Assembly (NCBI GenBank): GCA_910575585.1
Contig: CAJTGF010000027.1
Location: forward strand, 1 to 64,000
DNA from: Clostridiaceae bacterium
Lineage (GTDB): Bacteria; Bacillota; Clostridia; Lachnospirales; Lachnospiraceae
DNA length: 64,000 bases
Direction: 5' to 3'
The stretch's first letter is position 1, and every line of letters begins with the position of its first letter. The translations under genes and the position numbers were made by a program. Under the pieces are notes generated by a model. The model was not told the origin of the DNA. It saw nothing but the letters and a program-made list of their open reading frames with translations, and ran no database searches. Positions 1-64,000 of the stretch are shown piece after piece.

Positions 1-2
1 GT

Positions 3-143
3 CTCGGAAAGATCGAGAAACCAGAACTGGACGATATAATCCCAGGTGCTTTTGGGAAGCGCAAAGGGATCCGGGTAAAATTTAAGGAACTGGGATACGA
101 AAGAATCCTGAAAGGCGGCATGACTGCCAGGGTTACAAGGTAA
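3..143 (+). CDS. C-terminal end of an unidentified protein (partial at left edge)
   Basis: An open frame enters from the left edge and ends with TAA at 141-143, leaving 46 residues rich in Lys, Arg and Gly (LGKIEKPELDD..., ending MTARVTR). The basic composition would suit a nucleic-acid-binding tail, but no family is recognisable from this piece. It is followed by a G+C-rich hairpin near 187-200 and a T-run. The start lies outside the window. Confidence 0.5.
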   Translation, partial: LGKIEKPELDDIIPGAFGKRKGIRVKFKELGYERILKGGMTARVTR

Positions 144-332
144 CATCAAAAATCGCCTCCAATCAAAAAATGTACTTTTTGATCAAGGGCGCGAAGCGCC
201 GCATTTTTTGACTGGTTTGTCAAGTGTTTTAGAGAAAAAAGTGGGTGATTTTTGAAAAATAGGTTCTAAAAGCCCCATGAAATAAGGGCTGAAGATTCCG
301 AGAAGTTATAATAATAATCAGGAGGGAAAGAT

Positions 333-674
333 ATGGATAAGCCGATCTTGGTGTAGGAACAGGGAGGAAACATCACCTTTGAAATTTTCGGTTTCAAGCG
401 GATCGAGGTCCAGGATGACATGCAGGCGCTCCGCCTGATCAGCCCGGATGCCACGGAGGAATTGTACTCCATCTGCGTATTTTTTAAATTCGAGGGGAGA
501 GGGGCACAGAACGTGATCCTTGGGCGTCACGCGGATTATAAGGATGCCCTGACTTATTATACGTCCCTGATCTCCCAGCTGGCAGCCGGGAGTATGTTCA
601 TCGGCATGATCCCCGGCGAAGACCGGGAGATGCAGGACCAGGCAGAAGGGGAAAACATCCGCAGAGCAGAGTGA
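333..674 (+). pseudogene. Small hypothetical protein interrupted by an in-frame TAG
   Basis: A good ribosome site (AGGAGGG, 321-327) precedes ATG 333. The frame reads MDKPILV, meets TAG at 354-356, and continues in the same frame as EQGGNITFEIFGFKRIEV through 674. ATG 420 is inside this frame and has no ribosome site, so the original start was probably 333, with TAG replacing a sense codon such as CAG. The rest (about 105 residues) is a mixed alpha/beta sequence with an acidic tail; I do not recognise the family. A TATAAT-like box sits at 307-312. It is either a nonsense-mutated gene or a shorter protein starting at 420. Confidence 0.5.
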
Positions 675-772
675 TGCAAAAGCGGCCTCCCGCCTACCAG
701 CGTGATGTGGAACTGCGCTCCACGTTTCCATACTTACCGTGAAAAACAATAAGGAACCAGAGGAGCAGATCA

Positions 773-1341
773 ATGAAGGGAAAAGAAGGAAAGGATACGG
801 TACACGTTAAGGTTATGATCCGAAGGGTCTTTGCGTATAAGGAAAGCGGCTGGAGCAGCTTCCTGGATGAGGATGCAGATGGCAACATTCAGCGCTTGAA
901 AGGAACGCTGGCGAATGAGCCGAAAACTGATATGACGTATCAGATCGAGATGGAAGCGAAGGCCACACAGACTATGAAGACGAAAGTACCCCCTCATGGG
1001 TGCTGCGGGTCCAGTTTAATGATGGAAGCGAGGCAGTGTATGGCGAGACGGACCTGCTGCAGCTGGAATTGGCACTTGCCATGACGACGCACAAGGCCCA
1101 GGGCTCTGAATTTGCTTATGTGATCGGGACCTTTGCTATGGATCAGTTCACCGTGTTAAGCTGCGCCATCGCCTACACGTTCGTCACAAGGGACAAGAAA
1201 CGGTATTACGCCATATGCCAAAAAAAGGCGATCTTCATGGCGATACGCAATGTCGGATCGTCCAAGAGGGACACGTTTCTGCCAGAAATGTTGGAAAGGG
1301 AAGAAAACATAGCGGAGGGAAAAAAGTTGCTGACAGCATAG
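773..1341 (+). pseudogene. RecD2-like helicase remnant, internally deleted
   Basis: The first ~65 codons from ATG 773 (HVKVMIRRVFAYKESGW) resemble the N-terminal OB-like domain of RecD2 helicases. From about 960 the frame changes to HTDYEDESTPSW followed by a UvrD_C_2-like end with the diagnostic AMTTHKAQGSEF motif (about 1080-1115) and a conserved tail (RNVGSSKRDTFLPEM). The whole ATPase core, including Walker A and B, is missing between the two pieces and the pieces are out of frame. RecD2 is normally about 700 residues or more; here about 190 codons remain. A CCATACTT motif lies at 728-735, 38 nt upstream. Non-functional as a helicase. Confidence 0.6.
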
Positions 1342-1356
1342 CTTTCCGCCTCCCTA

Positions 1357-1378
1357 ACCGATAAAGTCGGTGCTTTTT
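1357..1378 (+). terminator. Probable Rho-independent terminator after the helicase remnant
   Basis: A 5-bp stem ACCGA/TCGGT with a 5-nt loop is followed by GC and five T. The stem is short, so efficiency is uncertain. Confidence 0.4.
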
Positions 1379-1425
1379 AGCCCGAGGAAAGGAGGGAAGA
1401 GGCCCCACAGACGGCCCAAAACGAT

Positions 1426-1701
1426 ATGGAAGGAAAATACAAACAGCGGCTCATGTCCGCAGGCCGCCCCGAAGACGGGGACAGGCCAAGCCTAAAGGAA
1501 CAGTATGAGGAAAAGGAGAAGAAAGAGCTGGTCGTGCAGAAAAGCGCGGTCATGAAGCTCTCTCAGATCTATACAGCCATTATCAGGGCGGTGATGTCCG
1601 CACTGGCGCTGGTAGGGGGTGTGTCGCTGGTACGGCCGGAGATGCGTCAGGTTCTGGCAGGGATCGTCCTGGAAGCCGTCCGGGAGATCAAAGGGTTTTG
1701 A
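1426..1701 (+). CDS. Small hypothetical membrane protein
   Basis: A 91-residue protein. The first ~45 residues are charged (SLKEQYEEKEKKELVV), followed by a hydrophobic stretch around residues 50-70 (AIIRAVMSALALVGGVSLV) that could be one membrane segment, then a short amphipathic tail. The nearest purine-rich site (AAGGAGGG at ~1389) is too far away to be a standard ribosome site, so the start is uncertain. It lies between the helicase remnant and the primase gene. No family recognised. Confidence 0.5.
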   Translation: MEGKYKQRLMSAGRPEDGDRPSLKEQYEEKEKKELVVQKSAVMKLSQIYTAIIRAVMSALALVGGVSLVRPEMRQVLAGIVLEAVREIKGF

Positions 1702-1770
1702 AACTTCGGATGAGGCAGGCCCCACAGACAACAAGAAACAAGAACAGAGAGAATAGGGAAGGAGGCCGGA

Positions 1771-2883
1771 ATGATGGTCCTTCACAGCATGGCGTCCCTT
1801 GTGGGAGGCTACACAAAACTGTCCTATAACGATAGGACGAAAAAATATTACGGGAAATGTTTGTTTTGTCATTCTGGCACGGAAGTGTTCTGCGTAGATA
1901 ACAAGAATGCAGCGTTCTGGTGCTATTCCTGCGGGAGGCACGGGAACATGGAGGATTTCAAGATCTATGCCGGACTCATGCGCCCGCAGCCGGAACCAGA
2001 GCCGGAAGACCAGGGTGCCATGGAGATCTACGTAGCTGCGGCCGCTTATTATTACGGCTGCCTTGCCAGGCGTACTGGAACACAGGCCTATGCCTATATC
2101 ACGAAGGAGAGGGGGGTTAGCCCGGAGACGCTGGCCGACTTCGGCGTCGGGTTCGCACCCTATGGGGGCGGGAACCGGTCCTTGTACAGGCATCTAATGG
2201 AGCGGTTTGATGAGCAGTCCATCTTCCGTTCCGGCCTGGTAAAGCGGGGGAAGTACGGACCCTATGACATGTTCCGGAACCGGATCATGTTCCCGATCCT
2301 GGACCGGGAAGGGCGGGTGGTCGCTTTTGGAGGCCGTAGCCTGGACGGCAGAGGGCCGAAATATTTGAACAGCGCCGAAAGCCGGATTTTCAACAAACAC
2401 ACGATCCTATATGGATTCCAGACGGCGGCAGAGGCGTCAAAAACAGAAGATACACTCCTGGTTTGCGAGGGGTATATGGATCTCATTACCCTGCAGGCAC
2501 ACGGGGTACGTAATTCGGCGGCGGTACTGGGCACAGCGCTGACAAAGGAGCATGCGGGATTGATCCGCTGCTTTTATAAAAAAGTACGTCTGGCGCTTGA
2601 CAGCGACGGGCCGGGGATACAGGCCATGGCTCGTTCCGTCCCGGTCCTGGAAAACGCAGGACTCTCGGTGGACACCATGAGTTTCAGCCCGGCAAAGGAC
2701 CCGGACGAGTTCTTCCGGCTGTACGGGAAGGAAGCCTTAAAAGCCCATGCGGCCTGCGGCTCGGCCCCGTCTGTGCTGATGGTAAGGGCTTCGTCTGAAC
2801 CTGAAGCGGAGCTGGTCCGGCAGCTGGTGAAACGTTTTCGGATCAAAAGGGAAGAAGAAGCTAGGTTAGAAAAGATGGGGTGA
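1771..2883 (+). CDS. DnaG-type DNA primase, short form without helicase-binding domain
   Basis: Makes RNA primers for DNA replication. Residues ~28-58 carry a four-Cys zinc ribbon (CLFC at 30-33, CYSC at 51-54), a variant of the DnaG CHC2 finger. The RNA-polymerase core follows, including FGVGFAPYGG (~125) and the conserved FRNRIMFPI and FGGRSLDGRGPKYLNS blocks (~168-200). The TOPRIM domain shows EGYMDLITL (~232) and LALDSDGPG (~274). At 370 residues it lacks the C-terminal DnaB-interacting domain of ~600-residue housekeeping DnaG, as is common for element-encoded primases. A strong AAGGAGG site precedes ATG 1771; ATG 1774 is an alternative. Probably primes replication of the element. Confidence 0.85.
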   Translation: MMVLHSMASLVGGYTKLSYNDRTKKYYGKCLFCHSGTEVFCVDNKNAAFWCYSCGRHGNMEDFKIYAGLMRPQPEPEPEDQGAMEIYVAAAAYYYGCLARRTGTQAYAYITKERGVSPETLADFGVGFAPYGGGNRSLYRHLMERFDEQSIFRSGLVKRGKYGPYDMFRNRIMFPILDREGRVVAFGGRSLDGRGPKYLNSAESRIFNKHTILYGFQTAAEASKTEDTLLVCEGYMDLITLQAHGVRNSAAVLGTALTKEHAGLIRCFYKKVRLALDSDGPGIQAMARSVPVLENAGLSVDTMSFSPAKDPDEFFRLYGKEALKAHAACGSAPSVLMVRASSEPEAELVRQLVKRFRIKREEEARLEKMG

Positions 2884-2917
2884 ACAGAAAAAATAGAATA
2901 AAGAAACGTTGATCTGC

Positions 2918-2949
2918 GAAAAATCGCCTCATTTTGGGGCGGTCTTTTG
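2918..2949 (+). terminator. Terminator downstream of the primase
   Basis: GCGAAAAATCGCC then TTTTGGGGCGGTCTTTT forms a short GC stem preceded by A's and followed by T's, 35-65 nt after the primase stop. Confidence 0.5.
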
Positions 2950-3478
2950 CTGTAAAAGTCCATCGCTAAATAAACGGCATCAATTCCGCGATGCAAAATA
3001 GATCTTCCAGATTTTCATGTGTAGCGGTGCGCCGCAGCTGAGCGTATGAACGTTTAGGGAGAAAAACCGGAAAGCTTGTTGTTCTAGGCTTCCCGGTTCT
3101 CTATTTGCTTCCCGTTACCAATTGCGTAAAACCCCCTAGCTTCAGCCATGGGGAGCATCAGTGAACAAGACCTTCTTGATGTAGGCTCATACCCAGGAGG
3201 CTCCCTTCTGTACCTGCGTTTTTGTTTTTCTTCGGCTGAAATCAATAAGAATCTTCCATATCCATGTCAATGGGTTCCGATCCTGTCTTAGTATAGAACG
3301 TTCCGGAAAATTCGATCTTGTAATTGCCAGGTCCTTTTGTAGGGATTTTGCCACTTGCCCTCAGCTCACTTTTACTTTAAGGTAGATCTTAGTTGAAAAT
3401 AGTAATTATCTGCGTCCCAAAGGAGAACATTTACAAAACGGCTATCTTGAGACTCAAAAAAGTGCCTTCATAATGACC
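2950..3478. other. Gene-free spacer with a hairpin and a possible IS605-type end
   Basis: No convincing gene. A strong hairpin lies at 3059-3103 (GAGAAAAACCGG paired with CCGGTTCTC). At 3132-3153 CCCCTAGC...CATGGGG forms a small stem followed by AGCATCA, resembling the right-end structures of IS200/IS605-family elements. No tnpB coding remains nearby, so the IS assignment is tentative. Confidence 0.35.
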
Positions 3479-4020
3479 CTAAAATACGTTGGAAATGGTA
3501 TAATGTTCATTATCAATTAGAACGGTAAATTTTTGTACATCAAATCCCAGCATAATAGAATCATCATGTGCGTTTTGATAGGTGATAAAATTGTCTATGC
3601 CATTGAATGAAGCCTCCACCATAGAATATCCTGTTGGAACATATCCAAAACTCACAGGAGAGTCTTCCAAAGAAAGACCTGAGGTATAAGAATAGCGGAT
3701 ATATCGATTATAATTTCTATGATAACCTTCTGGCAAGCCGCACGCACTTCACCAAACGACAGCAATAGGGTAAAACTGATCCCCATGATTAAAAAGATGA
3801 CAGAGGCTATTTTTTTTCCATACCGTAGAGATAGCTTTATATGATTGCGATAACGGTAGTATTTGAGGATCCTGCACATCCTCCGTTCATAATGTTCAGG
3901 AAGAACGATACGGTTGATCTCTTGTTCTTGTGCATAGTCTTTTATTTCGCTTTCGCTGTTTTTAATTACAGCAGCCTTCAATAGAGATTCCCAGATCTCA
4001 TCTTCAGGGTCTTGATACAT
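3479..4020 (-). pseudogene. DUF4367-like membrane protein (anti-sigma type), frameshifted
   Basis: Read on the minus strand from ATG 4020, the first ~105 residues have an acidic N-terminus, a basic stretch, and a membrane helix (about residues 72-90, VIFLIMGISFTLLLSFGEVRA). The frame then runs into AT-rich sequence. The adjacent frame carries a convincing continuation (YNRYIRYSYTSG..., SPVSFGYVPTGYS, IDNEHYTISNV) typical of the extracellular DUF4367 domain that accompanies ECF-sigma/anti-sigma pairs. The switch lies near 3700-3735, so a one-base indel splits one gene. No sigma-factor gene is adjacent. It could be a sequencing error, but the surrounding AT-rich patch is also decayed. Confidence 0.55.
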
Positions 4021-4092
4021 CTTTATTCATCCCCCTTGCCATTTCGTTTTTTCCTAAAGGAATTTATTTGCACGGTAAAGGTTTTTCTCTCT

Positions 4093-4212
4093 CTAAAAAA
4101 AATTGGGTTTATCTGGAATAGGGAGTGAAAACAGTGTACCGTCTGGCAAAATAGGGCTTGCCATACCTCCCGATGTACTGTCCATGCCTTTTCTGCTCAA
4201 TATCACTTTCAT
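4093..4212 (-). pseudogene. N-terminal stub of an Nmad3-like nucleotide-modification protein
   Basis: A clear ribosome site (AGGAGGC) precedes ATG 4212 on the minus strand. The 39-residue product begins MKVILSRKGMDS and has SPILPDGTLFSLPIP, matching the conserved N-terminus of Nmad3 (nucleotide modification associated domain 3) proteins, normally ~200-300 residues. It stops at TAG 4093-4095 after an A/T run. Only the first 40 codons survive, so it is a remnant of a DNA-modification or phage-defence-related gene. Confidence 0.5.
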
Positions 4213-4361
4213 AATGCCATGCCTCCTACACAGCCCTATCTTAGCACATAGCACAGCAAAAAGCAACTGATAGCATATATAAATAACGCAACATGCGGGT
4301 TATGTAACACATAAGCAATTAGTATCATTTACATATACTATTTGCATTGGAGGAAAACCGC

Positions 4362-4694
4362 ATGGAGCAACAGGCATTAGGAAAGCGTATTCGTGAGGAA
4401 CGGCTAAAGCTTAATCTGACACAGGAACGACTGGCAGAAGATGTAAACCTTTCAACCGCCTATATCGGGCAGATTGAGCGTGGGGAACGCAGCTTAACAT
4501 TAGAAAATCTGGCAGCAGTTGCTAACCGTCTGGGCGTTACCATAGATTATCTGCTGTCTGATTCTGTCGTTTCGGATAATGATGGGCAGTATCGGCTATG
4601 GTGTCAACTGATGAACGGCAGGACAGAGGAACAAAAAGCCCTGGCAATCAATATGGTAAAACTCATGTTTGGCTATCTGGACGAAAATTCCTAA
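4362..4694 (+). CDS. XRE-family transcriptional regulator
   Basis: A 110-residue protein with a textbook N-terminal Cro/CI helix-turn-helix (residues ~7-62: GKRIREERLKLNLTQERLA, NLSTAYIGQIERGERSL, LGVTIDYLL) and a short helical tail. It starts at ATG 4362, 10 nt after GGAGG; an upstream in-frame TTG overlaps the ribosome site and is unlikely. The preceding AT-rich region has the inverted pair AGTATCA/ATATACT around 4322-4342, a possible operator. It is monocistronic, closed by the terminator at 4706. Likely an autorepressor or regulator of nearby cargo; target unknown. Confidence 0.85.
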   Translation: MEQQALGKRIREERLKLNLTQERLAEDVNLSTAYIGQIERGERSLTLENLAAVANRLGVTIDYLLSDSVVSDNDGQYRLWCQLMNGRTEEQKALAINMVKLMFGYLDENS

Positions 4695-4705
4695 ATGATA
4701 CAGTG

Positions 4706-4745
4706 ATGGGGAAGATACTCTTTAACAGAGAATCTTCCCCATTTT
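4706..4745 (+). terminator. Strong Rho-independent terminator
   Basis: Perfect 10-bp stem TGGGGAAGAT/ATCTTCCCCA with a 15-nt loop followed by TTTT, directly after the XRE gene. Confidence 0.85.
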
Positions 4746-5048
4746 AAGTGACCAGAAATCACCGCTAACGTATTTTAACCGATTGCTTGAGTAAACTTCC
4801 ACCTACCGCCGAATGAGCCTTAAAGCGCAATTTTAGGGCAGTTCTTATCGGTGAAAAACAACTTAACCGCTTACAAGCCTTATAAAAATTTAATTTCCAT
4901 CCTACAAAGGATGATAGAAAAACTGTATGGCTAAAATGCTGTTCTTCAATCGCTTACAAGACAGATTCCTTACAGCGGTTCACATATCGTTTTATTCCAT
5001 GTTTCGCTTACAAACCGCCTAAAATCCTTACCCCTGTGACTGACATAG
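4746..5048. repeat. Spacer with three CGCTTACAA direct repeats
   Basis: No gene. The 9-mer CGCTTACAA occurs at 4868-4876, 4951-4959 and 5005-5013, and a near copy CCCTTACAA at 5089-5097 lies in the end of the next gene. Spacing is irregular (83, 54, 84), so these could be protein-binding sites rather than classical plasmid iterons. Confidence 0.4.
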
Positions 5049-5276
5049 TTATAAGCTTTTCAGCATAAACCGTATTCCCTCTCTGAATCCCTTACAAAAT
5101 CCCTCTTTTTCCAGTTCATTATAGAAACGGTTCAATTCTTCTTCAACCTGTAGGTATTCCTCACCAGAGATAAGAGCAGACAGCCTTGTATAAAGCTGTT
5201 TTTCCATCAACTCAATTTCTGCCGCCTTTTCCGTAACGGTATGAGTGTAAATCGTATCTGTGATATATCGTTCCAT
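5049..5276 (-). CDS. DUF6809-like small protein
   Basis: A 75-residue acidic helical protein from ATG 5276 (MERYITDTIYTHTVTEKAAE). It ends with GFCKGFREGIRFMLKSL, a pattern like the (F)xxGFRxGxR(L/M) C-terminus of DUF6809 proteins found on Firmicutes mobile elements. An upstream in-frame ATG would add 16 residues but lacks a ribosome site. Function unknown. Confidence 0.6.
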   Translation of the reverse strand: MERYITDTIYTHTVTEKAAEIELMEKQLYTRLSALISGEEYLQVEEELNRFYNELEKEGFCKGFREGIRFMLKSL

Positions 5277-5411
5277 GACATTTCCCCTTGTCTGCAAAAT
5301 TATTTTAAACTTAATACTTATCAATCCACCTGAACGAAAACAGTGTTTCCAGTCTACTTTAAAATATATTTAAAACCATTTTCGCCCATAAATCTCATTT
5401 AAAATAAAACC

Positions 5412-5585
5412 TCAAGTATAAAATAAATTTAATTTTCGGTGCTTTGTTTTCAGCACGATATACCTTTCATGGCCAGTTAGGCGGCTTAACGGTTCATAGG
5501 AGCAGACAGGGTTTTCCTCACAGACAAGATAGCTTTCCAACGTCTGGTACTTCTGCTCGGCATAGGCTTCTGTATTCTTTTCCAT
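5412..5585 (-). CDS. Small ORF of unknown function, possibly a gene fragment
   Basis: From ATG 5585 on the minus strand a 57-residue acidic-to-basic protein (MEKNTEAYAEQKYQTLESYL, later CSYEPLSRLTGHERYIVL) ends at TGA 5412. The residue pattern looks coding, but no family is recognised and the basic tail runs into AT-rich sequence, suggesting truncation. Low confidence. Confidence 0.35.
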   Translation of the reverse strand: MEKNTEAYAEQKYQTLESYLVCEENPVCSYEPLSRLTGHERYIVLKTKHRKLNLFYT

Positions 5586-5892
5586 ATCCTTTTTGTTTTA
5601 GTACGCTTAACTCTAATTAGAGAATAAATAATTATATAGGGGTTCGCTGCCTGTAATTTACAAGATTTTTCAAACAGGCTTTGAACCCCTACCATCATCC
5701 CCAACCCCTTGACGTACTCTGGATTTTATGGTGTATATTGGACTGGTAAAGTAGAAGAAATTCAACATAATGTGAAAGGACAGAATTGTATAGACATGAT
5801 GAAATTTCGGTTTATAGTTTTCAGAAAGGGAATTAGCGTCCAGACATCATTTCGGTCCTGGTGTGTCAAAGACCAGTATCAACATTTTTCTA

Positions 5893-6237
5893 TCACTCCC
5901 TTTCGCGGTGATAATCCAATTCAACAGCGACTATAGATTCCAGGATATCCAATATCTTCTGCTGCTCCAAAGACGGGAGCATTTTTAACTGGCCTTCAAT
6001 ATCTTTTAGTTTCTTGGAAGTATAATTGTTTAATTCTTTACCCAAAAGGATATCTACTGAAATATCAAGGGCATTGGCCAATTTGACCAGTGTGTCCAGC
6101 CCAGGGGTTTTTGCTCCGCGCTCAATATAAGAGATAAAAATGCTGCTGCATTCGATTTTTTCTGCCAGTGCCTCTTGACTATAACCGGCCCGCTTGCGGT
6201 ATCGCTGTAATTGTTTGCCAAATGCTTTCTTATCCAT
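5893..6237 (-). CDS. XRE-family transcriptional regulator
   Basis: A 114-residue protein: Cro/CI helix-turn-helix at residues ~6-62 (FGKQLQRYRKRAGYSQEALA, SSIFISYIERGAKTPGL, ALDISVDILLG), then an acidic helical tail probably for dimerisation. It opens into an AT-rich region (6240-6360) with several ATACTAATAGTTAT-like half sites that may be its operator. No CCATACTN motif precedes it, unlike most genes in the window. The 300 nt beyond its end (5590-5890) hold no recognisable gene. Confidence 0.85.
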   Translation of the reverse strand: MDKKAFGKQLQRYRKRAGYSQEALAEKIECSSIFISYIERGAKTPGLDTLVKLANALDISVDILLGKELNNYTSKKLKDIEGQLKMLPSLEQQKILDILESIVAVELDYHRERE

Positions 6238-6628
6238 GACATAGCCTCAATTTTGTTTTAGAGATAATACTAATAGTTATACCCATTAAAGTATACAGAT
6301 ATTACATATCAAAATGAACTAATCAATAGTTGTATATCTAATACTGTAAGTAATAGTTTTTGGAATTTTTTTTGCCCAGTAGAGCATAAGGTCGCTGGTT
6401 TTGGATATGGGGAATATCAGCTCCTTTTGTAGAATGAAGGAAATATCAATTGTTTATTATAGGAAATATTAAAACAGACATTCATGAAAAAAGTTGTTTT
6501 ATTAACTGCCATCAAAAAAAGTACATCTAAAAAAAAATAGAACTTCGTATGGAATGGTTAAGAAAAAAACTGCAAGGTCACCCTGGTCTCCTTAATTTTC
6601 AAGTATTGGAATTATAAAGGAGGAGACT
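6238..6628. other. AT-rich regulatory spacer
   Basis: No gene. Contains TA-rich half sites (6260-6360) next to the XRE gene, several A-runs (6525-6540), and the strong ribosome site AAAGGAGGAG (6616-6625) of the next small gene. Confidence 0.4.
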
Positions 6629-6759
6629 ATGCATAGAGCAGAATATGGCAACAATTGTGATTCTAAAGAAAAAGGCGGTCCCCTGCAGAGAAAGGACACG
6701 GACTGGAAGTGGAGGCGGTCACGCCGGAGATCCTGGAGGGGCTTCGGATAACCAAGTAA
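6629..6759 (+). pseudogene. Short gene with a frameshift
   Basis: An excellent ribosome site (AAAGGAGGAGA) precedes ATG 6629. The start frame reads MHRAEYGNNCDSKEKGGPLQ. Near 6695 the better protein-like reading switches frame to GLEVEAVTPEILEGLRITK, ending at TAA 6757-6759. In the start frame the tail is Trp/Arg-rich and stops at 6751. A one-base indel near 6690-6700 is the simplest explanation. Total length ~43 residues; family not recognised. Confidence 0.4.
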
Positions 6760-6833
6760 AGACAGCAGATTCGACAATCTGCAGAAAAAGCGGGGGGCAT
6801 ACAAAAAGTATAATCCTTTCTGGCCTATGTGCA

Positions 6834-6865
6834 TAAAAAAATCCCCTTGCGCGAGGCAAGGGGAT
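6834..6865 (-). terminator. Terminator for the Rpn-like gene
   Basis: Perfect 10-bp stem ATCCCCTTGC/GCAAGGGGAT; read on the minus strand it is followed by seven T (6834-6840 plus strand A's), just past the end of the minus-strand gene at 6893. Confidence 0.85.
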
Positions 6866-6892
6866 TTGGCATCAGGCTGCTATCAACAATAG

Positions 6893-7873
6893 TTATGTTT
6901 CTTGGTCAGATTTAAACGCTGCATAGCCAGCTTTTTCCTCATCGGAAAAGTCCAGCTGTTCCATGGCATTTTCAATCGTTGTCCGATTCTTTTTGGCATA
7001 TTTCTCTGCGCTTTGATACTTTCCAATCAATATGCCTTGTTTAAGTCCTTTTTCGAGACCCTCTTTTTCGAATTCGTCCAGCAAAGTACACATTTTGACT
7101 TCTCCTTTCCGGGACCTCTCGATCAGGAACGCCTTATATTCACGGTAGCGCTTGTCGCCCGTGAATGTATGGAAAAACTCCAGCATCTCTGATACGTGGA
7201 TCCATTTTCTTTGATCATTATACATTACTTCTTTGTCATTTCCAAGCCGTTTTGCACGGAAAAATTTTGCGATGGTCTGGAAATCACTGCTGAACTTTTG
7301 GATCACATCATCTTCCAGAAAAGCCACCTGGACAAGGTTAATGTGGTAATTGGGAACGAAAGGCTTCAGTTCATCCGGTACATGAACAAGTTCCCACAAA
7401 GTAGTGGGCGCATCCCATTTTTTGAACCCGAAATACAGGACAAGCGTCACCACAGGCCATAATGTCTGTCCCTGGCGTAGACCTTCCGTGTATTTCGCTT
7501 CATTGCCATCTTGTTTGTTTTCGGCTTGAAGGCGTTTGATAATCCATTCGTATGCCGCATAGTCATATCCCATGCAGCGGACCGGCATGATCCGGCAGAT
7601 ATCCGTCTGGTTTTCTAGGCCCCAGACCGCAAAATGTACCTTGCTGCGGATGTCCTCTTTGCAGATGTCGCGGTCTTTCTCATGGTATGGACCTGCTGCA
7701 GCCTTATACCGGCTTGCCGTCGGACCGTCCACCAGATATTTTTCCTCCACGCGCCTTTCGCCACCATAGACGAGCACATTGATGATGTCCGCAAAAACAT
7801 CGCACCAGTCCTCCAGGAGTTTTTCCGTCTGATCCGGTTGGCTTGTTTGGCTTTTTGATTTTTTTGTATACAT
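6893..7873 (-). CDS. Rpn / PD-(D/E)XK nuclease-family transposase-like protein
   Basis: A 326-residue protein. An N-terminal region with an acidic DWCDVFADIINVLVYGG segment is followed by EDIRSKVHFAVWGLENQTD, where E-x-Q/N patterns match PD-(D/E)XK cores of Rpn (recombination-promoting nuclease) proteins, then WPVVTLVLYFG and a helical C-terminus with a Lys/Glu-rich coil. The start is ATG 7873, 8 nt after GGAGGT; an upstream GTG overlaps the ribosome site. On the minus strand CCATACTT (8016-8023) lies upstream. Rpn proteins nick DNA and stimulate RecA-independent recombination; many copies per genome are usual. A related fragment lies at 8170. Confidence 0.7.
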   Translation of the reverse strand: MYTKKSKSQTSQPDQTEKLLEDWCDVFADIINVLVYGGERRVEEKYLVDGPTASRYKAAAGPYHEKDRDICKEDIRSKVHFAVWGLENQTDICRIMPVRCMGYDYAAYEWIIKRLQAENKQDGNEAKYTEGLRQGQTLWPVVTLVLYFGFKKWDAPTTLWELVHVPDELKPFVPNYHINLVQVAFLEDDVIQKFSSDFQTIAKFFRAKRLGNDKEVMYNDQRKWIHVSEMLEFFHTFTGDKRYREYKAFLIERSRKGEVKMCTLLDEFEKEGLEKGLKQGILIGKYQSAEKYAKKNRTTIENAMEQLDFSDEEKAGYAAFKSDQET

Positions 7874-8169
7874 GTCCCTCACCTCCTTGCTTCCGTAAAA
7901 AGTCGGAGGCGCCTGGGGCAGCCTCCGCTAATCTTGCAGAGGCACTGTGCCCCGTGACAGACAAAAACATCTTTTGCCTGATGCCGTACTGCAATGTCTT
8001 GTGTCTGTACAGCATAAGTATGGGAATAAGAGGAAAGTTTTTTTGGGGGTTTTTCTTCGCGCCAGGAATATGCCAGAGTATTTCTGGTCCCGTCACGCAG
8101 CAGAAAAAAATAGATTGTTTTCCTGGCTTTTTTATTTGAACGATAATCCGTATCTGCAAGGCTAAGGAT
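7874..8169. other. Spacer with minus-strand CCATACTT
   Basis: No gene on either strand. Carries the minus-strand CCATACTT (8016-8023), a candidate promoter of the Rpn-like gene, and a run of G's and T's (8040-8055). Confidence 0.4.
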
Positions 8170-8418
8170 GTGTTAAGGGAGTATTTGGCAGTCCATGATA
8201 AGGAAGTGGTCAGCATCATGATGGCATTGTTTGATCAGGAAAAAGCTGTAGAGCAGTTTGGATATGAGAAAAAACAGGAAGGCCGCAAGGAAGGCGATTT
8301 GAAGCGGGCGATGAAAACTGCGTCCAAGATGTTTAAGGCTGGGGAACCCATCGATAAGATCGCAGTGTTTTTGGAGTTTCCACCAGAAACAATCTTGTCC
8401 TGGGTTGGAAAAGTATGA
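8170..8418 (+). pseudogene. C-terminal remnant of an Rpn-like protein
   Basis: Eighty-two codons reading REYLAVHDKEVVSIMMALFD, then QEGRKEGDLKRAMKTASKMF and a final FPPETILSWVGKV. This is the typical charged C-terminal tail of Rpn/PD-(D/E)XK transposase proteins, which direct small helical repeats of the EGRxEG type. No nuclease domain precedes it. A short partial echo of MMALxDxEK starts at 8415, suggesting a small local duplication. Not likely functional. Confidence 0.5.
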
Positions 8419-8634
8419 TGGCATTGTACGATAAGGAAAAAGTGTGGGACGGTTTAGTTTGGCGGTATCTTGTGCTATTGGCTGCATCCCCTACTAGCAA
8501 GACAGACACGAAGGCTCTTTCGGGGGACTTCTTTTTATTCTCGGCAGATGGGGCTGCCTTCCTGGGATTTTATACGGATAGCCAAAATCCATCCATTTTT
8601 CCGCAACCCTACCAAATTCCCATCAAAAAAACGC

Positions 8635-8645
8635 TATCCGCAAAA
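8635..8645 (+). repeat. TATCCGCAAAA dispersed repeat copy
   Basis: Sits in the context AAAAAAACGC-TATCCGCA. Other copies: 18766, 18844, 26321, 26359, 37934, 50961, 61639, 61858, and reverse-strand 61751. A variant TATCCGTA is at 49420. Confidence 0.6.
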
Positions 8646-8704
8646 CAGTTCATCATTTTCTCCCCATCTTGTGTTTATTTTCATAGTTCCACCCCATCTC
8701 TCAT

Positions 8705-8796
8705 CCATACTTGCGTTGTAACTGGTAAATAACACAGCAAGTCATGAGAGGAGGAAAACGGAAATGTTGAAGCGAAAAAAACAGCCACACGCTTAA
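8705..8796 (+). promoter_or_regulatory. CCATACTT motif followed by a 10-codon leader ORF
   Basis: CCATACTT (8705-8712) lies 51 nt before ATG 8764, which has a near-perfect ribosome site (GAGAGGAGGAAAACG). The ORF encodes only MLKRKKQPHA before TAA. It may be a leader peptide, or the start of a gene lost downstream. Confidence 0.4.
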
Positions 8797-8875
8797 CGAT
8801 GTGGTGCAAAACCGACCGCGCCCCTAGCGGAGCAGTGCAAAACCGCCCGCCTGACAGCGTGGTGCAAAAGACAGC
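8797..8875 (+). repeat. Three imperfect direct repeats around GTGCAAAA
   Basis: GTGCAAAA recurs at 8804-8811, 8835-8842 and 8862-8869 with similar flanks (GTGGTGCAAAACCG), spaced 31 and 27 nt, i.e. about three helical turns. They sit between the leader ORF and the sigma-A promoter of the wall-binding protein. Confidence 0.5.
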
Positions 8876-8943
8876 CGGATAACGGCACGGGCAAATGAAA
8901 CCTGAAGGAAAAAACCAAAGGAGAACGTAGGAAAAAATGTCGA

Positions 8944-8972
8944 TTGAAAAATGCGGGAATGTGTCCTATAAT
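8944..8972 (+). promoter_or_regulatory. Sigma-A type promoter for the wall-binding protein
   Basis: TTGAAA (8944-8949), 17-nt spacer, perfect TATAAT (8967-8972), 55 nt before the start codon. Confidence 0.75.
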
Positions 8973-9027
8973 TGTATCAGCAACAAAGGAACAACAAAGA
9001 AAGTAGAAAATCAAGGAGGAAAATCTT

Positions 9028-9801
9028 ATGAGAAGACAGGGTAATATGTTTAAGGGCGCCATGGTAATGGCGCTGGCAGGAGCAATGGCAGCAGGAATGG
9101 CGATGACTTCCTTTGCTGCAGGATGGCAGAAGAATGATACTGGCTGGTGGTACGGAACAAATGCTGATAATACCACATGGCACGCAAATGGCTGGCAGTG
9201 GATTGACAGCAATAACGATGGCGTGGCGGAGTGCTATTACTTCGATGCCAACGGCTATATGCTGGCAAACACTACCACCCCGGACGGCTACACCGTGAAC
9301 GCGGATGGGGCCTGGACGGAGAACGGCGTTGCACAAACCAGACAGACCGGTACGAATACGGCACTGATGACAGACAATGGCGGCTATAATGAGTATGGCT
9401 GCAGCAACGTGGCTCTGGACATGGTTACTCATACCAGGGAAGAGAATGCAAAATACGGAGAGGTGTCTGTCAGCGAAAGCGGTAATCTGACATCGATATA
9501 CTACGCCAATGGTTTCCGTGTATTGTATACTGTCTACAGCACTGGTATAGATAAAGAGCTGTGGATCGATCCGAGCCGTACCGATCTTGATGACACTTAC
9601 CTGTTTAAGCACTATGACCCGTCCCTTAACAACGAGGAGATGGTGCAGAAGCTGGTGAGGATGGGATGGGAGCGAGGAAACTCGGGGCTTTACGCTTTTA
9701 CCGGAACCGGAAATAACTGGGCTGCATCGGTGAAACCTGGCGGATTCGGCGTTGGCCATGGAATTTCTCGGGATGATACTGGCAGACTGAACTTGAAATA
9801 A
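9028..9801 (+). CDS. Secreted cell-wall-binding-repeat protein
   Basis: A 257-residue exported protein. Residues 1-31 are a signal peptide (MRRQGNMFKGAMVMALAGAM, cleavage near FAA-GW). Residues ~31-100 contain aromatic GW-type repeats (GWQKNDTGWWY, WHANGWQWID, YYFDANGYML), as in choline-binding/cell-wall-binding repeat proteins that attach non-covalently to wall teichoic acids. The remaining ~150 residues form a beta-rich domain of unknown function (FKHYDPSLNNEEMVQKLV; GRLNLK at the end). Good AAGGAGG site. It immediately precedes the giant adhesin gene, separated by a long hairpin element, so a surface role linked to cell contact is likely. Confidence 0.8.
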   Translation: MRRQGNMFKGAMVMALAGAMAAGMAMTSFAAGWQKNDTGWWYGTNADNTTWHANGWQWIDSNNDGVAECYYFDANGYMLANTTTPDGYTVNADGAWTENGVAQTRQTGTNTALMTDNGGYNEYGCSNVALDMVTHTREENAKYGEVSVSESGNLTSIYYANGFRVLYTVYSTGIDKELWIDPSRTDLDDTYLFKHYDPSLNNEEMVQKLVRMGWERGNSGLYAFTGTGNNWAASVKPGGFGVGHGISRDDTGRLNLK

Positions 9802-9827
9802 ACTGACATGTTATTTTTTAGAATCAC

Positions 9828-9983
9828 AAAAAGAGCTGGGGAAATTTCGGTTCTTTCTGAACTCTGGGTATTCGCATATTCTCAGATTTTGCTACAAGCC
9901 GTCAAATTGGCTTAGTAAATTAAAATGAGAATAACGGAGTTACCCAAACATCAGAAAGAACCGAAATTTCCCTGGTTCTTTTT
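9828..9983. repeat. Long inverted repeat (hairpin / MITE-like element)
   Basis: Left arm 9828-9860 and right arm 9951-9983 are reverse complements over 33 bp with about two mismatches (core GGGAAATTTCGGTTCTTTCTGA). Inside, TATTCTCAGATTTT (9877-9890) pairs with AAAATGAGAATA (9922-9933) and TGGGTA with TACCCA. The right arm ends in TTTTTT. It could be a miniature inverted-repeat element or an unusually long terminator/RNA structure between the wall-binding and adhesin genes. Confidence 0.65.
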
Positions 9984-10028
9984 TGTGTGCGGAGGTCTCC
10001 AAAAGCGGCCAAAAATCCTTTCTATCGC

Positions 10029-10036
10029 CCATACTG
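10029..10036 (+). promoter_or_regulatory. CCATACTG motif upstream of the adhesin
   Basis: Lies 31 nt before the adhesin ATG, with AAAAGCGGCC about 25 nt further upstream. Member of the window-wide CCATACTN class. Confidence 0.5.
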
Positions 10037-10067
10037 GAAAAGAGAGAATTAAGAAAGGAGATCAACC

Positions 10068-13000
10068 ATGCTATCAAAGATTTACAAGAAAAAGCCGAAA
10101 GCTTTAGCGGCGTTTTTGTCTGCGGCAGTTCTTTTCGGCGCTGTCTGCCCGAAGATGTTTCAGGCTTATAACCTGGACAGGCAGAACGACTGGCAGCACG
10201 AGGCCGTGATTCCTACTTGGCAGGATGACAAGATTGCCGAAGCCACCGGAGCGAAGTTAGTGCCTACCGGGCTGGGTTTCAATTTTGCTCCGTATCCGGG
10301 GTGGCGGGAGCCAGGCGGGTCGTTCTGGCCGCTGGGCGCAGAAACATTTCTGCAGAAGCGGAGTGGATGGGACAATACCGGTTTCGAGATGTTCGAGGGG
10401 CGCCATACCTACTGCACTGGCAACCATATCAATGCTGCCGGTATCCAGCCTGCGGCAAGGGTGTTTGCGTCCAGGGAGGATTATTATTACGATACTGATG
10501 AATCGCATATTTTCCCATACGCCCGGCATGGGAACGTCAAGTTCAACTTCCTGATGCTTGTCATTGCCTGCAACTACCCGGGGGATTACAAGATACCGGA
10601 TAACACCGAACTCCCATCGGAATTTGCGGCAGAACAGATCGTCTCTCAGGCTATCGCCTGGTTCTGCACCAATGATGACAGCCCGGGCTTCACCGGGGAT
10701 TGGGCTTCAGACTTCAATCTGTTTCGTCATGGTTATACGAACTATGAGCCTTACAATAGCATGATGGGGAACTTTGCCGGGAGAAATCCGGAAATACATG
10801 CGAAGCTGCATGCGTCCCCGAACCCTGAAAGCGCGGCAGCCAAAGCCGGCATGACAAACAATGCGGAGGCGTGGTTCTGGGATATCTGGCACTCCACGTA
10901 CTTGACGAGCCTCCTGAGCGCGGACTGGGACAAGGGGATCACCACGTACCACACGGCCGTCCAGGAGCGTGACGGGGAATACCACGCTTATATCGACCTC
11001 TTTGCCACCCCGGAAGCCAAGATATACTTGAATGGGATCACGTTTGAACCGTATGGGGACTGGCAGGCGGTCGGCCAGGAAGCGGACGGCACTTACCATT
11101 TCGTGTCGGCTTCTGGAGAGACAGATGAGAACGGATGCATCGGGGATCTGACCTGGCCGGAAGGAAAGATCGGGGCGCTTCTCCCTATCGACTACACAAA
11201 AGCGCACATACGCACATTTGACACATGGAATGCCAATTACACTAGCGCCCCGGGATTTGGTCACACCCAGACCCAGTTCGCCTCCTATATTGAAAAAGGG
11301 CTCAAGCTGTATATCACGACCCAGAAGACTAGCGAGGGGGATTCCAAGGTTTCCGTCAACCGGCACGAGCATAAGGAGACATGGGAGAGCAACTATACGG
11401 TAGATCTGCATAAATTCGATTCGGAGACAGGGAAACCGTTAGAGGGATCTCATTGGGACATTCTGGAGATGTTTGATGATTCTCAACTGGACAATACAGA
11501 CTTAGACCGGGAGCCAGACGCGCCAGGCAGCTATGAGTCCGGGATTGGAAGTCTTAACCAGACGGAATGGGGGGATGACGAGATCTCATCCAATTATTCC
11601 GGAGACATGGGCGTTAATATATCTGATACCAATAAGTACAACTGGGGCAACGACGGGGGCACCCAGTTCGAACGGTGGGACAATCCCTACAACGACCCGT
11701 GCCGGAGGGATGACAATGTCACCGGGAAGGACGGACAGCTTTACGAGATCGATTCCGCAGGGGTCAACAGCGGCACCAAAGCCCATACGGATACCTACAA
11801 TTACACGTATTACAAAGGTTATTGTGACGGCCATCCGGCACCTGAGATCGAGTATGTTGAATGCGATCATAATGAGGACGAGGACTGCGATTGTGATGAG
11901 ATCAACCAGGAGCTGCATGACGAGGTATGGGAAGCATGGTATGCGGAGGTAGAGAAGTGCGAGCAGCTGGTAGAGGAAGGCGGCTTTTTCCACTGCATCG
12001 AGCCTGGTGACGCGGCCAAGAAGGCCATGGAGGAAGACCGGGATCAGTTTTACAAAGATTTCATCTCCCTGACCTATGATTATTCCGCAGAGGAGATCAC
12101 AGCCGCAAAAGGCTACATCATCCATGGAACACATACGGATGACATCCCGATAGAATGGCGCGTGGTGACCGCCAGTGAGTACAAGGATACATCAGAGGCC
12201 ACAGCGATTGACCATAACGGGCCGTCTGGCTCTGGGAGCGGGGAAACCGGCGGAACCGGGGAACCTGGCGGCGGGAACATAGGCGGATCTGGATCCGGTT
12301 CCGGCGGCGGGAATGGTGACGATGGGAACGATGATGATCTGGAAGATCAGGAGATCACAGGGACGGTCATATCTGTCGATCTGGATAAGAAGATCATTAC
12401 TGTCGAGAACATGGATCTGGAAACTTATACATTCTCGTATGCCCGCGCCGAAAAGGACGGGGATATTGAATATTATAGCGAGGAAGAAATCAAGGTTGGC
12501 GATACCGTTGAGGTTCAGTTCTGGAAAAACCGTGAACCTTATCCGGCATCTTATATCTATGTTTATGAGCCGGATGAAGGCGGGCCGGGCATGAACACAC
12601 TGTTCCAGGAAGCCAGGCAAATCAGTGTTGGACTGGTAAAAGAAACGGTAAAAGCAGAAGAGACAGCCATCGGCTCCAGAGATACCATGGAGGCAGCTGA
12701 CAGTTCGGGAGATACCAAAGACACGACGGACGGATCTATAGACACAAAAGAAGAAGCGACTGGAAACAGGCAGGAAGATACCGGAGAAGATACACCGGAA
12801 AATATCTTGGGAGATACGGAAAGATCCCATGAAGATGCGTCGGGACAGGGTACTGAGCAGGAGGTTTTAGGGGGCAGACAGGAAGCGGATGAGACTGCGA
12901 CTGTTTCCGAGGCAGGCCGCGAGACCACTGTCACATCGTCCAGAAAACGGAGTTCTGAAACCGAAAACGGCCATCTCGATACAGACAAAAATACCCATGG

Positions 13001-15440
13001 CACGGATGGACAGACAGAAGATGAGGAGACAGAGACGGAAGACCCAGAGGAGGACATCCTTGCGGATATCGATATCTTTGAGGACGGGGCTGTCAGTCTG
13101 GACGGATCGTCCGCAACGGCAAGTAACGCAAGGCCAAAGACGGAAAAGACGCAGACCGGGCTGGTCAGCCAGGCAGCCAGCAGGGCCAAAGGCCTCTTAC
13201 GGTTCTTTGGGCTATCGGACGATGATGGGGAGGATGAGGAAAACGGCGATAGCGGATCCGGTTCTTATCTGCGCAATTCCATTCCCTTCCAGCCGTCCCA
13301 AGCCAATACTGTGAAACCGCCAGCCAGTGACATTATCGACTGGACGTTCATCGTGTACGACCACCGCACGGAAGGCGAGATTCACTTTAATAAACGGGAC
13401 TTCGACCTACGGAACGATGAGGGAACGCTGTTCGACGCATACGCTATGGAAAACGGGGACGGCACCCTGGAAGGCGCTGTATACGGCCTGTTTGCGGCAG
13501 AAGATATCGTCCATCCGGACACCAGCGCTGGTGATGACGCGGAGCAGGGGACTGGCATTGTGTTCCAGAAAGGCGATCTGGTCGCCGTTGCCACTACGGA
13601 CCGGAATGGTGACGCCTCATTCATGGCGGTCACGGAAGCGCCAGGCTCTGTTTACAATTACGCATCCGGTTCCATTGAGCATACGGACTGGTATGACGTA
13701 GCACCGAAGAATCTCCATATACCGGAGCAGGAGTCTGCGGCTAAAGAGCGGGACATGGAGTCCTTCATCGGCCATAACCCGGATAACTCGGAGATCACAG
13801 CCGGGAACGGGATGGATCTTACGGACACACAGGAAGGAAACGGGACTTATTTCAAAAAGTACTCGTCAAACCAGAATTATGACTCTGGAATGCTGGCAGG
13901 TAACGAGGTCACGAACAGCAGTGCGGACACCTACCAGGATACTGAGACAACCGGGTATTACCCGATTCAGGATTGTGAGTCCAACAACGGGAACTGCTGG
14001 ATCGGACGCCCCCTCCTGATCGGGCCGGACGGTTCCTCCTATTATATCAAGGAACTTTCCCGCAGCGAGGGATATGAGCTTTCCGTATATGGGAAAAGTG
14101 ATGTGCTGGCAACCAACCGAAATGCATTCCTTGAGGGAAGCGATGTTACTACATCCAGTGGGACATCACAGGTGAGTGGAATGGTATCAGACCGCGAGAA
14201 CGGGGGGACTACCTATTCCATCACCAGTGCGGACACGGATCAGGGATATATCGTCCATCTCACGAATATCCCGGAAAACGCCACGATCAGTATCACCAGC
14301 ACGGAAGGCGTTTGGGATGACAGTGTCTCCCATTATGAAACAAAGCTGACCTATACGCCCGTGGCTGCCACGGAAGGGGCGCCGGTCATGGTCGGCGGGA
14401 GGACATGGGCAGCAGAGATCGGCGATACCATACAGTATAATGGCTCGGAGCATACGGTCAACAATGTCTATACAATTACCCATGACAGATCGACCGTGGC
14501 CCCGGACAATGCAGAGAAGATCGAGAACCCATATCTGGATGTGTCTGCTGTCACGGAAAGTGGGAATATCGCAAACGACATCAACCGCCTGTTTACGAAA
14601 AATGGCTACAGGACACCGGTGGAGGGTTCTCCCTGGGTTGTGGTCGAGGCGGAATCCTTTAACCTGCCTTATGTCGCAAAAGCGATCAATGAACAGCTCT
14701 TCACGGATGACTGGTACAGTGCGTTTAATGCCATGAAAATGGTTGACAATTACCAGTTGGGAGGACATTATTATATCGTCATTGCCTACAGCTACCGCTA
14801 TGCGAAAACCAGCAACTCGATCTACAACGAAGCCAATGATAAGATCTATGTAAAGACGGTGGCCGATTATAGCGGACTTTCTGGTGGTAAGGAAGGATAT
14901 ATCTACCGGGTTTACGATGCGGCGGACTGTGAGAATGTGGAACGTAACAGCAATGGGTTCGTTACAAAAGCGACCGTACCCAACCAGACAGCATCCGGCA
15001 GTGCGGTCTACCACAGAGGGGATCCTTATGGCTCCATATCCTTTGCGACCAAGGAAAATGAAACCTTTTGGGCTTACGCAGCAGGAGAAACCCTCCTGGA
15101 TATAAACGGAGAACCGGTCCTTCAGGAAAATAGGGAACAGGTGTCTGTGACACCTACTTTTGTTATGAAGGTGACAAATGTGGAAGTGACGCTTGGCAGC
15201 TACCAGCAGACAGGTACTTCAGGGGACGGATACGGATATGGGGATTACACGTATACGGTCAGCCAGGATACCCTGGACGGGCTGGAAAATGGAACATTAA
15301 AGTTCCGCATCACGTTTGACCAGGATGACAGCAAGACGAGTTCAAGGAAAGACAATTTTACGGCAAAGAATGGGCATGTATCCATTTCGCTTCCTTTGGC
15401 TGCCAGCGGATCTTATATTGAAAACATCGTCCTGACATAA
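10068..15440 (+). CDS. Giant thioester/SpaA-type surface adhesin, first part (to in-frame TAA)
   Basis: A 1,790-residue exported protein; ribosome site AAGGAG, signal peptide at residues 1-33 (ALAAFLSAAVLFGAV). Residues ~100-210 look like a thioester domain: Cys116 in TYCTGNHIN and Gln194 in VSQAIAWF correspond to the Cys and TQxAIW-type Gln that crosslink in such adhesins. Cna_B/SpaA-like units follow (YTVDLHKFDSETGKPLEG ~ residue 445; GEIHFNKRDFDLRNDEGT ~1100; LEGAVYGLFAAED). Gly/Ser-rich (715-745) and Thr/Glu/Asp-rich (860-1060) linkers separate them. TAA 15438-15440 is followed in the same frame by coherent protein sequence, so this is very likely the N-terminal two-thirds of one ~2,865-codon gene. 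It probably binds partner cells for the T4SS encoded just downstream. Confidence 0.75.
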   Translation: MLSKIYKKKPKALAAFLSAAVLFGAVCPKMFQAYNLDRQNDWQHEAVIPTWQDDKIAEATGAKLVPTGLGFNFAPYPGWREPGGSFWPLGAETFLQKRSGWDNTGFEMFEGRHTYCTGNHINAAGIQPAARVFASREDYYYDTDESHIFPYARHGNVKFNFLMLVIACNYPGDYKIPDNTELPSEFAAEQIVSQAIAWFCTNDDSPGFTGDWASDFNLFRHGYTNYEPYNSMMGNFAGRNPEIHAKLHASPNPESAAAKAGMTNNAEAWFWDIWHSTYLTSLLSADWDKGITTYHTAVQERDGEYHAYIDLFATPEAKIYLNGITFEPYGDWQAVGQEADGTYHFVSASGETDENGCIGDLTWPEGKIGALLPIDYTKAHIRTFDTWNANYTSAPGFGHTQTQFASYIEKGLKLYITTQKTSEGDSKVSVNRHEHKETWESNYTVDLHKFDSETGKPLEGSHWDILEMFDDSQLDNTDLDREPDAPGSYESGIGSLNQTEWGDDEISSNYSGDMGVNISDTNKYNWGNDGGTQFERWDNPYNDPCRRDDNVTGKDGQLYEIDSAGVNSGTKAHTDTYNYTYYKGYCDGHPAPEIEYVECDHNEDEDCDCDEINQELHDEVWEAWYAEVEKCEQLVEEGGFFHCIEPGDAAKKAMEEDRDQFYKDFISLTYDYSAEEITAAKGYIIHGTHTDDIPIEWRVVTASEYKDTSEATAIDHNGPSGSGSGETGGTGEPGGGNIGGSGSGSGGGNGDDGNDDDLEDQEITGTVISVDLDKKIITVENMDLETYTFSYARAEKDGDIEYYSEEEIKVGDTVEVQFWKNREPYPASYIYVYEPDEGGPGMNTLFQEARQISVGLVKETVKAEETAIGSRDTMEAADSSGDTKDTTDGSIDTKEEATGNRQEDTGEDTPENILGDTERSHEDASGQGTEQEVLGGRQEADETATVSEAGRETTVTSSRKRSSETENGHLDTDKNTHGTDGQTEDEETETEDPEEDILADIDIFEDGAVSLDGSSATASNARPKTEKTQTGLVSQAASRAKGLLRFFGLSDDDGEDEENGDSGSGSYLRNSIPFQPSQANTVKPPASDIIDWTFIVYDHRTEGEIHFNKRDFDLRNDEGTLFDAYAMENGDGTLEGAVYGLFAAEDIVHPDTSAGDDAEQGTGIVFQKGDLVAVATTDRNGDASFMAVTEAPGSVYNYASGSIEHTDWYDVAPKNLHIPEQESAAKERDMESFIGHNPDNSEITAGNGMDLTDTQEGNGTYFKKYSSNQNYDSGMLAGNEVTNSSADTYQDTETTGYYPIQDCESNNGNCWIGRPLLIGPDGSSYYIKELSRSEGYELSVYGKSDVLATNRNAFLEGSDVTTSSGTSQVSGMVSDRENGGTTYSITSADTDQGYIVHLTNIPENATISITSTEGVWDDSVSHYETKLTYTPVAATEGAPVMVGGRTWAAEIGDTIQYNGSEHTVNNVYTITHDRSTVAPDNAEKIENPYLDVSAVTESGNIANDINRLFTKNGYRTPVEGSPWVVVEAESFNLPYVAKAINEQLFTDDWYSAFNAMKMVDNYQLGGHYYIVIAYSYRYAKTSNSIYNEANDKIYVKTVADYSGLSGGKEGYIYRVYDAADCENVERNSNGFVTKATVPNQTASGSAVYHRGDPYGSISFATKENETFWAYAAGETLLDINGEPVLQENREQVSVTPTFVMKVTNVEVTLGSYQQTGTSGDGYGYGDYTYTVSQDTLDGLENGTLKFRITFDQDDSKTSSRKDNFTAKNGHVSISLPLAASGSYIENIVLT

Positions 15441-15497
15441 CCGGGACAAGAAAAGACCTTCCAGGACGCAGGAACCATCAAGAACCCGACAGGGGTA

Positions 15498-18400
15498 TTG
15501 GAGCGCCCCATCCGCCAGAAAGCGCGGATCGAGAAGGATATCCAGACCCTGCCGGAGACCAAACAGGTCTGGTACTGCCTAAACTGCGGCTACGAGAACC
15601 AGGACGGCGTGACGGCCTGCGGCTTCTGTAACAGGGCCAGGTCCACGGAGGAGACGAGATCCATCGACTACGCCCATGACACTTATGCGGCAGTCCACTC
15701 GGACAACATCTCCGCAGAGCGGGACGGCGGATGGTACGAAACAGCCAAGGACTGGCTTGGGAGCCTGCTGAAAGGCAATTCCCCCGAGGAGGAGCCGGAG
15801 AGCATCGGCAACTTCCGCTTCAAGGCGTACTTAAAGTCCAACCTGGAGCGCCTGTACCGGGACGAGGACGGCCATGTGGTCTGGATGGACCGCAACGGCA
15901 ACACCATGACGCCCCAGTATAAGGACACCAACGGGGACGGCAACTATGACACCTTCACCTGGAAATACGATACCGCTTACGGCGGCAAGACCGTAGACTT
16001 CCCGGAAAAGGATAAGGTTTCCGGGGATGGCATATCGGACACTCTTGCGGAAGACGCCGTGCTGCTTTCCTCCAATGTCCAGAAGATCTACACGGACGTG
16101 GAGCACCGGACAGGATCCATGACCACGTCGGCACGGGCCAACAACCTGTGGGACACTTACGCAGACCCGCAGGACGGGCACAGGGAGAACGCAGGGCAGA
16201 TCGAAGGCTACACCACTTCCGAGAGGGAGACCCGTTCCGAGGGTGACGCAGTGACCACTAACGCCTCCTTGTATAGTTATGATGGCATCTTAAGGGACCG
16301 TGACCGCAGCGATTACCTGCAGGACGAACAGAACCACGGCTACACCAGGCTCCTGGAGACACAGAGGGTCCAGATCGAGGACGGCACAGGGCTCATCAGC
16401 CATGAGGCGTACAACTACGAAAAGTTCTTTGATGCCATACGGGCGGCCAACACGGACATCTGGGACAATGACATGCACTCCACTTTCACTGGCAATTCCA
16501 TGTCCAACTACCCGGGCCAGCACTGGTTCGAGACGTTCTATGAAAAGTACCAGCTGGATGATGCGGACAAAGATTACACCCTGGCCAACACGGACGGTGC
16601 AGACAAGGACGGCACGGCCGGCGGAGACCGGAGTACCTCCTTCAAACCATTCCGCTGGATCCGGGAGCATGTGTTCGGGGACCGGGACGGCTATATCCAG
16701 TACCCCGCCGTGAACAACGGGGAGAACACGGAAGTCGTGGTCAACACATCCGACCAGGCACGGGCCAATGCCAACGCCTCCGATGCGGTACGGCAGTTTG
16801 CCGTGAAGTGGTACTTAGAGGACGAGGCAGCCAAGCTCATGGTGGACAACGGCCTGGGCGAGAACATCGCCAAACCGGACGGCAAGATCGGGTATGACGA
16901 GGCAGTATATGACATGGCGCTCTTTGAGGCCATTGCCAAAGCTTACAATTACCTGCGGCCCTTCTACTATTACGACCTGGACACCATCTACAGCGTGGAA
17001 TGGGACAGCGCCCCGGGAGGCGGATCCGATATGGATTATACGACCCTTTCGGCGGATGAAAGACTGGATGACCGGTATTACAACATTTCCAGCTACCTGC
17101 CCTACGGCGTGTATGTCATCGTGGAGCAGCCGCCGATGAGAAGGGATGACGCGGTCAATGACTGGAAGAACCGGAGCTTCGACATCGAGAAGCCCAAGGA
17201 AGTCATCGTGCCTTCTGTCTATGACGGGCCGGAGAGCAACAATACGACAGATAATTACCATGCGCATTACAATTTTAACGCCGACCAGCTCCTGACCGAC
17301 CAGGCAAAGCAGGAGAACTACCTGATCCGTTTCGGTGAGGAGAACAGTGCCAACACGTCCAATCAGGATGACCGGGAGTTCGTCATCCGGGCGCACGGGT
17401 ACCATGGTGATTTCGAGGTCTACAAATACGGACTGGATATCGACCGGTTGCAGGCATCCATCACGGCACCCAACGGGGATTACAGCTATGGCGGCTGGGA
17501 TATCGCCCAGGAAGAGCATGACCCGTTAAAGGATTACTATGAGAATGACCACCGGGGCGAAGGGGGCGTAGAGGAGATCCAGAAGGAGAACGGCGGCAAT
17601 GATGCCAGCCGCTACCACGGCTTTGACACAGACGTGACAGCCAACGGGAACGGGGCAGATACGGCTAACGGCAGCACGTATGACGGGGAATCCCTCCGCA
17701 GACGTTTCTTCTACGGTTCCATCGCAGAGGATGACGGCGTGGCAGACCAGGTGCTGTTCAAGGACGGCGCTGTGGATGAGAACAATGCATCCGGCATGTC
17801 CTGGCACAACGGCGTAAAGTCCACCACCGGGGAACTGACCGCCTATGACGGGAAGTATTCTGCAGCACTGGTGCCCTGGACCATGACGGCCCCGGCTGAC
17901 AGCCACGTTTACAGCGCAGAGGAATTCTCTGGATATGCAGATGTAAACGAGAGGAACCGTTTCTACACCACGATGCTGCGGATCAACAAGACTGACTCCG
18001 AGACCGGGGAGTATATTGTCCATGACGACGCGATCTTCGGCATCTATGCGGCCTCCCGGTACAACTCCTTTGCGGAGATCGAGGAGGACTCCAAGCTTAT
18101 CGAGGATCCGGACGAGAGGGCGAAGTTCCTCATGCAGTTCAAGCCCGGTGACGCGAAGTTCTATTTGCAGGATACCGTCATCATGGGAAGCAAGGAGTTC
18201 CTGGAGGCCATGAAGGCGCGGGACATCACTCCATTTAAGCGGAGGACAGGCATGAACGAGTCCATGGAGGCTCCGGGGCACCTGTACAGCGGCACCGTGC
18301 CGAAAGGAACACCGGTCTGCATTGAGTCCGAGCGGATCGACCTGTATGACGGGTTCGGGGACCGGACCGGGCAGATGACGGTTTGGAGCACCAGGGCAGA

Positions 18401-18665
18401 CATCAAGATGGATGACCCGGAAACCCAGAGCAGGCTGGAGTACGGCGGACAGAACGTGGGCTACTTTAAGACCAGCCAGCCTGTCGGGGCAGGAGTATAT
18501 GTCCTGGCGGAGATCAAGCCGCCGGATGGATATGTGAGGAGCAAGCCAGTCGCCATTGAGGTATACAGCGACAGGACGACCTATTATGCGGACGGGGATA
18601 TGTACGCGAAGGTAGATGCCGTCAGGTATGAGTCGAACCTTCTGGACGAGTATCCGTACAAGTAG
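15498..18665 (+). CDS. Giant adhesin, second part (same frame after the TAA)
   Basis: The frame is identical to that of the first part. Immediately after TAA 15438 it reads PGQEKTFQDAGTIKNPTGVL and flows into ERPIRQKARIEKDIQ, a phrase typical of SpaA-like proteins. The only available start, TTG 15498, has no ribosome site, so independent translation is unlikely. At ~15576 a RanBP2-type zinc finger is visible (WYCLNC...N...CGFC), unusual for an extracellular protein. More SpaA-like sequence ends with LRINKTDSETGEYIVHDDAI and VLAEIKPPDGYVRSKPV. There is no LPXTG or C-terminal membrane anchor before TAG 18663. Either a nonsense mutation, stop readthrough or a sequencing error splits the gene. 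Confidence 0.65.
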   Translation: MERPIRQKARIEKDIQTLPETKQVWYCLNCGYENQDGVTACGFCNRARSTEETRSIDYAHDTYAAVHSDNISAERDGGWYETAKDWLGSLLKGNSPEEEPESIGNFRFKAYLKSNLERLYRDEDGHVVWMDRNGNTMTPQYKDTNGDGNYDTFTWKYDTAYGGKTVDFPEKDKVSGDGISDTLAEDAVLLSSNVQKIYTDVEHRTGSMTTSARANNLWDTYADPQDGHRENAGQIEGYTTSERETRSEGDAVTTNASLYSYDGILRDRDRSDYLQDEQNHGYTRLLETQRVQIEDGTGLISHEAYNYEKFFDAIRAANTDIWDNDMHSTFTGNSMSNYPGQHWFETFYEKYQLDDADKDYTLANTDGADKDGTAGGDRSTSFKPFRWIREHVFGDRDGYIQYPAVNNGENTEVVVNTSDQARANANASDAVRQFAVKWYLEDEAAKLMVDNGLGENIAKPDGKIGYDEAVYDMALFEAIAKAYNYLRPFYYYDLDTIYSVEWDSAPGGGSDMDYTTLSADERLDDRYYNISSYLPYGVYVIVEQPPMRRDDAVNDWKNRSFDIEKPKEVIVPSVYDGPESNNTTDNYHAHYNFNADQLLTDQAKQENYLIRFGEENSANTSNQDDREFVIRAHGYHGDFEVYKYGLDIDRLQASITAPNGDYSYGGWDIAQEEHDPLKDYYENDHRGEGGVEEIQKENGGNDASRYHGFDTDVTANGNGADTANGSTYDGESLRRRFFYGSIAEDDGVADQVLFKDGAVDENNASGMSWHNGVKSTTGELTAYDGKYSAALVPWTMTAPADSHVYSAEEFSGYADVNERNRFYTTMLRINKTDSETGEYIVHDDAIFGIYAASRYNSFAEIEEDSKLIEDPDERAKFLMQFKPGDAKFYLQDTVIMGSKEFLEAMKARDITPFKRRTGMNESMEAPGHLYSGTVPKGTPVCIESERIDLYDGFGDRTGQMTVWSTRADIKMDDPETQSRLEYGGQNVGYFKTSQPVGAGVYVLAEIKPPDGYVRSKPVAIEVYSDRTTYYADGDMYAKVDAVRYESNLLDEYPYK

Positions 18666-19042
18666 GAGACAACATGATAGCACAAAAAAGCGGGTGGGAG
18701 ACCACCCGTCTTTTTCTGCGTACGGGAAATACCGGACAGTATCCCATCCAGGCCGTCAAAAAGCATATCCGCAAAAGGGGAACGAAATCCCGTTCATTGG
18801 CCGGGAAATATCCACGCCAGCCAGCAAAAGTGTAAAAAAACTCTATCCGCAAAAGCCCTGAAAAGAGAATTAATACCCCTGACACGTTTCCTCAAAGGAA
18901 TATTCCTACCGTTTTTCATAGGATCCCCGTTGAAAAAAGCTGCGGGGAAATCAGCATGATGCTCCATACTTACTTTGACAGCACCGGACGGCCATGTGCG
19001 GGCCGGGACGCTGCCGGAATCAAGTAAGTGGAGGTTAGGAGC
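18666..19042. other. Spacer: terminator, two TATCCGCA repeats and a CCATACTT motif
   Basis: Terminator at 18685-18715 (CGGGTGG/CCACCCG then TTTTT) closes the adhesin transcript. TATCCGCA copies lie at 18766 and 18844, each followed by AAAA. CCATACTT at 18964-18971 precedes the next gene by ~70 nt. No coding sequence recognised. Confidence 0.65.
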
Positions 19043-19309
19043 GTGAAAGTATCAGGAGACGGTACAGTTACCATGACTTTCGATGAATATGATCTGTGTG
19101 AGGAAAGCGCTGTGTGTTGCGGCTACCGCCTGACAGACTGGTACCCGAACATGGATTCCGCACAGAAGATGATCTCACGGTTCGCTGACAACGTCCTGTT
19201 CATCATCTGGATCCTGAATTCCCCGTTCGATCGGGAACTAACGGAGAAGGAGAGGCAGGTACGGAGTTTTTTAAGAGGCGAACTCAACCATAGGCTCATC
19301 CTGACATAG
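19043..19309 (+). CDS. Small hypothetical protein at the head of the T4SS operon
   Basis: An 88-residue protein from GTG 19043, just after GGAGGTTAGGA. Short beta-rich N-terminus (VSGDGTVTMTFDEYDLCEES), a Cys pair (CC), a central FADNVLFIIWILNSPF hydrophobic patch and a basic tail. No family known to me. It lies 80 nt before the pilin-like gene and reads in the same direction, so it is probably part of the conjugation transcript driven from CCATACTT 18964. Confidence 0.6.
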   Translation: MKVSGDGTVTMTFDEYDLCEESAVCCGYRLTDWYPNMDSAQKMISRFADNVLFIIWILNSPFDRELTEKERQVRSFLRGELNHRLILT

Positions 19310-19389
19310 GGGGCTGCCTGTATGTTTGCAACGGGGTATGACATTTCCCGATGCAATAGAAAAAACTAAAAGGAAGGAGGAACCATTCC

Positions 19390-19809
19390 ATGAAGAGAGA
19401 AATGAAGTTTGCCATGCCGTCCGTAAAAGAGAGGATGAAGGCATCTATGGGCGCAAAGGGGGCGAAGACCGCCAACGGCGTGGCCGCACTGGCAACTGCG
19501 GCGGTAGTAGCCGTTAAGTACCCATATGCGTTTTTTGCAAGCGGGTTCGAGGTACCCACGGTCAATTCCCAGAACCTGTCCCAGAAGTTCTCTGACCCGA
19601 ACCAAATCATGGGTATTGTGGTCGGACTGGCCTTATGGATCTGCCAGATGGTCGGTGTCGGCATGTTCATCTGGGGCATCTACGGTTACGTAACCGCCCG
19701 TAAGGACGGGGAAGCCGAGGCCATGAACGGGGCGCTCGGGAAACTGATCTCCGGGGCCGTACTGATCGGTATGAAGGGCGTATTAAAGATGCTCGGCATC
19801 GTATCTTAA
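19390..19809 (+). CDS. VirB2/TrbC-like T4SS pilin or small membrane subunit
   Basis: A 139-residue protein with a basic N-terminus (SVKERMKASMGAKGAKTA), one hydrophobic segment at ~35-55 (GVAALATAAVVAVKYPYAFF) and two near the C-terminus (IMGIVVGLALWICQMVGVGMF; ISGAVLIGMKGVLKML). A soluble loop lies between (DPNQIMG). Size, topology and position directly before the VirB6-like and PrgI genes fit the VirB2/TrbC-like pilin slot of Gram-positive conjugation systems. Strong AAGGAGG site. A terminator right after it (19825) would let it be expressed more strongly than the genes downstream. The assignment rests on topology and context, not on a sequence signature. Confidence 0.55.
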   Translation: MKREMKFAMPSVKERMKASMGAKGAKTANGVAALATAAVVAVKYPYAFFASGFEVPTVNSQNLSQKFSDPNQIMGIVVGLALWICQMVGVGMFIWGIYGYVTARKDGEAEAMNGALGKLISGAVLIGMKGVLKMLGIVS

Positions 19810-19824
19810 GGGGCCGGCAGACAA

Positions 19825-19853
19825 AGAAAACCGGCTTCCAGCCGGTTTCTTTT
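19825..19853 (+). terminator. Intra-operon terminator after the pilin-like gene
   Basis: AAACCGGC/GCCGGTTT stem with TTCCA loop and a following TCTTTT. It separates the pilin-like gene from the VirB6-like gene, so readthrough would set relative amounts. Confidence 0.7.
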
Positions 19854-19887
19854 GTCTCCGCACCAAGAATAGTAGGAGGAGAACTAT

Positions 19888-21192
19888 ATGTTTGGTAAAA
19901 GAATCGCCGCCCTAGCGGCAGCCATCGTCCTCTCCCTGTCTGTCTGTATGACCTCGCTGGCGGCCATGAGCTTGGATGACTATGACGAGACTATGTACGA
20001 TACCGTGAAGCAGCTCATCGAAGAGGAGGTGGATGAGGACATCAGGGACACGGAGCTGGAGATCCTGGAGGCGATCCGTGAGGAGGCTGCCAGCCAGGGC
20101 AGTTCCTTGTCAAACCAGAAGGAAGGCACAAAACTGATCAAGAAAATCGCAAGTGACAAGAGCTTATGGGCGTCCCAGTGGATCGCCGCGTTCCAGAAGG
20201 CCTGCGACCAGTATGGAGTGTCTTCCTCGGAACTGAGCGGAGATGCTGATGCTGCGGCAGACAATAATGCAGTCAATAAACTCCATATCCTGCAGTGGGA
20301 CGAGGATCCCAGCGGCGTGAACCGGAGTGCCATGAAGCTGATGATCGACCGGATCATGGCAAACACGGCGCTCACGAACGTCATGGGGATCTGCATGGCC
20401 TTTGCGGCCTCCCTCTGCATTGCATTCGGGATCGGGGATATCCTGCAGCAAGCGACGGAGAAGAGTGCGTCTACAGAAGCACTGTGGAGATCCTTCCTAA
20501 AGATGTGCTGCGGCCTGTTCATCATCTATAACTGCTTATATATCGCAGCAGTCATCATATATACGGGGGACGTCATCCTGACGGCAGCCTTAAACGCCAC
20601 GACCGGGGCGGGTGCTGCTGACACGGAAGCTTACCGCACCCATATGGCGCTGTGGCTTTCCGTCACGTCCATTGAAAAATCCGGGGGTTTTTCCCTCCTC
20701 GCTAAGACGGCAGGAAGTGGGAATGCCGGGGTATTCTCTACGGCCTTCAATGCAGCGGTGGCGTGGGTCGGAAACCAGATGCCCACAGTGCTGGCAGGCC
20801 TTTCGGCCAGTGTCGGCGGCCCGATCATCAGCCTGATCACGAAGCTTGCCGGGTCAGCCATCATCTCGTTCGTCATCTCCCTGACCGTATACGCTGTGGC
20901 GATCGACATCGGCGTCCGTTTCGTGTTCACGCCCCTTGCCGTGGCGGATCTCTTTTCCGAGCGGTTCCGCAGCACGGGAATCAGGTGGCTGAAGGCACTG
21001 GCTGCTGCCGCGCTCCAGGGCGTCATCATCTACGTGATCGTCATTGTCGGGACACAGTTAAGGGAGATCCTGGAGAGCGGGGCGCTGATCCCTGGATTTT
21101 CGCCGGTCACGAGCTGCATTGTCAACCTGACGATGCTCGGCCTATTTGTAAAGTCCGGGAACATCGCCAGGGAAGTCATCGGAACGCACTGA
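19888..21192 (+). CDS. VirB6/TrbL-like T4SS polytopic membrane protein
   Basis: A 434-residue protein with a signal-like N-terminus (residues 1-26, ending TSLAAM), an acidic extracellular helical region (~28-150), and then about six hydrophobic segments (~168-190 NVMGICMAFAASLCIAFGIG; ~210-235 LFIIYNCLYIAAVIIY; ~300-360; ~385-405 LQGVIIYVIVIVG). This is the usual architecture of VirB6/TrbL-type inner-membrane channel proteins in Gram-positive conjugative elements, where an N-terminal exported domain precedes the membrane core. Strong AGGAGGAG ribosome site. Its end is followed 100 nt later by PrgI and VirB4, the expected order. Confidence 0.7.
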   Translation: MFGKRIAALAAAIVLSLSVCMTSLAAMSLDDYDETMYDTVKQLIEEEVDEDIRDTELEILEAIREEAASQGSSLSNQKEGTKLIKKIASDKSLWASQWIAAFQKACDQYGVSSSELSGDADAAADNNAVNKLHILQWDEDPSGVNRSAMKLMIDRIMANTALTNVMGICMAFAASLCIAFGIGDILQQATEKSASTEALWRSFLKMCCGLFIIYNCLYIAAVIIYTGDVILTAALNATTGAGAADTEAYRTHMALWLSVTSIEKSGGFSLLAKTAGSGNAGVFSTAFNAAVAWVGNQMPTVLAGLSASVGGPIISLITKLAGSAIISFVISLTVYAVAIDIGVRFVFTPLAVADLFSERFRSTGIRWLKALAAAALQGVIIYVIVIVGTQLREILESGALIPGFSPVTSCIVNLTMLGLFVKSGNIAREVIGTH

Positions 21193-21294
21193 TTCCGGCG
21201 GCACCAGGAGTGCCCGGCGGCATCCGGGCCATCCGGTACGCCGCCATGCGCCATGCAGGCGGAAGGAAAACAGATACCAGGAGGATATACCATT

Positions 21295-21762
21295 ATGATC
21301 ATTATGCCAGTACCAAAAGACGTACGGGAATTTAAACCCAAGTTCATCGGCCCGTTCAGCAAGAGGGAATTCATCGGCGTAGCTGCCACGGTCGCCATTG
21401 CGATCCTGACCTTCGCCCTGACTTACCCGTTTGCGGCAGGCATGAACGTGAACCAGCGTGCCGTGATCGTGCTGATACCGGGGGTAGTACCCCTGGCCTG
21501 CGGCTTTATCGACGTCCAGGGGATGCCGATATGGGTCTATGCCAGGAACCTGCTGATCCAGAATTTCCTGGCCCCCAGGCACCGGGTATACCGCACAAAC
21601 AACAATTTCGCAGAATACGCGAAACGGAACCGCATCACTATGGAGTATCTGGACGGCGACCCGTCCAGCACGGCGGTGCGGAAGCGGAGGAAACAGAAGG
21701 AATATGACAAGTCCCTCGCTGCCTTTGTGGCGGGGCATCCGGAGTTCGAAAGCGTGAAGTGA
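21295..21762 (+). CDS. prgI: PrgI family protein (VirB3-like T4SS subunit)
   Basis: A 155-residue protein starting at ATG 21295 after AGGAGG; the longer reading from 21253 lacks a ribosome site. The N-terminal block VPKDVREFKPKFIGPFSKRE is characteristic of PrgI-family proteins, followed by two membrane helices (~25-45 and ~58-75: AVIVLIPGVVPLACGF) and a basic cytoplasmic tail (VRKRRKQKEYDKSL). PrgI proteins are the Gram-positive counterparts of VirB3 and are almost always encoded immediately before the VirB4 ATPase, as here (50 nt gap). Confidence 0.88.
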   Translation: MIIMPVPKDVREFKPKFIGPFSKREFIGVAATVAIAILTFALTYPFAAGMNVNQRAVIVLIPGVVPLACGFIDVQGMPIWVYARNLLIQNFLAPRHRVYRTNNNFAEYAKRNRITMEYLDGDPSSTAVRKRRKQKEYDKSLAAFVAGHPEFESVK

Positions 21763-21811
21763 CGCATTATGCTCCGGGCTAGAAAAAACAGACAGAAAGG
21801 GGAGAGTTCCT

Positions 21812-24460
21812 TTGTTATTTGGCAGAAAAAAAGCAGACAGGGGGATGCAGGAAGAGGTCACCAAGATCCCGTCCGGCGGAAAACAGGCCGGTTTTAAGAA
21901 GAAGTCAGGGGATGCGCAGGAGAAGCACATGGGGGATTTCGGGACCATGGATATGCTGAAACCGAAAACGGAAACAGCCGCGCAGGAACCAGCGAAGGCC
22001 CCAGGGAACAAGCGGAAGACGAAGACTGCGAAAAAGAAATCACCGAAAGGGAGGAAGGACAGGATCGCCGCGCTGAAAGTCCCGAAGAGTTCCCAGGACA
22101 CGATCCCGTATGAAAGGGTCTATAAAAACGGAATCTTCCAATCAGAAGGAAGCCTCTATACAAAAACCTATGAACTGACAGACGCAAACTTCAAGACTGC
22201 TACGCAGGACCACCAGGACCAGATGTATTACGCCTACGGGGATCTGATCAACTATTTCCAGCCCGATGTGCGCCCCCAGTTCACGATCTTTAATACCAAG
22301 ATCGACAAGGACGCTTTCAGGGAATATACATTGTACCAAGATAAACAGGATGGATATGATGAATACCGCCACGCCATGAACGAGGTGCTTGAGGACAAGA
22401 TCTCGGAAGGGCAGAACAACATCGTCCAGAAGAAGTTCCTGACTGTCGGCGTGAGCGCGGAGAACATCCAGGTGGCGGCCAACGTGTTCAGCCGGGTGGA
22501 TACGGAGATCGCCCCGAAGATCAAGGAGATCAACGAGGCGGACACCATGCCGATGACCCTGGTGAATCGCCTGGGGCTCTTGCACGAGATCTACAATCAG
22601 TCCGCCACCACCCCGTTCTACAAGAAGATGGAAATCAGCGGGGAAAAGGTGGAGACCTTCAGCGTCAGCCATATGCTGGACATGGGGCTCACTACCAAGG
22701 ATCTGATCGCGCCCATGGACATCCAGTTCTATGATGACTACTTCGTCATTGACGACAAGCTGGGGCGGGCACTTTCCATGAGGCTGTACCCGACGCAGCT
22801 CTCCGCCGACATCATGACAGATATCGCCAGCGTCCCCTGTACGACCCTGACCAGCGTCCATTTTTCGCCCATGCGGCAGGATGAGGCGATCAAGCTGGTG
22901 AGGAACCAGATGCTGGAGGTGACCAGGGGGATGGCGCAGTCCGCCGAGAAGAAAGCGAAAAAGGGCCTTAGCAGCGAGTTCGTGCCTATCGACTTGAAGC
23001 AGCAGAAAGAGGACGCAGACAAGGCTTATGACGATTTCACGGTCCGCAACCAGAAATCCATCCTCATGACCCTGGTATGTGTCGTCTTCGCGGACACCTA
23101 TGACGAGTTGGAGAATTACACGAAGATGGTTCAGAACAACGCAGAGAAGCACTTGTGCATCATGAACAAGCTGAACGGGCAGCAGGAGAGTGGGCTTGCG
23201 TCCGCCGTGCCTCTCGGCGTCAACCGGATCTATGCGGATCGGATGGTCAACACGGAGGCGGCGGCCCTATTCATCCCGTTCGAGGCTCAGGAGATGAACG
23301 AGCCCCATGGCCTGTATTACGGGGTCAACGCCACCAGCCATAACCTGGTCATCCTAAACCGCATGGAGGCACAGAACGCCAACGGACTCATCATCGGCAA
23401 GTCCGGTTCCGGCAAGAGTTTCGCAGCGAAGATGGAGATGGCCCAGGCGTTCTTAAAATCCGAGTCCAACGAAATATTCGTCATTGACCCCCAGGCAGAG
23501 TATAAGCCGCTGTGTGAGGCATTGGGTGGGCAGGTGATCCGCATCGCCCCCGGCTCCGATACCCATATCAACCCGTTTGACATGGATCTGGAATATGCCA
23601 GCAATGGGGACGGCACCGGAGATGACCCGGTCACGGTGAAGTCCGACTACATCAGTGCCCTGTGCGAAGCGGCTGTCGGAGGGAATTACGGGCTAAACCC
23701 GGTGCAGGAGTCCGTCATCGACCGGTGTGTGCGTATGATTTATGGCCCCTATATCGAGCATATGGACAATCTGCGGCGTTCTGGGAGTACGATCACCTGT
23801 GATCGGGACAAAACCCCTACGCTGAAGGATTTCTACAATGTGCTACGCAGGCAGCCGGAACCGGATGCGGACTATATCCGGATCGCCATGGAGAAGTACT
23901 GCGAGGGTTCCTACGATACGTTTGCGTACAAGACCAACGTGGACACTAACCGGCGTTTTATCACATATGACATCAGCGACATCGGCACGGGCCTCAAGGA
24001 GATGGGTATGCAGGTATGCCTGGAGGATATCTGGAACCGGACAGTGGCGAACCGGAAACGGAAGATCCGTACCTGGATCTTTATTGATGAGTTCTACCTG
24101 CTGACTCAGTCGGAGACCTGCGCAAGACACCTGATGTTTATTTATAAGCAGGCAAGGAAGTTCGGCGGGGTGCCGACAGGTATCACCCAGAACGTGGAGG
24201 ACATGCTGACAAACCGGGAATCCCGTGCGATCATCAATAACTGCCATTTGATTCAGATGCTTAACCAGTCGGATGCGGACCGTAAGGAGATCGGCTCAAT
24301 CCTGCATATCTCGGATGCGCAGCTGGACTTCATCAAGAACGCACAGTCCGGACACGGGTTGATCTGGTATGGCGGGGCGCTGCTGCCCTTTGGTAACGAC
24401 TTCCCGGCTGAAAACCGAATGTTCGGGTTACTTTCTACTAAGCCCCAGATGCAGATCTAA
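21812..24460 (+). CDS. virB4: VirB4/TrbE-type T4SS ATPase
   Basis: An 882-residue cytoplasmic ATPase that powers assembly and substrate movement in the conjugation channel. The start is TTG 21812 after AAAGGGGAGAG. A basic, linker-like N-terminus (~1-90) precedes the VirB4 N-terminal domain (TIPYERVYKNGIFQSEGSLY). Walker A is IIGKSGSGKS at ~527-536; Walker B is WIFIDEFYLL at ~757-766; a downstream TGITQNVEDML block and ISDAQLDFIKNAQSGHGL complete the motor. Length is slightly above the family norm because of the N-terminal extension. It ends the recognisable T4SS core in this window; VirD4 and the relaxase must lie elsewhere. Confidence 0.93.
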   Translation: MLFGRKKADRGMQEEVTKIPSGGKQAGFKKKSGDAQEKHMGDFGTMDMLKPKTETAAQEPAKAPGNKRKTKTAKKKSPKGRKDRIAALKVPKSSQDTIPYERVYKNGIFQSEGSLYTKTYELTDANFKTATQDHQDQMYYAYGDLINYFQPDVRPQFTIFNTKIDKDAFREYTLYQDKQDGYDEYRHAMNEVLEDKISEGQNNIVQKKFLTVGVSAENIQVAANVFSRVDTEIAPKIKEINEADTMPMTLVNRLGLLHEIYNQSATTPFYKKMEISGEKVETFSVSHMLDMGLTTKDLIAPMDIQFYDDYFVIDDKLGRALSMRLYPTQLSADIMTDIASVPCTTLTSVHFSPMRQDEAIKLVRNQMLEVTRGMAQSAEKKAKKGLSSEFVPIDLKQQKEDADKAYDDFTVRNQKSILMTLVCVVFADTYDELENYTKMVQNNAEKHLCIMNKLNGQQESGLASAVPLGVNRIYADRMVNTEAAALFIPFEAQEMNEPHGLYYGVNATSHNLVILNRMEAQNANGLIIGKSGSGKSFAAKMEMAQAFLKSESNEIFVIDPQAEYKPLCEALGGQVIRIAPGSDTHINPFDMDLEYASNGDGTGDDPVTVKSDYISALCEAAVGGNYGLNPVQESVIDRCVRMIYGPYIEHMDNLRRSGSTITCDRDKTPTLKDFYNVLRRQPEPDADYIRIAMEKYCEGSYDTFAYKTNVDTNRRFITYDISDIGTGLKEMGMQVCLEDIWNRTVANRKRKIRTWIFIDEFYLLTQSETCARHLMFIYKQARKFGGVPTGITQNVEDMLTNRESRAIINNCHLIQMLNQSDADRKEIGSILHISDAQLDFIKNAQSGHGLIWYGGALLPFGNDFPAENRMFGLLSTKPQMQI

Positions 24461-24540
24461 GGAATACCAGAAAGTAAAAAGAACAAAATGATCCTGGCTT
24501 CCGGCGGTTCCCCTGAGAGGGAGCAGGCTGGAGGCCCGGA

Positions 24541-24858
24541 TTATTTTTTGCTGTTAAATGCCTTAATCACCGTATATACAGCTGCTTTCTGTTCAGCAGT
24601 CAGGTTCACCCAATTTTCAAACAGTTCTTTCAGTTCCGGGTTCAGTTCTACCATATTCCCCTCGGCAAAAAACTGCGACAGAGAAATGCCGAAGCCGCTG
24701 CATACCGTTGCCAGGGTGGCGATGGAAGGCATGGTTCCACGGCGGAAGATATTTGCGATTGTAGATTCAGATAGGCCGCAGGCTTTTGAGAGTTTATATT
24801 CCGTCCATCCACGTTCTTCCATCAGATTGTTCAGCCTTTCGTGTATATCCATTCCCAC
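24541..24858 (-). CDS. XRE-family repressor-like regulator
   Basis: A 105-residue protein on the minus strand with a Cro/CI helix-turn-helix (residues ~5-62: RLNNLMEERGWTEYKLSKA, SESTIANIFRRGTMPS, SGFGISLSQFF) and a short acidic helical tail. It diverges from the gene at 24979. The 120-nt intergenic region holds ACTTGTAC (24914-24921) and a matching TGTACAAAG (24944-24952), a plausible operator. It converges on VirB4, so it may control the small-gene block or the conjugation region. Confidence 0.82.
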   Translation of the reverse strand: MGMDIHERLNNLMEERGWTEYKLSKACGLSESTIANIFRRGTMPSIATLATVCSGFGISLSQFFAEGNMVELNPELKELFENWVNLTAEQKAAVYTVIKAFNSKK

Positions 24859-24913
24859 ACCACCTTTCTTTTGAGGTTATTTTATCTTTTAGGCAGGGGA
24901 AATTATACTAAAG

Positions 24914-24952
24914 ACTTGTACTGAAAATACTACCATGTTAGACTGTACAAAG
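24914..24952. promoter_or_regulatory. Putative operator of the XRE regulator
   Basis: Inverted half sites CTTGTAC and GTACAAAG separated by 23 nt in the divergent intergenic region. Confidence 0.4.
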
Positions 24953-24978
24953 CAGCAAAACATTTTTGGAGGAAACCG

Positions 24979-25467
24979 ATGATCAAGAAGAACTATTATA
25001 CGGAATCATTAAAGCAACTGGAAGAGATGGACAATGAACTGCGAAAGATCCAGGAATCCATGACAGAAGAGGAAAAATTGACAGAAAAGGAAAAAGCCCA
25101 ACGGGGATTTCAGAGGCTAGTGGAAAGATTTGAAAGGGAGGAATCAGAAACCAGGCGCATAGTAAACCAGAAGAAGAAAGAATATTTTGCCGTCCTGGTA
25201 AAGACTGGACTTGCGTTGGCAAAGATAGTGGAGGCTGATTTTGAGGCGGAAAGTAATGAGGAATGTGGGATGATGAGTTTCAGGACTGGGCTGATGTGTA
25301 TTGGTGTGCCAGGTGGCCCGTCAGGGAAGGATGAACTGGTACTGCTGATGCGCATGGCAGACCACATCGAGATCATCCCGAATGGGAATATTCTGGAATG
25401 GATCTTCAGTTTTGAGTTTTACGACACTTTTATCTGCGGGCATGGTGCGGCGGGATTTTTTTCATGA
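24979..25467 (+). CDS. Hypothetical protein with N-terminal coiled coil
   Basis: A 162-residue protein preceded by GGAGGAAACC. Residues ~5-75 are a highly charged helical/coiled-coil region (KQLEEMDNELRKIQESMTEE, VERFEREESETRRIV), followed by a conserved-looking domain (LVKTGLALAKIVEADF, MMSFRTGLMCIGVPGG) and a hydrophobic C-terminus. I do not recognise the family. It is divergently transcribed from the XRE gene and probably under its control. Confidence 0.6.
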   Translation: MIKKNYYTESLKQLEEMDNELRKIQESMTEEEKLTEKEKAQRGFQRLVERFEREESETRRIVNQKKKEYFAVLVKTGLALAKIVEADFEAESNEECGMMSFRTGLMCIGVPGGPSGKDELVLLMRMADHIEIIPNGNILEWIFSFEFYDTFICGHGAAGFFS

Positions 25468-25518
25468 GTTTGCGGGATGGTGCCATTTCCATAATATAAA
25501 CAAAGGAGCAGCAAGGAA

Positions 25519-25626
25519 TTGAGCACGCCGTCACCGTGCCACGATCCTTGTAGAGCAGCCATGATGCAGCGTTTGCGATGGTCTGACCCAGGCGACGTTG
25601 CGGGCGTTGTGGTGGCGGACAAATAG
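25519..25626 (+). CDS. Small ORF with its own ribosome site and terminator
   Basis: TTG 25519 follows AAAGGAG at 25502 and encodes 35 residues (MSTPSPCHDPCRAAMM, ending AGVVVADK). It stops at TAG 25624, which sits inside the first stem of a strong terminator. The spacing to the ribosome site is slightly long. It could be a small peptide or the region could be a structured RNA instead. Confidence 0.35.
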   Translation: MSTPSPCHDPCRAAMMQRLRWSDPGDVAGVVVADK

Positions 25627-25661
25627 CCCCGGGCAGAATTATATGTCTGGGGCTATTTTTA
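25621..25661 (+). terminator. Strong terminator
   Basis: AATAGCCCC pairs with GGGGCTATT, with an inner GGCA/TGTC pairing, followed by TTTTT. Confidence 0.85.
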
Positions 25662-25803
25662 GTGCGGATAAGTATTTCTGCGTTCTTGCAAAAATACCAT
25701 GCTGCTTTGCCCGGTGCATGGCGTCCCATACCGGTTTGCAGAATGGGTGCAGGAGCCATACTATAGGCAACAGGAAAATTTCAAGGAAAGCGAGGAGAGA
25801 AAA

Positions 25804-26199
25804 ATGAGTGTGATAAAAAATGAAGATAGCGGGATTGGATGTATGAGACAGATGATCAATGGGGTTGGGCTTACATCCTTCGATTTTGGGGATACAATGA
25901 CCGATTACTGCCAGGAGACCAGTGAGATGGTCCGGGTCTTCGTCCCAAGGCCTGCCACAGCGGAAATCCTGGAAAAGTACCGCATCACGGAAGATGAATA
26001 CCAGGAAGTATGCGAAAAGCTGGTGCGTCAGTTTGCAGACTGGGACGAGGTAAGAAGAAGGCCATACATACAGGCTGTGCCTACGGCCCAGATGCCAAAG
26101 CCGACAGACATCGCAGCATACCGCCGCAGGAATAGGCGGAGTGCAAGAAGGTACGGGAATACGTCAGGAAAGGATGCCAGACGTTGCACCGTCATCTGA
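25804..26199 (+). CDS. Hypothetical protein with basic C-terminus
   Basis: A 131-residue protein from ATG 25804 after GAGGAGAG; the longer reading from 25699 has no ribosome site. The N-terminal half contains GVGLTSFDFGDTMTDYCQE; the middle is helical (EILEKYRITEDEYQEVCEKL); the C-terminal ~35 residues are Arg-rich (YRRRNRRSARRYG), suggesting nucleic-acid or membrane contact. CCATACTA (25756-25763) lies 40 nt upstream. No family recognised. Confidence 0.6.
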   Translation: MSVIKNEDSGIGCMRQMINGVGLTSFDFGDTMTDYCQETSEMVRVFVPRPATAEILEKYRITEDEYQEVCEKLVRQFADWDEVRRRPYIQAVPTAQMPKPTDIAAYRRRNRRSARRYGNTSGKDARRCTVI

Positions 26200-26477
26200 G
26201 TGCGGATGCATAAGAAAAACACAAATAAAGCCGTTTCTGCGGCCAGCTCAAAAGCGCCTGTTTTCCGACGGGCTCTTTTTGTGGGCAGAAAACGGGAGCG
26301 CTTTTTGCTCCGAAAAACGCTATCCGCAAAAAATCCAGAAAAATTTCAGGAAAAATGCTATCCGCAGATGATAGCAGGTTGTACCATGCCATACTTATAG
26401 CAGATCACGGAGATCATTCCCTCACGTAATACGCAATGTGTGCGTCTGGGAGAAGGCACAAGAAGGAGGATGATACT
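26200..26477. other. Spacer with two TATCCGCA repeats and a CCATACTT motif
   Basis: Contains TATCCGCA at 26321 (context AAAAACGC-TATCCGCAAAA) and 26359, GC-rich partial palindromes around 26250-26310 (AAAAGCGCC / GAGCGCTTTTTGCTC), and CCATACTT 26389-26396. No gene. The repeats are spaced 38 nt apart. Confidence 0.55.
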
Positions 26478-26757
26478 ATGTTAATAGCTGACACGGAAGA
26501 ACTTGCGTATGCGATTTGTGAGATCTTAGATGGTGGGGATCTTGCGGTCCAGGAATGAGAAAGGGTAGCGGCTGTCTACCGCAGGGAAGATCCGGAAGCC
26601 GTCACGGCGGCTCTGCTGGAAGGTGACGGTTATGACATCTGTGCGATCCGGGACATGGGGAAACATGTCTTGGTACATACGGGGAATGCAGGGGAGGCGG
26701 TCGTCTTTGCCGCTGCTGCAGTATGGAGCTTGTCCGCCACCGCAGGGGAACTGCTAC
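26478..26757 (+). pseudogene. Hypothetical gene with in-frame TGA, cut by an IS200-like remnant
   Basis: AAGGAGGATG precedes ATG 26478. The frame reads MLIADTEELAYAICEILDGG, meets TGA at 26556-26558, then continues in frame (ERVAAVYRREDPEAVTAALL, GYDICAIRDMGKHVLVHTG). TGA probably replaces TGG. At about 26757 the family sequence ends and IS200-type transposase coding begins in another frame, so the gene was also truncated by an insertion. CCATACTT 26389 is 81 nt upstream. Family not recognised. Confidence 0.5.
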
Positions 26758-26961
26758 CATACCGGTGGATCCCTGGCGGAGTTCGTGAACGCATTGAAAT
26801 TCGCATCATCCAGAAGGATGAGAAAGCTTATTGCAACAGAACTGGATCACCATTACTGGAAGCCTTATTTCTGGAGTCTGAGCTATTTTATCGGGAGTGT
26901 CAGTGATCGCACAGAAAAAACTGTAAAGAATTACATCCAAAACCAAAAAGATAAAGATTAA
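26758..26961 (+). mobile_element. IS200/IS605-type TnpA C-terminal remnant
   Basis: The reading frame ending at 26961 gives GGSLAEFVNALKFASSRRM, then HYWKPYFWSLSYFIGSV and KTVKNYIQNQ. This is the characteristic C-terminal pattern of IS200-like TnpA (a Y1 HUH transposase): the WxxxFWxxSYF strand followed by a xxIKxYIxNQ helix carrying the catalytic Tyr (NYIQNQ). Only about 65 codons remain; the HUH motif part is missing. Inactive. Confidence 0.6.
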
Positions 26962-27137
26962 ATATCTGTTACAGGTTCTTGCATCTGGCATTCACCCATG
27001 CCTGATCCAGTTGGTCAGACGTGGTACTGGACTTCCCCGTCGACTTCCCATCCATTTTTTTGCCACCATATCCCTTCCCCTCAAATCCATACTTTCTGTG
27101 AAACCAAACAAGGAATAAGAGAAAGGAGACCAGAAAA

Positions 27138-27542
27138 GTGTATGTAAATTACGGGGACAAGGATTTTTTTGAACATGGGCGGCTGGTTGACGCAGAACAT
27201 GAGGACAACATCTATGATATCCTCTGCTGCAACCCGTACCCGGATGAGCCGGGCCTGTTCCAGTTCGGCCATTGCAAGGTGGACATCACCGACACATGGA
27301 TCGACCGGAAGGCTGTGATGGCATTTATCGGGATGTCTGAGGAAACATATGACCCAGCTTTGTTCGCATTAGGCTGCGTGGACTACTATTGCTGGGATAA
27401 TTTCGGGGCGGCGGACTACGGATGCAGCTATGACTGGTGGCGCATGGAACGGGACGCTATCTGCGATATCCTGAAGGGCTATCTGATTGCGTATGACAAC
27501 CTTGAGATCCGGGAGGATGATGCGCTTGCCGCCTGCGGATAG
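27138..27542 (+). CDS. Acidic, aromatic-rich hypothetical protein
   Basis: A 134-residue protein from GTG 27138 after GAAAGGAGACC. It is very acidic and rich in Tyr, Trp and Cys (DAEHEDNIYDILCCNPYPDE, CVDYYCWDNFGAADYGCSYD). Two segments resemble short adaptor or anti-restriction proteins, but no signature is clear. CCATACTT (27087-27094) lies 43 nt upstream. It is followed 11 nt later by another gene, forming a short operon. Confidence 0.6.
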   Translation: MYVNYGDKDFFEHGRLVDAEHEDNIYDILCCNPYPDEPGLFQFGHCKVDITDTWIDRKAVMAFIGMSEETYDPALFALGCVDYYCWDNFGAADYGCSYDWWRMERDAICDILKGYLIAYDNLEIREDDALAACG

Positions 27543-27553
27543 GGGGCATTTGC

Positions 27554-28282
27554 ATGACTGAACAGGAATTAAAAAAATACTGGTATGCGGCATATGCTGC
27601 GGCACTTTCTATGCTACGACACCCGGAGACAGTTACGCCAAAAGAAATTTCTTCAGGGGTGAGGGCCTGCGGGAGCGGTGTATTCAACCGGCTGTTCTGT
27701 TTGGCTGTATGGCAGGAAGTACAGTTGCAAAAAGCGGGGAAACCGTCTATCCCGCCAGAACAGTACAAAAACGCTGTTGCAGATGTCTGGATGATCTTTA
27801 AGAATTATGGTGATGGTGACGGATCTGAATCTTACTGGGACAGGCTGGTAGAAGAACTTTGCAGGGTAATGAAACAGTACCAGCGTTGCCCGCTTATCAT
27901 AAACCTGGTTATCCATGTTACGTTAGAAGCAATCGAGGATATCCAACAAAAAAAACAGGCTATGTCAAAAAAATCAAAGGAGAAAAAGATGAGGAAAGAA
28001 AATGCACGAATTTGTGAAGAAACAATGCAGGAGACCTATATCATATGTGTCAGCCCGGACTGGGTAAGGGATACACAGGTGTTTGACACAGACAGCCTCC
28101 CGGAAGGGATTGATCCGGATACCGTGGACATCTACGATGAGACATACGATCCCCTCTGGTATGACGCCAGGGAGCCGTTGTTTGTCCGTACCGTACAAGC
28201 ACATGACGAAGAAGAAGCCAGCCGGATCGTTGCTGATGCTAAGAAATACCCTATGAAGTGCCTGTATGCCTTCCGTCCCTAA
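27554..28282 (+). CDS. Hypothetical protein, two-domain
   Basis: A 242-residue protein 11 nt after the previous stop. N-terminal part (1-125) is helical with a Cys-containing segment (KYWYAAYAAALSMLRHPE). A Lys-rich linker (KKSKEKKMRK ~138-150) leads to a C-terminal part (150-242: YIICVSPDWVRDTQVFDTDS, ASRIVADAKKYPMKCLYAF) that could be an independent small domain. ATG ~27990 within it could even be a separate start. No family recognised. Confidence 0.6.
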   Translation: MTEQELKKYWYAAYAAALSMLRHPETVTPKEISSGVRACGSGVFNRLFCLAVWQEVQLQKAGKPSIPPEQYKNAVADVWMIFKNYGDGDGSESYWDRLVEELCRVMKQYQRCPLIINLVIHVTLEAIEDIQQKKQAMSKKSKEKKMRKENARICEETMQETYIICVSPDWVRDTQVFDTDSLPEGIDPDTVDIYDETYDPLWYDAREPLFVRTVQAHDEEEASRIVADAKKYPMKCLYAFRP

Positions 28283-28347
28283 TACAAAGGGGCGGTTCCG
28301 GGCACCCCAGAACCATGGGACAAATAGCGAAAAAAGGAGGACGTTGA

Positions 28348-28587
28348 ATGTTCGAGGTAAGGCTCATCGATGCGCCAAAAGGCTGCGCAAACTGCGCCAG
28401 CTGTGGATGCTATGGCAATGGACTACGGGTGATCCGTACATACCAGTGCTCAATCATAAAAGGGAAACGGGTAAAGAACAAGGCACAAATGTCAGAAATA
28501 AACCTCTGCAGGGACTGCAGGAGAAAGTTGATGTTCCTGCTTTGGGAACTTGACGATGAAGACGACGGGGTGGACCAGGGTAAATAA
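28348..28587 (+). CDS. Small zinc-ribbon-like Cys-rich protein, copy 1
   Basis: A 79-residue protein with strong site AAAGGAGG. Cys pattern CANCASCGCYGN at ~13-24 and NLCRDCRRKL at ~52-61 suggests a four-Cys zinc site. The paralogue at 28629 has the same Cys spacing and the same position of the LCxDCR block, so the two arose by tandem duplication. Acidic tail (DDEDDGVD). Function unknown; the fold suggests a nucleic-acid or protein adaptor. Confidence 0.7.
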   Translation: MFEVRLIDAPKGCANCASCGCYGNGLRVIRTYQCSIIKGKRVKNKAQMSEINLCRDCRRKLMFLLWELDDEDDGVDQGK

Positions 28588-28628
28588 ACCAATAAAACGT
28601 CAATCATGAAAAATAGAAGGAGGAACAG

Positions 28629-28868
28629 TTGTTTACGTTAAAAAAAATCACGGTACCGGAATTCTATGCAAACTGTGCCAGCTGCGGATGCCACGGAAAT
28701 GATATGAAGATTCTCCAGGCGTTCCAGACGATGACGGTCGATGGGCGTAAGTACAAGACCACTTCCCATGTATCCATACTCTACCTCTGCAAGGACTGCA
28801 GGGAAGAATTAAGGAAACTGCTCGGGGATGCCCCAGAGGAGGAAAACGATGAGAAACAATCATCATAA
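28629..28868 (+). CDS. Small zinc-ribbon-like Cys-rich protein, copy 2
   Basis: A 79-residue paralogue of the preceding gene, same length: YANCASCGCHGN at ~13-24, YLCKDCREEL at ~52-61, acidic tail. It starts at TTG 28629, 8 nt after AAGGAGGA. Outside the Cys motifs the two copies are strongly diverged, so the duplication is old. Co-transcribed with copy 1 (41 nt gap). Confidence 0.7.
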   Translation: MFTLKKITVPEFYANCASCGCHGNDMKILQAFQTMTVDGRKYKTTSHVSILYLCKDCREELRKLLGDAPEEENDEKQSS

Positions 28869-29264
28869 GAAAAAGAAGGTATCTATTAAAGACCTGACAT
28901 TTGAGAAAGTCTGCAGCTATTCCCGCTTAATGAACGGGCAGATGTGTACGGCAATTTGTGGGAATGGGTGGCGAAAAATAGCTACGGGAATTTTGTATCT
29001 TTCGGCTGGACCAAGGCCGAGTGCATGGCAGATGCCAGGAGATACTGCCGCATCGAGAATGTCAGGGATGATAGAGAAAGGAAAAAGATAGGGGATGGCG
29101 CTATGAGAAAGAAGAACCCTAAAACAATCTGGGCGTATTTGGACGGCAGGAAGCTTGTCGATGTCGTCCAGGCTGCGTTGGACAACCACATGATGGTTGA
29201 TGATATGAAGGATTTGCTGGTCAGGGAAAACCCGGGGCATGAGGTCACGTTCCGGTGCGACTGA
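28850..29264 (+). pseudogene. Hypothetical gene(s) with a frame change
   Basis: ATG 28850 overlaps the end of the previous gene (MRNNHHKKKKVSIKDLTFEK). Near 28940 the good-looking reading moves to another frame: YGNLWEWVAKNSYGNFVSFG, TKAECMADARRYCRIENV, then MRKKNPKTIWAYLDGRKLVD and LLVRENPGHEVTFRCD to TGA 29262. Either a one-base indel joins the two, or there are two overlapping genes with GTG 28944 or ATG 29103 as second start. The IS630 element begins 57 nt after the stop. Confidence 0.4.
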
Positions 29265-29362
29265 TGCGGCATCGCAGATGCAAAGGATGCATATGCACAA
29301 TCTCCACAAAAAAACACCTAGTACAGCATTTTTTTGATGCTCATATACTATCAAGGCTGTTT

Positions 29363-30187
29363 TTAACCAACATATTTCCAGTTAAATGCTTTGGCTGTTA
29401 AATTGTATTGTTTAATAAAATTAAGGATGCTTTGAGCCATTTCCTCTACGGATTTATAGCTGCCTTTTTTCAAAAGCTTCCGATTGATGATACCAAACCA
29501 GATTTCTATCTGGTTCACCCAGGAACTGTGCTTGGGCGTATATACAAAACGAATCCTGTGGCTTTCATCCATAAGGAAAGTTTCCCTGCTTTTCATGCTC
29601 TCCAGTATGCCTTTCTTTCCCTTAATACCAAGATCAACCGTAATGGAACATTTCTGTGCAACCAACTTTACAAGTCCTTCGGATTTATGGGTATTTAGTC
29701 CATCACAGATAATGATATAGCTTTTATCTGCATCCTCTGCTATGAGCTGCCCCACGGCATTGCAGAAATCTTCCTCGTTTCGTGTGCTGTTCAGATACGG
29801 TGACTGGATCCTGCCATCTGCAACACGCAGGAATGTGATCAGACTTATAGTGCCATGACGGATGTATTCAAACTCATGCAGCGCCGGGCTGCCCGGGCGT
29901 ACCGGCTTGTCCGGGTATTTGCGCTCCAATGCCTGGATCCCGGTCATTTCATCCGTGGAATATACTTCCGTACCGCATTCAGCAAGTTCCGAAGCTTGAA
30001 GATAGATGCCGCAGATTGTTTCAATTTTTTTTAAAGGATTCCGGGTTATCGTGCTTTTCCGGGGAGTTGAGCCAGTAACGGTTTTTCCATGGTGCGATAC
30101 CCGCAAATTTAAGGAACCTCTGTACACTTGCGACAGAAATGGATCCCACGATACCCTGCCTGACAGCTTCTTTCGCAAGGGATGCAA
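29363..30187 (-). CDS. IS630 transposase OrfB (DDE catalytic part)
   Basis: The DDE domain reads from about 30045 to 29363: first Asp in YSTDEMTGIQ, second in IIICDGLNTHKS, Glu in SWVNQIEIWFG, the standard IS630 DDE set. Codons before ~30045 overlap OrfA in a different frame and are not protein-like, so translation probably enters by +1 slippage at the A8 run to give ESFKK-KIETICG. The domain looks intact. Confidence 0.8.
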   Translation of the reverse strand: MHPLRKKLSGRVSWDPFLSQVYRGSLNLRVSHHGKTVTGSTPRKSTITRNPLKKIETICGIYLQASELAECGTEVYSTDEMTGIQALERKYPDKPVRPGSPALHEFEYIRHGTISLITFLRVADGRIQSPYLNSTRNEEDFCNAVGQLIAEDADKSYIIICDGLNTHKSEGLVKLVAQKCSITVDLGIKGKKGILESMKSRETFLMDESHRIRFVYTPKHSSWVNQIEIWFGIINRKLLKKGSYKSVEEMAQSILNFIKQYNLTAKAFNWKYVG

Positions 30188-30602
30188 GATTCCAGCAGCT
30201 CAGCTCATAGCCAAAGTCTTTTGGGTTTTTACACGCCAGTTCATTGATGAGCATGATTTGTTCCGGGGTGAATACAGGCTCTTTTCCGGGTCTTTGTTTA
30301 TCTGAAAGCACAGACTTTATGACATCAGACAGCTTTTTATCACCATCCGGTCCGTCATACTCCTCCGTCTGGGCAATAAGGTCTATGTTGTTATAAAAAC
30401 GATTCCGCCATATGCTGACAGTCGAATAGGTGGTTCCAAGCGCTTCTGCGATCTGGGTATTGTTTTTCTCCTCCGCGGCCATCAATATAATTTTGGATCG
30501 GGTCACAATACATGATGGCAGGGAATAGCTGGTGCTGAAATTTTTTAATATTGTTTCTGCCTTATCAGACAAAGTAAAAGAAGCAGCTTGAAAACCACGC
30601 AT
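30021..30602 (-). CDS. IS630 transposase OrfA (helix-turn-helix part)
   Basis: From ATG 30602 (after GGAGGG) 193 residues: an N-terminal HTH/winged-helix DNA-binding region (NNTQIAEALGTTYSTVSIWRN, ~45-65) and a second helical domain with ASVQRFLKFAGIAPWK (~155-170), as in IS630 OrfA. It ends at TGA just after an A8 run (30025-30032 plus-strand T's). The catalytic part is in the +1 frame (OrfB), so a frameshift or transcript slippage on the A-run is needed to make the fusion transposase. Confidence 0.8.
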   Translation of the reverse strand: MRGFQAASFTLSDKAETILKNFSTSYSLPSCIVTRSKIILMAAEEKNNTQIAEALGTTYSTVSIWRNRFYNNIDLIAQTEEYDGPDGDKKLSDVIKSVLSDKQRPGKEPVFTPEQIMLINELACKNPKDFGYELSCWNLASLAKEAVRQGIVGSISVASVQRFLKFAGIAPWKNRYWLNSPEKHDNPESFKKN

Positions 30603-30800
30603 AATATTCCCTCCAATTTGAACCAATTCCTATTAAGATATTATTGCATATTTTATTAAAAAATGGAAGAAAAAAGTATATGGTTATCAAAGAAACATTG
30701 TACTAGTTTTTCCGTGTGTGTGTTTCTTAAGATTTTGTTACAAAAATGGAAAATGGCCCAAAAAGGCCATAAAAACTGTCACAAAAAATGCACCGTTGCC

Positions 30801-30808
30801 CCATACTG
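30801..30808 (+). promoter_or_regulatory. CCATACTG motif
   Basis: 46 nt before the wall-binding protein start, with AAAAACTGTC 30 nt upstream of it. Lies outside the IS. Confidence 0.45.
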
Positions 30809-30854
30809 CTTATGTAAGTAAATATCGCCAATATAAGAAAGGATGTGTTTGTGC

Positions 30855-32315
30855 ATGAAAAGGAAACTTATGACTGGCAGCCTCGCTGCCTTGTTGTTCG
30901 CAGCCGCCCTGCCGATGACGGCGCTGGCTGCGAGAGGGGAATGGATCCAGCAGAACGGGACATGGAGGTTTCGTTATTCAGACGGCACACTTGCCATGGA
31001 TGAGTGGAAGCAGAGCGGGAATGACTGGTTTTACCTTGACGAGAACGGGGTGATGGCCGTCAATTCCCTGATCGAAACGGATGATGACTATTACTTCGTG
31101 AACGGCGGGGGTGCCCGCATCATGAATGAATGGCGCCAGACCATGAACGAGGACGGGGAAGTCCGCTGGTATTACTTCGGCCCCAACGGAAAGGCCAGGA
31201 AGGCATCCTCGTCCGGAAACGTATCGACCGTCGAGATCAATGACAAGCGGTACGCTTTTGACGGCGAGGGAAGGATGCTCTACGGCTGGGTCAAGGCGGA
31301 CAGCCCGGAACTGATGGATGAGGATGATGAAAATGCGTGGGCCGAGGCTGACTATTACTTCGGTGGCCCGGAGGATGGCGCAGCAGCCGTGGGCTGGAGG
31401 CAGCTGGATGTCGTGGATGATGACGATGACTGCACCTACTGGTTCTATTTCGGCACTAACGGGAAGAAAAACAGGTCCGCCAAAAAGACCCTGGACGGTC
31501 AACAGTACACCTTTGATACAGAGGACGGCCATATGCTGACCGGATGGGCTGCGGCGACCAGTTCCAATGCAACACAGGCCATCACCCCGGACAGCAGCGT
31601 GAAGTATATCCGCAATGACGGTTCCGCCGAGAAGAACTCCTGGGTGTGGGCGGTCCCGGATGAGGATTATATCAAGGAAGATTATGATGATGACGAGTAC
31701 AGCTGGTGGTACACCAACGGCTCAGGCAAGGTGTATACCGATGAGATCAAGAAGATCAACAATAAACGTTATGCGCTGGATAAGTTTGGCAGGATGCTGA
31801 CGGGGTTTGTAACAGCGGACGCTGGCCGGCATAATGTCCAGTCTGTCGGGAATGCGGATGAGATCTCAGAGGCAAAGCTGTACGACAACCGTTTCCAGAT
31901 CTTGTATTTCTGTTCCGACTCCGAGGCAGACGGGGCCGTCCGGACTGGATACCAGAACATTACGATCGATGACGGGAACAGGCAGTTCTGGTTCAACAGT
32001 TCTGGCATCGGGACGACCGGCTATGTATCCAAGATTGGGAAGTTCACCGTGTCTGGCATGGTGCTCTGCGCAGACCAGGATGAGGGGAATTATGCCGCTG
32101 TTCCGGTAAAGGCAGGTACCGTAGGATATGAACTGGGCGACCGGATCGACGGCCTGCTTTATGGTAACGCTATCCGCGCTGATGGAAGCTGCGTCTTGGT
32201 CAATAGGAGCGGATCTGTCCAGAAGAACAAGAAAAACTTAAAGAGTGACGACCTGTACTTCTGTACTGACAAAGACGGGCGCGTGACTTATGTTGGATAT
32301 GACAAGATAAAATAA
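30855..32315 (+). CDS. Secreted cell-wall-binding-repeat protein
   Basis: A 486-residue exported protein. Signal peptide at residues 1-24 (MKRKLMTGSLAALLFAAALP, TALAA cleavage). Most of the mature part is a series of ~10 aromatic cell-wall-binding repeats (WIQQNGTWRFRYSDG, WKQSGNDWFYLDENG, YYFVNGGGARIMNEW, YAFDGEGRMLYGW, YALDKFGRMLTGF) that attach to wall polymers. No enzymatic domain is visible, so it may be a wall-bound scaffold or shield. ATG 30855 lies after AAAGGATG; a GTG 12 nt upstream is an alternative. Terminator at 32350. Confidence 0.8.
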   Translation: MKRKLMTGSLAALLFAAALPMTALAARGEWIQQNGTWRFRYSDGTLAMDEWKQSGNDWFYLDENGVMAVNSLIETDDDYYFVNGGGARIMNEWRQTMNEDGEVRWYYFGPNGKARKASSSGNVSTVEINDKRYAFDGEGRMLYGWVKADSPELMDEDDENAWAEADYYFGGPEDGAAAVGWRQLDVVDDDDDCTYWFYFGTNGKKNRSAKKTLDGQQYTFDTEDGHMLTGWAAATSSNATQAITPDSSVKYIRNDGSAEKNSWVWAVPDEDYIKEDYDDDEYSWWYTNGSGKVYTDEIKKINNKRYALDKFGRMLTGFVTADAGRHNVQSVGNADEISEAKLYDNRFQILYFCSDSEADGAVRTGYQNITIDDGNRQFWFNSSGIGTTGYVSKIGKFTVSGMVLCADQDEGNYAAVPVKAGTVGYELGDRIDGLLYGNAIRADGSCVLVNRSGSVQKNKKNLKSDDLYFCTDKDGRVTYVGYDKIK

Positions 32316-32349
32316 GACATATAGGGTGTCCGCCCATATGCAGCGAAGA

Positions 32350-32379
32350 AAAACAGCCAGGAAAATTGGCTGTTTTTTT
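32350..32379 (+). terminator. Terminator after wall-binding protein
   Basis: AACAGCCA/TGGCTGTT with GGAAAAT loop followed by seven T. Confidence 0.85.
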
Positions 32380-32403
32380 GCGTTTTCGGGACGGGAGCCG
32401 TTT

Positions 32404-32619
32404 CCATACTTATCACGACAATAATATAGGCATTTGCAGTTATGGGAAAAAGCAGTTTCTAAAAAAGTGTATGATGAGATGTCCTATGATGTGAACTACC
32501 AAAATAATATGAAAAAATAGGCAGGGTGGCTGCGCTAGAGGAAATATCCCCGGTGCGGCCACTCTGTCTGTTTATAGATGTTTTATATTTTTCTCCCTGG
32601 GTATATGGATCAGAATTGG
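32404..32619. other. Spacer with CCATACTT and a shared hairpin
   Basis: CCATACTT at 32404-32411 faces rightward but only a tiny ORF follows (GTG 32476 region, ending AAAAAATAG 32520). GGGTGGC...GCGGCCAC (32523-32566) forms a hairpin that may end the minus-strand gene at 32620. Possibly the relic of a deleted gene. Confidence 0.4.
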
Positions 32620-33342
32620 TCAGATGTCTGCCCCGATACCATCATTACCTGAGTTTTCCCCGTCTGATTCAGGCAGGACAGAAGAGAGGTCTACATAATA
32701 CCTGCTGTCATTACTTGGGTCCAGGAACACTGTCACGCTGTTGGATGTGAGGGCATTTGTTGGGTCATACCAGATATGATCGCTGTAAAACAGCTTCATA
32801 GAACCATCCGGCATCCTGCGCTGGCAGACCAGCATATAGGGATGACGGTAATTGCTGGATATCTTCCGGTCTATTTCTACTCTCGTGATATCCGCTTGGA
32901 CCGGGGTTCCGTGTTCCAGGAACCAGAACATACGCCTCTGCCTCATGCATTCATGCCCAACCATGGTACCGCCGCAGATGAACAAGAGCAGGCCGACAGC
33001 CAGGAATATCACGCTGAGTGCGCCTGATCCTGCGGCATGGATCCGTCCCGGGTTCTCTGAGTCATAATAGATTAGGACGAAGTCTCCCGCCCGCATGGAT
33101 GAATCGTAATACCCGAGCGGGCCGCTGAAGTTCCCATCGTCCGTGGAATACCGGATCCATACATCTTCGCCCCGGATATCCTCAATCACGGCCTCCGTCA
33201 TGATGCCGTTTTTCAAGAAATAGGACGCATTCGCAAACATAGCGCAGGACACTCCCAGGAAGGTGCTGCTGACCAGCAGGAAAAGTGTTCCGGCCGCAAG
33301 AAAAACGTTTTTAAAGATGACAAACCTTGGTGTAACACGCAT
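32620..33342 (-). CDS. DUF3592-like membrane protein
   Basis: A 240-residue protein from ATG 33342, just after AAGGAGG. Two membrane helices flank an extracellular SH3-like domain: helix 1 at ~10-35 (NVFLAAGTLFLLVSSTFLGV); domain with WIRYSTDDGNFSGPLGYYDS and VLIYYDSENPGRI (~55-95); helix 2 at ~105-125 (ALSVIFLAVGLLLFICGG); then a second, cytoplasmic-looking DUF3592-type half (HGTPVQADITRVEIDRK). DUF3592 proteins are of unknown function. On the minus strand CCATACTG (33368-33375) lies 25 nt upstream, consistent with the same promoter class. Confidence 0.7.
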   Translation of the reverse strand: MRVTPRFVIFKNVFLAAGTLFLLVSSTFLGVSCAMFANASYFLKNGIMTEAVIEDIRGEDVWIRYSTDDGNFSGPLGYYDSSMRAGDFVLIYYDSENPGRIHAAGSGALSVIFLAVGLLLFICGGTMVGHECMRQRRMFWFLEHGTPVQADITRVEIDRKISSNYRHPYMLVCQRRMPDGSMKLFYSDHIWYDPTNALTSNSVTVFLDPSNDSRYYVDLSSVLPESDGENSGNDGIGADI

Positions 33343-33367
33343 AAGAAAGACCTCCTTAAGTTTCTGA

Positions 33368-33375
33368 CAGTATGG
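33368..33375 (-). promoter_or_regulatory. Minus-strand CCATACTG motif
   Basis: Correctly oriented 25 nt before the minus-strand DUF3592-like gene; important because it shows the motif follows gene direction. Confidence 0.5.
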
Positions 33376-33505
33376 CGCATGGACGGTATTTTTTGCCCCT
33401 ACCATGCCGTTCCCATCAAAAAACAGGCAGCAAACGGAAGCCCCCGTTCCCATACTCTCAATGCAAGACACAAATATCAAGGTATATTAGAAAAGGGGAA
33501 ATATC

Positions 33506-34549
33506 ATGACAGAGAAAAACGAGGAAAAGAGGATGGAGGTTTACAAAAACGGGAAGGTAATGCTGCAGCGGATCTCCTGCGTGATGGACCGGGTCCTGGC
33601 GGGCGAAACGGAAACCACAGCATGCCTAAAAGAGAATGTGGATAAAAGCTGGCTGAGGCGTTTCCTAAGGAGCGACATCTCCATCAAACAGGAAGACGGG
33701 AAAGGCAGCGGCAGCGTGGAGATCGACTGCGATGACTGGATGTGCTGGCAGGACCAGTTTTTAACCGACCTGACCGGGCAGGAGTATTACGTGCCGGACG
33801 GCTTCGACCAGATCTATAAGGAATGTACGGAGGAAGCCTGCAGCGAGCAGCAACGGGAGGTCCTGCGCTTAAGGTACCAGGAGGGGCTGACTTTACGGGC
33901 TACCGGGGAGCGGATCGGAAAGACTCAAGAGCGGGTTAGGCAGGCCGAAAGCAAGGCGCTGCGTGTGCTGCGGCACCCGAAATACCGCTATAAGCTCATA
34001 TATGGGCGCGAATATATGGAAGCCCTGGACAAGGCCAGAGGTGCCCAGGCGGAATACGACAAGGCCCGGCTCTCCCGGATGGAAAAGATCGTGGAGGAAA
34101 GGAAAGCCGCAGTACAGAAATGCAGGGCAGAATTGGCAGAAACCGTGAAGCAGCTGGAGTACGTGGCTGCGGAGCCGGATAGGCAGGCAGGCGGCATGAG
34201 CCTGGAAGAGGCCATGGACGCCATCCCACTCAGCGCACTCGGGCTTTCTGTCCGGGTGTATAATGCATTGACCAAACATTTGGTATACGGCCAGCGCACA
34301 AAGCCGATCGAGACCGCAGGACAGCTCGCCAAGCTTTCGCGTGAGGAACTTTACAGCATCAGGAACCTCGGGAAACGCTGCGGGGAAGAAGTAGAAGCGG
34401 CCCTGTTCGAACAGTTCGGGATACGGCTTAGCGACAACGGTAAGAAGCAAAAATCAACAAAAAATAAGAAGGAGAAAAAAGATGAACAATACGATCCAGA
34501 CCGCATTCTTAGCGGGCAACATAGCCATCCTGACGGAGAATGTAGATAG
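33506..34549 (+). CDS. Sigma-region-4 / RNA-polymerase alpha-CTD fusion regulator
   Basis: A 347-residue protein. Residues ~108-160 resemble sigma-70 region 4 (ACSEQQREVLRLRYQEGLTL, ATGERIGKTQERVRQAESKA), the -35-recognising helix-turn-helix. A coiled coil (~165-225) leads to residues ~235-310 that match the RNA polymerase alpha C-terminal domain (LGLSVRVYNALTKHL, TAGQLAKLSREELYSIRNLG, CGEEVEAALFEQFG), which binds UP elements. Region 2 is absent, so it is not a complete sigma factor. It could redirect host polymerase to element promoters. CCATACTC lies 48 nt upstream. Its last ~20 codons overlap the next gene, so the true end may be earlier. Confidence 0.75.
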   Translation: MTEKNEEKRMEVYKNGKVMLQRISCVMDRVLAGETETTACLKENVDKSWLRRFLRSDISIKQEDGKGSGSVEIDCDDWMCWQDQFLTDLTGQEYYVPDGFDQIYKECTEEACSEQQREVLRLRYQEGLTLRATGERIGKTQERVRQAESKALRVLRHPKYRYKLIYGREYMEALDKARGAQAEYDKARLSRMEKIVEERKAAVQKCRAELAETVKQLEYVAAEPDRQAGGMSLEEAMDAIPLSALGLSVRVYNALTKHLVYGQRTKPIETAGQLAKLSREELYSIRNLGKRCGEEVEAALFEQFGIRLSDNGKKQKSTKNKKEKKDEQYDPDRILSGQHSHPDGECR

Positions 34550-34745
34550 CAAACTGTATCTGATCGAAGCCAAAAGTTTCCGGGACATCCTGGATGACTG
34601 GAACGGGGAATGCCGGTCCGTCCCGGAAAATGACGCAAGGGTGTTCTTTGCGTCATACAATGGGGAACCGGTGAACCCGTATTGCTGTACGGATTTTGAG
34701 TCCCTGCTCGAATATATGGCAAGCAGCTTCGGCATAACGCCGTAG
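34482..34745 (+). CDS. Small hypothetical protein
   Basis: An 87-residue protein with a strong site (AAGGAGAAAAAAG) before ATG 34482, inside the end of the sigma/alpha-CTD gene in another frame. Acidic, with a Cys pair near the C-terminus (NPYCCTDFESLLEYMASSFG). No family recognised. Probably translationally coupled to the regulator. Confidence 0.6.
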   Translation: MNNTIQTAFLAGNIAILTENVDSKLYLIEAKSFRDILDDWNGECRSVPENDARVFFASYNGEPVNPYCCTDFESLLEYMASSFGITP

Positions 34746-34754
34746 GACACACCA

Positions 34755-34865
34755 ATTGCCACAACAACAGCGGCTATTGAGGAAGGGAAACGGATAGTCA
34801 CCGATCCTAGTGTGAAAGGGTACCAGAGCCCCAGCGGTTTGAAGGATGCCATAGATGCGATCTAA
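34755..34865 (+). pseudogene. RelB/DinJ-type antitoxin C-terminal remnant
   Basis: Thirty-six codons without a start read ATTAAIEEGKRIVTDPSVKG, then YQSPSGLKDAIDAI and TAA 34863. This is the typical end of RelB/DinJ antitoxins (AIEEGRxIxxDPxxxGYxSxxxLxxAL). The ribbon-helix-helix N-terminus and a toxin gene are absent, so it is a fragment. It begins right after the stop of the preceding gene. Confidence 0.5.
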
Positions 34866-34897
34866 GAAAGCCGCAGGTCAGCTGACCACAGACGATC

Positions 34898-34936
34898 CCC
34901 AAAAAGAGAGGCCAATTCCAAGGCTTCTTTTTTTAA
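34898..34936 (+). terminator. Probable terminator
   Basis: GAGAGGCC/GGCTTCT stem followed by eight T's. Confidence 0.55.
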
Positions 34937-35086
34937 GGCTGAAACTAAAGATGCCTGTGTCCATACTTACAGCGTAACATGGCGAAAGGCATGGAGGAAG
35001 GAGGTCAAAAAAACAGAAAAGTAACAGAAACAAGGCAACGATCACCAGTAAAAAACGCAAAAAAAACAAAGCAGAGGAAACAAATT

Positions 35087-35716
35087 ATGGCATGTGGATT
35101 AAAAGTATTGGTAAGCGTAAAAGAGGAACTAGAAGACTGTTTCACCCCGGAGGAGATCCTTTCCCTGCGGAGCCCGGAAGGCATGGCAGCGTACGCCGGC
35201 AAGCTTGAGGAAGTGTATAACAACGCCTGCAGGAAGGTCATCAGCGAAGCGGACAATGACGGACAGCTGTACGGGACTGTCAGTTATTTCAAAGATTCCT
35301 ATATGGACTTTGAGGAAGCGGAAGAGTCGGATGGCTATGGGTTTGGAGCGACCAAGCCGGACGAGATCCGGGCTGAGATCCTTTCCTGGAACCGCCGGAA
35401 CTCCATGCAGTGCATCTACCTGCTTGGCGAATTCGAGAAACTGGCCGCTCAGCAAGGCTTTAAGTCCGTATCGGAGATGTTCGAGGCCAATATGGACGGG
35501 GACGGGTGCATCTGCGAAGCCGCGTTCAAATACCCTGCGTCTGTTTACGAACTGCGCAAGGCGCTTGACCGCATGGATGGCGTTTTTACTTACGGGCAGG
35601 ACTACCTGGTCTTTGACGGCGAGTATGACATCCATCCATACGCCAGCAGCGAGTTAATGGGGCAGGCGGCGGAGCACCCAGAGGACTTCCTGATCCTGGA
35701 GGTGTACTACGATTGA
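35087..35716 (+). CDS. Hypothetical protein
   Basis: A 209-residue acidic protein starting at ATG 35087 after GAGGAAAC; the longer reading from 34979 is Lys-rich and lacks support. The N-terminus (LKVLVSVKEELEDCFTPEEI) is followed by a helical middle (YAGKLEEVYNNACRKVISEA) and a compact domain with NMDGDGCICEAAFKYPASVY. CCATACTT is at 34961-34968. I do not recognise the family; it resembles hypothetical proteins common on Clostridia elements. Confidence 0.55.
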   Translation: MACGLKVLVSVKEELEDCFTPEEILSLRSPEGMAAYAGKLEEVYNNACRKVISEADNDGQLYGTVSYFKDSYMDFEEAEESDGYGFGATKPDEIRAEILSWNRRNSMQCIYLLGEFEKLAAQQGFKSVSEMFEANMDGDGCICEAAFKYPASVYELRKALDRMDGVFTYGQDYLVFDGEYDIHPYASSELMGQAAEHPEDFLILEVYYD

Positions 35717-35779
35717 GCGGCAGATGTCTGCCGTTAAGGATTTATCCTCGACAAAAAAATAAGAAAAGTGGGAGAAAAG

Positions 35780-36184
35780 ATGTTAGAGCAGACAGGAAAA
35801 ACAGAAGGATACCAAATCATCGGCGAGTGCGAGGTCGATGAGGAAGGCGACATCGTGAAACTCAGCCGGGGATGGTTCCGACAGGGATGGGTGTTCAAGG
35901 ACCTGGAGGCGTATGCCCATGACAAGAAGGCGGTATGCTACGTGCCAGAAACATCGGACACCGCCTATACGGGCGAGGATATCTTAAGGATGTGTAACGA
36001 CCAACCGGAGATCGCTGACCAGGTCTTTTACGCAGTTGACTGGCAGCACCCGGAAAGTTACCTGGATGAGCAGGGCGATGACGAACTCTGTATGTGCGAA
36101 TGCGGCAAATGGTACTGGTGCTATGGCGTCAGCCACTGCCCGCACTGTGGGGCGGAAAACCCGTGTTATGACGAAAACGATTAA
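35780..36184 (+). CDS. Hypothetical protein with C-terminal zinc ribbon
   Basis: A 134-residue acidic protein from ATG 35780 (MLEQTGKTEGYQIIGECEVD). Residues ~105-128 hold CMCECGKWYWCYGVSHCPHC, a zinc ribbon with CxC and CPHC knuckles. The preceding region (FKDLEAYAHDKKAVCYVPET) is conserved-looking. Forms a four-gene run with the genes around it. Function unknown. Confidence 0.6.
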   Translation: MLEQTGKTEGYQIIGECEVDEEGDIVKLSRGWFRQGWVFKDLEAYAHDKKAVCYVPETSDTAYTGEDILRMCNDQPEIADQVFYAVDWQHPESYLDEQGDDELCMCECGKWYWCYGVSHCPHCGAENPCYDEND

Positions 36185-36197
36185 GGGAGGAAACTTC

Positions 36198-36584
36198 ATG
36201 GAAGAGAAATTTGTGGATGTGGCTATGCAGATCAGAGTGACCGGCGAAAATGTTGATGACATCATGACAGGAGCGTTGGAAGGCGGTATCCCTTATTGGT
36301 GCAGAAAAGTGAAGGTAGTCGGTGACTATTGCGGGAAATATGCCAGTGAGCAGATAAGCAGAGGCGGGAAACTGCTGCTGTATGATTACGAAGAGAAAAT
36401 CCCATATTGCCTGGATCTGGAAAAGCTGCTGAACGGCATTAGGCTGTGGGCGAAAAAACTGGTAGGCTGTAACTGTCTGGAATATATCGACGGGAATCTT
36501 GCTATTAACTGCTGCAATGCGGATGCAGAGGTATGCGATGCGATCGTCCAGTATGCGCTGTTCGGCGATGTGATCTATGGATGA
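36198..36584 (+). CDS. Conserved hypothetical protein of mobile elements
   Basis: A 128-residue protein from ATG 36198 after GGGAGGAAAC; the in-frame extension upstream lies in the previous gene. Contains MQIRVTGENVDDIMTGALEG, YWCRKVKVVGDYCGKYASE and CLDLEKLLNGIRLW. I have seen similar sequences among hypothetical proteins on Firmicutes phages and conjugative elements, with no known function. Four Cys in the C-terminal half (NCLEYIDGNLAINCCNADAE) may bind metal. Confidence 0.65.
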   Translation: MEEKFVDVAMQIRVTGENVDDIMTGALEGGIPYWCRKVKVVGDYCGKYASEQISRGGKLLLYDYEEKIPYCLDLEKLLNGIRLWAKKLVGCNCLEYIDGNLAINCCNADAEVCDAIVQYALFGDVIYG

Positions 36585-36636
36585 ACGCCAGGAATGTTAA
36601 GGGTTGACTACAAAAAAAGGAAGGTAGGATCTTTGT

Positions 36637-36948
36637 ATGGGTAACGTTTTGACCAGACAGACAGGAAAGGGAAAGCTTGATTTCTACAACTGCCTGCGGC
36701 TTTTGGATACGCTGATCAGGCACAGGCTCCTTCAAAAAGACCCAACGGATCATTGCAAGTCACGGATCCTGGTATACAGGGCTGCTTCGGAGGACTGCCC
36801 GGAAGGGTGGTATTCTGAGAATGTCCACGATACGGCGAGGGAACTTGCGGAGGATGCCAATGGGCAGGCGTTCCTGCTCGGGGAATTAGAAAAACGCGGG
36901 ATTGGGTTCCAGGAGGAAATGGTTTCCGGGGCCGGAACGAATACATGA
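36637..36948 (+). CDS. Hypothetical protein
   Basis: A 103-residue, mildly basic protein (MGNVLTRQTGKGKLDFYNCL, CPEGWYSENVHDTARELAED). The start follows GGAAGGTAGG. Its end overlaps the beginning of the next reading frame by about 45 nt. No family recognised. Confidence 0.5.
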   Translation: MGNVLTRQTGKGKLDFYNCLRLLDTLIRHRLLQKDPTDHCKSRILVYRAASEDCPEGWYSENVHDTARELAEDANGQAFLLGELEKRGIGFQEEMVSGAGTNT

Positions 36949-37453
36949 CCATGACATCTATGGCAAGGAAACGATCCATTCTTTCCGCACGACGCTCCAG
37001 GAGTTCTGGGAACGGGTGATGGAAGGTGGCGAGGAATGCAGCAGCCGTATGCAGTGCTTCCTGCTCGGGTGCCAGGTTGCAAGCAACCCGGATATCCCGT
37101 ACAGTTCATGGCGGCGTAATGAAAGAGATCAAGGGATACCAAAGCCCCATGCGGCACAGCCGGTCTGTATGCGGGATGACTCAGATGAAACTGAGACAGA
37201 GAAAACGGATCTTTTCGACGAGATCGCGGGGAACCTGCGTGATTATCCCGAAGGGGAGATCTGGAGCGATGGCAATGAGATCCTGTGCAGAACCGAAAAC
37301 GTTGCAAACGCCATAGCGGATATGCTGCAGACGATCTACCAGGTGCAGGGAAAAGAGGTATCTGTCAATACCGGGTACTATGACCCGGAAGAAGATAAGA
37401 GAAACGGCGAAGAAGACCGGTGTACCGGATGGTGGTACGTGAGTATCCTTTAA
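36902..37453 (+). CDS. Hypothetical protein, start uncertain
   Basis: Up to 183 residues from TTG 36902, but no ribosome site is visible; ATG 37018 is an alternative. The N-terminal half (ETIHSFRTTLQEFWERVMEG, CFLLGCQVASNPDI) differs in style from the C-terminal half (LFDEIAGNLRDYPEGEIWSD, NVANAIADMLQTIYQVQG, WWYVSI), which resembles a common small domain on Clostridia elements. It might be a fusion of two former genes or a continuation of the preceding gene after a frameshift. Confidence 0.45.
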   Translation: MGSRRKWFPGPERIHDHDIYGKETIHSFRTTLQEFWERVMEGGEECSSRMQCFLLGCQVASNPDIPYSSWRRNERDQGIPKPHAAQPVCMRDDSDETETEKTDLFDEIAGNLRDYPEGEIWSDGNEILCRTENVANAIADMLQTIYQVQGKEVSVNTGYYDPEEDKRNGEEDRCTGWWYVSIL

Positions 37454-37485
37454 TATCTGGCCGTTCGGCGAAAGGAGAAAACGGC

Positions 37486-37788
37486 GTGAGAGTGATTGCA
37501 GAATATGACGACAGCGAGCACGACTCGGAATTAAAACGGACCTTTTATACGGTCGAGCTGGATGGCGCGGCCGATACAGAAGAAACGTTGTACGTGGACA
37601 TCATGGTCTTGGAAGAATGCAGGGTTATCTACGCGATGCAGAATGAAGACGGGAGTACGGTGTATGGCGCTGAGAGGATCTACCCAGAATACGAATACGA
37701 TGGAGCAGCGGCGAAAGCCTTGGCTGTACGGAAATATGAGAAAAAACATGGAAAAATAAGCTGGGGCAAAACGGACACACAGTACTGA
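37486..37788 (+). CDS. Hypothetical protein
   Basis: A 100-residue acidic protein from GTG 37486 after AAAGGAGAAAA; the longer reading from 37420 lacks support. Beta-rich N-terminus (TFYTVELDGAADTEETLYVD), then YGAERIYPEYEYDGAAAKAL and a Lys-rich end. Closed by a terminator at 37812. Function unknown. Confidence 0.5.
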   Translation: MRVIAEYDDSEHDSELKRTFYTVELDGAADTEETLYVDIMVLEECRVIYAMQNEDGSTVYGAERIYPEYEYDGAAAKALAVRKYEKKHGKISWGKTDTQY

Positions 37789-37811
37789 TTGACATTAAAC
37801 AAAGACCTTTA

Positions 37812-37849
37812 CAGAGCCTGGAGGGAGAGATCCTGCCGGGCTCTTTTTA
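37812..37849 (+). terminator. Terminator
   Basis: AGAGCC/GGGCTCT with a bulged loop followed by TTTTT. Confidence 0.7.
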
Positions 37850-37933
37850 GGGATACCGTTTTTCCTGCACATAATCTTTCCAGCCCATCATGGGGCATAA
37901 ATTTCATCCGGCAGGCTCGAAGTATGGAATAGC

Positions 37934-37978
37934 TATCCGCAGAATATGCACGAAAAGCGCCCCACATTCCCCATACTT
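37934..37978 (+). promoter_or_regulatory. TATCCGCA repeat plus CCATACTT upstream of the NfeD gene
   Basis: TATCCGCA (37934-37941) and CCATACTT (37971-37978) lie 30-70 nt before the NfeD start with CGAAAAGCGCCCC between; a clean example of the combined module. Confidence 0.55.
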
Positions 37979-38008
37979 TAACCATCATGAGGAAAAGGAG
38001 GTTTGCAT

Positions 38009-38479
38009 ATGCCGTTCTTGTTTTGGTTTGTGGCGTTTCTGGTGTTTGTCGCCATGGAAGCCGCATCACTGGCTCTGACGGCGGTCTGGTTCGCCGGAGG
38101 GGCCCTTGCGGCGTTCTTTGCGGCTGTCTGCGGAGGGAGCTTCCGGCTGCAGCTCATCATCTTTACGGTCATTTCCGCCCTGCTGCTTGCGTGGGTGCGC
38201 CCTCTCGCAAGGAAGTTTGTCAACCGGAGGGTTCAGAAGACAAACGCAGGGAGTCTGGTAGGGAAGCTCGTGCGGATCACGGAAGACGTGGATAATGCCA
38301 GGTGGACCGGGAAGGGCATGGTCGAGGGGATGGAGTGGACGGTGCGTGCCAGGGATCCCGGGTGCGTGTTCCCCGCAGGGATGTCAGCAAGGATCGTGGA
38401 CATTCAGGGCGTCAAGCTGATCGTCACGAAGCCGACCGATGCCCCACCCGTCCCAGGACATGCTAAAGAATCCGCATGA
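38009..38479 (+). CDS. NfeD-like membrane protein
   Basis: A 156-residue protein from ATG 38009 (AAAGGAGG). Two or three membrane helices (~3-20 FWFVAFLVFVAMEAASLAL; ~30-65) precede a C-terminal OB-fold (~82-145: NAGSLVGKLVRITEDVDNAR, GMEWTVRARDPGCVFPAGMS, VDIQGVKLIV), the architecture of short NfeD (NfeD1b) proteins. NfeD is almost always paired with a slipin/SPFH gene, which follows here, and the pair organises membrane microdomains. Its presence on this element is unusual. Well supported. Confidence 0.85.
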   Translation: MPFLFWFVAFLVFVAMEAASLALTAVWFAGGALAAFFAAVCGGSFRLQLIIFTVISALLLAWVRPLARKFVNRRVQKTNAGSLVGKLVRITEDVDNARWTGKGMVEGMEWTVRARDPGCVFPAGMSARIVDIQGVKLIVTKPTDAPPVPGHAKESA

Positions 38480-38650
38480 AAAAAAGGTATGCGCAAAAAC
38501 CATAAGCGGAATGCATGAGCCATACTGTATCCAAAGGCCAAAAAAGTACAGGAGTGCCATGCCAGAAACTGTCAACTTATTATTATCGTCCTGAAAGGAG
38601 GATGCGGCACGCCATGCCGGACAGGCTATCCCGTTGCCGCTAGATGTATC

Positions 38651-39598
38651 ATGTTCTCATTTTTATTTATCGTGCTTTTGATTTTATTCCTGCTGACGAT
38701 CCTTTCATCCTGCATCCGGGTTGTCCCACAGGCGCGTTCCCTCGTGGTGGAGCGCATGGGCGCATACCTGGATACCTGGAACGTCGGCGTCCATTTCGCT
38801 GTCCCGTTCATCGACCGTGTGGCGCGAAAGGTCAACTTAAAGGAACAGGTAGCGGATTTCGCCCCGCAGCCCGTGATCACCAAGGATAACGTGACCATGC
38901 GTATCGACACTGTGGTATTCTTCCAGATCACCGACCCGAAGTTGTTCGCCTACGGCGTAGAGAACCCGCTGATGGCAATCGAGAACCTGACGGCCACGAC
39001 ACTCCGGAACATCATCGGAGAGTTGGAGCTGGACCAGACCCTGACATCCAGGGAAACGATCAACGCCAAGATGCGTGCGTCCTTAGACGAAGCCACGGAT
39101 CCGTGGGGCATCAAGGTCAACCGTGTGGAACTCAAAAACATCATCCCGCCTGCCGCCATCCAGGACGCTATGGAGAAGCAGATGAAGGCGGAGCGGGAGC
39201 GGAGGGAAGCGATTCTCCGTGCGGAAGGCGAGAAAAAATCTACCATCCTTGTGGCGGAAGGTAAGAAGGAATCGGCGATCCTTGACGCTGAAGCGGAGAA
39301 GCAGGCGGCTATCCTCCATGCGGAAGCGGAGAAGGAAAAGAGGATCCGGGAAGCAGAAGGCGAGGCTGAGGCGATTTTAAAGGTACAGCAGGCTAATGCA
39401 GATGGACTCCGGTTCCTTAAAGACGCCGGTATCAATGAGGCAGTCCTGCGCCTGAAGAGCCTGGAGGCATTCATTGCCGCTGCAGACGGGAAGGCCACCA
39501 AGATCATTATACCGTCAGAAATCCAGTCACTGGTAGGGCTGGTAGCTTCCGTCAAAGAGGCGGCGGCCACGGCGTCGGATGGCGGGAAGCAAGCTTAA
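38651..39598 (+). CDS. SPFH/Band 7 slipin (QmcA/stomatin-like) protein
   Basis: A 315-residue protein: N-terminal membrane anchor (~2-20), SPFH domain (~25-190: VPQARSLVVERMGAYLDTWN, RIDTVVFFQITDPKLFAYGV, LTATTLRNIIGELELDQTL, WGIKVNRVELKNIIPP) and an Ala/Glu/Lys coiled coil (~190-250, repeated AEGEKK/AEAEKQ). It forms membrane-associated oligomers. It is separated from NfeD by 170 nt that contain CCATACTG (38520) and a short leader (ATG 38614, MPDRLSRCR) whose stop sits just before ATG 38651, suggesting coupling. Strong identification. Confidence 0.9.
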   Translation: MFSFLFIVLLILFLLTILSSCIRVVPQARSLVVERMGAYLDTWNVGVHFAVPFIDRVARKVNLKEQVADFAPQPVITKDNVTMRIDTVVFFQITDPKLFAYGVENPLMAIENLTATTLRNIIGELELDQTLTSRETINAKMRASLDEATDPWGIKVNRVELKNIIPPAAIQDAMEKQMKAERERREAILRAEGEKKSTILVAEGKKESAILDAEAEKQAAILHAEAEKEKRIREAEGEAEAILKVQQANADGLRFLKDAGINEAVLRLKSLEAFIAAADGKATKIIIPSEIQSLVGLVASVKEAAATASDGGKQA

Positions 39599-39673
39599 TA
39601 GCATCCCGGAACTTGTACCATGAGTGATGGCGCAGGGAGCAGAAATATAGACAGGAAGGAGGAGCGGGAGGAC

Positions 39674-39802
39674 ATGCAGGACTTGTGGAGCCTCTGCATA
39701 GTGGAAGAGAACCCCTGGCGGCATGCCCCGCCCGGACATCAGGGCATCCATGCAGGCCAGGACCTCCTGCGTAATTATAATGAAGCTCACAATAAGAACT
39801 AA
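39674..39802 (+). CDS. Small ORF coupled to the next gene
   Basis: ATG 39674 follows GGGAGGAC and encodes 42 residues (MQDLWSLCIVEENPWRHAPP, ending NYNEAHNKN). It overlaps ATG 39780 of the next gene in another frame, so it may be a leader that controls translation of it. Confidence 0.4.
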   Translation: MQDLWSLCIVEENPWRHAPPGHQGIHAGQDLLRNYNEAHNKN

Positions 39803-40484
39803 GAACAGCAAGATGACTTTCGAACTCAGCCAGGAAGATGTCGAATCACTGGTGTGGACCGCTTTCCAGTATGCGGTCAGGAACCAGCAATACCAGGAAG
39901 GGGAGGAACCCGGACTGGAGGCGCAGCCGGAAGAGGAAGGTGGAGGATATACGGAGGAGGAAGGATACGCAGAAGACGGGATGTCCGGGACTACAGAGGA
40001 GGGAACAGACAGCACCAGGTTCCCTGAAACCGCGGAAGGGCCGGAAATGCCCGAAGATCCTATGAGCTGGGAGGGAACGGCAGATTTTGGCGGAGAACCA
40101 GACGGGATGCAGGGACAGGAAGATCAGGGGGAGGTGCCGCTGGATCCGTCCGGGGAAACCCAGGAACTGGCACCGTATGGCCCATGGGCAGCACCAGAGG
40201 AGAGAAAACGGGGGCATAAGGGCTTCCTGCTCATCAAGTGCCAGCACTGCGGGAAACTGAAGGGTTTCTGTGCCAGAACTCCGATCCATACGTATATCTG
40301 TGACTGTGGCGGAAAGACGCCCATCCAGAACCTGGTTCACGCAAGTGCGTCCTGCAAGTGCGGGAAAACCTGGAGATACCGGACAAATGCGGATGACAAG
40401 ATGATTGAAATAAACTGCATTAAATGCGGGAACCTGATCGACCTGATATGGAACGCACGTAGGGGCATATATGCAACCCTGTAG
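39780..40484 (+). CDS. Hypothetical protein with acidic linker and zinc ribbon
   Basis: A 234-residue protein. N-terminal helix (MTFELSQEDVESLVWTAFQY), a long Glu/Pro/Gly-rich disordered region (~35-145), and a C-terminal zinc-binding domain with six or more Cys (CQHCGKLKGFC, YICDCGGKTP, CKCGKTWRY, INCIKCGNLIDL). ATG 39780 is proposed as start, with ATG 39813 as an alternative. The double ribbon suggests RNA/DNA or protein binding. Unknown family. Confidence 0.6.
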   Translation: MKLTIRTKNSKMTFELSQEDVESLVWTAFQYAVRNQQYQEGEEPGLEAQPEEEGGGYTEEEGYAEDGMSGTTEEGTDSTRFPETAEGPEMPEDPMSWEGTADFGGEPDGMQGQEDQGEVPLDPSGETQELAPYGPWAAPEERKRGHKGFLLIKCQHCGKLKGFCARTPIHTYICDCGGKTPIQNLVHASASCKCGKTWRYRTNADDKMIEINCIKCGNLIDLIWNARRGIYATL

Positions 40485-40560
40485 GACCGGGATTAGACCG
40501 GAAATACAGCAGACTGCACCATACCTGATGCGGGTGCAGCAAAAAATGGGAGGAAGGATC

Positions 40561-42123
40561 ATGCGAGAAGAAACGCAAAAGAAGCAGGAATACCGCCGTG
40601 CGGCCCGGGGGCATATCCTGGAAGCTTATACTGTGCTGCTTCTGGCCGTATTCCCTTTTTATAACACGGATCATTATTTTTCGCTCCTGTCAGACAGGGC
40701 GGGGTTCTTCCAGGTAACGACTTGGGTGATGGTGGCCGCCCTGCTGGCGGAGGAAGTGCTGCACAGGATCCGCATCAGGAAAGGTGCCTGCCGGGACGGC
40801 ATCCGGGGATGGATCCGGCGGATCCCCCCGGAATATGCGTTCCTGGCGGCGTTCCTCCTTGTCAGCGCCGTATCCACGCTCCTGTCGGATCACCGGGCAG
40901 AAGCGTGGACCGGGGAGGCCGGGAGGTTGCAGGGGCTTTTTATGTGGCTGGCTTACGGCACCGCTTTTTTCTGTATCTCCCGCTCCTTCTGCCCGGGGAA
41001 ACGGCACATATGGCTTTTTATGGCTTCCGGCGCAATAGCTGCACTGTGGGGCATATGTGACTATATGGGGCCGGGGCTTTCCTGGTGGCTGGCAGACGTC
41101 AAGGAGTCACAGATGCATATGTTCACATCATCCATCGGGAACATCAATACATACACGGCGTTCCTTATCATAGGCTTCAGCCTGTCCGGCGCTTACGCTG
41201 TCTTCCGGGACATGTGGGGAAAATGGGCGAAGCAGGAAAGCGCCGTCCTGCTGGCTGTGTTTTTCCTGTTTTCCGTTGCCCTGACTACCGGGCGTTCCGA
41301 TAATGCCGTGATCGGCATTGCCGCATTTTTTCTGATTTTGCCGGCCGGTATCCGGGACACCAGGCAGGCATCACGGTACCTGGGACTGCTCGCCGTTTTC
41401 CTTGCGGCGTTCCCGGCAGCGGCCTTGCTGTCCACACACACAGGCAACCCTTATATGGAGATCCCGGACGGCATCCTGTTAAAAGCCGGTATCCGGGGCG
41501 GAATGTTCTTCTTTATCCCATCCGCTGCCGCAGCGGCATCCGCCCTCTGCCTGTCTAGGGAAGATAAGCCGCTATGCAGGTTCCGGCGGGAATGGCCGGT
41601 GCTGCTTGCCGTATCCGGGATTTTTTTCATCATGGTATGCCTTGATGCAAATATCTTCCCGGATACCGGGCGGTATGGGGCAGCCAGGGCATACCTGGAG
41701 TTCAACGATGACTGGGGTACATACCGAGGCTTGTGCTGGAGGCTGGCGCACGAGTCCTATGGTGAGTTCCCATTCATTAAAAAACTGATCGGGTCTGGCC
41801 CGGAAACATTCGGGATCATCATGAAGCAGGAGCATTACCAGGAGATGGTCCAGGGATGCGGGCAAGTGTTCGATTCGCCGCACAATGAATCCATCCAGTA
41901 CCTGTTCTGCACGGGAATCCTGGGGGCAGCCTGCTATTATGCGTTCCTTGCATCCTGCTTATGGAAGGGGATACATGGGGATGCGGTAATGAAAACGGCA
42001 GCGATAGCGGCCATTACCTATACGGCCGTATCCTTCGTGAACATTTCCGTGCCGATCACGCAGCCATACCTTATCATGCTTGCCGCATGGTGTTCCAGCC
42101 AGAAAAAGGAAGAAAGGAAGTAG
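40561..42123 (+). CDS. O-antigen-ligase/Wzy-like polytopic membrane protein
   Basis: A 520-residue protein with 10-12 hydrophobic segments from ATG 40561 (GGGAGGAAGG); the reading from 40471 lacks a site. Features: AYTVLLLAVFPFYN at ~20-33, a central FTSSIGNINTYTAFLIIGF and ALTTGRSDNAVIGIA, and a large loop with WGTYRGLCWRLAHESYGEF and FDSPHNESIQYLFCTGILG. The periplasm-side loop with Arg/His and the HNESIQYL block match the O-antigen-ligase/polymerase (Wzy/WaaL-like) superfamily, which joins glycan units outside the membrane. In a Gram-positive this would act on a wall or capsule glycan. It overlaps the ribosome site of the MazF-like gene. Confidence 0.7.
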   Translation: MREETQKKQEYRRAARGHILEAYTVLLLAVFPFYNTDHYFSLLSDRAGFFQVTTWVMVAALLAEEVLHRIRIRKGACRDGIRGWIRRIPPEYAFLAAFLLVSAVSTLLSDHRAEAWTGEAGRLQGLFMWLAYGTAFFCISRSFCPGKRHIWLFMASGAIAALWGICDYMGPGLSWWLADVKESQMHMFTSSIGNINTYTAFLIIGFSLSGAYAVFRDMWGKWAKQESAVLLAVFFLFSVALTTGRSDNAVIGIAAFFLILPAGIRDTRQASRYLGLLAVFLAAFPAAALLSTHTGNPYMEIPDGILLKAGIRGGMFFFIPSAAAAASALCLSREDKPLCRFRREWPVLLAVSGIFFIMVCLDANIFPDTGRYGAARAYLEFNDDWGTYRGLCWRLAHESYGEFPFIKKLIGSGPETFGIIMKQEHYQEMVQGCGQVFDSPHNESIQYLFCTGILGAACYYAFLASCLWKGIHGDAVMKTAAIAAITYTAVSFVNISVPITQPYLIMLAAWCSSQKKEERK

Positions 42124-42137
42124 GAGGAGAAAAGCAT

Positions 42138-42626
42138 ATGTTGACGTATCCATTTGGGAAAACCTGCAAGGAGATCTTTGGGAAGTCTGGGGAACCCGTT
42201 TACCGCAGGGGGCAGGTCTACTGCGTCAGACAGTCCCAGGTGACGGGGAGCGAACAGGCGGGAGGAAGGCCTGCGGTCATTGTCAGCAACGATATCGGCA
42301 ATGACTACTCCACGATCATAGAGGTTGTCTACCTGACAACGCAGAAAAAGACTGACCTGCCAACGCATGTCCCGATCAATTCCGTCAAATACCCATCCAC
42401 CGCATTATGCGAGCAGATCCAGACGGTCTGCAAAGATCGTCTCGGCGGGTACATAGGGACTGTGACAGACCAGGAGATGGAGGGGATCAACGAGGCCCTG
42501 CTCATCAGCCTTGGACTAAAAAAGCCGTACAAAAAGAACAAGAAAGCGGAGAATCCAGAGAAAGACGGGGAGTTGAAGGCATCCGGGAGCCAGAAACCCG
42601 GGGCAAGGCGGCAGTACAGGGGGTAA
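42138..42626 (+). CDS. MazF/PemK-family toxin-like protein
   Basis: A 162-residue protein, AGGAGGAG site. MazF fold motifs: YRRGQVYCVR at ~22-31, GSEQAGGRPAVIVSNDIGN (~38-56), THVPINSVKYPSTALCEQIQ (~74-95) and IGTVTDQEMEGINEALLISL. These correspond to the residues that form the endoribonuclease site of MazF/PemK. The Lys-rich tail (KKPYKKNKK) extends beyond the usual ~115 residues. No antitoxin gene is adjacent, so it is orphan, diverged, or regulated elsewhere. It could be an RNA-binding regulator rather than an active toxin. Confidence 0.8.
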   Translation: MLTYPFGKTCKEIFGKSGEPVYRRGQVYCVRQSQVTGSEQAGGRPAVIVSNDIGNDYSTIIEVVYLTTQKKTDLPTHVPINSVKYPSTALCEQIQTVCKDRLGGYIGTVTDQEMEGINEALLISLGLKKPYKKNKKAENPEKDGELKASGSQKPGARRQYRG

Positions 42627-42631
42627 TGCCA

Positions 42632-42680
42632 GAAGACAAGAAAACCAGCCGCACGGATGCGGGAGGTTTTCTTGTCTTTT
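42632..42680 (+). terminator. Terminator with a long stem
   Basis: AAGACAAGAAAACC pairs with GGTTTTCTTGTCTT over 14 bp with a 18-nt loop, followed by T's. Confidence 0.85.
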
Positions 42681-42867
42681 GTATATCCAGGAAGCAGCAG
42701 ATCTGCCGCAATGCCACAGGATGGGCCAAAAAAACCCTGCGGAAACTACGTGGTGGTATCATTCCATTCCCCTGCAGAAAACCGCAGATATCTGCCATAC
42801 TCTCAGTGGTTAGTTTTTGCGGCATTTCCACGGCTTTAACGCCTTTTGTAGAAAGCGAGGTTTTTAT

Positions 42868-43311
42868 ATGATCGAAACAAACTGCCTCTGGATGGCATCC
42901 TACCTGCACGAGATGCTTGGCTCCTACGTGGAGGAAGCGCCCCATGTAAGAACGGGGTCGCTCTTATATGAAGAAACGCTCCTGGCAGCGTATATCGTGG
43001 ACCTGGGTATCCTGTCCTTTGACGACGGGTTCCAGGGTTTCATCAAAGAAAATCCGGGCGCAAAGGCATCCGCCTTGTACCAGGTGGTCCGGTGCTTCCC
43101 GGATGAAACGGTAAGGAACGGGGCGGCGCTCATGATCGAGCGGCTGACTGCGGCAGGATCTGGGAACGGACTCCTGTCCCTGACGACTGGCATATTCGAA
43201 CGCCCACACATGGAAACGGGAGTGCATGGCAGACTGGAACTCCGGCCCGAGATCCGCCAGTGCGACTGCAGGGAGGTCCGTCCCAGCGTCTGGACGGTCG
43301 AACCGTTATGA
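42868..43311 (+). CDS. Hypothetical protein, first gene of the J-domain/AAA operon
   Basis: A 147-residue protein from ATG 42868 after AAAGCGAGG (MIETNCLWMASYLHEMLGSY, LLAAYIVDLGILSFDDGFQG). A short Cys-rich tail (QCDCREVRPSVW). Its stop overlaps the start of the next gene (ATGA), so they are translated together. CCATACTC 42795-42802 precedes. Function unknown. Confidence 0.6.
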   Translation: MIETNCLWMASYLHEMLGSYVEEAPHVRTGSLLYEETLLAAYIVDLGILSFDDGFQGFIKENPGAKASALYQVVRCFPDETVRNGAALMIERLTAAGSGNGLLSLTTGIFERPHMETGVHGRLELRPEIRQCDCREVRPSVWTVEPL

Positions 43312-44204
43312 GGCGGGGAACCGGGCATCCTGCCTGTGTTGTCTGCAACGGGGAAGCCGGACTGATCGGCACATACAGGCTGCCGGACGGCTCCCGTATC
43401 TGCAGGTCATGCCGGGCAGTTATCCCTGCATCATTTTTGGAAGAACAGTATGCGACAGCGGAAGACGCATGGAACGGGGCGGCGTATGGGAAGGAATCCA
43501 TGAAAGTCTTGTCCCCGGCGTTCGCAGCCACGGCGCAGTATGGGCGGATGTTCCTGGATGAAAGAAACGGGCTTTTCACGGTCTGCGACGCTACCTCCAT
43601 CAGGAAGGACGGGAAGCTGAAGGCACCGTCGCCCGGCGTCTATCCGTGCCTTGCCGTCACGGAGGCTTCCTTTTCTATATCCCCGGTCTCCACGGGCCAG
43701 CGGATGGCGGTGTGCCGCATCCTGTTTGCCGGGTACATGGAGCGCTACAACGTCCATATCCGGGAGACGGTCAGGAAGAGCGTATCCTGTCTCCTGATCC
43801 CCGATGGGGATGGCAGGGCAGCATGGCAGGAACCGGATGACCTGTCCGCCTTCCGCAGCTGTTACCGCCAAGCGGCAGAAACGGCATGGAGGCGGATGCA
43901 GGAAGCGGAAAGGCTCAGGCAGGAGGAAGAACGCACTAAATGGGAACAGATGCGGAGGGAGCAGGAATACCGGGCATACCAGCAGGCCCAGGCCGCCCGC
44001 AGGGAAGAAGAGGACATCCGGGACGCAAGGATCCTGTTCATGCTTGGCGAGGATTACACGGAGAGGGAATTAAGGCGGCAGTGGGTGGCACTCATGCGCG
44101 GATTCCACCCGGACAACAAACACGCCTCGGATCCAGCTTACGCACAGAAGATCAATGACGCCTATGAGCTTCTGCTCAAGGCCTTGAAAGGGGGCACGGT
44201 ATGA
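43308..44204 (+). CDS. J-domain protein with N-terminal zinc finger
   Basis: A 298-residue protein, start ATG 43308 overlapping the previous stop. Residues ~9-32 hold CVVCNG and CRSC, a four-Cys knuckle. A middle domain (~50-170) is followed by a charged coiled coil (~190-240, Glu/Arg/Gln-rich). A C-terminal J-domain includes the HPD motif (GFHPDNKHA ~ residue 265-273) and the closing YAQKINDAYELLLKAL helix. J-domains stimulate Hsp70 ATPases. Its ATGA overlap with the downstream AAA+ gene suggests a joint chaperone-like machine. Not a classical DnaJ because the J-domain is C-terminal. Confidence 0.78.
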   Translation: MRRGTGHPACVVCNGEAGLIGTYRLPDGSRICRSCRAVIPASFLEEQYATAEDAWNGAAYGKESMKVLSPAFAATAQYGRMFLDERNGLFTVCDATSIRKDGKLKAPSPGVYPCLAVTEASFSISPVSTGQRMAVCRILFAGYMERYNVHIRETVRKSVSCLLIPDGDGRAAWQEPDDLSAFRSCYRQAAETAWRRMQEAERLRQEEERTKWEQMRREQEYRAYQQAQAARREEEDIRDARILFMLGEDYTERELRRQWVALMRGFHPDNKHASDPAYAQKINDAYELLLKALKGGTV

Positions 44205-45388
44205 AGCAGATCAAAAACATCCTTTACCTTATCTTGTTCACGGCTTCCCCGCTCCTGATGATCGCAGGGAGCATGATCGCTGTCTACCGGTACCCGGACA
44301 TCCCCCCGTCTGCTTATGCCACATTTATCCCGGGATTCCTCCTGTTCATGGCAAACCGGAAGCTGGAGAAAGCCTATAACAGAAATAAACAGGACCTGGA
44401 ATATGACAGTTCTGGGTGGCGTAGGGGCATGGAAGATTACTCTGCCATGTCGAAACGGGAACGAATTGAGATCGATAAGCAGAAACTGGTTGCAATGGAG
44501 CGGATCGTGAGCAGTACGGCCCTGAGGCGGATGGCAAAACCCGGCTCCGCATACCCGGAAAAGGACATGGGGTGCCTGGTCGGGATGACGGCAGCCAAGG
44601 AAAAGATGCGAGCCATGGTTGCACGGATGCAATATGACCAGGAAAACCTGAAACAGAAAAATGGGAAGAAAAAAGGGAAGGGGAATGCAGAAGAACCTGA
44701 AGCGAGGCATATGATCTTCATCGGCTCTCCAGGGACCGGAAAGACGACGGTAGCCAGGATCATGGCTGGTTTCCTCTACCAGTACGGGTTTATCAGGGAA
44801 AACAAATGCCTGGAGACAGATGGGAATTTCCTGAAAGCGGCAACTGCGGCGGATACGGCGGCAAAGACGGAACTGGTGCTGCGGGAAGCTGCCGGCGGTG
44901 TCCTTTTCATTGACGAAGCCTATACGCTCGCGATGGATGCGGCTGGGGAGGCGGCAACTGCCACGCTGATGAAGCGGATGGAGGATGACCGGGGAAAGGT
45001 AGTCATCATCCTGGCCGGGTATACGGATGAGATACAAAAACTCGTTTCTTCCAACCCTGGTTTTGCGTCCCGTTTCCGGGACTGCATCGAGTTCCCAGAC
45101 TACACGGATCAGGAACTGTGCGAGATCTTCCGGCTCATGGCGGGCGGGAAGGGCGTCTGCCTGTCTGTGGGGGCCATGGAGCAGTTCTCCATACGGATCA
45201 GCGCAGAAAAGAAGCTGCCGTATTTCGGGAATGCCAGGACGGTGCGGAAGATCGTTGAGGAGGCTATGGACCTGCATGCGCTTCACCTATTGGACGGGAC
45301 GCAGCCAGCATCGGAACGGTTCTTCCTTTCCGCAGCCGACATCCTGGCCGAACCGAACAAAGGCGTATTCCGCAGCCTGGGCATATAA
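44201..45388 (+). CDS. Membrane-anchored CbxX/SpoVK-type AAA+ ATPase
   Basis: A 395-residue protein translationally coupled to the J-domain gene (ATGA at 44201). Two N-terminal membrane helices (~6-24 ILYLILFTASPLLMIAGSMI; ~32-48) anchor it. The AAA+ core has Walker A GSPGTGKTTVAR (~174-185), Walker B GVLFIDEAYTL (~234-244), sensor-1-like VVIILAGYTDEIQ, and the arginine-finger region SNPGFASRFRDCIEFPDYT. This is the CbxX/CfqX family, hexameric remodelling ATPases. Its role here is unknown; with the J-domain protein it could remodel membrane or secretion complexes. Confidence 0.85.
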   Translation: MKQIKNILYLILFTASPLLMIAGSMIAVYRYPDIPPSAYATFIPGFLLFMANRKLEKAYNRNKQDLEYDSSGWRRGMEDYSAMSKRERIEIDKQKLVAMERIVSSTALRRMAKPGSAYPEKDMGCLVGMTAAKEKMRAMVARMQYDQENLKQKNGKKKGKGNAEEPEARHMIFIGSPGTGKTTVARIMAGFLYQYGFIRENKCLETDGNFLKAATAADTAAKTELVLREAAGGVLFIDEAYTLAMDAAGEAATATLMKRMEDDRGKVVIILAGYTDEIQKLVSSNPGFASRFRDCIEFPDYTDQELCEIFRLMAGGKGVCLSVGAMEQFSIRISAEKKLPYFGNARTVRKIVEEAMDLHALHLLDGTQPASERFFLSAADILAEPNKGVFRSLGI

Positions 45389-45451
45389 AGGGAGCAGTGG
45401 CAAGGCATGCGGCAGAGGCAAAAACGGGCCCTGTGAATGCCTTCCGTGTAC

Positions 45452-45606
45452 CCATACTTACCTTGAAGCATGATAAGGCATCTGGAGTCAAGAAAGACAA
45501 GACAGATGCCGCCCAGGCATATGGCATTCCAGCCGCAGCACTTGGCGTTTATAGACAATAAGCAAGGATACCACAACGATATCACGACCAAAAAGGAGGG
45601 AGAGAT
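45452..45606 (+). promoter_or_regulatory. CCATACTT motif and leader before the zinc-knuckle gene
   Basis: CCATACTT at 45452-45459 with AAAACGGGCC 31 nt upstream; then a 150-nt leader without a gene up to the ribosome site AAAGGAGGG (45591). Confidence 0.45.
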
Positions 45607-46179
45607 TTGGAACCTACAGGTACAAAAGGACCAGAAGAGAAGGGGACGGCAGTGGGCATCGCCCCAAGAAACCAAACGCATGGGACCGGGGCGGGCGTCT
45701 ATGTAAGCCTGCATGGGCGGTTTTCCGTCCAGAAGGATCGTGGATGGATCAGGCTGCCCGGAAAACCGGGGCAGGAGCATAAGGAGCCGGACGCAGGGGG
45801 CCATCGCCAGGTGAACAGCCGCCGGACGGGAAAAGGCAGCAGGGCCTGGCAGCATGACAGGCCGGCAGGGCAAAAAAAACATACTGCACGTAACAGCCAG
45901 CACGGACGAGACAGTAACAAGGACAACGCCAGCCACGACTTCCACAATACTATAAGGCATGGGCACCCCATGCACGAGGAAGATGAGTATAGCAAGACAT
46001 GCTGTGGAAAATGCAGGTATTTTCTCCGCCCCTGGAGGAGCGGAGTCTGGGTGTGCAACAATGAAGAAAGCAAGAAGAACGGATTTCCCACGAATTACGC
46101 AAGCACCTGCCCCTGCTTTGCAAGGGAGGACTGGCGGAGGGATGAAGCAGGGCACCAGAAATACAGCGAAAAACAATAG
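45607..46179 (+). CDS. Disordered protein with C-terminal zinc-binding domain
   Basis: A 190-residue protein starting at TTG 45607 after AAAGGAGGGAGAG. The first ~120 residues are low-complexity, Gly/His/Arg/Lys-rich and probably disordered. The C-terminal ~55 residues are a compact Cys domain (CCGKCRYFLRPWRSGVWVC, NYASTCPCF), of a kind seen at the C-terminus of small proteins on Clostridia elements. A zinc-binding function is inferred from the four to five Cys. It lies 8 nt before the next gene. Confidence 0.6.
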   Translation: MEPTGTKGPEEKGTAVGIAPRNQTHGTGAGVYVSLHGRFSVQKDRGWIRLPGKPGQEHKEPDAGGHRQVNSRRTGKGSRAWQHDRPAGQKKHTARNSQHGRDSNKDNASHDFHNTIRHGHPMHEEDEYSKTCCGKCRYFLRPWRSGVWVCNNEESKKNGFPTNYASTCPCFAREDWRRDEAGHQKYSEKQ

Positions 46180-46187
46180 GAGAAAAC

Positions 46188-47180
46188 ATGAAGAGGAAGA
46201 AAGACATATGTCATGCACTGGAATTTGCTAAACAGATTGAGATCGGGAAGCCCTGGGTGCAGGACTTAAAAAAGTGCGAGGAAGTATTCCAGTGTTTCGG
46301 CCCGACGCTGAAAAAACAAGGGTATACCGAAGAAGCGGAGGAGATCCAGACGGTGGCGAGGATCGCATTCACGGTGAACTGGTGGTTGAAGACCAAGCAG
46401 TGCTACTCCATCTCGGATGCGCTGGCGGAAGACCTGTTCGCCATGGAGGATCTGTCATTTCCGCTGGATGCCATGCGCTTGCCGTTCCCATGTTTTTATC
46501 TTGACATGGAACCGTTTTCGGACCGCTACAAAGGCAGCCGCGGGATGAAGCTCCTCGGGTACTACGTCCTGATTGATGACGTCCCCTATGGAAGCCCGGT
46601 CGTGGCGAGCTGCTGCTCTGTTGTGACCCTGCTGATGCAGGAAAACGGGCAGTATGCCTGGGGCGGCGCCGCATTCGATTATGACCCGGAGCATATGGAG
46701 CTGTCTTTAAATGACACGGTCGATAAGATCACTGCGGGGATGCCGGAGAACAGGCAGAATATCGCCAACGCGCTCCTGTTCGCCGCCTACCTTTCCTCGG
46801 CACAGTCAGAAGTGGCGGAGGACGAAACGCAGAAATGTATCTACCGCCCATCGACGAAGCATAAGTATTCCTCGTTGAGAAAATGGGACGTGGGAGTCCG
46901 TTATATGGCGGAAAAACAAGCTTATGCGAAAAAGCAGGGAGACACCACTAACACCAGCACACTGGATCCGGGGATGCAGGATATGGCTGACGGGAAACAG
47001 AAACGGCACTCTCCAAGGCCGCATATGCGCAAGGCCCATTGGCAGGCATACCGAATCGGGCATGGCAGGAAGGGAAAAAAAGTGCTCTGGATCCCGCCGG
47101 TACCGGTCGGTATGGCAGATGGTGACCAGAAACACGGAAATATCCCGGCGGTAGTCCGGGAGAGGAAGGAGAAATTATGA
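46188..47180 (+). CDS. AcaB-like protein
   Basis: A 330-residue protein after GGAGAAAACATG. A helical N-terminus (CHALEFAKQIEIGKPWVQDL), a middle alpha/beta region (LGYYVLIDDVPYGSPVVASC, NIANALLFAAYLSSAQ) and a conserved C-terminus with RPHMRKAHWQAYRIG and VLWIPPVPVG. That last pattern (RPHxRxxHWxxYxxG...WIPPxxV) is the hallmark of the AcaB family seen on large plasmids and ICEs, some of which are transfer regulators. Whether this one regulates transcription is unknown. It overlaps the following gene by ATGA. Confidence 0.65.
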   Translation: MKRKKDICHALEFAKQIEIGKPWVQDLKKCEEVFQCFGPTLKKQGYTEEAEEIQTVARIAFTVNWWLKTKQCYSISDALAEDLFAMEDLSFPLDAMRLPFPCFYLDMEPFSDRYKGSRGMKLLGYYVLIDDVPYGSPVVASCCSVVTLLMQENGQYAWGGAAFDYDPEHMELSLNDTVDKITAGMPENRQNIANALLFAAYLSSAQSEVAEDETQKCIYRPSTKHKYSSLRKWDVGVRYMAEKQAYAKKQGDTTNTSTLDPGMQDMADGKQKRHSPRPHMRKAHWQAYRIGHGRKGKKVLWIPPVPVGMADGDQKHGNIPAVVRERKEKL

Positions 47181-48148
47181 GAAGAAAAACACGGATCCTG
47201 GCCTATCTGGCCATGATCGCCATTTTATGTGCTGTGATCGCAGCCCTTTCTTTTGTAAAAAGAGGCAGGGACACCGAAGGGCCGGCAGAAGAGAACAGCA
47301 GCACCGCAGAAAGCACCGTTACGGATGACGGGAAGAAGACGCTCGTCATGGCGGTGGAGGTGCCGTTAGACGCACCATACGGGAAGCTTGCGGCGGCCTA
47401 CAAGGAAAACGTCGAGTCTATGTCAGGAGGGGCGCTTTCCATCGAGATCTATGAAAATGGACTTTTAGGGTTTGGAGAGGAGCTCCTGCGCTCCATCGGT
47501 GAGGACTCCAATGCAGCGGACATCATGCTCGTCCCCATCCGGGACCTGGCGGATGCCGGGTGTATGGAGACCGGGAAGATCCTGGAGCCATACAGCTTTG
47601 ACGGCCATGACGGGTTCTTAGCCTGGACAGTATCCAAGGATGCACAAGCTCTTTTACTGGAGCCAAAAGACCGCGGAGTAGGGGCAACGGGCCTGTTTTT
47701 TGCGGAGGACGGATTCCGGCATCTGTTCTTAAAAGAGAACGGGGAGGGCATCCAGGGTAAAAGGATCGCCGGAGGGGCGGATGAAGAAAATGCCGCCTAT
47801 GTGGAAGGGATCGGCGGGGTATATGATTACTTGCCATCCGTAGACATCAAGGAAGCAATCGTCAACGGAAGTCTGGACGGTGTAGAACAAGACCTTATCT
47901 TTTACCAGGAGAACGCCTTGTGGGAAGCCGCCCCATGCATCGTGGCGGATTCGCACCTGGCATCCCCCTGCGAAGTAGTGATCAAGCTCGATGCTGCAGA
48001 AAAGCTGACTGCCAAAGAACTGGATCTCTTGAAAAAGGCAGGGGAAGCGGCAGTGAAGACATTTACCAATGATCTGGAAGCAGAAGACCAGACCATGTTT
48101 GATGAGTTTGCCGGGCATGGTGCAGAGGTTGTAAAGTTTAAAGAATAA
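47177..48148 (+). CDS. DctP/TRAP-type solute-binding-like protein
   Basis: A 323-residue protein with an N-terminal membrane anchor or signal (residues 8-25 LAYLAMIAILCAVIAALSF; no lipobox Cys). The mature part resembles DctP substrate-binding proteins of TRAP transporters (PYGKLAAAYKENVESMSGGA, AADIMLVPIRDLADAGCMET, FFAEDGFRHLF, VDIKEAIVNGSLDGVEQDL, LLKKAGEAAVKTF). No TRAP membrane subunits are nearby, so it is an orphan or has a non-transport role on the cell surface. ATGA coupling to the AcaB-like gene is unexpected and worth noting. Confidence 0.72.
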   Translation: MRRKTRILAYLAMIAILCAVIAALSFVKRGRDTEGPAEENSSTAESTVTDDGKKTLVMAVEVPLDAPYGKLAAAYKENVESMSGGALSIEIYENGLLGFGEELLRSIGEDSNAADIMLVPIRDLADAGCMETGKILEPYSFDGHDGFLAWTVSKDAQALLLEPKDRGVGATGLFFAEDGFRHLFLKENGEGIQGKRIAGGADEENAAYVEGIGGVYDYLPSVDIKEAIVNGSLDGVEQDLIFYQENALWEAAPCIVADSHLASPCEVVIKLDAAEKLTAKELDLLKKAGEAAVKTFTNDLEAEDQTMFDEFAGHGAEVVKFKE

Positions 48149-48203
48149 GGACGAGACAACAGGATTAATGAAGCCCAGAAAAAATAATGGGGAGAAGAAA
48201 ATT

Positions 48204-49277
48204 ATGGCATGGAAAGAGATTAAGGCAATGACAGCTTGGGAATTTGAAATGATCCGGGCAATGGAAGGTTACGACTGGATGCTCGCTAATGACGTAGTGA
48301 ACAGGGAAGACCAGAAAGAGACTGGGTATATCGGCTGTATGACAATGTATTACCAGAAGCAGGATGATGAATTTTCGGAAAGCTGGCATTCAAGTTTTGG
48401 CTTGACACAACCGCCGGGATTTCTTGCAGAACTTCGTGCGGTCATACACTACCTGCGCGAGTCTACACGTTACAGAAGCTTGTGGGAGCCTGGGAAACCG
48501 GCGTGGAGTCAGGCAGACTACAAGTGTGGATTCAAAGGCCGTTGCCATCCAGATTTCAGTGCAAGAGTCGACACTGGGCAATATACCTACTTATTCCGGT
48601 GTGACGAAGCGTTCCATGACAGGGATGTCCGCGTCTTCTGCTATGACAAGAAAACAGTCAAAACATTTTTAAAACAATGGGAGAAAAAATACATGATGAG
48701 GGAGAAAGAAGTCACGATGGAACGGCAAAAGGCAGAGGATAATGATGAGAGCCAAAAGGTACCAGCAAAGATCCAGTCGGCAGCTTTAGGGCGCAAACGG
48801 GAAGGGAACATTTCCTGGGATGAGTATTTCATGGGCGTGGCATCCTTGTCAGCCATGCGTTCCAAAGACCCAAACACACAGGTAGGGTGCTGCATTGTCG
48901 GCGCAAAGAACCGGATCGCCTCCGTTGGCTACAACGGGTTCCCGTTCGGGTGTGATGATGACGAGTACCCGTGGAGCCGCCGCATGGATGGACTTGAGGA
49001 GAGCGAAACCAAATACCCGTATGTGGTTCACAGTGAGCTCAATGCCATTTTGAACTACCGGGGCGAGAGTTTGGAAGGTGCGAAGATGTACGTGACCATG
49101 TTCCCCTGCTGCGAATGTGCGAAAGCGATCATCCAGTCGGGAATTCGGGAAGTGATCTACCAGGACGAGGCGTATCTCAACAGCCAGTCCGGCATAGCGG
49201 CGACCCGTATGTTCAAAAGTGCAGGGGTAACGGTACGCCAGTTCAGCTGCGGGGAAAAGATCGATATCCAGATCTGA
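48204..49277 (+). CDS. dCMP deaminase fused to an unknown N-terminal domain
   Basis: A 357-residue protein starting at ATG 48204 (GGGGAG site; 48168 lacks one). Residues 1-~165 form an unfamiliar domain (KEIKAMTAWEFEMIRAMEGY, YLRESTRYRSLWEPGKPAWS). Residues ~200-350 are a dCMP/deoxycytidylate deaminase: DEYFMGVASLSAMRSKDPNT, the zinc-site His276 and Glu in VHSELNAI, and PCCEC (Cys302, Cys305). The enzyme turns dCMP into dUMP, feeding dTMP synthesis, and is common on phages and conjugative elements. The N-terminal fusion is unusual for this ~150-residue enzyme. Confidence 0.82.
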   Translation: MAWKEIKAMTAWEFEMIRAMEGYDWMLANDVVNREDQKETGYIGCMTMYYQKQDDEFSESWHSSFGLTQPPGFLAELRAVIHYLRESTRYRSLWEPGKPAWSQADYKCGFKGRCHPDFSARVDTGQYTYLFRCDEAFHDRDVRVFCYDKKTVKTFLKQWEKKYMMREKEVTMERQKAEDNDESQKVPAKIQSAALGRKREGNISWDEYFMGVASLSAMRSKDPNTQVGCCIVGAKNRIASVGYNGFPFGCDDDEYPWSRRMDGLEESETKYPYVVHSELNAILNYRGESLEGAKMYVTMFPCCECAKAIIQSGIREVIYQDEAYLNSQSGIAATRMFKSAGVTVRQFSCGEKIDIQI

Positions 49278-49299
49278 CAAAAAACAGCAATGTCTTTTT

Positions 49300-49334
49300 C
49301 AAGGGAGGCCTTTTTTATGGGGCCTTCTTTTTTT
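49300..49334 (+). terminator. Terminator after the deaminase
   Basis: AAGGGAGGCC/GGGGCCTT stem followed by seven T. Confidence 0.75.
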
Positions 49335-49381
49335 GTGTGCTGATGTGCGCAAGGAGCAGAATCCGGCAGTGGATCCCAGCA

Positions 49382-49430
49382 GATAGCGTTTTTTACACAA
49401 AATGCGCATCAAAAAATGCTATCCGTAGAA
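49382..49430. repeat. Inverted pair of the TATCC repeat
   Basis: GATAGCGTTTTTT (49382-49394) is the reverse complement, but for one base, of AAAAAATGCTATC (49411-49423), which continues as TATCCGTA. This copy shows the dispersed TATCCGCA repeat can be arranged as a hairpin unit, just before the NlpC/P60 gene. Confidence 0.55.
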
Positions 49431-49487
49431 AGGAGGCCATAAACGGCCATCATGCGACATACTTCCCCCAAGAAAGGAGAGAGAAAA

Positions 49488-50942
49488 GTGAGCAGCAAGA
49501 ACAAGAACAGGAAATTATTTGATGCTGCGGGTGTGGCCTTCGTTATGGCGATGTGCCCATGTGTGATCGCATTTGGCCTTGGGATGGCCCAGGCAGAGCC
49601 AGCAGCCAGTAGCACGGCTGCTTATGCGCCCGCAAAGGAAGTATCACTTACAGCATCCGGCATGGGGACTGGGGTGCCAGAAGTGATCCCAGCTGGTGAG
49701 ACTCCGGGGATGGAGCCTGAAAATATGGATTATGACGGTTTATCACAGCAGGGGGCGCAGCAGACAGAGTCCTTTGATACAGAAGGGCAGGCAGAAATGG
49801 AGACAGAAACAGAGACAAAGAGCGTCCGGGAACGGGCAGAACTGAATGCCCGGATCAAGCACCTGGCCAATTACGCCAGCGGGGAAGAAACTAACCCGGA
49901 TTACCGGAAGATCGGCTATGTCTATACAGAAGAGATGTATTACAAGCTTACTGGGGCCACGGAACTCCCCGATGATTGGACTGACCGGATGGGCCCTCTC
50001 ATGCGGGGGATCATCTCGGAAGAGGATGAGTTCGTGGAGACGCTGCAGACTGACGACGGTGCGGCGCAGGAACAGTGGTTGCCGGCTGCGGTCAACACGG
50101 CCCTGTACCAGACAGCTGCACTTGACGGCACAGCGCCGGAACAGGCGGTAGCAGCGGTGCAGGCGGCACAGCGGAAATTGGGATACCCGTACTCGCAGGC
50201 AAGGAGGGATTCCGGGATTGCTTATGACTGTTCTTCCATGGTGTACTGGTCCTACCTGGAGGCGGGCGTCAATATCGACCCGGCAGATGGGCATACGGCG
50301 GCCAGCATCGCCCGATATCTGGAAAGCACGGGCAGGGGTATATCCGGCGGGGACTTAAGGCCGGGAGACCTGATCTTCTATTCTTATAAAAGCAATGGAC
50401 GTTACAAGAACATTTCTCATGTCGCCATGGTAGCAGGGGATGGGATGATGGTCCATGCGTCTTCTTCCAAGAAGATGGTCGTCATGACCGGGGTGACCCT
50501 GGACCGGGCGGTCGCGGTCGCACGCCCTGTGCCGGACGGGACGCCTGAAACCCATGAGATCCCCGAAAACGCCGGGGATACCATAGAAGATGCGAAAGGG
50601 AGTACACAGGAACCGTCCCAGGAGGCTGACATGAGCCAGTATGGGCCAGGGGTGACGCAGGGGCAGGAGGAAGGGAATGCAGCGGAGGGCGCAGAGCTTT
50701 CGGACGGGGCGGCGAATGCGGCCCAGGAAACCACAGAGGCTGCGGAAAGCGTTTCACCTGTGATCATCACGGGGATGCTCCAAGATCCGTTCATCCGGAC
50801 ATACTATGTGTCTGGGCCTGACAGCTGGCGGCAACCTGACAGCCAGGCTCCAAGCGCTGTGCCAGCGGCGGCATGGGAAGGACACAGTAGCTGTCCCAGT
50901 ACCAACACCGCATATGCGATAAAAGACCCTATACAGGTTTGA
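49488..50942 (+). CDS. NlpC/P60 cell-wall endopeptidase
   Basis: A 484-residue exported protein from GTG 49488 (AAAGGAGAG). A signal anchor at ~11-34 (AAGVAFVMAMCPCVIAFGLG) is followed by a Glu/Thr-rich region (~40-125) and a middle domain. The NlpC/P60 domain starts at AVQAAQRKLGYPYSQARRDS; catalytic Cys248 lies in YDCSSMVYWSY and His311 in NISHVAMVAGDGMMVH. A low-complexity C-terminus follows. Such hydrolases cut peptidoglycan stem peptides and are a standard component of Gram-positive T4SS operons (VirB1/PrgK-like role), so this one probably opens the wall for the conjugation channel even though it lies 25 kb away from VirB4. Confidence 0.88.
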   Translation: MSSKNKNRKLFDAAGVAFVMAMCPCVIAFGLGMAQAEPAASSTAAYAPAKEVSLTASGMGTGVPEVIPAGETPGMEPENMDYDGLSQQGAQQTESFDTEGQAEMETETETKSVRERAELNARIKHLANYASGEETNPDYRKIGYVYTEEMYYKLTGATELPDDWTDRMGPLMRGIISEEDEFVETLQTDDGAAQEQWLPAAVNTALYQTAALDGTAPEQAVAAVQAAQRKLGYPYSQARRDSGIAYDCSSMVYWSYLEAGVNIDPADGHTAASIARYLESTGRGISGGDLRPGDLIFYSYKSNGRYKNISHVAMVAGDGMMVHASSSKKMVVMTGVTLDRAVAVARPVPDGTPETHEIPENAGDTIEDAKGSTQEPSQEADMSQYGPGVTQGQEEGNAAEGAELSDGAANAAQETTEAAESVSPVIITGMLQDPFIRTYYVSGPDSWRQPDSQAPSAVPAAAWEGHSSCPSTNTAYAIKDPIQV

Positions 50943-50960
50943 TCTTCAAAAAATATAAGA

Positions 50961-51007
50961 TATCCGCAAAAACGGGAGGCCTCATCCGGCCTCCCATTTC
51001 CATACTA
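50961..51007 (+). promoter_or_regulatory. TATCCGCA repeat, hairpin and CCATACTA upstream of the DUF2130 gene
   Basis: TATCCGCA 50961-50968 is followed by AAAACGG, then GGGAGGCC...GGCCTCCC (50973-50995), a perfect hairpin, then CCATACTA (51000-51007), 43 nt before ATG 51051. One of the clearest examples of the combined module. Confidence 0.6.
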
Positions 51008-51050
51008 TCCGTGAACAAAAAATACAAGGAATATGAGAGGAGAAAAAAAC

Positions 51051-52346
51051 ATGGCTACAACAGAGATCAAATGTCCAAAGTGTGGAGAGGTATTTTCCGT
51101 AGACGAAACAAGCTATGCACAGATCGCAAAGCAGGTAAGGGACGCAGAATTCCAGGAGGCGATCAAGCTTCATGAGGCTAAATGGAAGGCTGAGATGGAG
51201 GCACTGAAAAAGCAGAATGAGTCCGAAGCCGGCAGGGCGCGTGCGGAAGCGGAAAAAGATGCCGCTAAACAGATCGCCGCTCTCAAGGAAGAACTGTCCC
51301 AGGAACAGCTGCAGAAGGAAAAGGCGTTGTCAGAAAGCCGTATGGAGATCGAAAAGCTGAAAGCCGAAATATCCAATGCCGGGAAGACAACGGAACTGGC
51401 TGTAAAGAATGCCGTGGAGGGAAAAGACCGGGAACTGCTGGAGGCACGGCTGAAAGCGGAAAAAATGGACGGGGACTTAAAGGCGGCAGCTGCAAAAGCG
51501 GAAGCTGATGAGCAGGCAGCACGTATGTACTATGAGGAGCAGATGAAGATGAAAGATGAGGAAATCGAGAGATACCGGGACTTTAAGGCAAAACAGTCCA
51601 CCAAGATGATCGGAGAGAGTCTGGAGCAGCACTGCATGGCAGAGTTTGAGAAGGTCCGCGCCATGGCCTTCCGGAATGCGTATTTTGAGAAGGATAACGA
51701 TGCCAGCGGGGGCAGCAAGGGCGACTTCATCTTCCGTGACTATGACGGGGACGGGATGGAATATGTCTCTATTATGTTTGAGATGAAGAACGAAGCCGAT
51801 ATAGGCGTGTCTGCCAAGCATAAGAATGAGGATTTCCTCAAGAAGCTGGACAAGGACCGCACGGAAAAGGGGTGCGAGTATGCGGTGCTGGTTACCATGC
51901 TGGAGCCGGACAACGAGGTATACAATGCTGGAATCGTGGACTTGTGCCATAAGTATCCGAAGATGTATGCCATCCGCCCGCAGTTCTTCCTGCCGCTGAT
52001 CAGTATGCTCAGGAACGCCGCAGAACACAGCTTGTCCCTGCGCCGTGATCTGGCGGCAGAGCGGGCAAGGAACATCGATGTGGTGAATTTCGAACAGCAG
52101 ATGCTGGCGTTCAAGGATGCGTTTGGAAGGAATTACCGCTTGGCATCAGACCGTTATCGTGACGCCATCACGGGTATCGACAAGGTTATTGAAAGTATGC
52201 AGAAGATCAAGGACAACCTTTTAAAGTCTGAAAATAATCTGCGTCTGGCAAACCAGAAGGCGGAGGACCTGTCGATCAAGAAACTGACAAAAGGCAACGA
52301 AACGATGCAGCGAGCATTCCAGGAAGCTGGCATCGAAATCAAATGA
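51051..52346 (+). CDS. DUF2130 family protein
   Basis: A 431-residue protein. An N-terminal zinc knuckle (IKCPKCGEVFSVDET, ~4-18), a long coiled coil (~30-180, Ala/Glu/Lys-rich), then the DUF2130 core (~190-400: TKMIGESLEQHCMAEFEKVR, KGDFIFRDYDGDGMEYVSIM, FEMKNEADIG, EKGCEYAVLVTMLEPDN, YAIRPQFFLPLISML). DUF2130 proteins carry an endonuclease-like core (D-x-E-x-K pattern, here FEMKNE) and often sit near restriction or mobile genes; their role is unsettled. ATG 51051 is favoured over ATG 51033. CCATACTA upstream. Confidence 0.82.
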   Translation: MATTEIKCPKCGEVFSVDETSYAQIAKQVRDAEFQEAIKLHEAKWKAEMEALKKQNESEAGRARAEAEKDAAKQIAALKEELSQEQLQKEKALSESRMEIEKLKAEISNAGKTTELAVKNAVEGKDRELLEARLKAEKMDGDLKAAAAKAEADEQAARMYYEEQMKMKDEEIERYRDFKAKQSTKMIGESLEQHCMAEFEKVRAMAFRNAYFEKDNDASGGSKGDFIFRDYDGDGMEYVSIMFEMKNEADIGVSAKHKNEDFLKKLDKDRTEKGCEYAVLVTMLEPDNEVYNAGIVDLCHKYPKMYAIRPQFFLPLISMLRNAAEHSLSLRRDLAAERARNIDVVNFEQQMLAFKDAFGRNYRLASDRYRDAITGIDKVIESMQKIKDNLLKSENNLRLANQKAEDLSIKKLTKGNETMQRAFQEAGIEIK

Positions 52347-52361
52347 CGGAAGGGGTCATAC

Positions 52362-52514
52362 ATGAACTTGAAGCAGATGGTACAAACAGCGGCAGGATGA
52401 GATGCAGCCACTCGTTTATGTTGGACATTAGTGCAGGATATCCCATTAGATGAACTTTATGTCGTTTGTAAATTTTTTGAGGCTCAAAACGAATTGAGGA
52501 AGATCTCAATGTAG
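52362..52514 (+). pseudogene. Small gene with in-frame TGA
   Basis: From ATG 52362 (GGAAGGGG 9 nt upstream) the frame reads MNLKQMVQTAAG, TGA 52398-52400, then DAATRLCWTLVQDIPLDELY and VVCKFFEAQNELRKISM to TAG 52512. The second half is protein-like and acidic/helical, and the stop is clean otherwise. One nonsense codon splits a ~50-residue gene. Family not recognised. Confidence 0.4.
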
Positions 52515-52590
52515 CGATATAGGATGCCTTTACAGATAACACAGGATTGCTTCTTAGCGCAGCCTAAGAATTGGCGGAATGGAGATGATC

Positions 52591-52845
52591 ATGATATTGA
52601 ATGAGGTTGCAAAACAGCTTTTTAACTTGTCCGATGGCGGGCATATTAACGGGAAAAGATTCACGCAGCAAGAACTGTGTGAGCATATCCGCAGGCTGAC
52701 GCAGGACCATGGAACATCCACAGCCGCCATGGACATTGCGCTGCCAGACGGCCTATGGCCTTGTACGATATCACGGCTTCCGCAATTTGGGAGAGGTTTC
52801 TATGATTACCACATACCGGACAGCAGAAAAATATCCGGACTATGA
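52591..52845 (+). CDS. Small hypothetical protein
   Basis: An 84-residue protein from ATG 52591 (GGAG ~9 nt upstream); ATG 52579 is an alternative. MILNEVAKQLFNLSDGGHIN, CEHIRRLTQDHGTSTAAMDI. The TATCCGCA inside it (52686) is in the coding CEHIRR and probably incidental. No family known. In a decayed neighbourhood, so possibly non-functional. Confidence 0.45.
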   Translation: MILNEVAKQLFNLSDGGHINGKRFTQQELCEHIRRLTQDHGTSTAAMDIALPDGLWPCTISRLPQFGRGFYDYHIPDSRKISGL

Positions 52846-52893
52846 TGTAGAGGATGTGCAGAAAAGATGCAGATGTTAAGGAGGAAGAAAGTC

Positions 52894-53216
52894 ATGACAT
52901 GGGAAGATATGAAGGTCAAATACCTCGAATGCCGGGAAGATATGACATCAGAAAGAGAGCAGGAATTTATAAATGACTGCTTTTCATGCTATGAGAATGA
53001 ATGATTTGCAAAGAAATTCTGGAGTCCTTTTGAAGAACACAAAGATAAGTAGGACAAGATTTTCGAGTTATAAAAAGATGTTCGGCGGAAACGCAAGATC
53101 TGTGTACTCTCCCTATGTGGGAGATTAAATTTGAGGATGGAACTGTGATAGGGGCTTATCCTGAAGAGATCATCCTAAGCGAAAGAAAAGCTAACGGATG
53201 CGCTTTCGAGGATTAG
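52894..53216 (+). pseudogene. Hypothetical gene with in-frame TGA and a frameshift
   Basis: ATG 52894 follows AAGGAGGAAG and reads MTWEDMKVKYLECREDMTSE, then TGA 53002 after CFSCYENE, continuing FAKKFWSPFEEHKDK to TAG 53050. The adjacent frame then continues GQDFRVIKRCSAETQDLCTL, PMWEIKFEDGTVIGAYPEEI to TAG 53214. All three segments have the same style (acidic, Cys-containing) and join naturally, so one ~107-codon gene was broken by a nonsense codon and an indel near 53048. Confidence 0.5.
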
Positions 53217-53236
53217 TGCAGGAAGGAGCATAATGT

Positions 53237-53608
53237 ATGACAAGGTTTGAGAAGGAGATCAGTGGAAAACTAGGAGATTTCTGGAAAAAACACGCAGAAA
53301 AGGAAGTAAAGAAGGCCGTCCTGTATGCGGATCAGGAAGCCGTTGTGGAGCCGAACGGCGCAATCCGTTGGATCGCAAGCGGCCACTACATTCCGGATGA
53401 CTACTGTGAGATGCTGGAATATGCCGGCTATCACTTCGACCGGGCTGCGACCAAAAGGGCCGCTGACGCCCAGGAAGGGAAGTTCCTTGAGGATTACAGC
53501 AGGCACCACAAGGGGTTCACGGATGAGGAACTTGCCGAAGCTCGCGCTGCTTTCGGGCCTGGGACGCGTATTGTCAATGTGTTCACGGGAGAAGAGACGG
53601 TGGTATGA
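53237..53608 (+). CDS. Hypothetical protein
   Basis: A 123-residue protein with a good site (GGAAGGAG). Charged helical N-terminus (KEISGKLGDFWKKHAEKEVK), then VVEPNGAIRWIASGHYIPDD and LEYAGYHFDRAATKRAADAQ. The ordered domain and lack of decay suggest a functional gene. Unknown family; I associate this type with mobile elements of Clostridia. Confidence 0.6.
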   Translation: MTRFEKEISGKLGDFWKKHAEKEVKKAVLYADQEAVVEPNGAIRWIASGHYIPDDYCEMLEYAGYHFDRAATKRAADAQEGKFLEDYSRHHKGFTDEELAEARAAFGPGTRIVNVFTGEETVV

Positions 53609-53745
53609 CATGGAAAACGCCTAAAAGAAAAGGAGAGCGAAAAAAGTGAAACTTTATTTTTACCATTTGCAAGAAAACAGCTAGTTTGCTGCGTACATCA
53701 CAATTTTTCAAAGATTGTATTGATTGGATCATGACGACCGTTCCT

Positions 53746-53773
53746 AAACCGCCTTTTTATAGGGCGGTTTTTA
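53746..53773 (+). terminator. Terminator
   Basis: AAACCGCC/GGGCGGTTT with TTTTTATA loop and TTTT. Confidence 0.75.
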
Positions 53774-53873
53774 ATGCGGAAAAACGGCGTCCACGGGGGC
53801 CCTTCCCGTTTCCATACTATCAGTGATCAAATAATAGGCATGGAGCTATAGGCCCAGCCAAAGGAGAAAAATA

Positions 53874-53963
53874 ATGAATATCATCAAAAAAAACGGTACA
53901 GAGGCACCATTTGACCGCAGTAAGATCGTAAATGCGATCATCTTGGCGGTTATTATGTCCTGA
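53874..53963 (+). pseudogene. ATP-cone stub of an anaerobic ribonucleotide reductase
   Basis: After AAAGGAGAAA the ORF reads MNIIKKNGTEAPFDRSKIVN, then AIILAVIMS and TGA 53961. MxIIKxNGxExPFDxxKIxxAI is the start of the ATP-cone domain of class III (NrdD) and other RNR large subunits. Only 29 codons exist and nothing downstream continues the protein. CCATACTA 53812-53819 is 54 nt upstream, so the promoter outlived the gene. Confidence 0.55.
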
Positions 53964-54000
53964 TCCATGATTGATCAGGGGAGATAACTGGCGGCCCATA

Positions 54001-54008
54001 CCATACTT
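54001..54008 (+). promoter_or_regulatory. CCATACTT motif
   Basis: 67 nt before ATG 54076. Confidence 0.4.
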
Positions 54009-54075
54009 TCCATAAAGCCAGGTTTCTGTCGAAAAAATGCCGGATCACCGATGCAGAGAGAAAGGATCCAGAAAA

Positions 54076-54237
54076 ATGTGGATGAGGATCGTGCCCGTGC
54101 TGTTAGCCGTACTGTTCCTACTGGTGGCAGGGTATACCTGCCTTATCACACTGTCCCCGGAGGACAAGCTGGCCGAAGATGAGGAGCAGGAAACTTGGTG
54201 TAGGAAACACCATGCAGATAGGAGGAGCGGCAGGTGA
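54076..54237 (+). CDS. Small single-span membrane protein
   Basis: A 53-residue protein (GAGAAAGGATCC site). One hydrophobic helix (~4-22 RIVPVLLAVLFLLVAGYTCL) and an acidic/basic cytoplasmic tail (SPEDKLAEDEEQETWCRKHH). Similar small proteins occur repeatedly on Clostridia conjugative elements; function unknown. ATG 54076 is preferred to the longer ATG 54037. Confidence 0.55.
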   Translation: MWMRIVPVLLAVLFLLVAGYTCLITLSPEDKLAEDEEQETWCRKHHADRRSGR

Positions 54238-54252
54238 TAGCCTGCATATAAG

Positions 54253-54299
54253 GAAATACCCGCCCAACAGGGAAGCCCCTGCCGGATGGGTATTTTTTG
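54253..54299 (+). terminator. Terminator
   Basis: AATACCC/GGGTATT stem with a 26-nt loop that contains further GC pairing, followed by TTTTT. Confidence 0.8.
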
Positions 54300-54330
54300 T
54301 AAAACGCAAACAAGGCTATCTGGGTGGTTG

Positions 54331-54338
54331 CCATACTT
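54331..54338 (+). promoter_or_regulatory. CCATACTT motif upstream of the recR operon
   Basis: Followed by CCTATGAACAAA; AAAACGCAAAC 31 nt upstream. 110 nt before ATG 54448. Confidence 0.45.
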
Positions 54339-54447
54339 CCTATGAACAAAAACAGGCATCAGAGGAGGGAAAAGACATGGGAGTATAAAAAAATACAGCT
54401 ACTAAAAAAACACAGCACAAAAACAAACGATCAAAAAGGAGAAAAAT

Positions 54448-54610
54448 ATGGGAAAAGTATTAAGAAGCGGTACGGTATACATGGGTACCTGCCAAAAAGA
54501 TCAAAGGCTACAAAGACACCGTCCACGGCGAATGCTGGGGCAGTGGGAATGTCACAACCTACCTGGAGACAGAAAATGAGCAAGACAAGCAGAACGAGGA
54601 GGTATTCTGA
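54448..54610 (+). pseudogene. Small gene with a frameshift, directly before recR
   Basis: An AAAGGAG site precedes ATG 54448 (MGKVLRSGTVYMGTC). Near 54490 the protein-like reading changes frame to KKIKGYKDTVHGECWGSGNV, TTYLETENEQDKQNEEVF, ending at TGA 54608 that overlaps the recR start (TGATG). The ancestral protein was ~54 residues; a single-base indel in an A-run (54494-54498) is the likely cause. The long alternative ORF 54324-54746 in the third frame is probably spurious. Confidence 0.5.
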
Positions 54611-55206
54611 TGAAATACTACAGCGAGAAGATGAACCGGCTCGTAACGCAGCTTTCCATGCTCCCGGGGATTGGGCAGAAGACGGCGGAGAAACTGGCAT
54701 ACCATATCGTGAAGCTGCCGAAGGAACGGTCAGTGGCGCTGGTTGATGCCATACGGGACGCCAGTGAGAACGTTTCCTACTGTAAGATATGTTTTGCCAC
54801 GTCCGATGAGGATACCTGTCCGGTATGCCGGAGCCAGAACCGGAACCACCGGGTCATCATGGTCGTGGAGAATGACGACAACATGGCCCAGATGGAGAGG
54901 AGCGGTGTGTATGACGGCGTGTACCATGTGCTGCAGGGCGCGATTGACGTCATGAAAGGCATCGGGCCGAACGATATACGCTTAAAGGAACTGATGATCC
55001 GCCTGCGGGATGACGTAGACGAGATCATCCTGGCGACTAATTCCAGTGTAGAAGGCGAGGCTACGGCCACATATATCAGCCATCTGGTGAAGACGCTGGG
55101 TATCAAGGTCACACAGCTGGCATCAGGGATCCCTTACGGAGCTGACATCCAAATGGTCGATGGCCCTACACTGGCACGGGCGTTCCGGAACCGCGGGGAA
55201 GTATAA
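54610..55206 (+). CDS. recR: Recombination protein RecR
   Basis: A 198-residue protein: helix-hairpin-helix (~13-35, LSMLPGIGQKTAEKLAYHIV), zinc finger Cys58, Cys61, Cys70, Cys73 (YCKICF, TCPVCR), TOPRIM domain (~80-175, VIMVVENDDNMAQMERSGVY; DDVDEIILATNSSVEGEATA) and Walker B-like C-terminal ASGIPYGADIQMVDGPTLARA. RecR, with RecO and RecF, loads RecA at gaps. A second copy on an element is a common way to help its own replication or repair. Intact and well supported; start overlaps the previous stop. Confidence 0.95.
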   Translation: MKYYSEKMNRLVTQLSMLPGIGQKTAEKLAYHIVKLPKERSVALVDAIRDASENVSYCKICFATSDEDTCPVCRSQNRNHRVIMVVENDDNMAQMERSGVYDGVYHVLQGAIDVMKGIGPNDIRLKELMIRLRDDVDEIILATNSSVEGEATATYISHLVKTLGIKVTQLASGIPYGADIQMVDGPTLARAFRNRGEV

Positions 55207-55271
55207 CTGCTAAGTTACCGCAAAGCTTGCTGTGTGGTAAGTTCCGATAACAACAAAAGGAGGCGTAAGCA

Positions 55272-55856
55272 ATGCAAGTATATCATGTTTCGTTGGATAC
55301 CGAGGGTGATATGTACAAACTGTTTGAGCCAAGGATACCGTGGGCGATGAGCGAAGAGGAAGATGCTTACACGCCCCGGATATGCGTTAGCACGAACATC
55401 GTAGGGGCTGTCTCAGGTGTTGGGTATGATGCGGCGTTTGAGGTTGGTACCTCTATCATGGTGTATTCCGCTGATGTACAGGAGCGTTTCTTGGAGCGCC
55501 CTGATGAACTGTTAGCCTATCATGGCGTCATGGATGCGATGTATACCCAGGAACACTGGGTCACATGGCCTCTCATGATGCATGGGAGCATCTATCAGAT
55601 AGAGTCCTTTGAGCGGGATAATTATTTGTTGCCGGAACCGAGGGTTGAGCGTAAAGTAAGGGAGTACCTTAGCGCAAGATACGACACGTACAGGGAATCC
55701 CTTACCCTGCATGAATTACTGAACCATTTCATTAGGCGTGTCGGCATCGATGAGGAGGATTTTGCGGAAATGTTCGATATCCGGGGCATACGGGTGTTTA
55801 CCCGCCTAGCCTTGAAGGCGGCCGATGGAAGCACGGTGATCCTGCGTTCCGGATGA
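55272..55856 (+). CDS. Hypothetical protein
   Basis: A 194-residue protein, GGAGGCG site. N-terminus MQVYHVSLDTEGDMYKLFEP, middle RICVSTNIVGAVSGVGYDAA and SIYQIESFERDNYLLPEPRV, C-terminal helical HELLNHFIRRVGIDEEDF. I recognise no family. Intact and probably expressed from the same region as recR (65 nt gap). Confidence 0.6.
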   Translation: MQVYHVSLDTEGDMYKLFEPRIPWAMSEEEDAYTPRICVSTNIVGAVSGVGYDAAFEVGTSIMVYSADVQERFLERPDELLAYHGVMDAMYTQEHWVTWPLMMHGSIYQIESFERDNYLLPEPRVERKVREYLSARYDTYRESLTLHELLNHFIRRVGIDEEDFAEMFDIRGIRVFTRLALKAADGSTVILRSG

Positions 55857-55901
55857 TCTGGGCATTCCTTAAAAACAATCTAAAAAATATGGAGGTTTTC
55901 C

Positions 55902-56179
55902 ATGAAAAAGATATATATTTTAAACAGCTGCAATGGGTTCGAGGAGTATAGTAGCATGCGGCTTGTGGCGGCGACCACTTCCATCAAAAAATCAAAAGCA
56001 TTATCATCAAGCAGATCAAAGAGGAAGAGATGACCTACACAAGAGGGAATGACGGCCTTTCAAAAACAAAGCAGATCAAAATGTTGCGCGAGGACTGGGA
56101 GAAGATGGGTGAAAACATTGTTTTTGATAACTTGAAGTACGGGTATGTTGAAGTTGTTATAGACGGGGAGATCCAGTAG
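55902..56179 (+). pseudogene. Small gene with a frameshift
   Basis: ATG 55902 after GGAGG reads MKKIYILNSCNGFEEYSSMR, LVAATTS, then at 55985-55997 an A-run marks a switch: the other frame gives KSIIIKQIKEEEMTYTRGND, IKMLREDWEKMGENIVFDNL, VEVVIDGEIQ to TAG 56177. The length of 278 nt is not a multiple of three. The gene is complete (~92 codons) except for a one-base indel in the A-run. Family unknown. Confidence 0.45.
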
Positions 56180-56239
56180 TAAATCGCAAGGTTCCCTAAC
56201 GCAAAAAAATAAAAAGGCCCGAATGAAAGGACAAAAAAT

Positions 56240-57289
56240 ATGGATATTAAAACCAGACGGCTGCGGGAAGCAGCCGATACAAAAAACAATACCATGGCCA
56301 GGATGGCGGTGGCGGCTGCCATCGCCGCCATTTTTATATCAGCCGTCTTGATTTCTGGCTGTGGGAAACTGCCAGAGTTAGACAAACTGGCAGACTTGGA
56401 ATTTATCGAGGAAACAGAGACGGAGATCCTGCAGGGAACGCCGGAAGGCAGCATCCTTTCCTGGAACGGTGAAGATGTGATCCCGGCATATAGCGGTACC
56501 CCGTGGGCAGAAGTCCATGGGAACAGCCCGTATTTTTCCGAAGGCGCAAGAGATCCGGATGTCTTTGAATCCTATTCAGACCTGGATGACCTTGGGCGGT
56601 GCGGGCAGGCTTATGCCAATATCTGTGAGACGCTGATGCCGATGGAAGAGCGCGGCCAGATCGGGCAGGTGAAGCCAAGCGGATGGCATACGGTGAAATA
56701 CCCTGAGCAGATCAGCGACCTGTATCTGTACAACCGGTGTCATCTTATAGGATTCCAGCTTGCCGGTGAAAACGCGAATGAGAAGAACCTGGTCACGGGC
56801 ACCAGATACTTAAATATCGAAGGGATGCTCCCGTTTGAAAATGAGATCGCAGACCATGTCCATGAAACCAAGCACCATGTCCTCTACCGTGTCACGCCGG
56901 TATTCCTGGATGATGACCTGGTATGCAGGGGTGTGGAGATGGAAGCAATGTGTATCGAAGATAACGGCAAAACAAATGGTTCAGGTGTATGCTTCCATGT
57001 GTTCGCCTATAATGTCCAGCCGGGTATCGGGATCGATTATGCGACCGGTGAAAGCTGGGTGGAAGACAACGGGAAGGAAAGCGGGGAAACGGATCCAGCA
57101 GGCATCCAGGACGATGAAAGAGGTACTGGAAAGCAGGAATACGCAATCAATATCAATACCGGGAAATTCCATCTGCTGGACTGTGCGAGCGTCCAGAAAG
57201 CGAACCCGGAAAATATCAAATTCTGGACATGCGCCAGGGATGAACTGATCGAAGATGGGTATTCCCCGTGCGGGGTGTGCAAGCCGTAA
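56240..57289 (+). CDS. Secreted EndA-like DNA/RNA non-specific endonuclease (lipoprotein)
   Basis: A 349-residue lipoprotein: signal with lipobox (residues ~20-42, ending AVLISGC). The nuclease domain (~80-260) contains LYNRCHLIGFQLAGENANEK, a variant of the DRGH/NRCH His-metal motif of EndA/NucA-type enzymes, and YNVQPGIGIDYATGESW. A C-terminal ~45-residue domain (INTGKFHLLDCASVQKANPE, DGYSPCGVCKP) is a zinc-binding appendage often attached to these nucleases. Such enzymes degrade or process DNA at the cell surface, e.g. for DNA uptake or invasion. The usual ribosome site GAAAGGAC is present. Confidence 0.85.
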   Translation: MDIKTRRLREAADTKNNTMARMAVAAAIAAIFISAVLISGCGKLPELDKLADLEFIEETETEILQGTPEGSILSWNGEDVIPAYSGTPWAEVHGNSPYFSEGARDPDVFESYSDLDDLGRCGQAYANICETLMPMEERGQIGQVKPSGWHTVKYPEQISDLYLYNRCHLIGFQLAGENANEKNLVTGTRYLNIEGMLPFENEIADHVHETKHHVLYRVTPVFLDDDLVCRGVEMEAMCIEDNGKTNGSGVCFHVFAYNVQPGIGIDYATGESWVEDNGKESGETDPAGIQDDERGTGKQEYAININTGKFHLLDCASVQKANPENIKFWTCARDELIEDGYSPCGVCKP

Positions 57290-57308
57290 GATAGGAGTTA
57301 TCTGGACA

Positions 57309-57338
57309 TTGACAAAGACCATCAAAAAAACATATAAT
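57309..57338 (+). promoter_or_regulatory. Sigma-A promoter of the Rpn gene
   Basis: TTGACA (57309-57314), 18-nt spacer, TATAAT (57333-57338), just before AAGGAG. A clearly classical promoter, and not of the CCATACTN kind. Confidence 0.75.
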
Positions 57339-57357
57339 AAAGATAAGGAGAGAACCA

Positions 57358-58311
57358 ATGGATAAGTGTGTTGACAGCAGTGCGGAAGGTGCCGAAATAG
57401 CAGAAAACGGTGAAGGGTTCAACACAGTCTTTGACGACGTGTTCCGGACAATCGCACAGAAAATGCCGTTCCTCTTGATCCCGCTGATCAATGAGGTTTT
57501 CGGAACCGCATATGCGGAAGATCAGAAATTTTTACAACTGCGTAACGAGCATTATGAAAAGTTTGGAAAGATCGTTACAGATTCCATTATACAAATTGAG
57601 GGGCATCTGTACCATATCGAATGCCAGTCAAAAAAAGACGGGGATATGGTACTCAGGATGATTGAATATGATTTTGCGATTGCTATTGAGCATTCAGTAA
57701 TGGACAAGGGGATCATCGAGATTGATTTTCCAGAATCCTGTGTACTGTATCTTAGGAACCACAGGGACATGCCAGACCATCATACTGCGAGGATTCGTTT
57801 TGCGGACGGGCAGACGGTAACCTATAAAGTCCCGGTGATCATGGCGCAGGATTATACAGTGGATAGCATTTTTGAGAAACGTCTGTTGGCATTGCTGCCA
57901 TACCGTATCCTGCGGTATGAACATTTTCTGAAATCGAACAGTGTAAACCCCAAAAAGATTGAACGAATGCTGGATGATTACCGTTTAATCTGCGGGAAGC
58001 TTCAGCAGATGCAGGAGCACGAGGATGCATCAGGACTGTATGTGGATATCATCGCGCTGATCAACAAACTGGCAGACTATGTAATTCCGGATGATAATCC
58101 GGCAAAAGAAAGGCTTGGTGAGATTATGGGTGGACAGATTTTGAAACTGAAATCGGAAAGTTTGAAAGAAGAGGGGCGTGCATTGGAAATTTATGCTCTG
58201 GTGCAAGATGCAGTATTGACACCAGAATTTGCTGCAGCAAGATTAAATCTTGATATCGATGAATTAAAAAAACGTATGTCACATAATGGATACCGATACC
58301 CAGAATCATAA
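57358..58311 (+). CDS. Rpn family PD-(D/E)XK nuclease
   Basis: A 317-residue protein. The nuclease core (~20-140) has NTVFDDVFRTIAQKMPFLLI, then DSIIQIEGHLYHIECQSKKD with the ExQ motif (IECQSK) of the PD-(D/E)XK fold, and IIEIDFPESCVLYLRNHRDM. A helical C-terminal half ends with LNLDIDELKKRMSHNGY. Rpn proteins promote recombination and are found in many copies; this one is intact. It belongs to the same broad family as the genes at 6893 and 8170. Confidence 0.82.
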   Translation: MDKCVDSSAEGAEIAENGEGFNTVFDDVFRTIAQKMPFLLIPLINEVFGTAYAEDQKFLQLRNEHYEKFGKIVTDSIIQIEGHLYHIECQSKKDGDMVLRMIEYDFAIAIEHSVMDKGIIEIDFPESCVLYLRNHRDMPDHHTARIRFADGQTVTYKVPVIMAQDYTVDSIFEKRLLALLPYRILRYEHFLKSNSVNPKKIERMLDDYRLICGKLQQMQEHEDASGLYVDIIALINKLADYVIPDDNPAKERLGEIMGGQILKLKSESLKEEGRALEIYALVQDAVLTPEFAAARLNLDIDELKKRMSHNGYRYPES

Positions 58312-58372
58312 TCCTGCAGATGCAGAAACAGGGTTACCATTTTCCGAAGCAGCAATCCATGTAACCTATACA

Positions 58373-58401
58373 AGAGACCGTCATTATGGCGGCCTCTTTT
58401 T
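58373..58401 (+). terminator. Terminator after the Rpn gene
   Basis: GAGACCGTCA/TGGCGGCCTC imperfect stem followed by TTTTT. Confidence 0.7.
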
Positions 58402-58457
58402 GTGTGTAAAAATATCCACATATGCATCCTCCTGACGCTGATTTACGGCTCAAGGCA

Positions 58458-58478
58458 CCATACTGCTATGGTCATACT
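58458..58478 (+). promoter_or_regulatory. Twin motif: CCATACTG and TCATACTT
   Basis: Two near copies 14 nt apart (58458-58465 and 58471-58478), 50-60 nt before the transglutaminase-like gene's first ATG 58526. Confidence 0.4.
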
Positions 58479-58525
58479 TAAGGAAAGTGCAAGAGAGAGA
58501 ATCTTCAGTACAGAAGGAGGCCGCT

Positions 58526-59407
58526 ATGAAAAACCGTTTTACAGTACGCTTTACCGCCGCAATACTGACCGCCGGGATTTATTGCCTGTATTCCCCCATC
58601 CATACGTAATCCATGCAGGGGAGGCACAGGAATATATCCGCACTATGGGCGACTGACTCTGATACAGTGATGGCAGCTGAGGGTTCCGATATCTTTTTCT
58701 TCAATACTGACAAAAGATATCTGTACAGCGGCAAAGGCATGTATAGAACCCCTGGGGCAGTTGTTGATGATGGAGCAGGAGGATGCGTGTATACCGGGGA
58801 TTATGAAATGGACAGGGAAATCTATTCCGCAAGCCGGGACTTATACTGCGGGAATGTCGGGTACAGCATGGAATATGAACGATACCCGAATGGGGATGTC
58901 CGCCTGTTTTTTAGGACCTGGTATGGGACACCGATACAGGCATATAAAGAACATACGGAGGCGAAGCAGAAGATTAAAGAGATCTCAGATTCCTTTCACG
59001 GATCTGATGCCGAGAAGGCAGAACAGACCTTTCAATGGGTCTGCAGCCATGTGGCGTATGCGGATGATGAAACGATATGGCAGCTTGAGGGCATGGGGCA
59101 GGACTGCGTACCGGATTATACCGGGATCCATGCCACAACCTATACCGCCGTCATGGACGGGGTAACGACTTGTTCCGGGTTTTCCGGCATGCTCTTGACC
59201 TTGTTGGACATGGAAGGGATTCCTGCAATGAAGATAAAGAACCATCTGCATGCCTACAATGCGGCGCTCGTGGAAGGGCGCTGGGTGCTGTATGACGCAG
59301 CCAGCGGCGTATCCGGCGACCCGGAAAGATTTATCCGGCGCTACCGGGATTACTATGAGCCGCAGGAAGTCACATGCGGTTTTTCGGCATATGCAGGTGA
59401 GGATTGA
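58526..59407 (+). pseudogene. Secreted transglutaminase-like protein, interrupted by in-frame TAA
   Basis: ATG 58526 (GAAGGAGG) opens a signal peptide (FTVRFTAAILTAGIYCLYSP) and meets TAA at 58607-58609; the same frame continues through 59407. ATG 58613 in the downstream part has no ribosome site. The second part contains a transglutaminase-like core: MDGVTTCSGFSGMLLTLLDM (catalytic Cys), KNHLHAYNAALVEGRWVLYD (His and Asp), and TDKRYLYSGKGMYRTPGAVV earlier. The junction could instead involve a small indel near 58600. If functional, it would crosslink or hydrolyse surface peptides. Confidence 0.55.
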
Positions 59408-59440
59408 CACCGGGCATTCGGCGGGTGTGAAAACTGCCAT

Positions 59441-59448
59441 CCATACTC
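59441..59448 (+). promoter_or_regulatory. CCATACTC motif
   Basis: 42 nt before ATG 59491; AAAACTGCC immediately upstream. Confidence 0.4.
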
Positions 59449-59490
59449 CATAATTTTTACAGAACCTGATGAAAGGAGGTGACAGCTGCC

Positions 59491-60234
59491 ATGGAGAAGC
59501 AGGACCTTTGTTATATCTACGACTCCGTATGGGCAGGGATGTACGCAGACTTTAAGCCGTTTTATGAGGAGACCAACCCGAAGATGGATCCGGACGATAT
59601 CCTGGAGATATGCAGGTACGCCTTCCGGTATTACCTCCGCTGGAACGCTGATGCGGTGCATCTGCGGCTGACGGAGGACGTCTTGAAACAGATGAAGCTG
59701 CACAGCCTTGTAAGGGCTTACCCGTTTCCGGAGGAAGTGAGCGAGCCGATGCGGATCCCATACCTGGTCGGGAAACTTTACCCGCAGTTTTACCATTTCA
59801 ACAAAGAGCAGGCAACAGAGGAGATCTATGCGGACCTGGTCGACCGGAACATGGAAAAACCGCCGAAAGGCTTTTTCGCAAACACGGAGGGAGGCCGGGA
59901 GAGGGCGAAAATCTGTTTCCGGTATATGGTCAATAACTATAAGATCTTCAAGACGAGGGAGGATGCGTTCCATTTCTTCAGCACCGTAGACGGACGTAAG
60001 TACCTCGGGCAGTGCCGACTGAAATATGTATCCAAGCTTTTCGGCACGGATATCGATTTCGTATACGAGTCTTTCAGCGACCTGGGGATGACGGCGCAGG
60101 AGCACGAGGAATGCATGTACTGCCGGGAAAAATACAAATCGAAGATCTATATGGAAAAGTATATCAGGAAGGTCAAGAAGCAGAAACGTGAAGAAAGGAA
60201 GTCGGCACAATGCTCAGTATCCGATCACTGTTAA
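59491..60234 (+). CDS. Hypothetical protein
   Basis: A 247-residue protein starting at ATG 59491 after AAAGGAGGTG; a GTG 12 nt upstream is inside the ribosome site. The N-terminus (YIYDSVWAGMYADFKPFYEE), middle (FYHFNKEQATEEIYADLVDR; FRYMVNNYKIFKTREDAFHF) and basic C-terminus (YIRKVKKQKREERK) do not match a family I know. A Cys pair (CMYCREK) near the end may bind zinc. It overlaps the next gene by 25 nt, suggesting translational coupling. Confidence 0.65.
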   Translation: MEKQDLCYIYDSVWAGMYADFKPFYEETNPKMDPDDILEICRYAFRYYLRWNADAVHLRLTEDVLKQMKLHSLVRAYPFPEEVSEPMRIPYLVGKLYPQFYHFNKEQATEEIYADLVDRNMEKPPKGFFANTEGGRERAKICFRYMVNNYKIFKTREDAFHFFSTVDGRKYLGQCRLKYVSKLFGTDIDFVYESFSDLGMTAQEHEECMYCREKYKSKIYMEKYIRKVKKQKREERKSAQCSVSDHC

Positions 60235-62702
60235 AAAAAGAAAACGGGACGTGTCCGATCTGCGCCCTTCCGTATGTAAGGGAGAAAAGGATCCTCCGAG
60301 CCAGTTACTTTGACAATGCTTATGACATTACCGCATGGACCCTGCGGTGCGCGGAATGCGGCTACGAGGTAATCCAGCCTGGTACCGCACGGATCAGCAT
60401 ACACGCAGATGTCCAGCGTGACACGTACATGAAGGAGGCGGAGGGGCCGCCCTTAAACATTAAGATCACCACACCGTTGCCAGAACCAAAAACCGGTATA
60501 GAAGGCTCCGGGGCCACAGAGGACGTGCATCTGGAAACCGCTAAAAGCCAGGGTGCCAAGGACACACCAGATGCCCAGGATGCGCCGAATTTGTCGGGTG
60601 CCTGCGGAAAGCTGGAGGGGCAGATGGAAGATCCAACGGGCACAGAAGCAGCGGAAACAGAGGATCCCGGGCATGACGGGGGATCCCATCAAGCAGCCGT
60701 TCAGCCGGGCCGGACGGACCAGACAGAAAGCCCGGAACCTGAAGTGGCATCCATGCCGCCAAAGCTCGCCGGGGAAAAAGAGAAGAGCATACCGGCGGCG
60801 CAGGATACCGGCAGCCACCCAGACGGAAAGCCTGCGGAAAAGCGAGGGCGGGCGGAGTCCCCGGAGAAAGCCCGGAGTGATGGGGCTGGAAACGTAAAAG
60901 CCCCAGAGGCCACCCTTACGGGAAACAGTGTGGGGGATGACAGTGGCGCAGGCTACCAGCCAGGCCCAGGCGACAAAGCCGCTCAGGCTGAACAGGCTGG
61001 CGGGGACAGTGCGGCCGTGTCCGGGACGGGACCCCAAAAAGGATCCGGGGCAGGTGGCGATACCAACCATCCTGATGCCGGTACAAGCGGAAAAAGGGCC
61101 ATGGAGGGCGCTGAAAGATCCGCTATAGGCAGTCAGGTGAAAGGATGCCAGGAAGAAAAAGCCGCCGTACAGGGCCGGGGCAGGAATGCAGGTATGGACC
61201 AGAATACAGGGCAGGCAAAAGAGAAAAGCGCAGGGCAGGAGATAAACTCCCGGGATAAAAAAACGCCGGCCAAAAAAGGATCTGACAAGAAACGGACAGA
61301 GCAGGGGGCAGCTTCCGGACAAGGCCGGACGGGCGGGCAGGAAAAGCCAGCCGCAGCAGACGGGAGGCAGCCGCATTCGCCTGCAGGGGCATCTTCCCAG
61401 CCAGTGCCAAGAGGCAGGCAGCCGGGGGGATTCCCAGGCGGGATCCAGTCCGGGTTCCCAGGCGGAGGGATGTTCCCGTCCTCGGCGCTCAGCAACCTGG
61501 AAGCGCTCCGCACCTCCATCCATGCCGATACAGGGAAGCAGGGGAAGGAACTCCTGGACGCCGTAAAAAAGAAGAAGGCAGGCCGGATAGGGAACCTGGG
61601 GTCCGGAAAGAGCCAGACGCCGGGTGCTGATAAACAGCTATCCGCAGGAAAAGGCGGGAAGGAAGGACAGCAGAAGATATCCGGGGAGAAGGGAGAAAAG
61701 GCGGGAAGGGTAGATGTGGCGGAAAAGGGACATTTGGATACCGGCGTTTTTGCGGATAAACAAAATCCTACAGGAACACCTGCACGGGATACACGGCAAA
61801 TTTCCATGCAAAAAACAGTATCCGCTGAGGATCACGGAAAATCAAACAAAAAAACCTTATCCGCAGAACACGACGGCATACTCGCCGGGGTATCTGCCCA
61901 AAAAGCAACAGAGAAAACCGGGAAGGACGGCGGTCCGGGAAATACCGCGCATGCCATGCAGAGTCAGGATGCCGGAGGGGACGCAAAACCCGCAGCACCC
62001 GAAAAGCCAGCAGATGCTGGAAAACCCGTAAAGGGCGGAGCAAACCCTAGAACCAGCAGCAGGCCGGACGGGGGAGATGGGCCGGAAAAGAAGAAACCGG
62101 ATACGGGAACCGGCAAAGAGCCGGAACAGGAGGCAAAGAGTAACGCTGTGGGCGCAGATCAGGGCAATGGAGACTCTGCCCCGGAAAAAACTCCCGGGGA
62201 TGCCAAAGAGGGAGAGGCCCCGGAGGCTGCGGAAGGCCGGGAAGACCAAAAGAGGGATCAAAGGGAAATGGACTTAAAGGATCTCAAGGGGCAGGCGATG
62301 GAAACCACCAGGAAGATCTCGGACAGGCTCCCGGCGGACCTGGTAGAAAAGCTCCCGGTGATCTCCCAGATCTCCAAACAGCAGAAGCATGCACTCTTCG
62401 TGAGTGAAGAAAAAAGATTCCTGGAACAGCATATCCCACACAAGCAGGTGATCATCAACGACTTGGCCTATAACACGGACAACAGCGAGATGTTCCTAAG
62501 GACGGAGGGGAGGTGCGGGCTGGACAACCCATGCGTGCATTACAATTACCGGACTAAAAACGGCAATTTCTTCCGGTGTACCGTGAAATACAAGCAGGAG
62601 GATTCCATCCGCCCACTTGACCTGATCGAAGCCAAGAGGATGCTGGAGGAACATCCGGACTTGTATAAGAAGTTCTTCCCGGATTCCGTGAGTGACGCAT
62701 GA
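60210..62702 (+). CDS. Large linker-rich protein with N-terminal zinc ribbon and conserved C-terminus
   Basis: An 830-residue protein. Residues ~8-55 form a zinc ribbon (CPIC, CAECGY). Residues ~75-680 are extreme low complexity (Gly, Pro, Ala, Glu, Lys, Asp, Ser), probably disordered. Residues ~695-825 are a compact conserved-looking domain (ISDRLPADLVEKLPVISQIS, FLEQHIPHKQVIINDLAYNT, GRCGLDNPCVHYNYRTKNGN). The linker contains several in-frame copies of the window's TATCCGCA repeat (61639, 61858, reverse 61751), read as KQLSAGK and KKTLSAEHDG. No known family; probably a scaffold of the element. Confidence 0.65.
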   Translation: MLSIRSLLKKENGTCPICALPYVREKRILRASYFDNAYDITAWTLRCAECGYEVIQPGTARISIHADVQRDTYMKEAEGPPLNIKITTPLPEPKTGIEGSGATEDVHLETAKSQGAKDTPDAQDAPNLSGACGKLEGQMEDPTGTEAAETEDPGHDGGSHQAAVQPGRTDQTESPEPEVASMPPKLAGEKEKSIPAAQDTGSHPDGKPAEKRGRAESPEKARSDGAGNVKAPEATLTGNSVGDDSGAGYQPGPGDKAAQAEQAGGDSAAVSGTGPQKGSGAGGDTNHPDAGTSGKRAMEGAERSAIGSQVKGCQEEKAAVQGRGRNAGMDQNTGQAKEKSAGQEINSRDKKTPAKKGSDKKRTEQGAASGQGRTGGQEKPAAADGRQPHSPAGASSQPVPRGRQPGGFPGGIQSGFPGGGMFPSSALSNLEALRTSIHADTGKQGKELLDAVKKKKAGRIGNLGSGKSQTPGADKQLSAGKGGKEGQQKISGEKGEKAGRVDVAEKGHLDTGVFADKQNPTGTPARDTRQISMQKTVSAEDHGKSNKKTLSAEHDGILAGVSAQKATEKTGKDGGPGNTAHAMQSQDAGGDAKPAAPEKPADAGKPVKGGANPRTSSRPDGGDGPEKKKPDTGTGKEPEQEAKSNAVGADQGNGDSAPEKTPGDAKEGEAPEAAEGREDQKRDQREMDLKDLKGQAMETTRKISDRLPADLVEKLPVISQISKQQKHALFVSEEKRFLEQHIPHKQVIINDLAYNTDNSEMFLRTEGRCGLDNPCVHYNYRTKNGNFFRCTVKYKQEDSIRPLDLIEAKRMLEEHPDLYKKFFPDSVSDA
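61639..61865. repeat. TATCCGCA repeats inside the coding linker
   Basis: Copies at 61639-61646 and 61858-61865, a variant TATCCGCT near 61819, and a reverse-strand copy at 61751-61758, all within ~230 nt of the low-complexity part of the gene at 60210. Confidence 0.5.
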
Positions 62703-62751
62703 CCGGGGAATGAGCAGCAGTGCTTGACCACATTTTTAAAGGAGGTTTATT

Positions 62752-64000
62752 ATGCCAGAATTAAGTGCCGGAAGGAGCGCGGTAAAGATCGGCTCCCAGG
62801 TGGCTGCGGCCATCTTTGACAGCCTGGATAAGATTGATGAGAACCGCTTCGCTTATACCAAAGTACAGGGAAAAGAGGATGTCATTGACCTCGCCATTGG
62901 GGAAAACGGGAGGCTTGACCCGGAGAAGGCGTCCAGGACCCTCATGGTCTGCGAGGTTGACCCCAATCTGCTGCCAGGCATGAAGTCGGAATTTATCAAA
63001 GCCGGCATCCCGTTCGCGTGGCAGGACTACATTGAGCCGGCTAAGGAAGGCGAGGAGTTCGCCAAGCTGCATTCCTATCTTGTGTTCCCTAAAAGCGAGG
63101 AGCGTGCCGCCAACATGGCTATCGAGGATTATACCCGCATCAGGCCGGAGCGCAGCCCGCAGGACCCCCAGGAACTGCTGGAGTGGATTAAGGCGAACGA
63201 AGGCGGGATGACAAAAGCGGCCGGGCTGGAGATCGACAAGGAACTATATGAGTATATCAACCGGGCAGGGTTGATCAGCGTCCCCCGTGCGGAGATGGGG
63301 GAGAATGAGCTGGACAACACTGTGCGGCTCCGCGTGCCGCTCGATATGGGCAACGGGGTGATGGAGACCGTCAGGATGGCGGAGACTTTGTACACCGGTG
63401 ACTTTAAGCGCATCGAGCAGGAACGGGAGACGGGTCTGATAGGGACAGTCGAGAAGCTACTGTCCGGGTCAAAGAATGACATGCACCACAGCATCATCAT
63501 CAACACGGAGGCACCGTCTCAGTACATCCGTTTGGACCGTGATGGGTTCAAATACTACATCGACACGGCGGACGGACCGAACCTGATCGCCAAGAATGAC
63601 CGGACCGACCGCTGCTATGAACAGGAACTGTATAACACGCTCCGGTCTTTCGGCGGCTTCAAGGAGATCACGGGGCAGGGCAAGGAACTGGAAGAGGAGC
63701 TTCGCAGGGTACAGGGCGAAGGCCAGAGGCTCATGGGAATTTCCGTGGACGAAAGGGTGCATGAATTAAAGAAAGAATATGTTGAGGACCTGATGCGTGC
63801 GTGCGAGATCGTCGGCACTACCTACCAGCTTGCGTCCGCCATAGAGCAGAACCAGATGGACGACCATGGGCGGATGAAAGATGACGTGGTCAAAATGGGA
63901 AACCGCCTGGATGACTTAAGTGCCATGGGCCTCGGCAACAGTGCGGCCGCAGGTGACCTCCGCGGGGACATGGCGCAGATCAAGGGGATGATCCTTTCCT
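62752..64000 (+). CDS. Large hypothetical protein, unfinished at right edge
   Basis: After AAAGGAGGTT the ORF opens at ATG 62752 and stays open through 64000 (416 codons). It begins MPELSAGRSAVKIGSQVAAA and continues with HSYLVFPKSEERAANMAIED, SIIINTEAPSQYIRLDRDGF and YQLASAIEQNQMDDHGRMKD. It is acidic and mixed alpha/beta; no motif I know is visible in this part. It follows the linker-rich gene by 50 nt, so the two are probably one operon. The C-terminus lies outside the window. Confidence 0.65.
   Translation, partial: MPELSAGRSAVKIGSQVAAAIFDSLDKIDENRFAYTKVQGKEDVIDLAIGENGRLDPEKASRTLMVCEVDPNLLPGMKSEFIKAGIPFAWQDYIEPAKEGEEFAKLHSYLVFPKSEERAANMAIEDYTRIRPERSPQDPQELLEWIKANEGGMTKAAGLEIDKELYEYINRAGLISVPRAEMGENELDNTVRLRVPLDMGNGVMETVRMAETLYTGDFKRIEQERETGLIGTVEKLLSGSKNDMHHSIIINTEAPSQYIRLDRDGFKYYIDTADGPNLIAKNDRTDRCYEQELYNTLRSFGGFKEITGQGKELEEELRRVQGEGQRLMGISVDERVHELKKEYVEDLMRACEIVGTTYQLASAIEQNQMDDHGRMKDDVVKMGNRLDDLSAMGLGNSAAAGDLRGDMAQIKGMILS

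Follow-up and report, generated by a model that had tools for sequence, protein, structure and literature searches.

CCATACT almost certainly marks a class of promoters. This class is private to a very large integrated conjugative-type element, and we consider it likely from the sequence that it is read by a sigma factor that the element encodes and that would activate its own gene. The window, by which we mean the whole 64,000-nt stretch of DNA analysed, is a piece of this element. It contains a gene for the conjugation ATPase VirB4 (21812-24460) that scored over cut-off for the CD1110 family. On contig C3, a large serine recombinase (C3:41278-42855) and a second recombinase-like ORF (39767) are followed by the C-terminal part of comM; the N-terminal part lies on C62, which has CCATACT sites past this point. 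The two parts cover positions 1-182 and 152-206 of the Mg_chelatase profile, which overlap. The apparent ends of the element adjoin two parts of a comM gene. Among the proteins scanned, no relaxase turned up.

CCATACT sites in the window

The window contains 30 copies of CCATACT, 22 on the plus and 8 on the minus strand, compared with 5.73 expected (sd 2.40; maximum of 13 in 100 dinucleotide shuffles). A sequence scan recovered all 20 plus-strand and both minus-strand copies listed by the first-pass annotation. Absent from that list were the plus-strand copies at 28774 and 32404 and six minus-strand copies. Its extended form, mostly CCATACTT, is a fair description (11 of 22 plus and 2 of 8 minus copies). 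The spacing it gave as usually 25-80 nt applies to 15 of 20 copies, which lie at 31-72 nt from the starts then used; one lies at 82 nt and four at 110-148 nt. The sites are listed below, where YR denotes a pyrimidine-purine step, the signature of a start site, at the expected place and A/T run the upstream tract described in the next section.

728..734, plus: before gene 773, with a DnaG-like primase gene (1771) further downstream; intergenic, start-site step TG in place
8017..8023, minus: before gene 6893-7882 (Pfam Transposase_31); intergenic, YR, A/T run
8705..8711, plus: before 8764 (start from the first-pass annotation); YR, A/T run, TATCCGCA 70 nt upstream; within an ORF by crude calls
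9392, 20210, 26720, 43537 and 50638, minus: all five within called genes
10029..10035, plus: before the gene for a 1790-aa protein (10068-15440; weak SpaA match, under the curated cut-off); intergenic, A/T run, no YR at the expected place
18964..18970, plus: before a gene run with PrgI-like 21253 and VirB4-like 21812; intergenic, YR, A/T run
25756..25762, plus: before gene 25804; intergenic, YR
26389..26395, plus: TATCCGCA at -68 and -30; intergenic, YR
27087..27093, plus: before gene 27138; intergenic, YR, A/T run
28774, plus: within a called gene, no start-site step
30801..30807, plus: before gene 30843-32315 (secreted repeat protein by eye); intergenic, YR, A/T run
32404..32410, plus: no clear gene directly 3'; intergenic, YR, A/T run; looks real
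33369..33375, minus: 26 nt from the start of divergent gene 32620-33342; intergenic, no YR
33450..33456, plus: before gene 33506 (sigma region 4 - alpha-CTD fusion); intergenic, YR, A/T run
34961..34967, plus: before gene 35087; intergenic, YR, A/T run
37921..37927, minus: paired back to back with the copy at 37971 and facing no nearby gene; intergenic, no YR; possibly chance
37971..37977, plus: before NfeD-like gene 38003/38009; intergenic, YR, TATCCGCA at -37
38520..38526, plus: before SPFH/band-7 gene 38651; intergenic, YR
42795..42801, plus: before gene 42868; YR; within an ORF by crude calls
45452..45458, plus: before gene 45607; intergenic, YR, A/T run
51000..51006, plus: before DUF2130 gene 51033/51051; intergenic, YR, A/T run, TATCCGCA at -39; a hairpin adjoins on the upstream side
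53812..53818, plus: before 53874; intergenic, YR, A/T run
54001..54007, plus: before 54076; intergenic, YR
54331..54337, plus: before 54448 and the RecR gene 54610-55206; YR, A/T run; within an ORF by crude calls
58458..58464, plus: before gene 58613 (weak transglutaminase match, under cut-off); intergenic, no YR at the expected place
59441..59447, plus: before gene 59491, with CCATAAT next at 59448; intergenic, no YR at the expected place

CCATACT has the geometry of a promoter -10 element

Across all pieces of the element (C3 taken to 42 kb and C83 to 20 kb) there are 121 sites. Simple in-house gene calls, used for all intergenic and intragenic classing, placed 68 of these in intergenic sequence (at most 350 nt from a start), 28 clearly inside genes, and 25 in neither class. 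At a single register, a YR step follows 57 of the 68 intergenic sites compared with 5 of the 28 intragenic ones; the registers on either side gave 4 each, and the count did not rise above 28 at any other register between 7 and 21. This register places CATACT exactly at -12 to -7. The step was also present at 10 of 14 sites in a related element alone, and at 21 of the 25 unclassed sites, indicating that some real sites were misfiled. It is missing from its expected place at 4 of the 22 window sites named in the first-pass annotation and at 11 of 68 overall. The consensus at the predicted start is T(-1)G(+1)AAA, which accounts for the G/TGAAC-like sequence that the first-pass annotation saw just after the motif. 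In our proposed mechanism, transcription starts at a purine 7 nt past the last T of CATACT; the C at -13 would be needed too.

No -35 hexamer was found at CCATACT sites, and none would be used. Nor do the sites show the TG of an extended -10 at -15/-14: position -15 is T in 26, A in 22, C in 18 and G in 2 of 68 sites, and position -14 is T in 32, C in 18, G in 16 and A in 2. What the sites share upstream is a run of A4 or T4 in the stretch from -35 to -22 before the motif, present at 40 of 68 intergenic and 9 of 28 intragenic sites; four other 13-nt stretches had such runs at 10 to 25 of the 68. This is the A-rich block of the first-pass annotation, better described as an A or T run. The TATCCGCA repeat is likewise real, and in a subset of sites lies exactly 32 nt 5' of CCATACT. 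Relative to the predicted start, the tract is centred near -41.5 and is phased; 10.0 bp was the best period, and none of 5000 rotations matched its strength. UP elements are A or T tracts near -41.5 that are bound by the alpha-CTD of polymerase. The tract at these 40 sites resembles them in position, in occurring in either orientation and in its helical phase. Unlike the usual setting of an UP element, it joins a non-canonical -10 that has no -35, and its binding by alpha-CTD is putative.

The first-pass annotation had left open whether the motif was a promoter or an operator, and these features favour a promoter. It is very improbable that CCATACT is an operator or RNA leader element with the true promoters elsewhere. 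Every site was picked by the motif and some copies are 110-320 nt from a start, which would suit that reading; however, both the fixed YR step and the helically phased A/T runs are promoter features, and folding just upstream of the motif (mean z -0.47 at 68 sites) was no stronger than in the flanks (-1.00 further upstream, -0.42 downstream). A structural RNA was set aside on the same folding values and on the window's lack of any Rfam match at the gathering score. A terminator hairpin as the upstream block was rejected as well: z fell below -2 at 7 of 68 sites compared with 16 of 68 further upstream, so that hairpins concern single sites only, such as 51000.

The motif is strict and confined to the element

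In a first-order model, CCATACT was the top over-represented 7-mer in the upstream regions of element genes. It occurred in 11 of 57 upstream regions on the window contig (0.18 expected), 29 of 137 on other element pieces (0.51 expected) and 12 of 34 in the related element of a second species (0.13 expected), and in 0 of 74 host upstream regions, where the top words were ribosome-binding sites and TATAAT-like sequences. Ranking 7-mers across whole contigs with a higher-order Markov model placed it first in 0 of 8 sequences and in the top ten in C83 only, because its sub-words are enriched along with it. Taken together, the element pieces contain CATATCC, an anagram, nearly as often (120) as CCATACT (121). 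Near gene starts, CCATACT occurred 64 times, whereas 199 anagrams averaged 1.65 and reached 33 at most. Position near starts rather than raw number distinguishes CCATACT from its anagrams. Single-base variants occurred near starts at most 7 times each (CTATACT 1, CCATAAT 3) against these 64 exact copies; all seven positions are near-invariant. CCATACT therefore does not have the character of a TATAAT-like, substitution-tolerant -10 of the sigma-A type. Of the two classical sigma-A promoters named in the first-pass annotation, that of 57358 has an exact TATAAT at 57333, 19 nt upstream; no exact TATAAT is listed for 9028.

The first-pass annotation proposed an element-specific class, against which a similar motif density in host sequence would count; no such density was seen. 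Two host contigs of 60 kb each, C5 and C6, contain 3 and 5 copies compared with 4.8 and 5.6 expected, and none in these 120 kb lies in intergenic sequence with a same-strand start no more than 250 nt away. Genome-wide, the pattern CCATACTN5TGA occurs 39 times, 27 of them on motif-bearing element contigs; since C33, C83 and C120 were selected by CCATACT itself, classing them as element contigs is partly circular, and C27, C59 and C3 alone hold 16 of the 39. The 12 matches off motif-bearing contigs are about background, the reversed-pattern control giving 9 in the whole genome. The idea of an element-specific promoter class is borne out by this confinement, by the -10 distance to the start-site step, by the positioned partner and by retention of the motif upstream of orthologues.

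These data also bear on whether a host sigma factor reads CCATACT, which could be sigma-A assisted by an activator bound at -41.5 or else a factor of sporulation whose -10 starts with CATA. The -10 consensus of sigma-E/K also begins with CATA, and the CATAC core resembles the sigma-E -10; -41.5 is a usual activator position; and the genome has 30 matches to sigma-70 region 2, 27 of them over cut-off, the element's own included. A host regulon would, however, put the motif before host genes, where none was found near a start on the two host contigs and where TATAAT-like words are seen instead, and the pattern is at background off motif-bearing contigs. The motif is also stricter than expected of sigma-A. 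We regard a host reader as unlikely.

A sigma factor gene of the element lies behind the same motif

The same genome encodes, past the window end, a 302-aa protein of the sigma-70 family (C59:28959-29867). Its gene is on a separate contig and is tied to the window only through synteny with a second, related element found in a congeneric species (G009, genome 80% complete); the two elements have gene order in common. In G009, the window contig, the sigma contig and C3 have their counterparts on one and the same contig, in a single gene order. Among 35 reciprocal-best gene pairs, CCATACT precedes both members in 12, neither in 17 and one only in 6 (Fisher P 8e-5); the 12 conserved pairs correspond to 11 distinct sites since one conserved site serves two genes. 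CCATACT also precedes the sigma gene itself in both elements, 46 nt (C59) and 48 nt (G009) before its start.

In both sigma homologues, sigma-70 regions 2, 3 and 4 scored over the Pfam cut-off. The two are 44-46% identical, divergent, and form their own clade (support 100/100); the best family matches of the element sigma are RpoD-type. The residues that presumably read -12 differ between the two homologues, yet both elements use CCATACT. The density of CCATACTN5TGA was highest, among 26 genomes of the genus, in the two that bear the sigma gene, a co-occurrence made thin by there being only two known sigma-bearing elements. Counts above the reversed-pattern control were also obtained for several other members of the genus (18 vs 5 and 11 vs 0, for example), so part of the excess is background.

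A search at E 1e-50 through the remaining 24 genomes of the genus, and through a family-level sample of 396 (up to five candidates scored per genome), yielded no further sigma. A sigma alignment search of GTDB contigs kept 80 loci, all distant (26-35% identity), and a plasmid search gave 135 records, all below 60% identity and from 30.6% to 36.0% among the 20 matches listed. In IMG/VR we found 67 sigma loci. Like the element sigma, these viral-contig sigmas are divergent, RpoD-like and carried on large mobile genomes; they fall elsewhere in the tree. L149, the closest at 38% identity, has 2 CCATACT compared with 2.1 expected. Loci with a mild motif excess (L151, 6 vs 1.1 expected; L160, 5 vs 1.5) do not have the matching promoter context, with the start-site step at 1 of 6 and 1 of 5 sites.

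We infer that the element's sigma is the most likely reader of CCATACT, including the copy before its own gene. With its gene behind the same promoter, the sigma factor, once made, should switch on itself and then the genes of the element, so that replication, conjugation and surface genes would be turned on together.

A sigma region 4 - alpha-CTD fusion protein

One gene of the window that lies behind its own CCATACT encodes two polymerase-derived domains.

33506..34549, plus: 347-aa fusion protein of sigma-70 region 4 (residues 113-157) and RNA polymerase alpha-CTD (residues 235-300)

Pfam E-values are 7.5e-14 for region 4 and 7.4e-11 for alpha-CTD, and there are PDB sequence matches too. 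The region around -35 and -41 is where these two domains usually make contact; at the CCATACT promoters an A/T tract is present and a -35 hexamer absent, as might be expected if the fusion were the key reader and redirected host polymerase to the tract at -41.5. Against this, Pfam found no region 2 in the protein, which should not read a -10 alone. Relatives were absent from 294 other genomes at E 1e-12, from close-relative scans of IMG/VR and GTDB contigs, and from plasmids and phages. The second species has the motif, but its sole alpha-CTD match is partial (C107, in the 80% complete genome). The fusion was set aside as a common reader with no copy detected there, and we hold it quite improbable as the key reader.

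The element sigma as reader could still be combined with this protein. Recognition would then be split, with the sigma factor reading the -10 and the fusion holding the A/T tract at -41.5 in place of a -35 contact, an arrangement we find doubtful. To our knowledge, a -10 reader paired with an upstream reader built from two polymerase parts is known in no described system.

Relation to known systems and implications

SigN (ZpdN) of the Bacillus subtilis plasmid pBS32 transcribes both its own gene and a regulon that is for the most part restricted to pBS32, according to the parts of PMC6751061 that describe it. The element sigma resembles it as presented there in being carried by a mobile replicon, in its candidate self-transcription and in a replicon-confined regulon: a sigma-70 protein with regions 2 and 4 is placed on the element by synteny, the shared motif is element-only, and the gene has its own promoter. 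SigN is described in those parts as weakly ECF-like, with promoter rows showing a TTTACG-type -35 block and an AGATA-type -10. By these descriptions it is set apart from the element sigma, which has regions 2, 3 and 4, finds its best family matches among RpoD-type sigmas and has candidate promoters with no -35 and a CCATACT -10. In Clostridioides difficile, conjugative transposons of the Tn916/Tn1549/Tn5397 type also carry sigma-like genes, which are suspected of transcribing element genes and whose promoter consensus is stated in the relevant part of PMC7438776 to be still to be identified. Going by that account, our case differs in pairing a class of promoters with a candidate factor.

This pair can be tested directly: there is a single sigma gene, and for each of the dozens of promoters predicted the start base is predicted as well. 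With its unusual strictness and its seeming independence of a -35, the -10 bears on the evolution of sigma specificity, and a private promoter of such strictness is a possible orthogonal expression tool. The proposed system also bears on how a mobile element may run a large gene set outside host control.

Position and conservation of the CCATACT motif

The first-pass annotation had claimed that a promoter-like motif recurs through this DNA, and the counts bear this out. The window contains 30 copies of the 7-mer CCATACT against 5.73 expected, and the maximum in 100 shuffles was 13. Host contigs from the genome that contains the window (G000), two of them sampled at 60 kb each, show no enrichment: 3 copies where 4.8 are expected, and 5 where 5.6 are. 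Five further stretches of G000 are also enriched: the first 42 kb of C3 (15 copies), C33 (23), C59 (14), C83 (14), and C120 (5). Raw abundance barely exceeds that of anagrams, with 121 copies of CCATACT against 120 of CATATCC, so the argument rests on position and not on number. Of the 121 copies over seven element sequences, 64 lie between genes with a same-strand start no more than 250 nt away, versus 0 of 8 in host contigs; for 199 anagrams of CCATACT, this near-start count had a mean of 1.65 and a maximum of 33.

Motif discovery on upstream regions, proposed as a check in the same annotation, led to the same word. When 7-mers were ranked in 150-nt upstream regions with no prior motif supplied, CCATACT came first by over-representation in three sets: the window contig (11 of 57 regions, 0.18 expected), the other element pieces (29 of 137, 0.51 expected), and a related element from G009, another species of the genus (12 of 34, 0.13 expected). 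The top words in 74 host upstream regions were ribosome-binding sites followed by TATAAT-like words, and CCATACT was found in none of the 74.

In G009 the related element is on contig C3, which contains 20 copies of CCATACT versus 5.0 expected. Three stretches of 20 kb taken elsewhere in G009, on other contigs, contain 0, 0, and 3. Among 35 reciprocal-best gene pairs, the motif is upstream in both species in 12, in neither in 17, in G000 only in 5, and in G009 only in 1 (Fisher P 8e-5 for co-occurrence). Spacing from site to start agrees within 3 nt in seven pairs (72/73, 48/46, 57/58, 37/39, 42/39, 63/62, and 45/46 nt). The remaining conserved pairs are spaced at 60/70, 171/218, 51/167, and 344/229 nt; the last, at 280/274 nt, shares its site with another of these pairs. 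On visual inspection, the non-coding sequence around conserved sites differs between the species.

CCATACT as a predicted -10 element

From its placement in sequence, CCATACT is a predicted -10 element. Of 68 intergenic sites (at most 350 nt from a start), 57 have a pyrimidine-purine step at one and the same register, versus 5 of 28 clearly intragenic copies; at the two adjacent registers it occurs in 4 each of the 68, and at any other register examined in at most 28. Setting the purine of this step as +1 places CATACT at -12 to -7, the standard -10 place. In the 68 sites the motif is followed by T at -6 (48 of 68), C or T at -5, C at -4 (34), T or C at -1 (59), G or A at +1 (63), and then AAA. 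All seven bases are strict, with 64 exact near-start copies against at most 7 for the commonest single-base variants (ACATACT and CCATCCT).

The position table of these 68 sites contains no -35 hexamer. Runs of at least four A or T, the two about equally frequent, start mostly -32 to -28 from the motif and are centered at about -41.5 from the predicted start, the position at which the alpha-CTD touches an UP element. Such a run lies in the -35 to -22 stretch in 40 of the 68 sites versus 10 to 25 in four other stretches of equal length, and in 9 of the 28 intragenic copies. The runs have a best period of 10.0 bp, and 0 of 5000 row rotations were equally strong.

On the element a second motif, TATCCGCA, reaches 78 copies in 286 kb, versus 12 in 120 kb of host. 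In a subset of sites it precedes CCATACT by 30-33 nt, most commonly by exactly 32.

Window 8635, 18766, 18844, 26321, 26359, 37934, 50961, and others: TATCCGCA, often with an A tract before it

This motif is similar to a DnaA box, from which it departs at one position, and is probably an activator site occupying the A/T-tract slot. A few genes, including the one at window 57358, have TATAAT in place of CCATACT and may be expressed constantly by the host.

Content, ends, and extent of the element

The window takes up bases 1-64000 of contig C27, which is 66,607 bases long and belongs to the 253-contig, 6.1-Mb genome G000. Genes in the window encode a DnaG-like primase, a PrgI-like protein, a VirB4 conjugation ATPase (CD1110 family), RecR, two long proteins with weak matches to SpaA (adhesin-type), and many proteins of no assigned family. 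Searches of the window for tRNAs, and for Rfam families at gathering score, found none. Genes on the G009 contig run in the order of three G000 pieces, namely the window-contig end, C59 in reversed orientation, and the start of C3; given this shared order, the three very probably adjoin within one element. C59 and C3:1-40000 encode a large part of a replication set: a DNA polymerase III alpha subunit, SSB, a topoisomerase, an NAD-dependent ligase, and a RecJ-like nuclease. Besides conjugation genes, the element also encodes an actin-like protein and a SpaA-domain surface protein. CCATACT is upstream of the polymerase, SSB, topoisomerase, actin-like, and sigma genes.

C3:39767: second recombinase-like ORF
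C3:41278-42855: large serine recombinase
C62:19462-20628: N-terminal part of comM, with two more CCATACT sites beyond

The recombinase genes are followed by the C-terminal part of comM and then dprA (C3:41278-48365; topA was named from its sequence). The two comM parts cover overlapping positions of the Mg_chelatase profile (1-182 and 152-206) and sit at the apparent two ends of the element, one adjoining the recombinase genes, so comM is probably the integration site of the element. Synteny assigns to the element, as a minimum, the window contig, C59, and about 44 kb of C3, together about 145 kb. It would reach about 240 kb if the end of C62, C33, C83, and C120 also belong, the membership of the last three being based mainly on the motif. 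A second insertion is possible because a single G009 contig contains both C120-like genes and relatives of host C5.

Two repeats were also observed. The window contains a 43-nt inverted repeat (9828-9870 and 9941-9983; 86% complementary, 70 nt apart). The sequence CCATACTTCTTTTGA is identical at C3:16703, C3:18138, and C10:82524 of G000, and the C3 copies have similar flanks, which suggests a duplicated module.

A candidate sigma factor

Two genes encode proteins with sigma-70 regions.

C59:28959-29867, about 4 kb in from the end facing the window contig: sigma-70-family factor, 302 aa, regions 2, 3, and 4
Window 33506-34549, plus strand: sigma-70 region 4 joined to an RNA polymerase alpha-CTD, 347 aa, CCATACT upstream at 33450

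The C59 factor is the candidate reader of the motif. CCATACT lies 46 nt upstream of its gene and 48 nt upstream of the G009 homologue, which is 44-46% identical. In a tree of 37 sigmas these two factors form their own clade (100/100), separate from host sigma-A-like proteins and sigmas of viral contigs; deeper joins are unsure owing to long branches. At E 1e-50 we found no further copy either in the remaining 24 genomes of the genus or among 396 more from a sample of the family. Many large viral contigs in IMG/VR (L149-L169) encode divergent RpoD-like sigmas about 30-38% identical to that of the element.

The extended pattern CCATACTN5TGA is densest in the genus in G000 (39 in 6.1 Mb) and G009 (14 in 3.0 Mb), and some other genomes of the genus are also above a reversed control (e.g. 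18 versus 5). In G000, 27 of the 39 matches are on motif-bearing contigs, 16 of them on C27, C59, and C3 alone, and the remaining 12 are like background (9). Regions 2.4 and 4.2 of the element sigma are unlike those of sigma-A, which fits the changed -10 and lost -35, but the two homologues are also unlike each other at residues that we take to read -12.

The fusion protein has no recognizable region 2 and is thus more likely a helper than the reader. Searches of 294 other genomes, of plasmids, and of phages recovered no relative of it, and scans for close relatives found none in IMG/VR or GTDB contigs.

We found no earlier description of a CCATACT promoter class in literature searches on element-encoded sigma factors, and a text search for the string gave, by title, no obvious promoter of this kind among the matches listed. 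The nearest described case of an element-encoded sigma factor found in these searches is SigN of pBS32 (PMC6751061), and a C. difficile study states that the promoters used by sigma factors of mobile elements have yet to be identified (PMC7438776).

Proposed working of the system

We propose that an inducing event would cause some of the element sigma to be made. This sigma would capture host polymerase, initiate at its own CCATACT promoter, and so amplify itself. It would then switch on element genes for replication, conjugation, and surface proteins, with no effect on those of the host.
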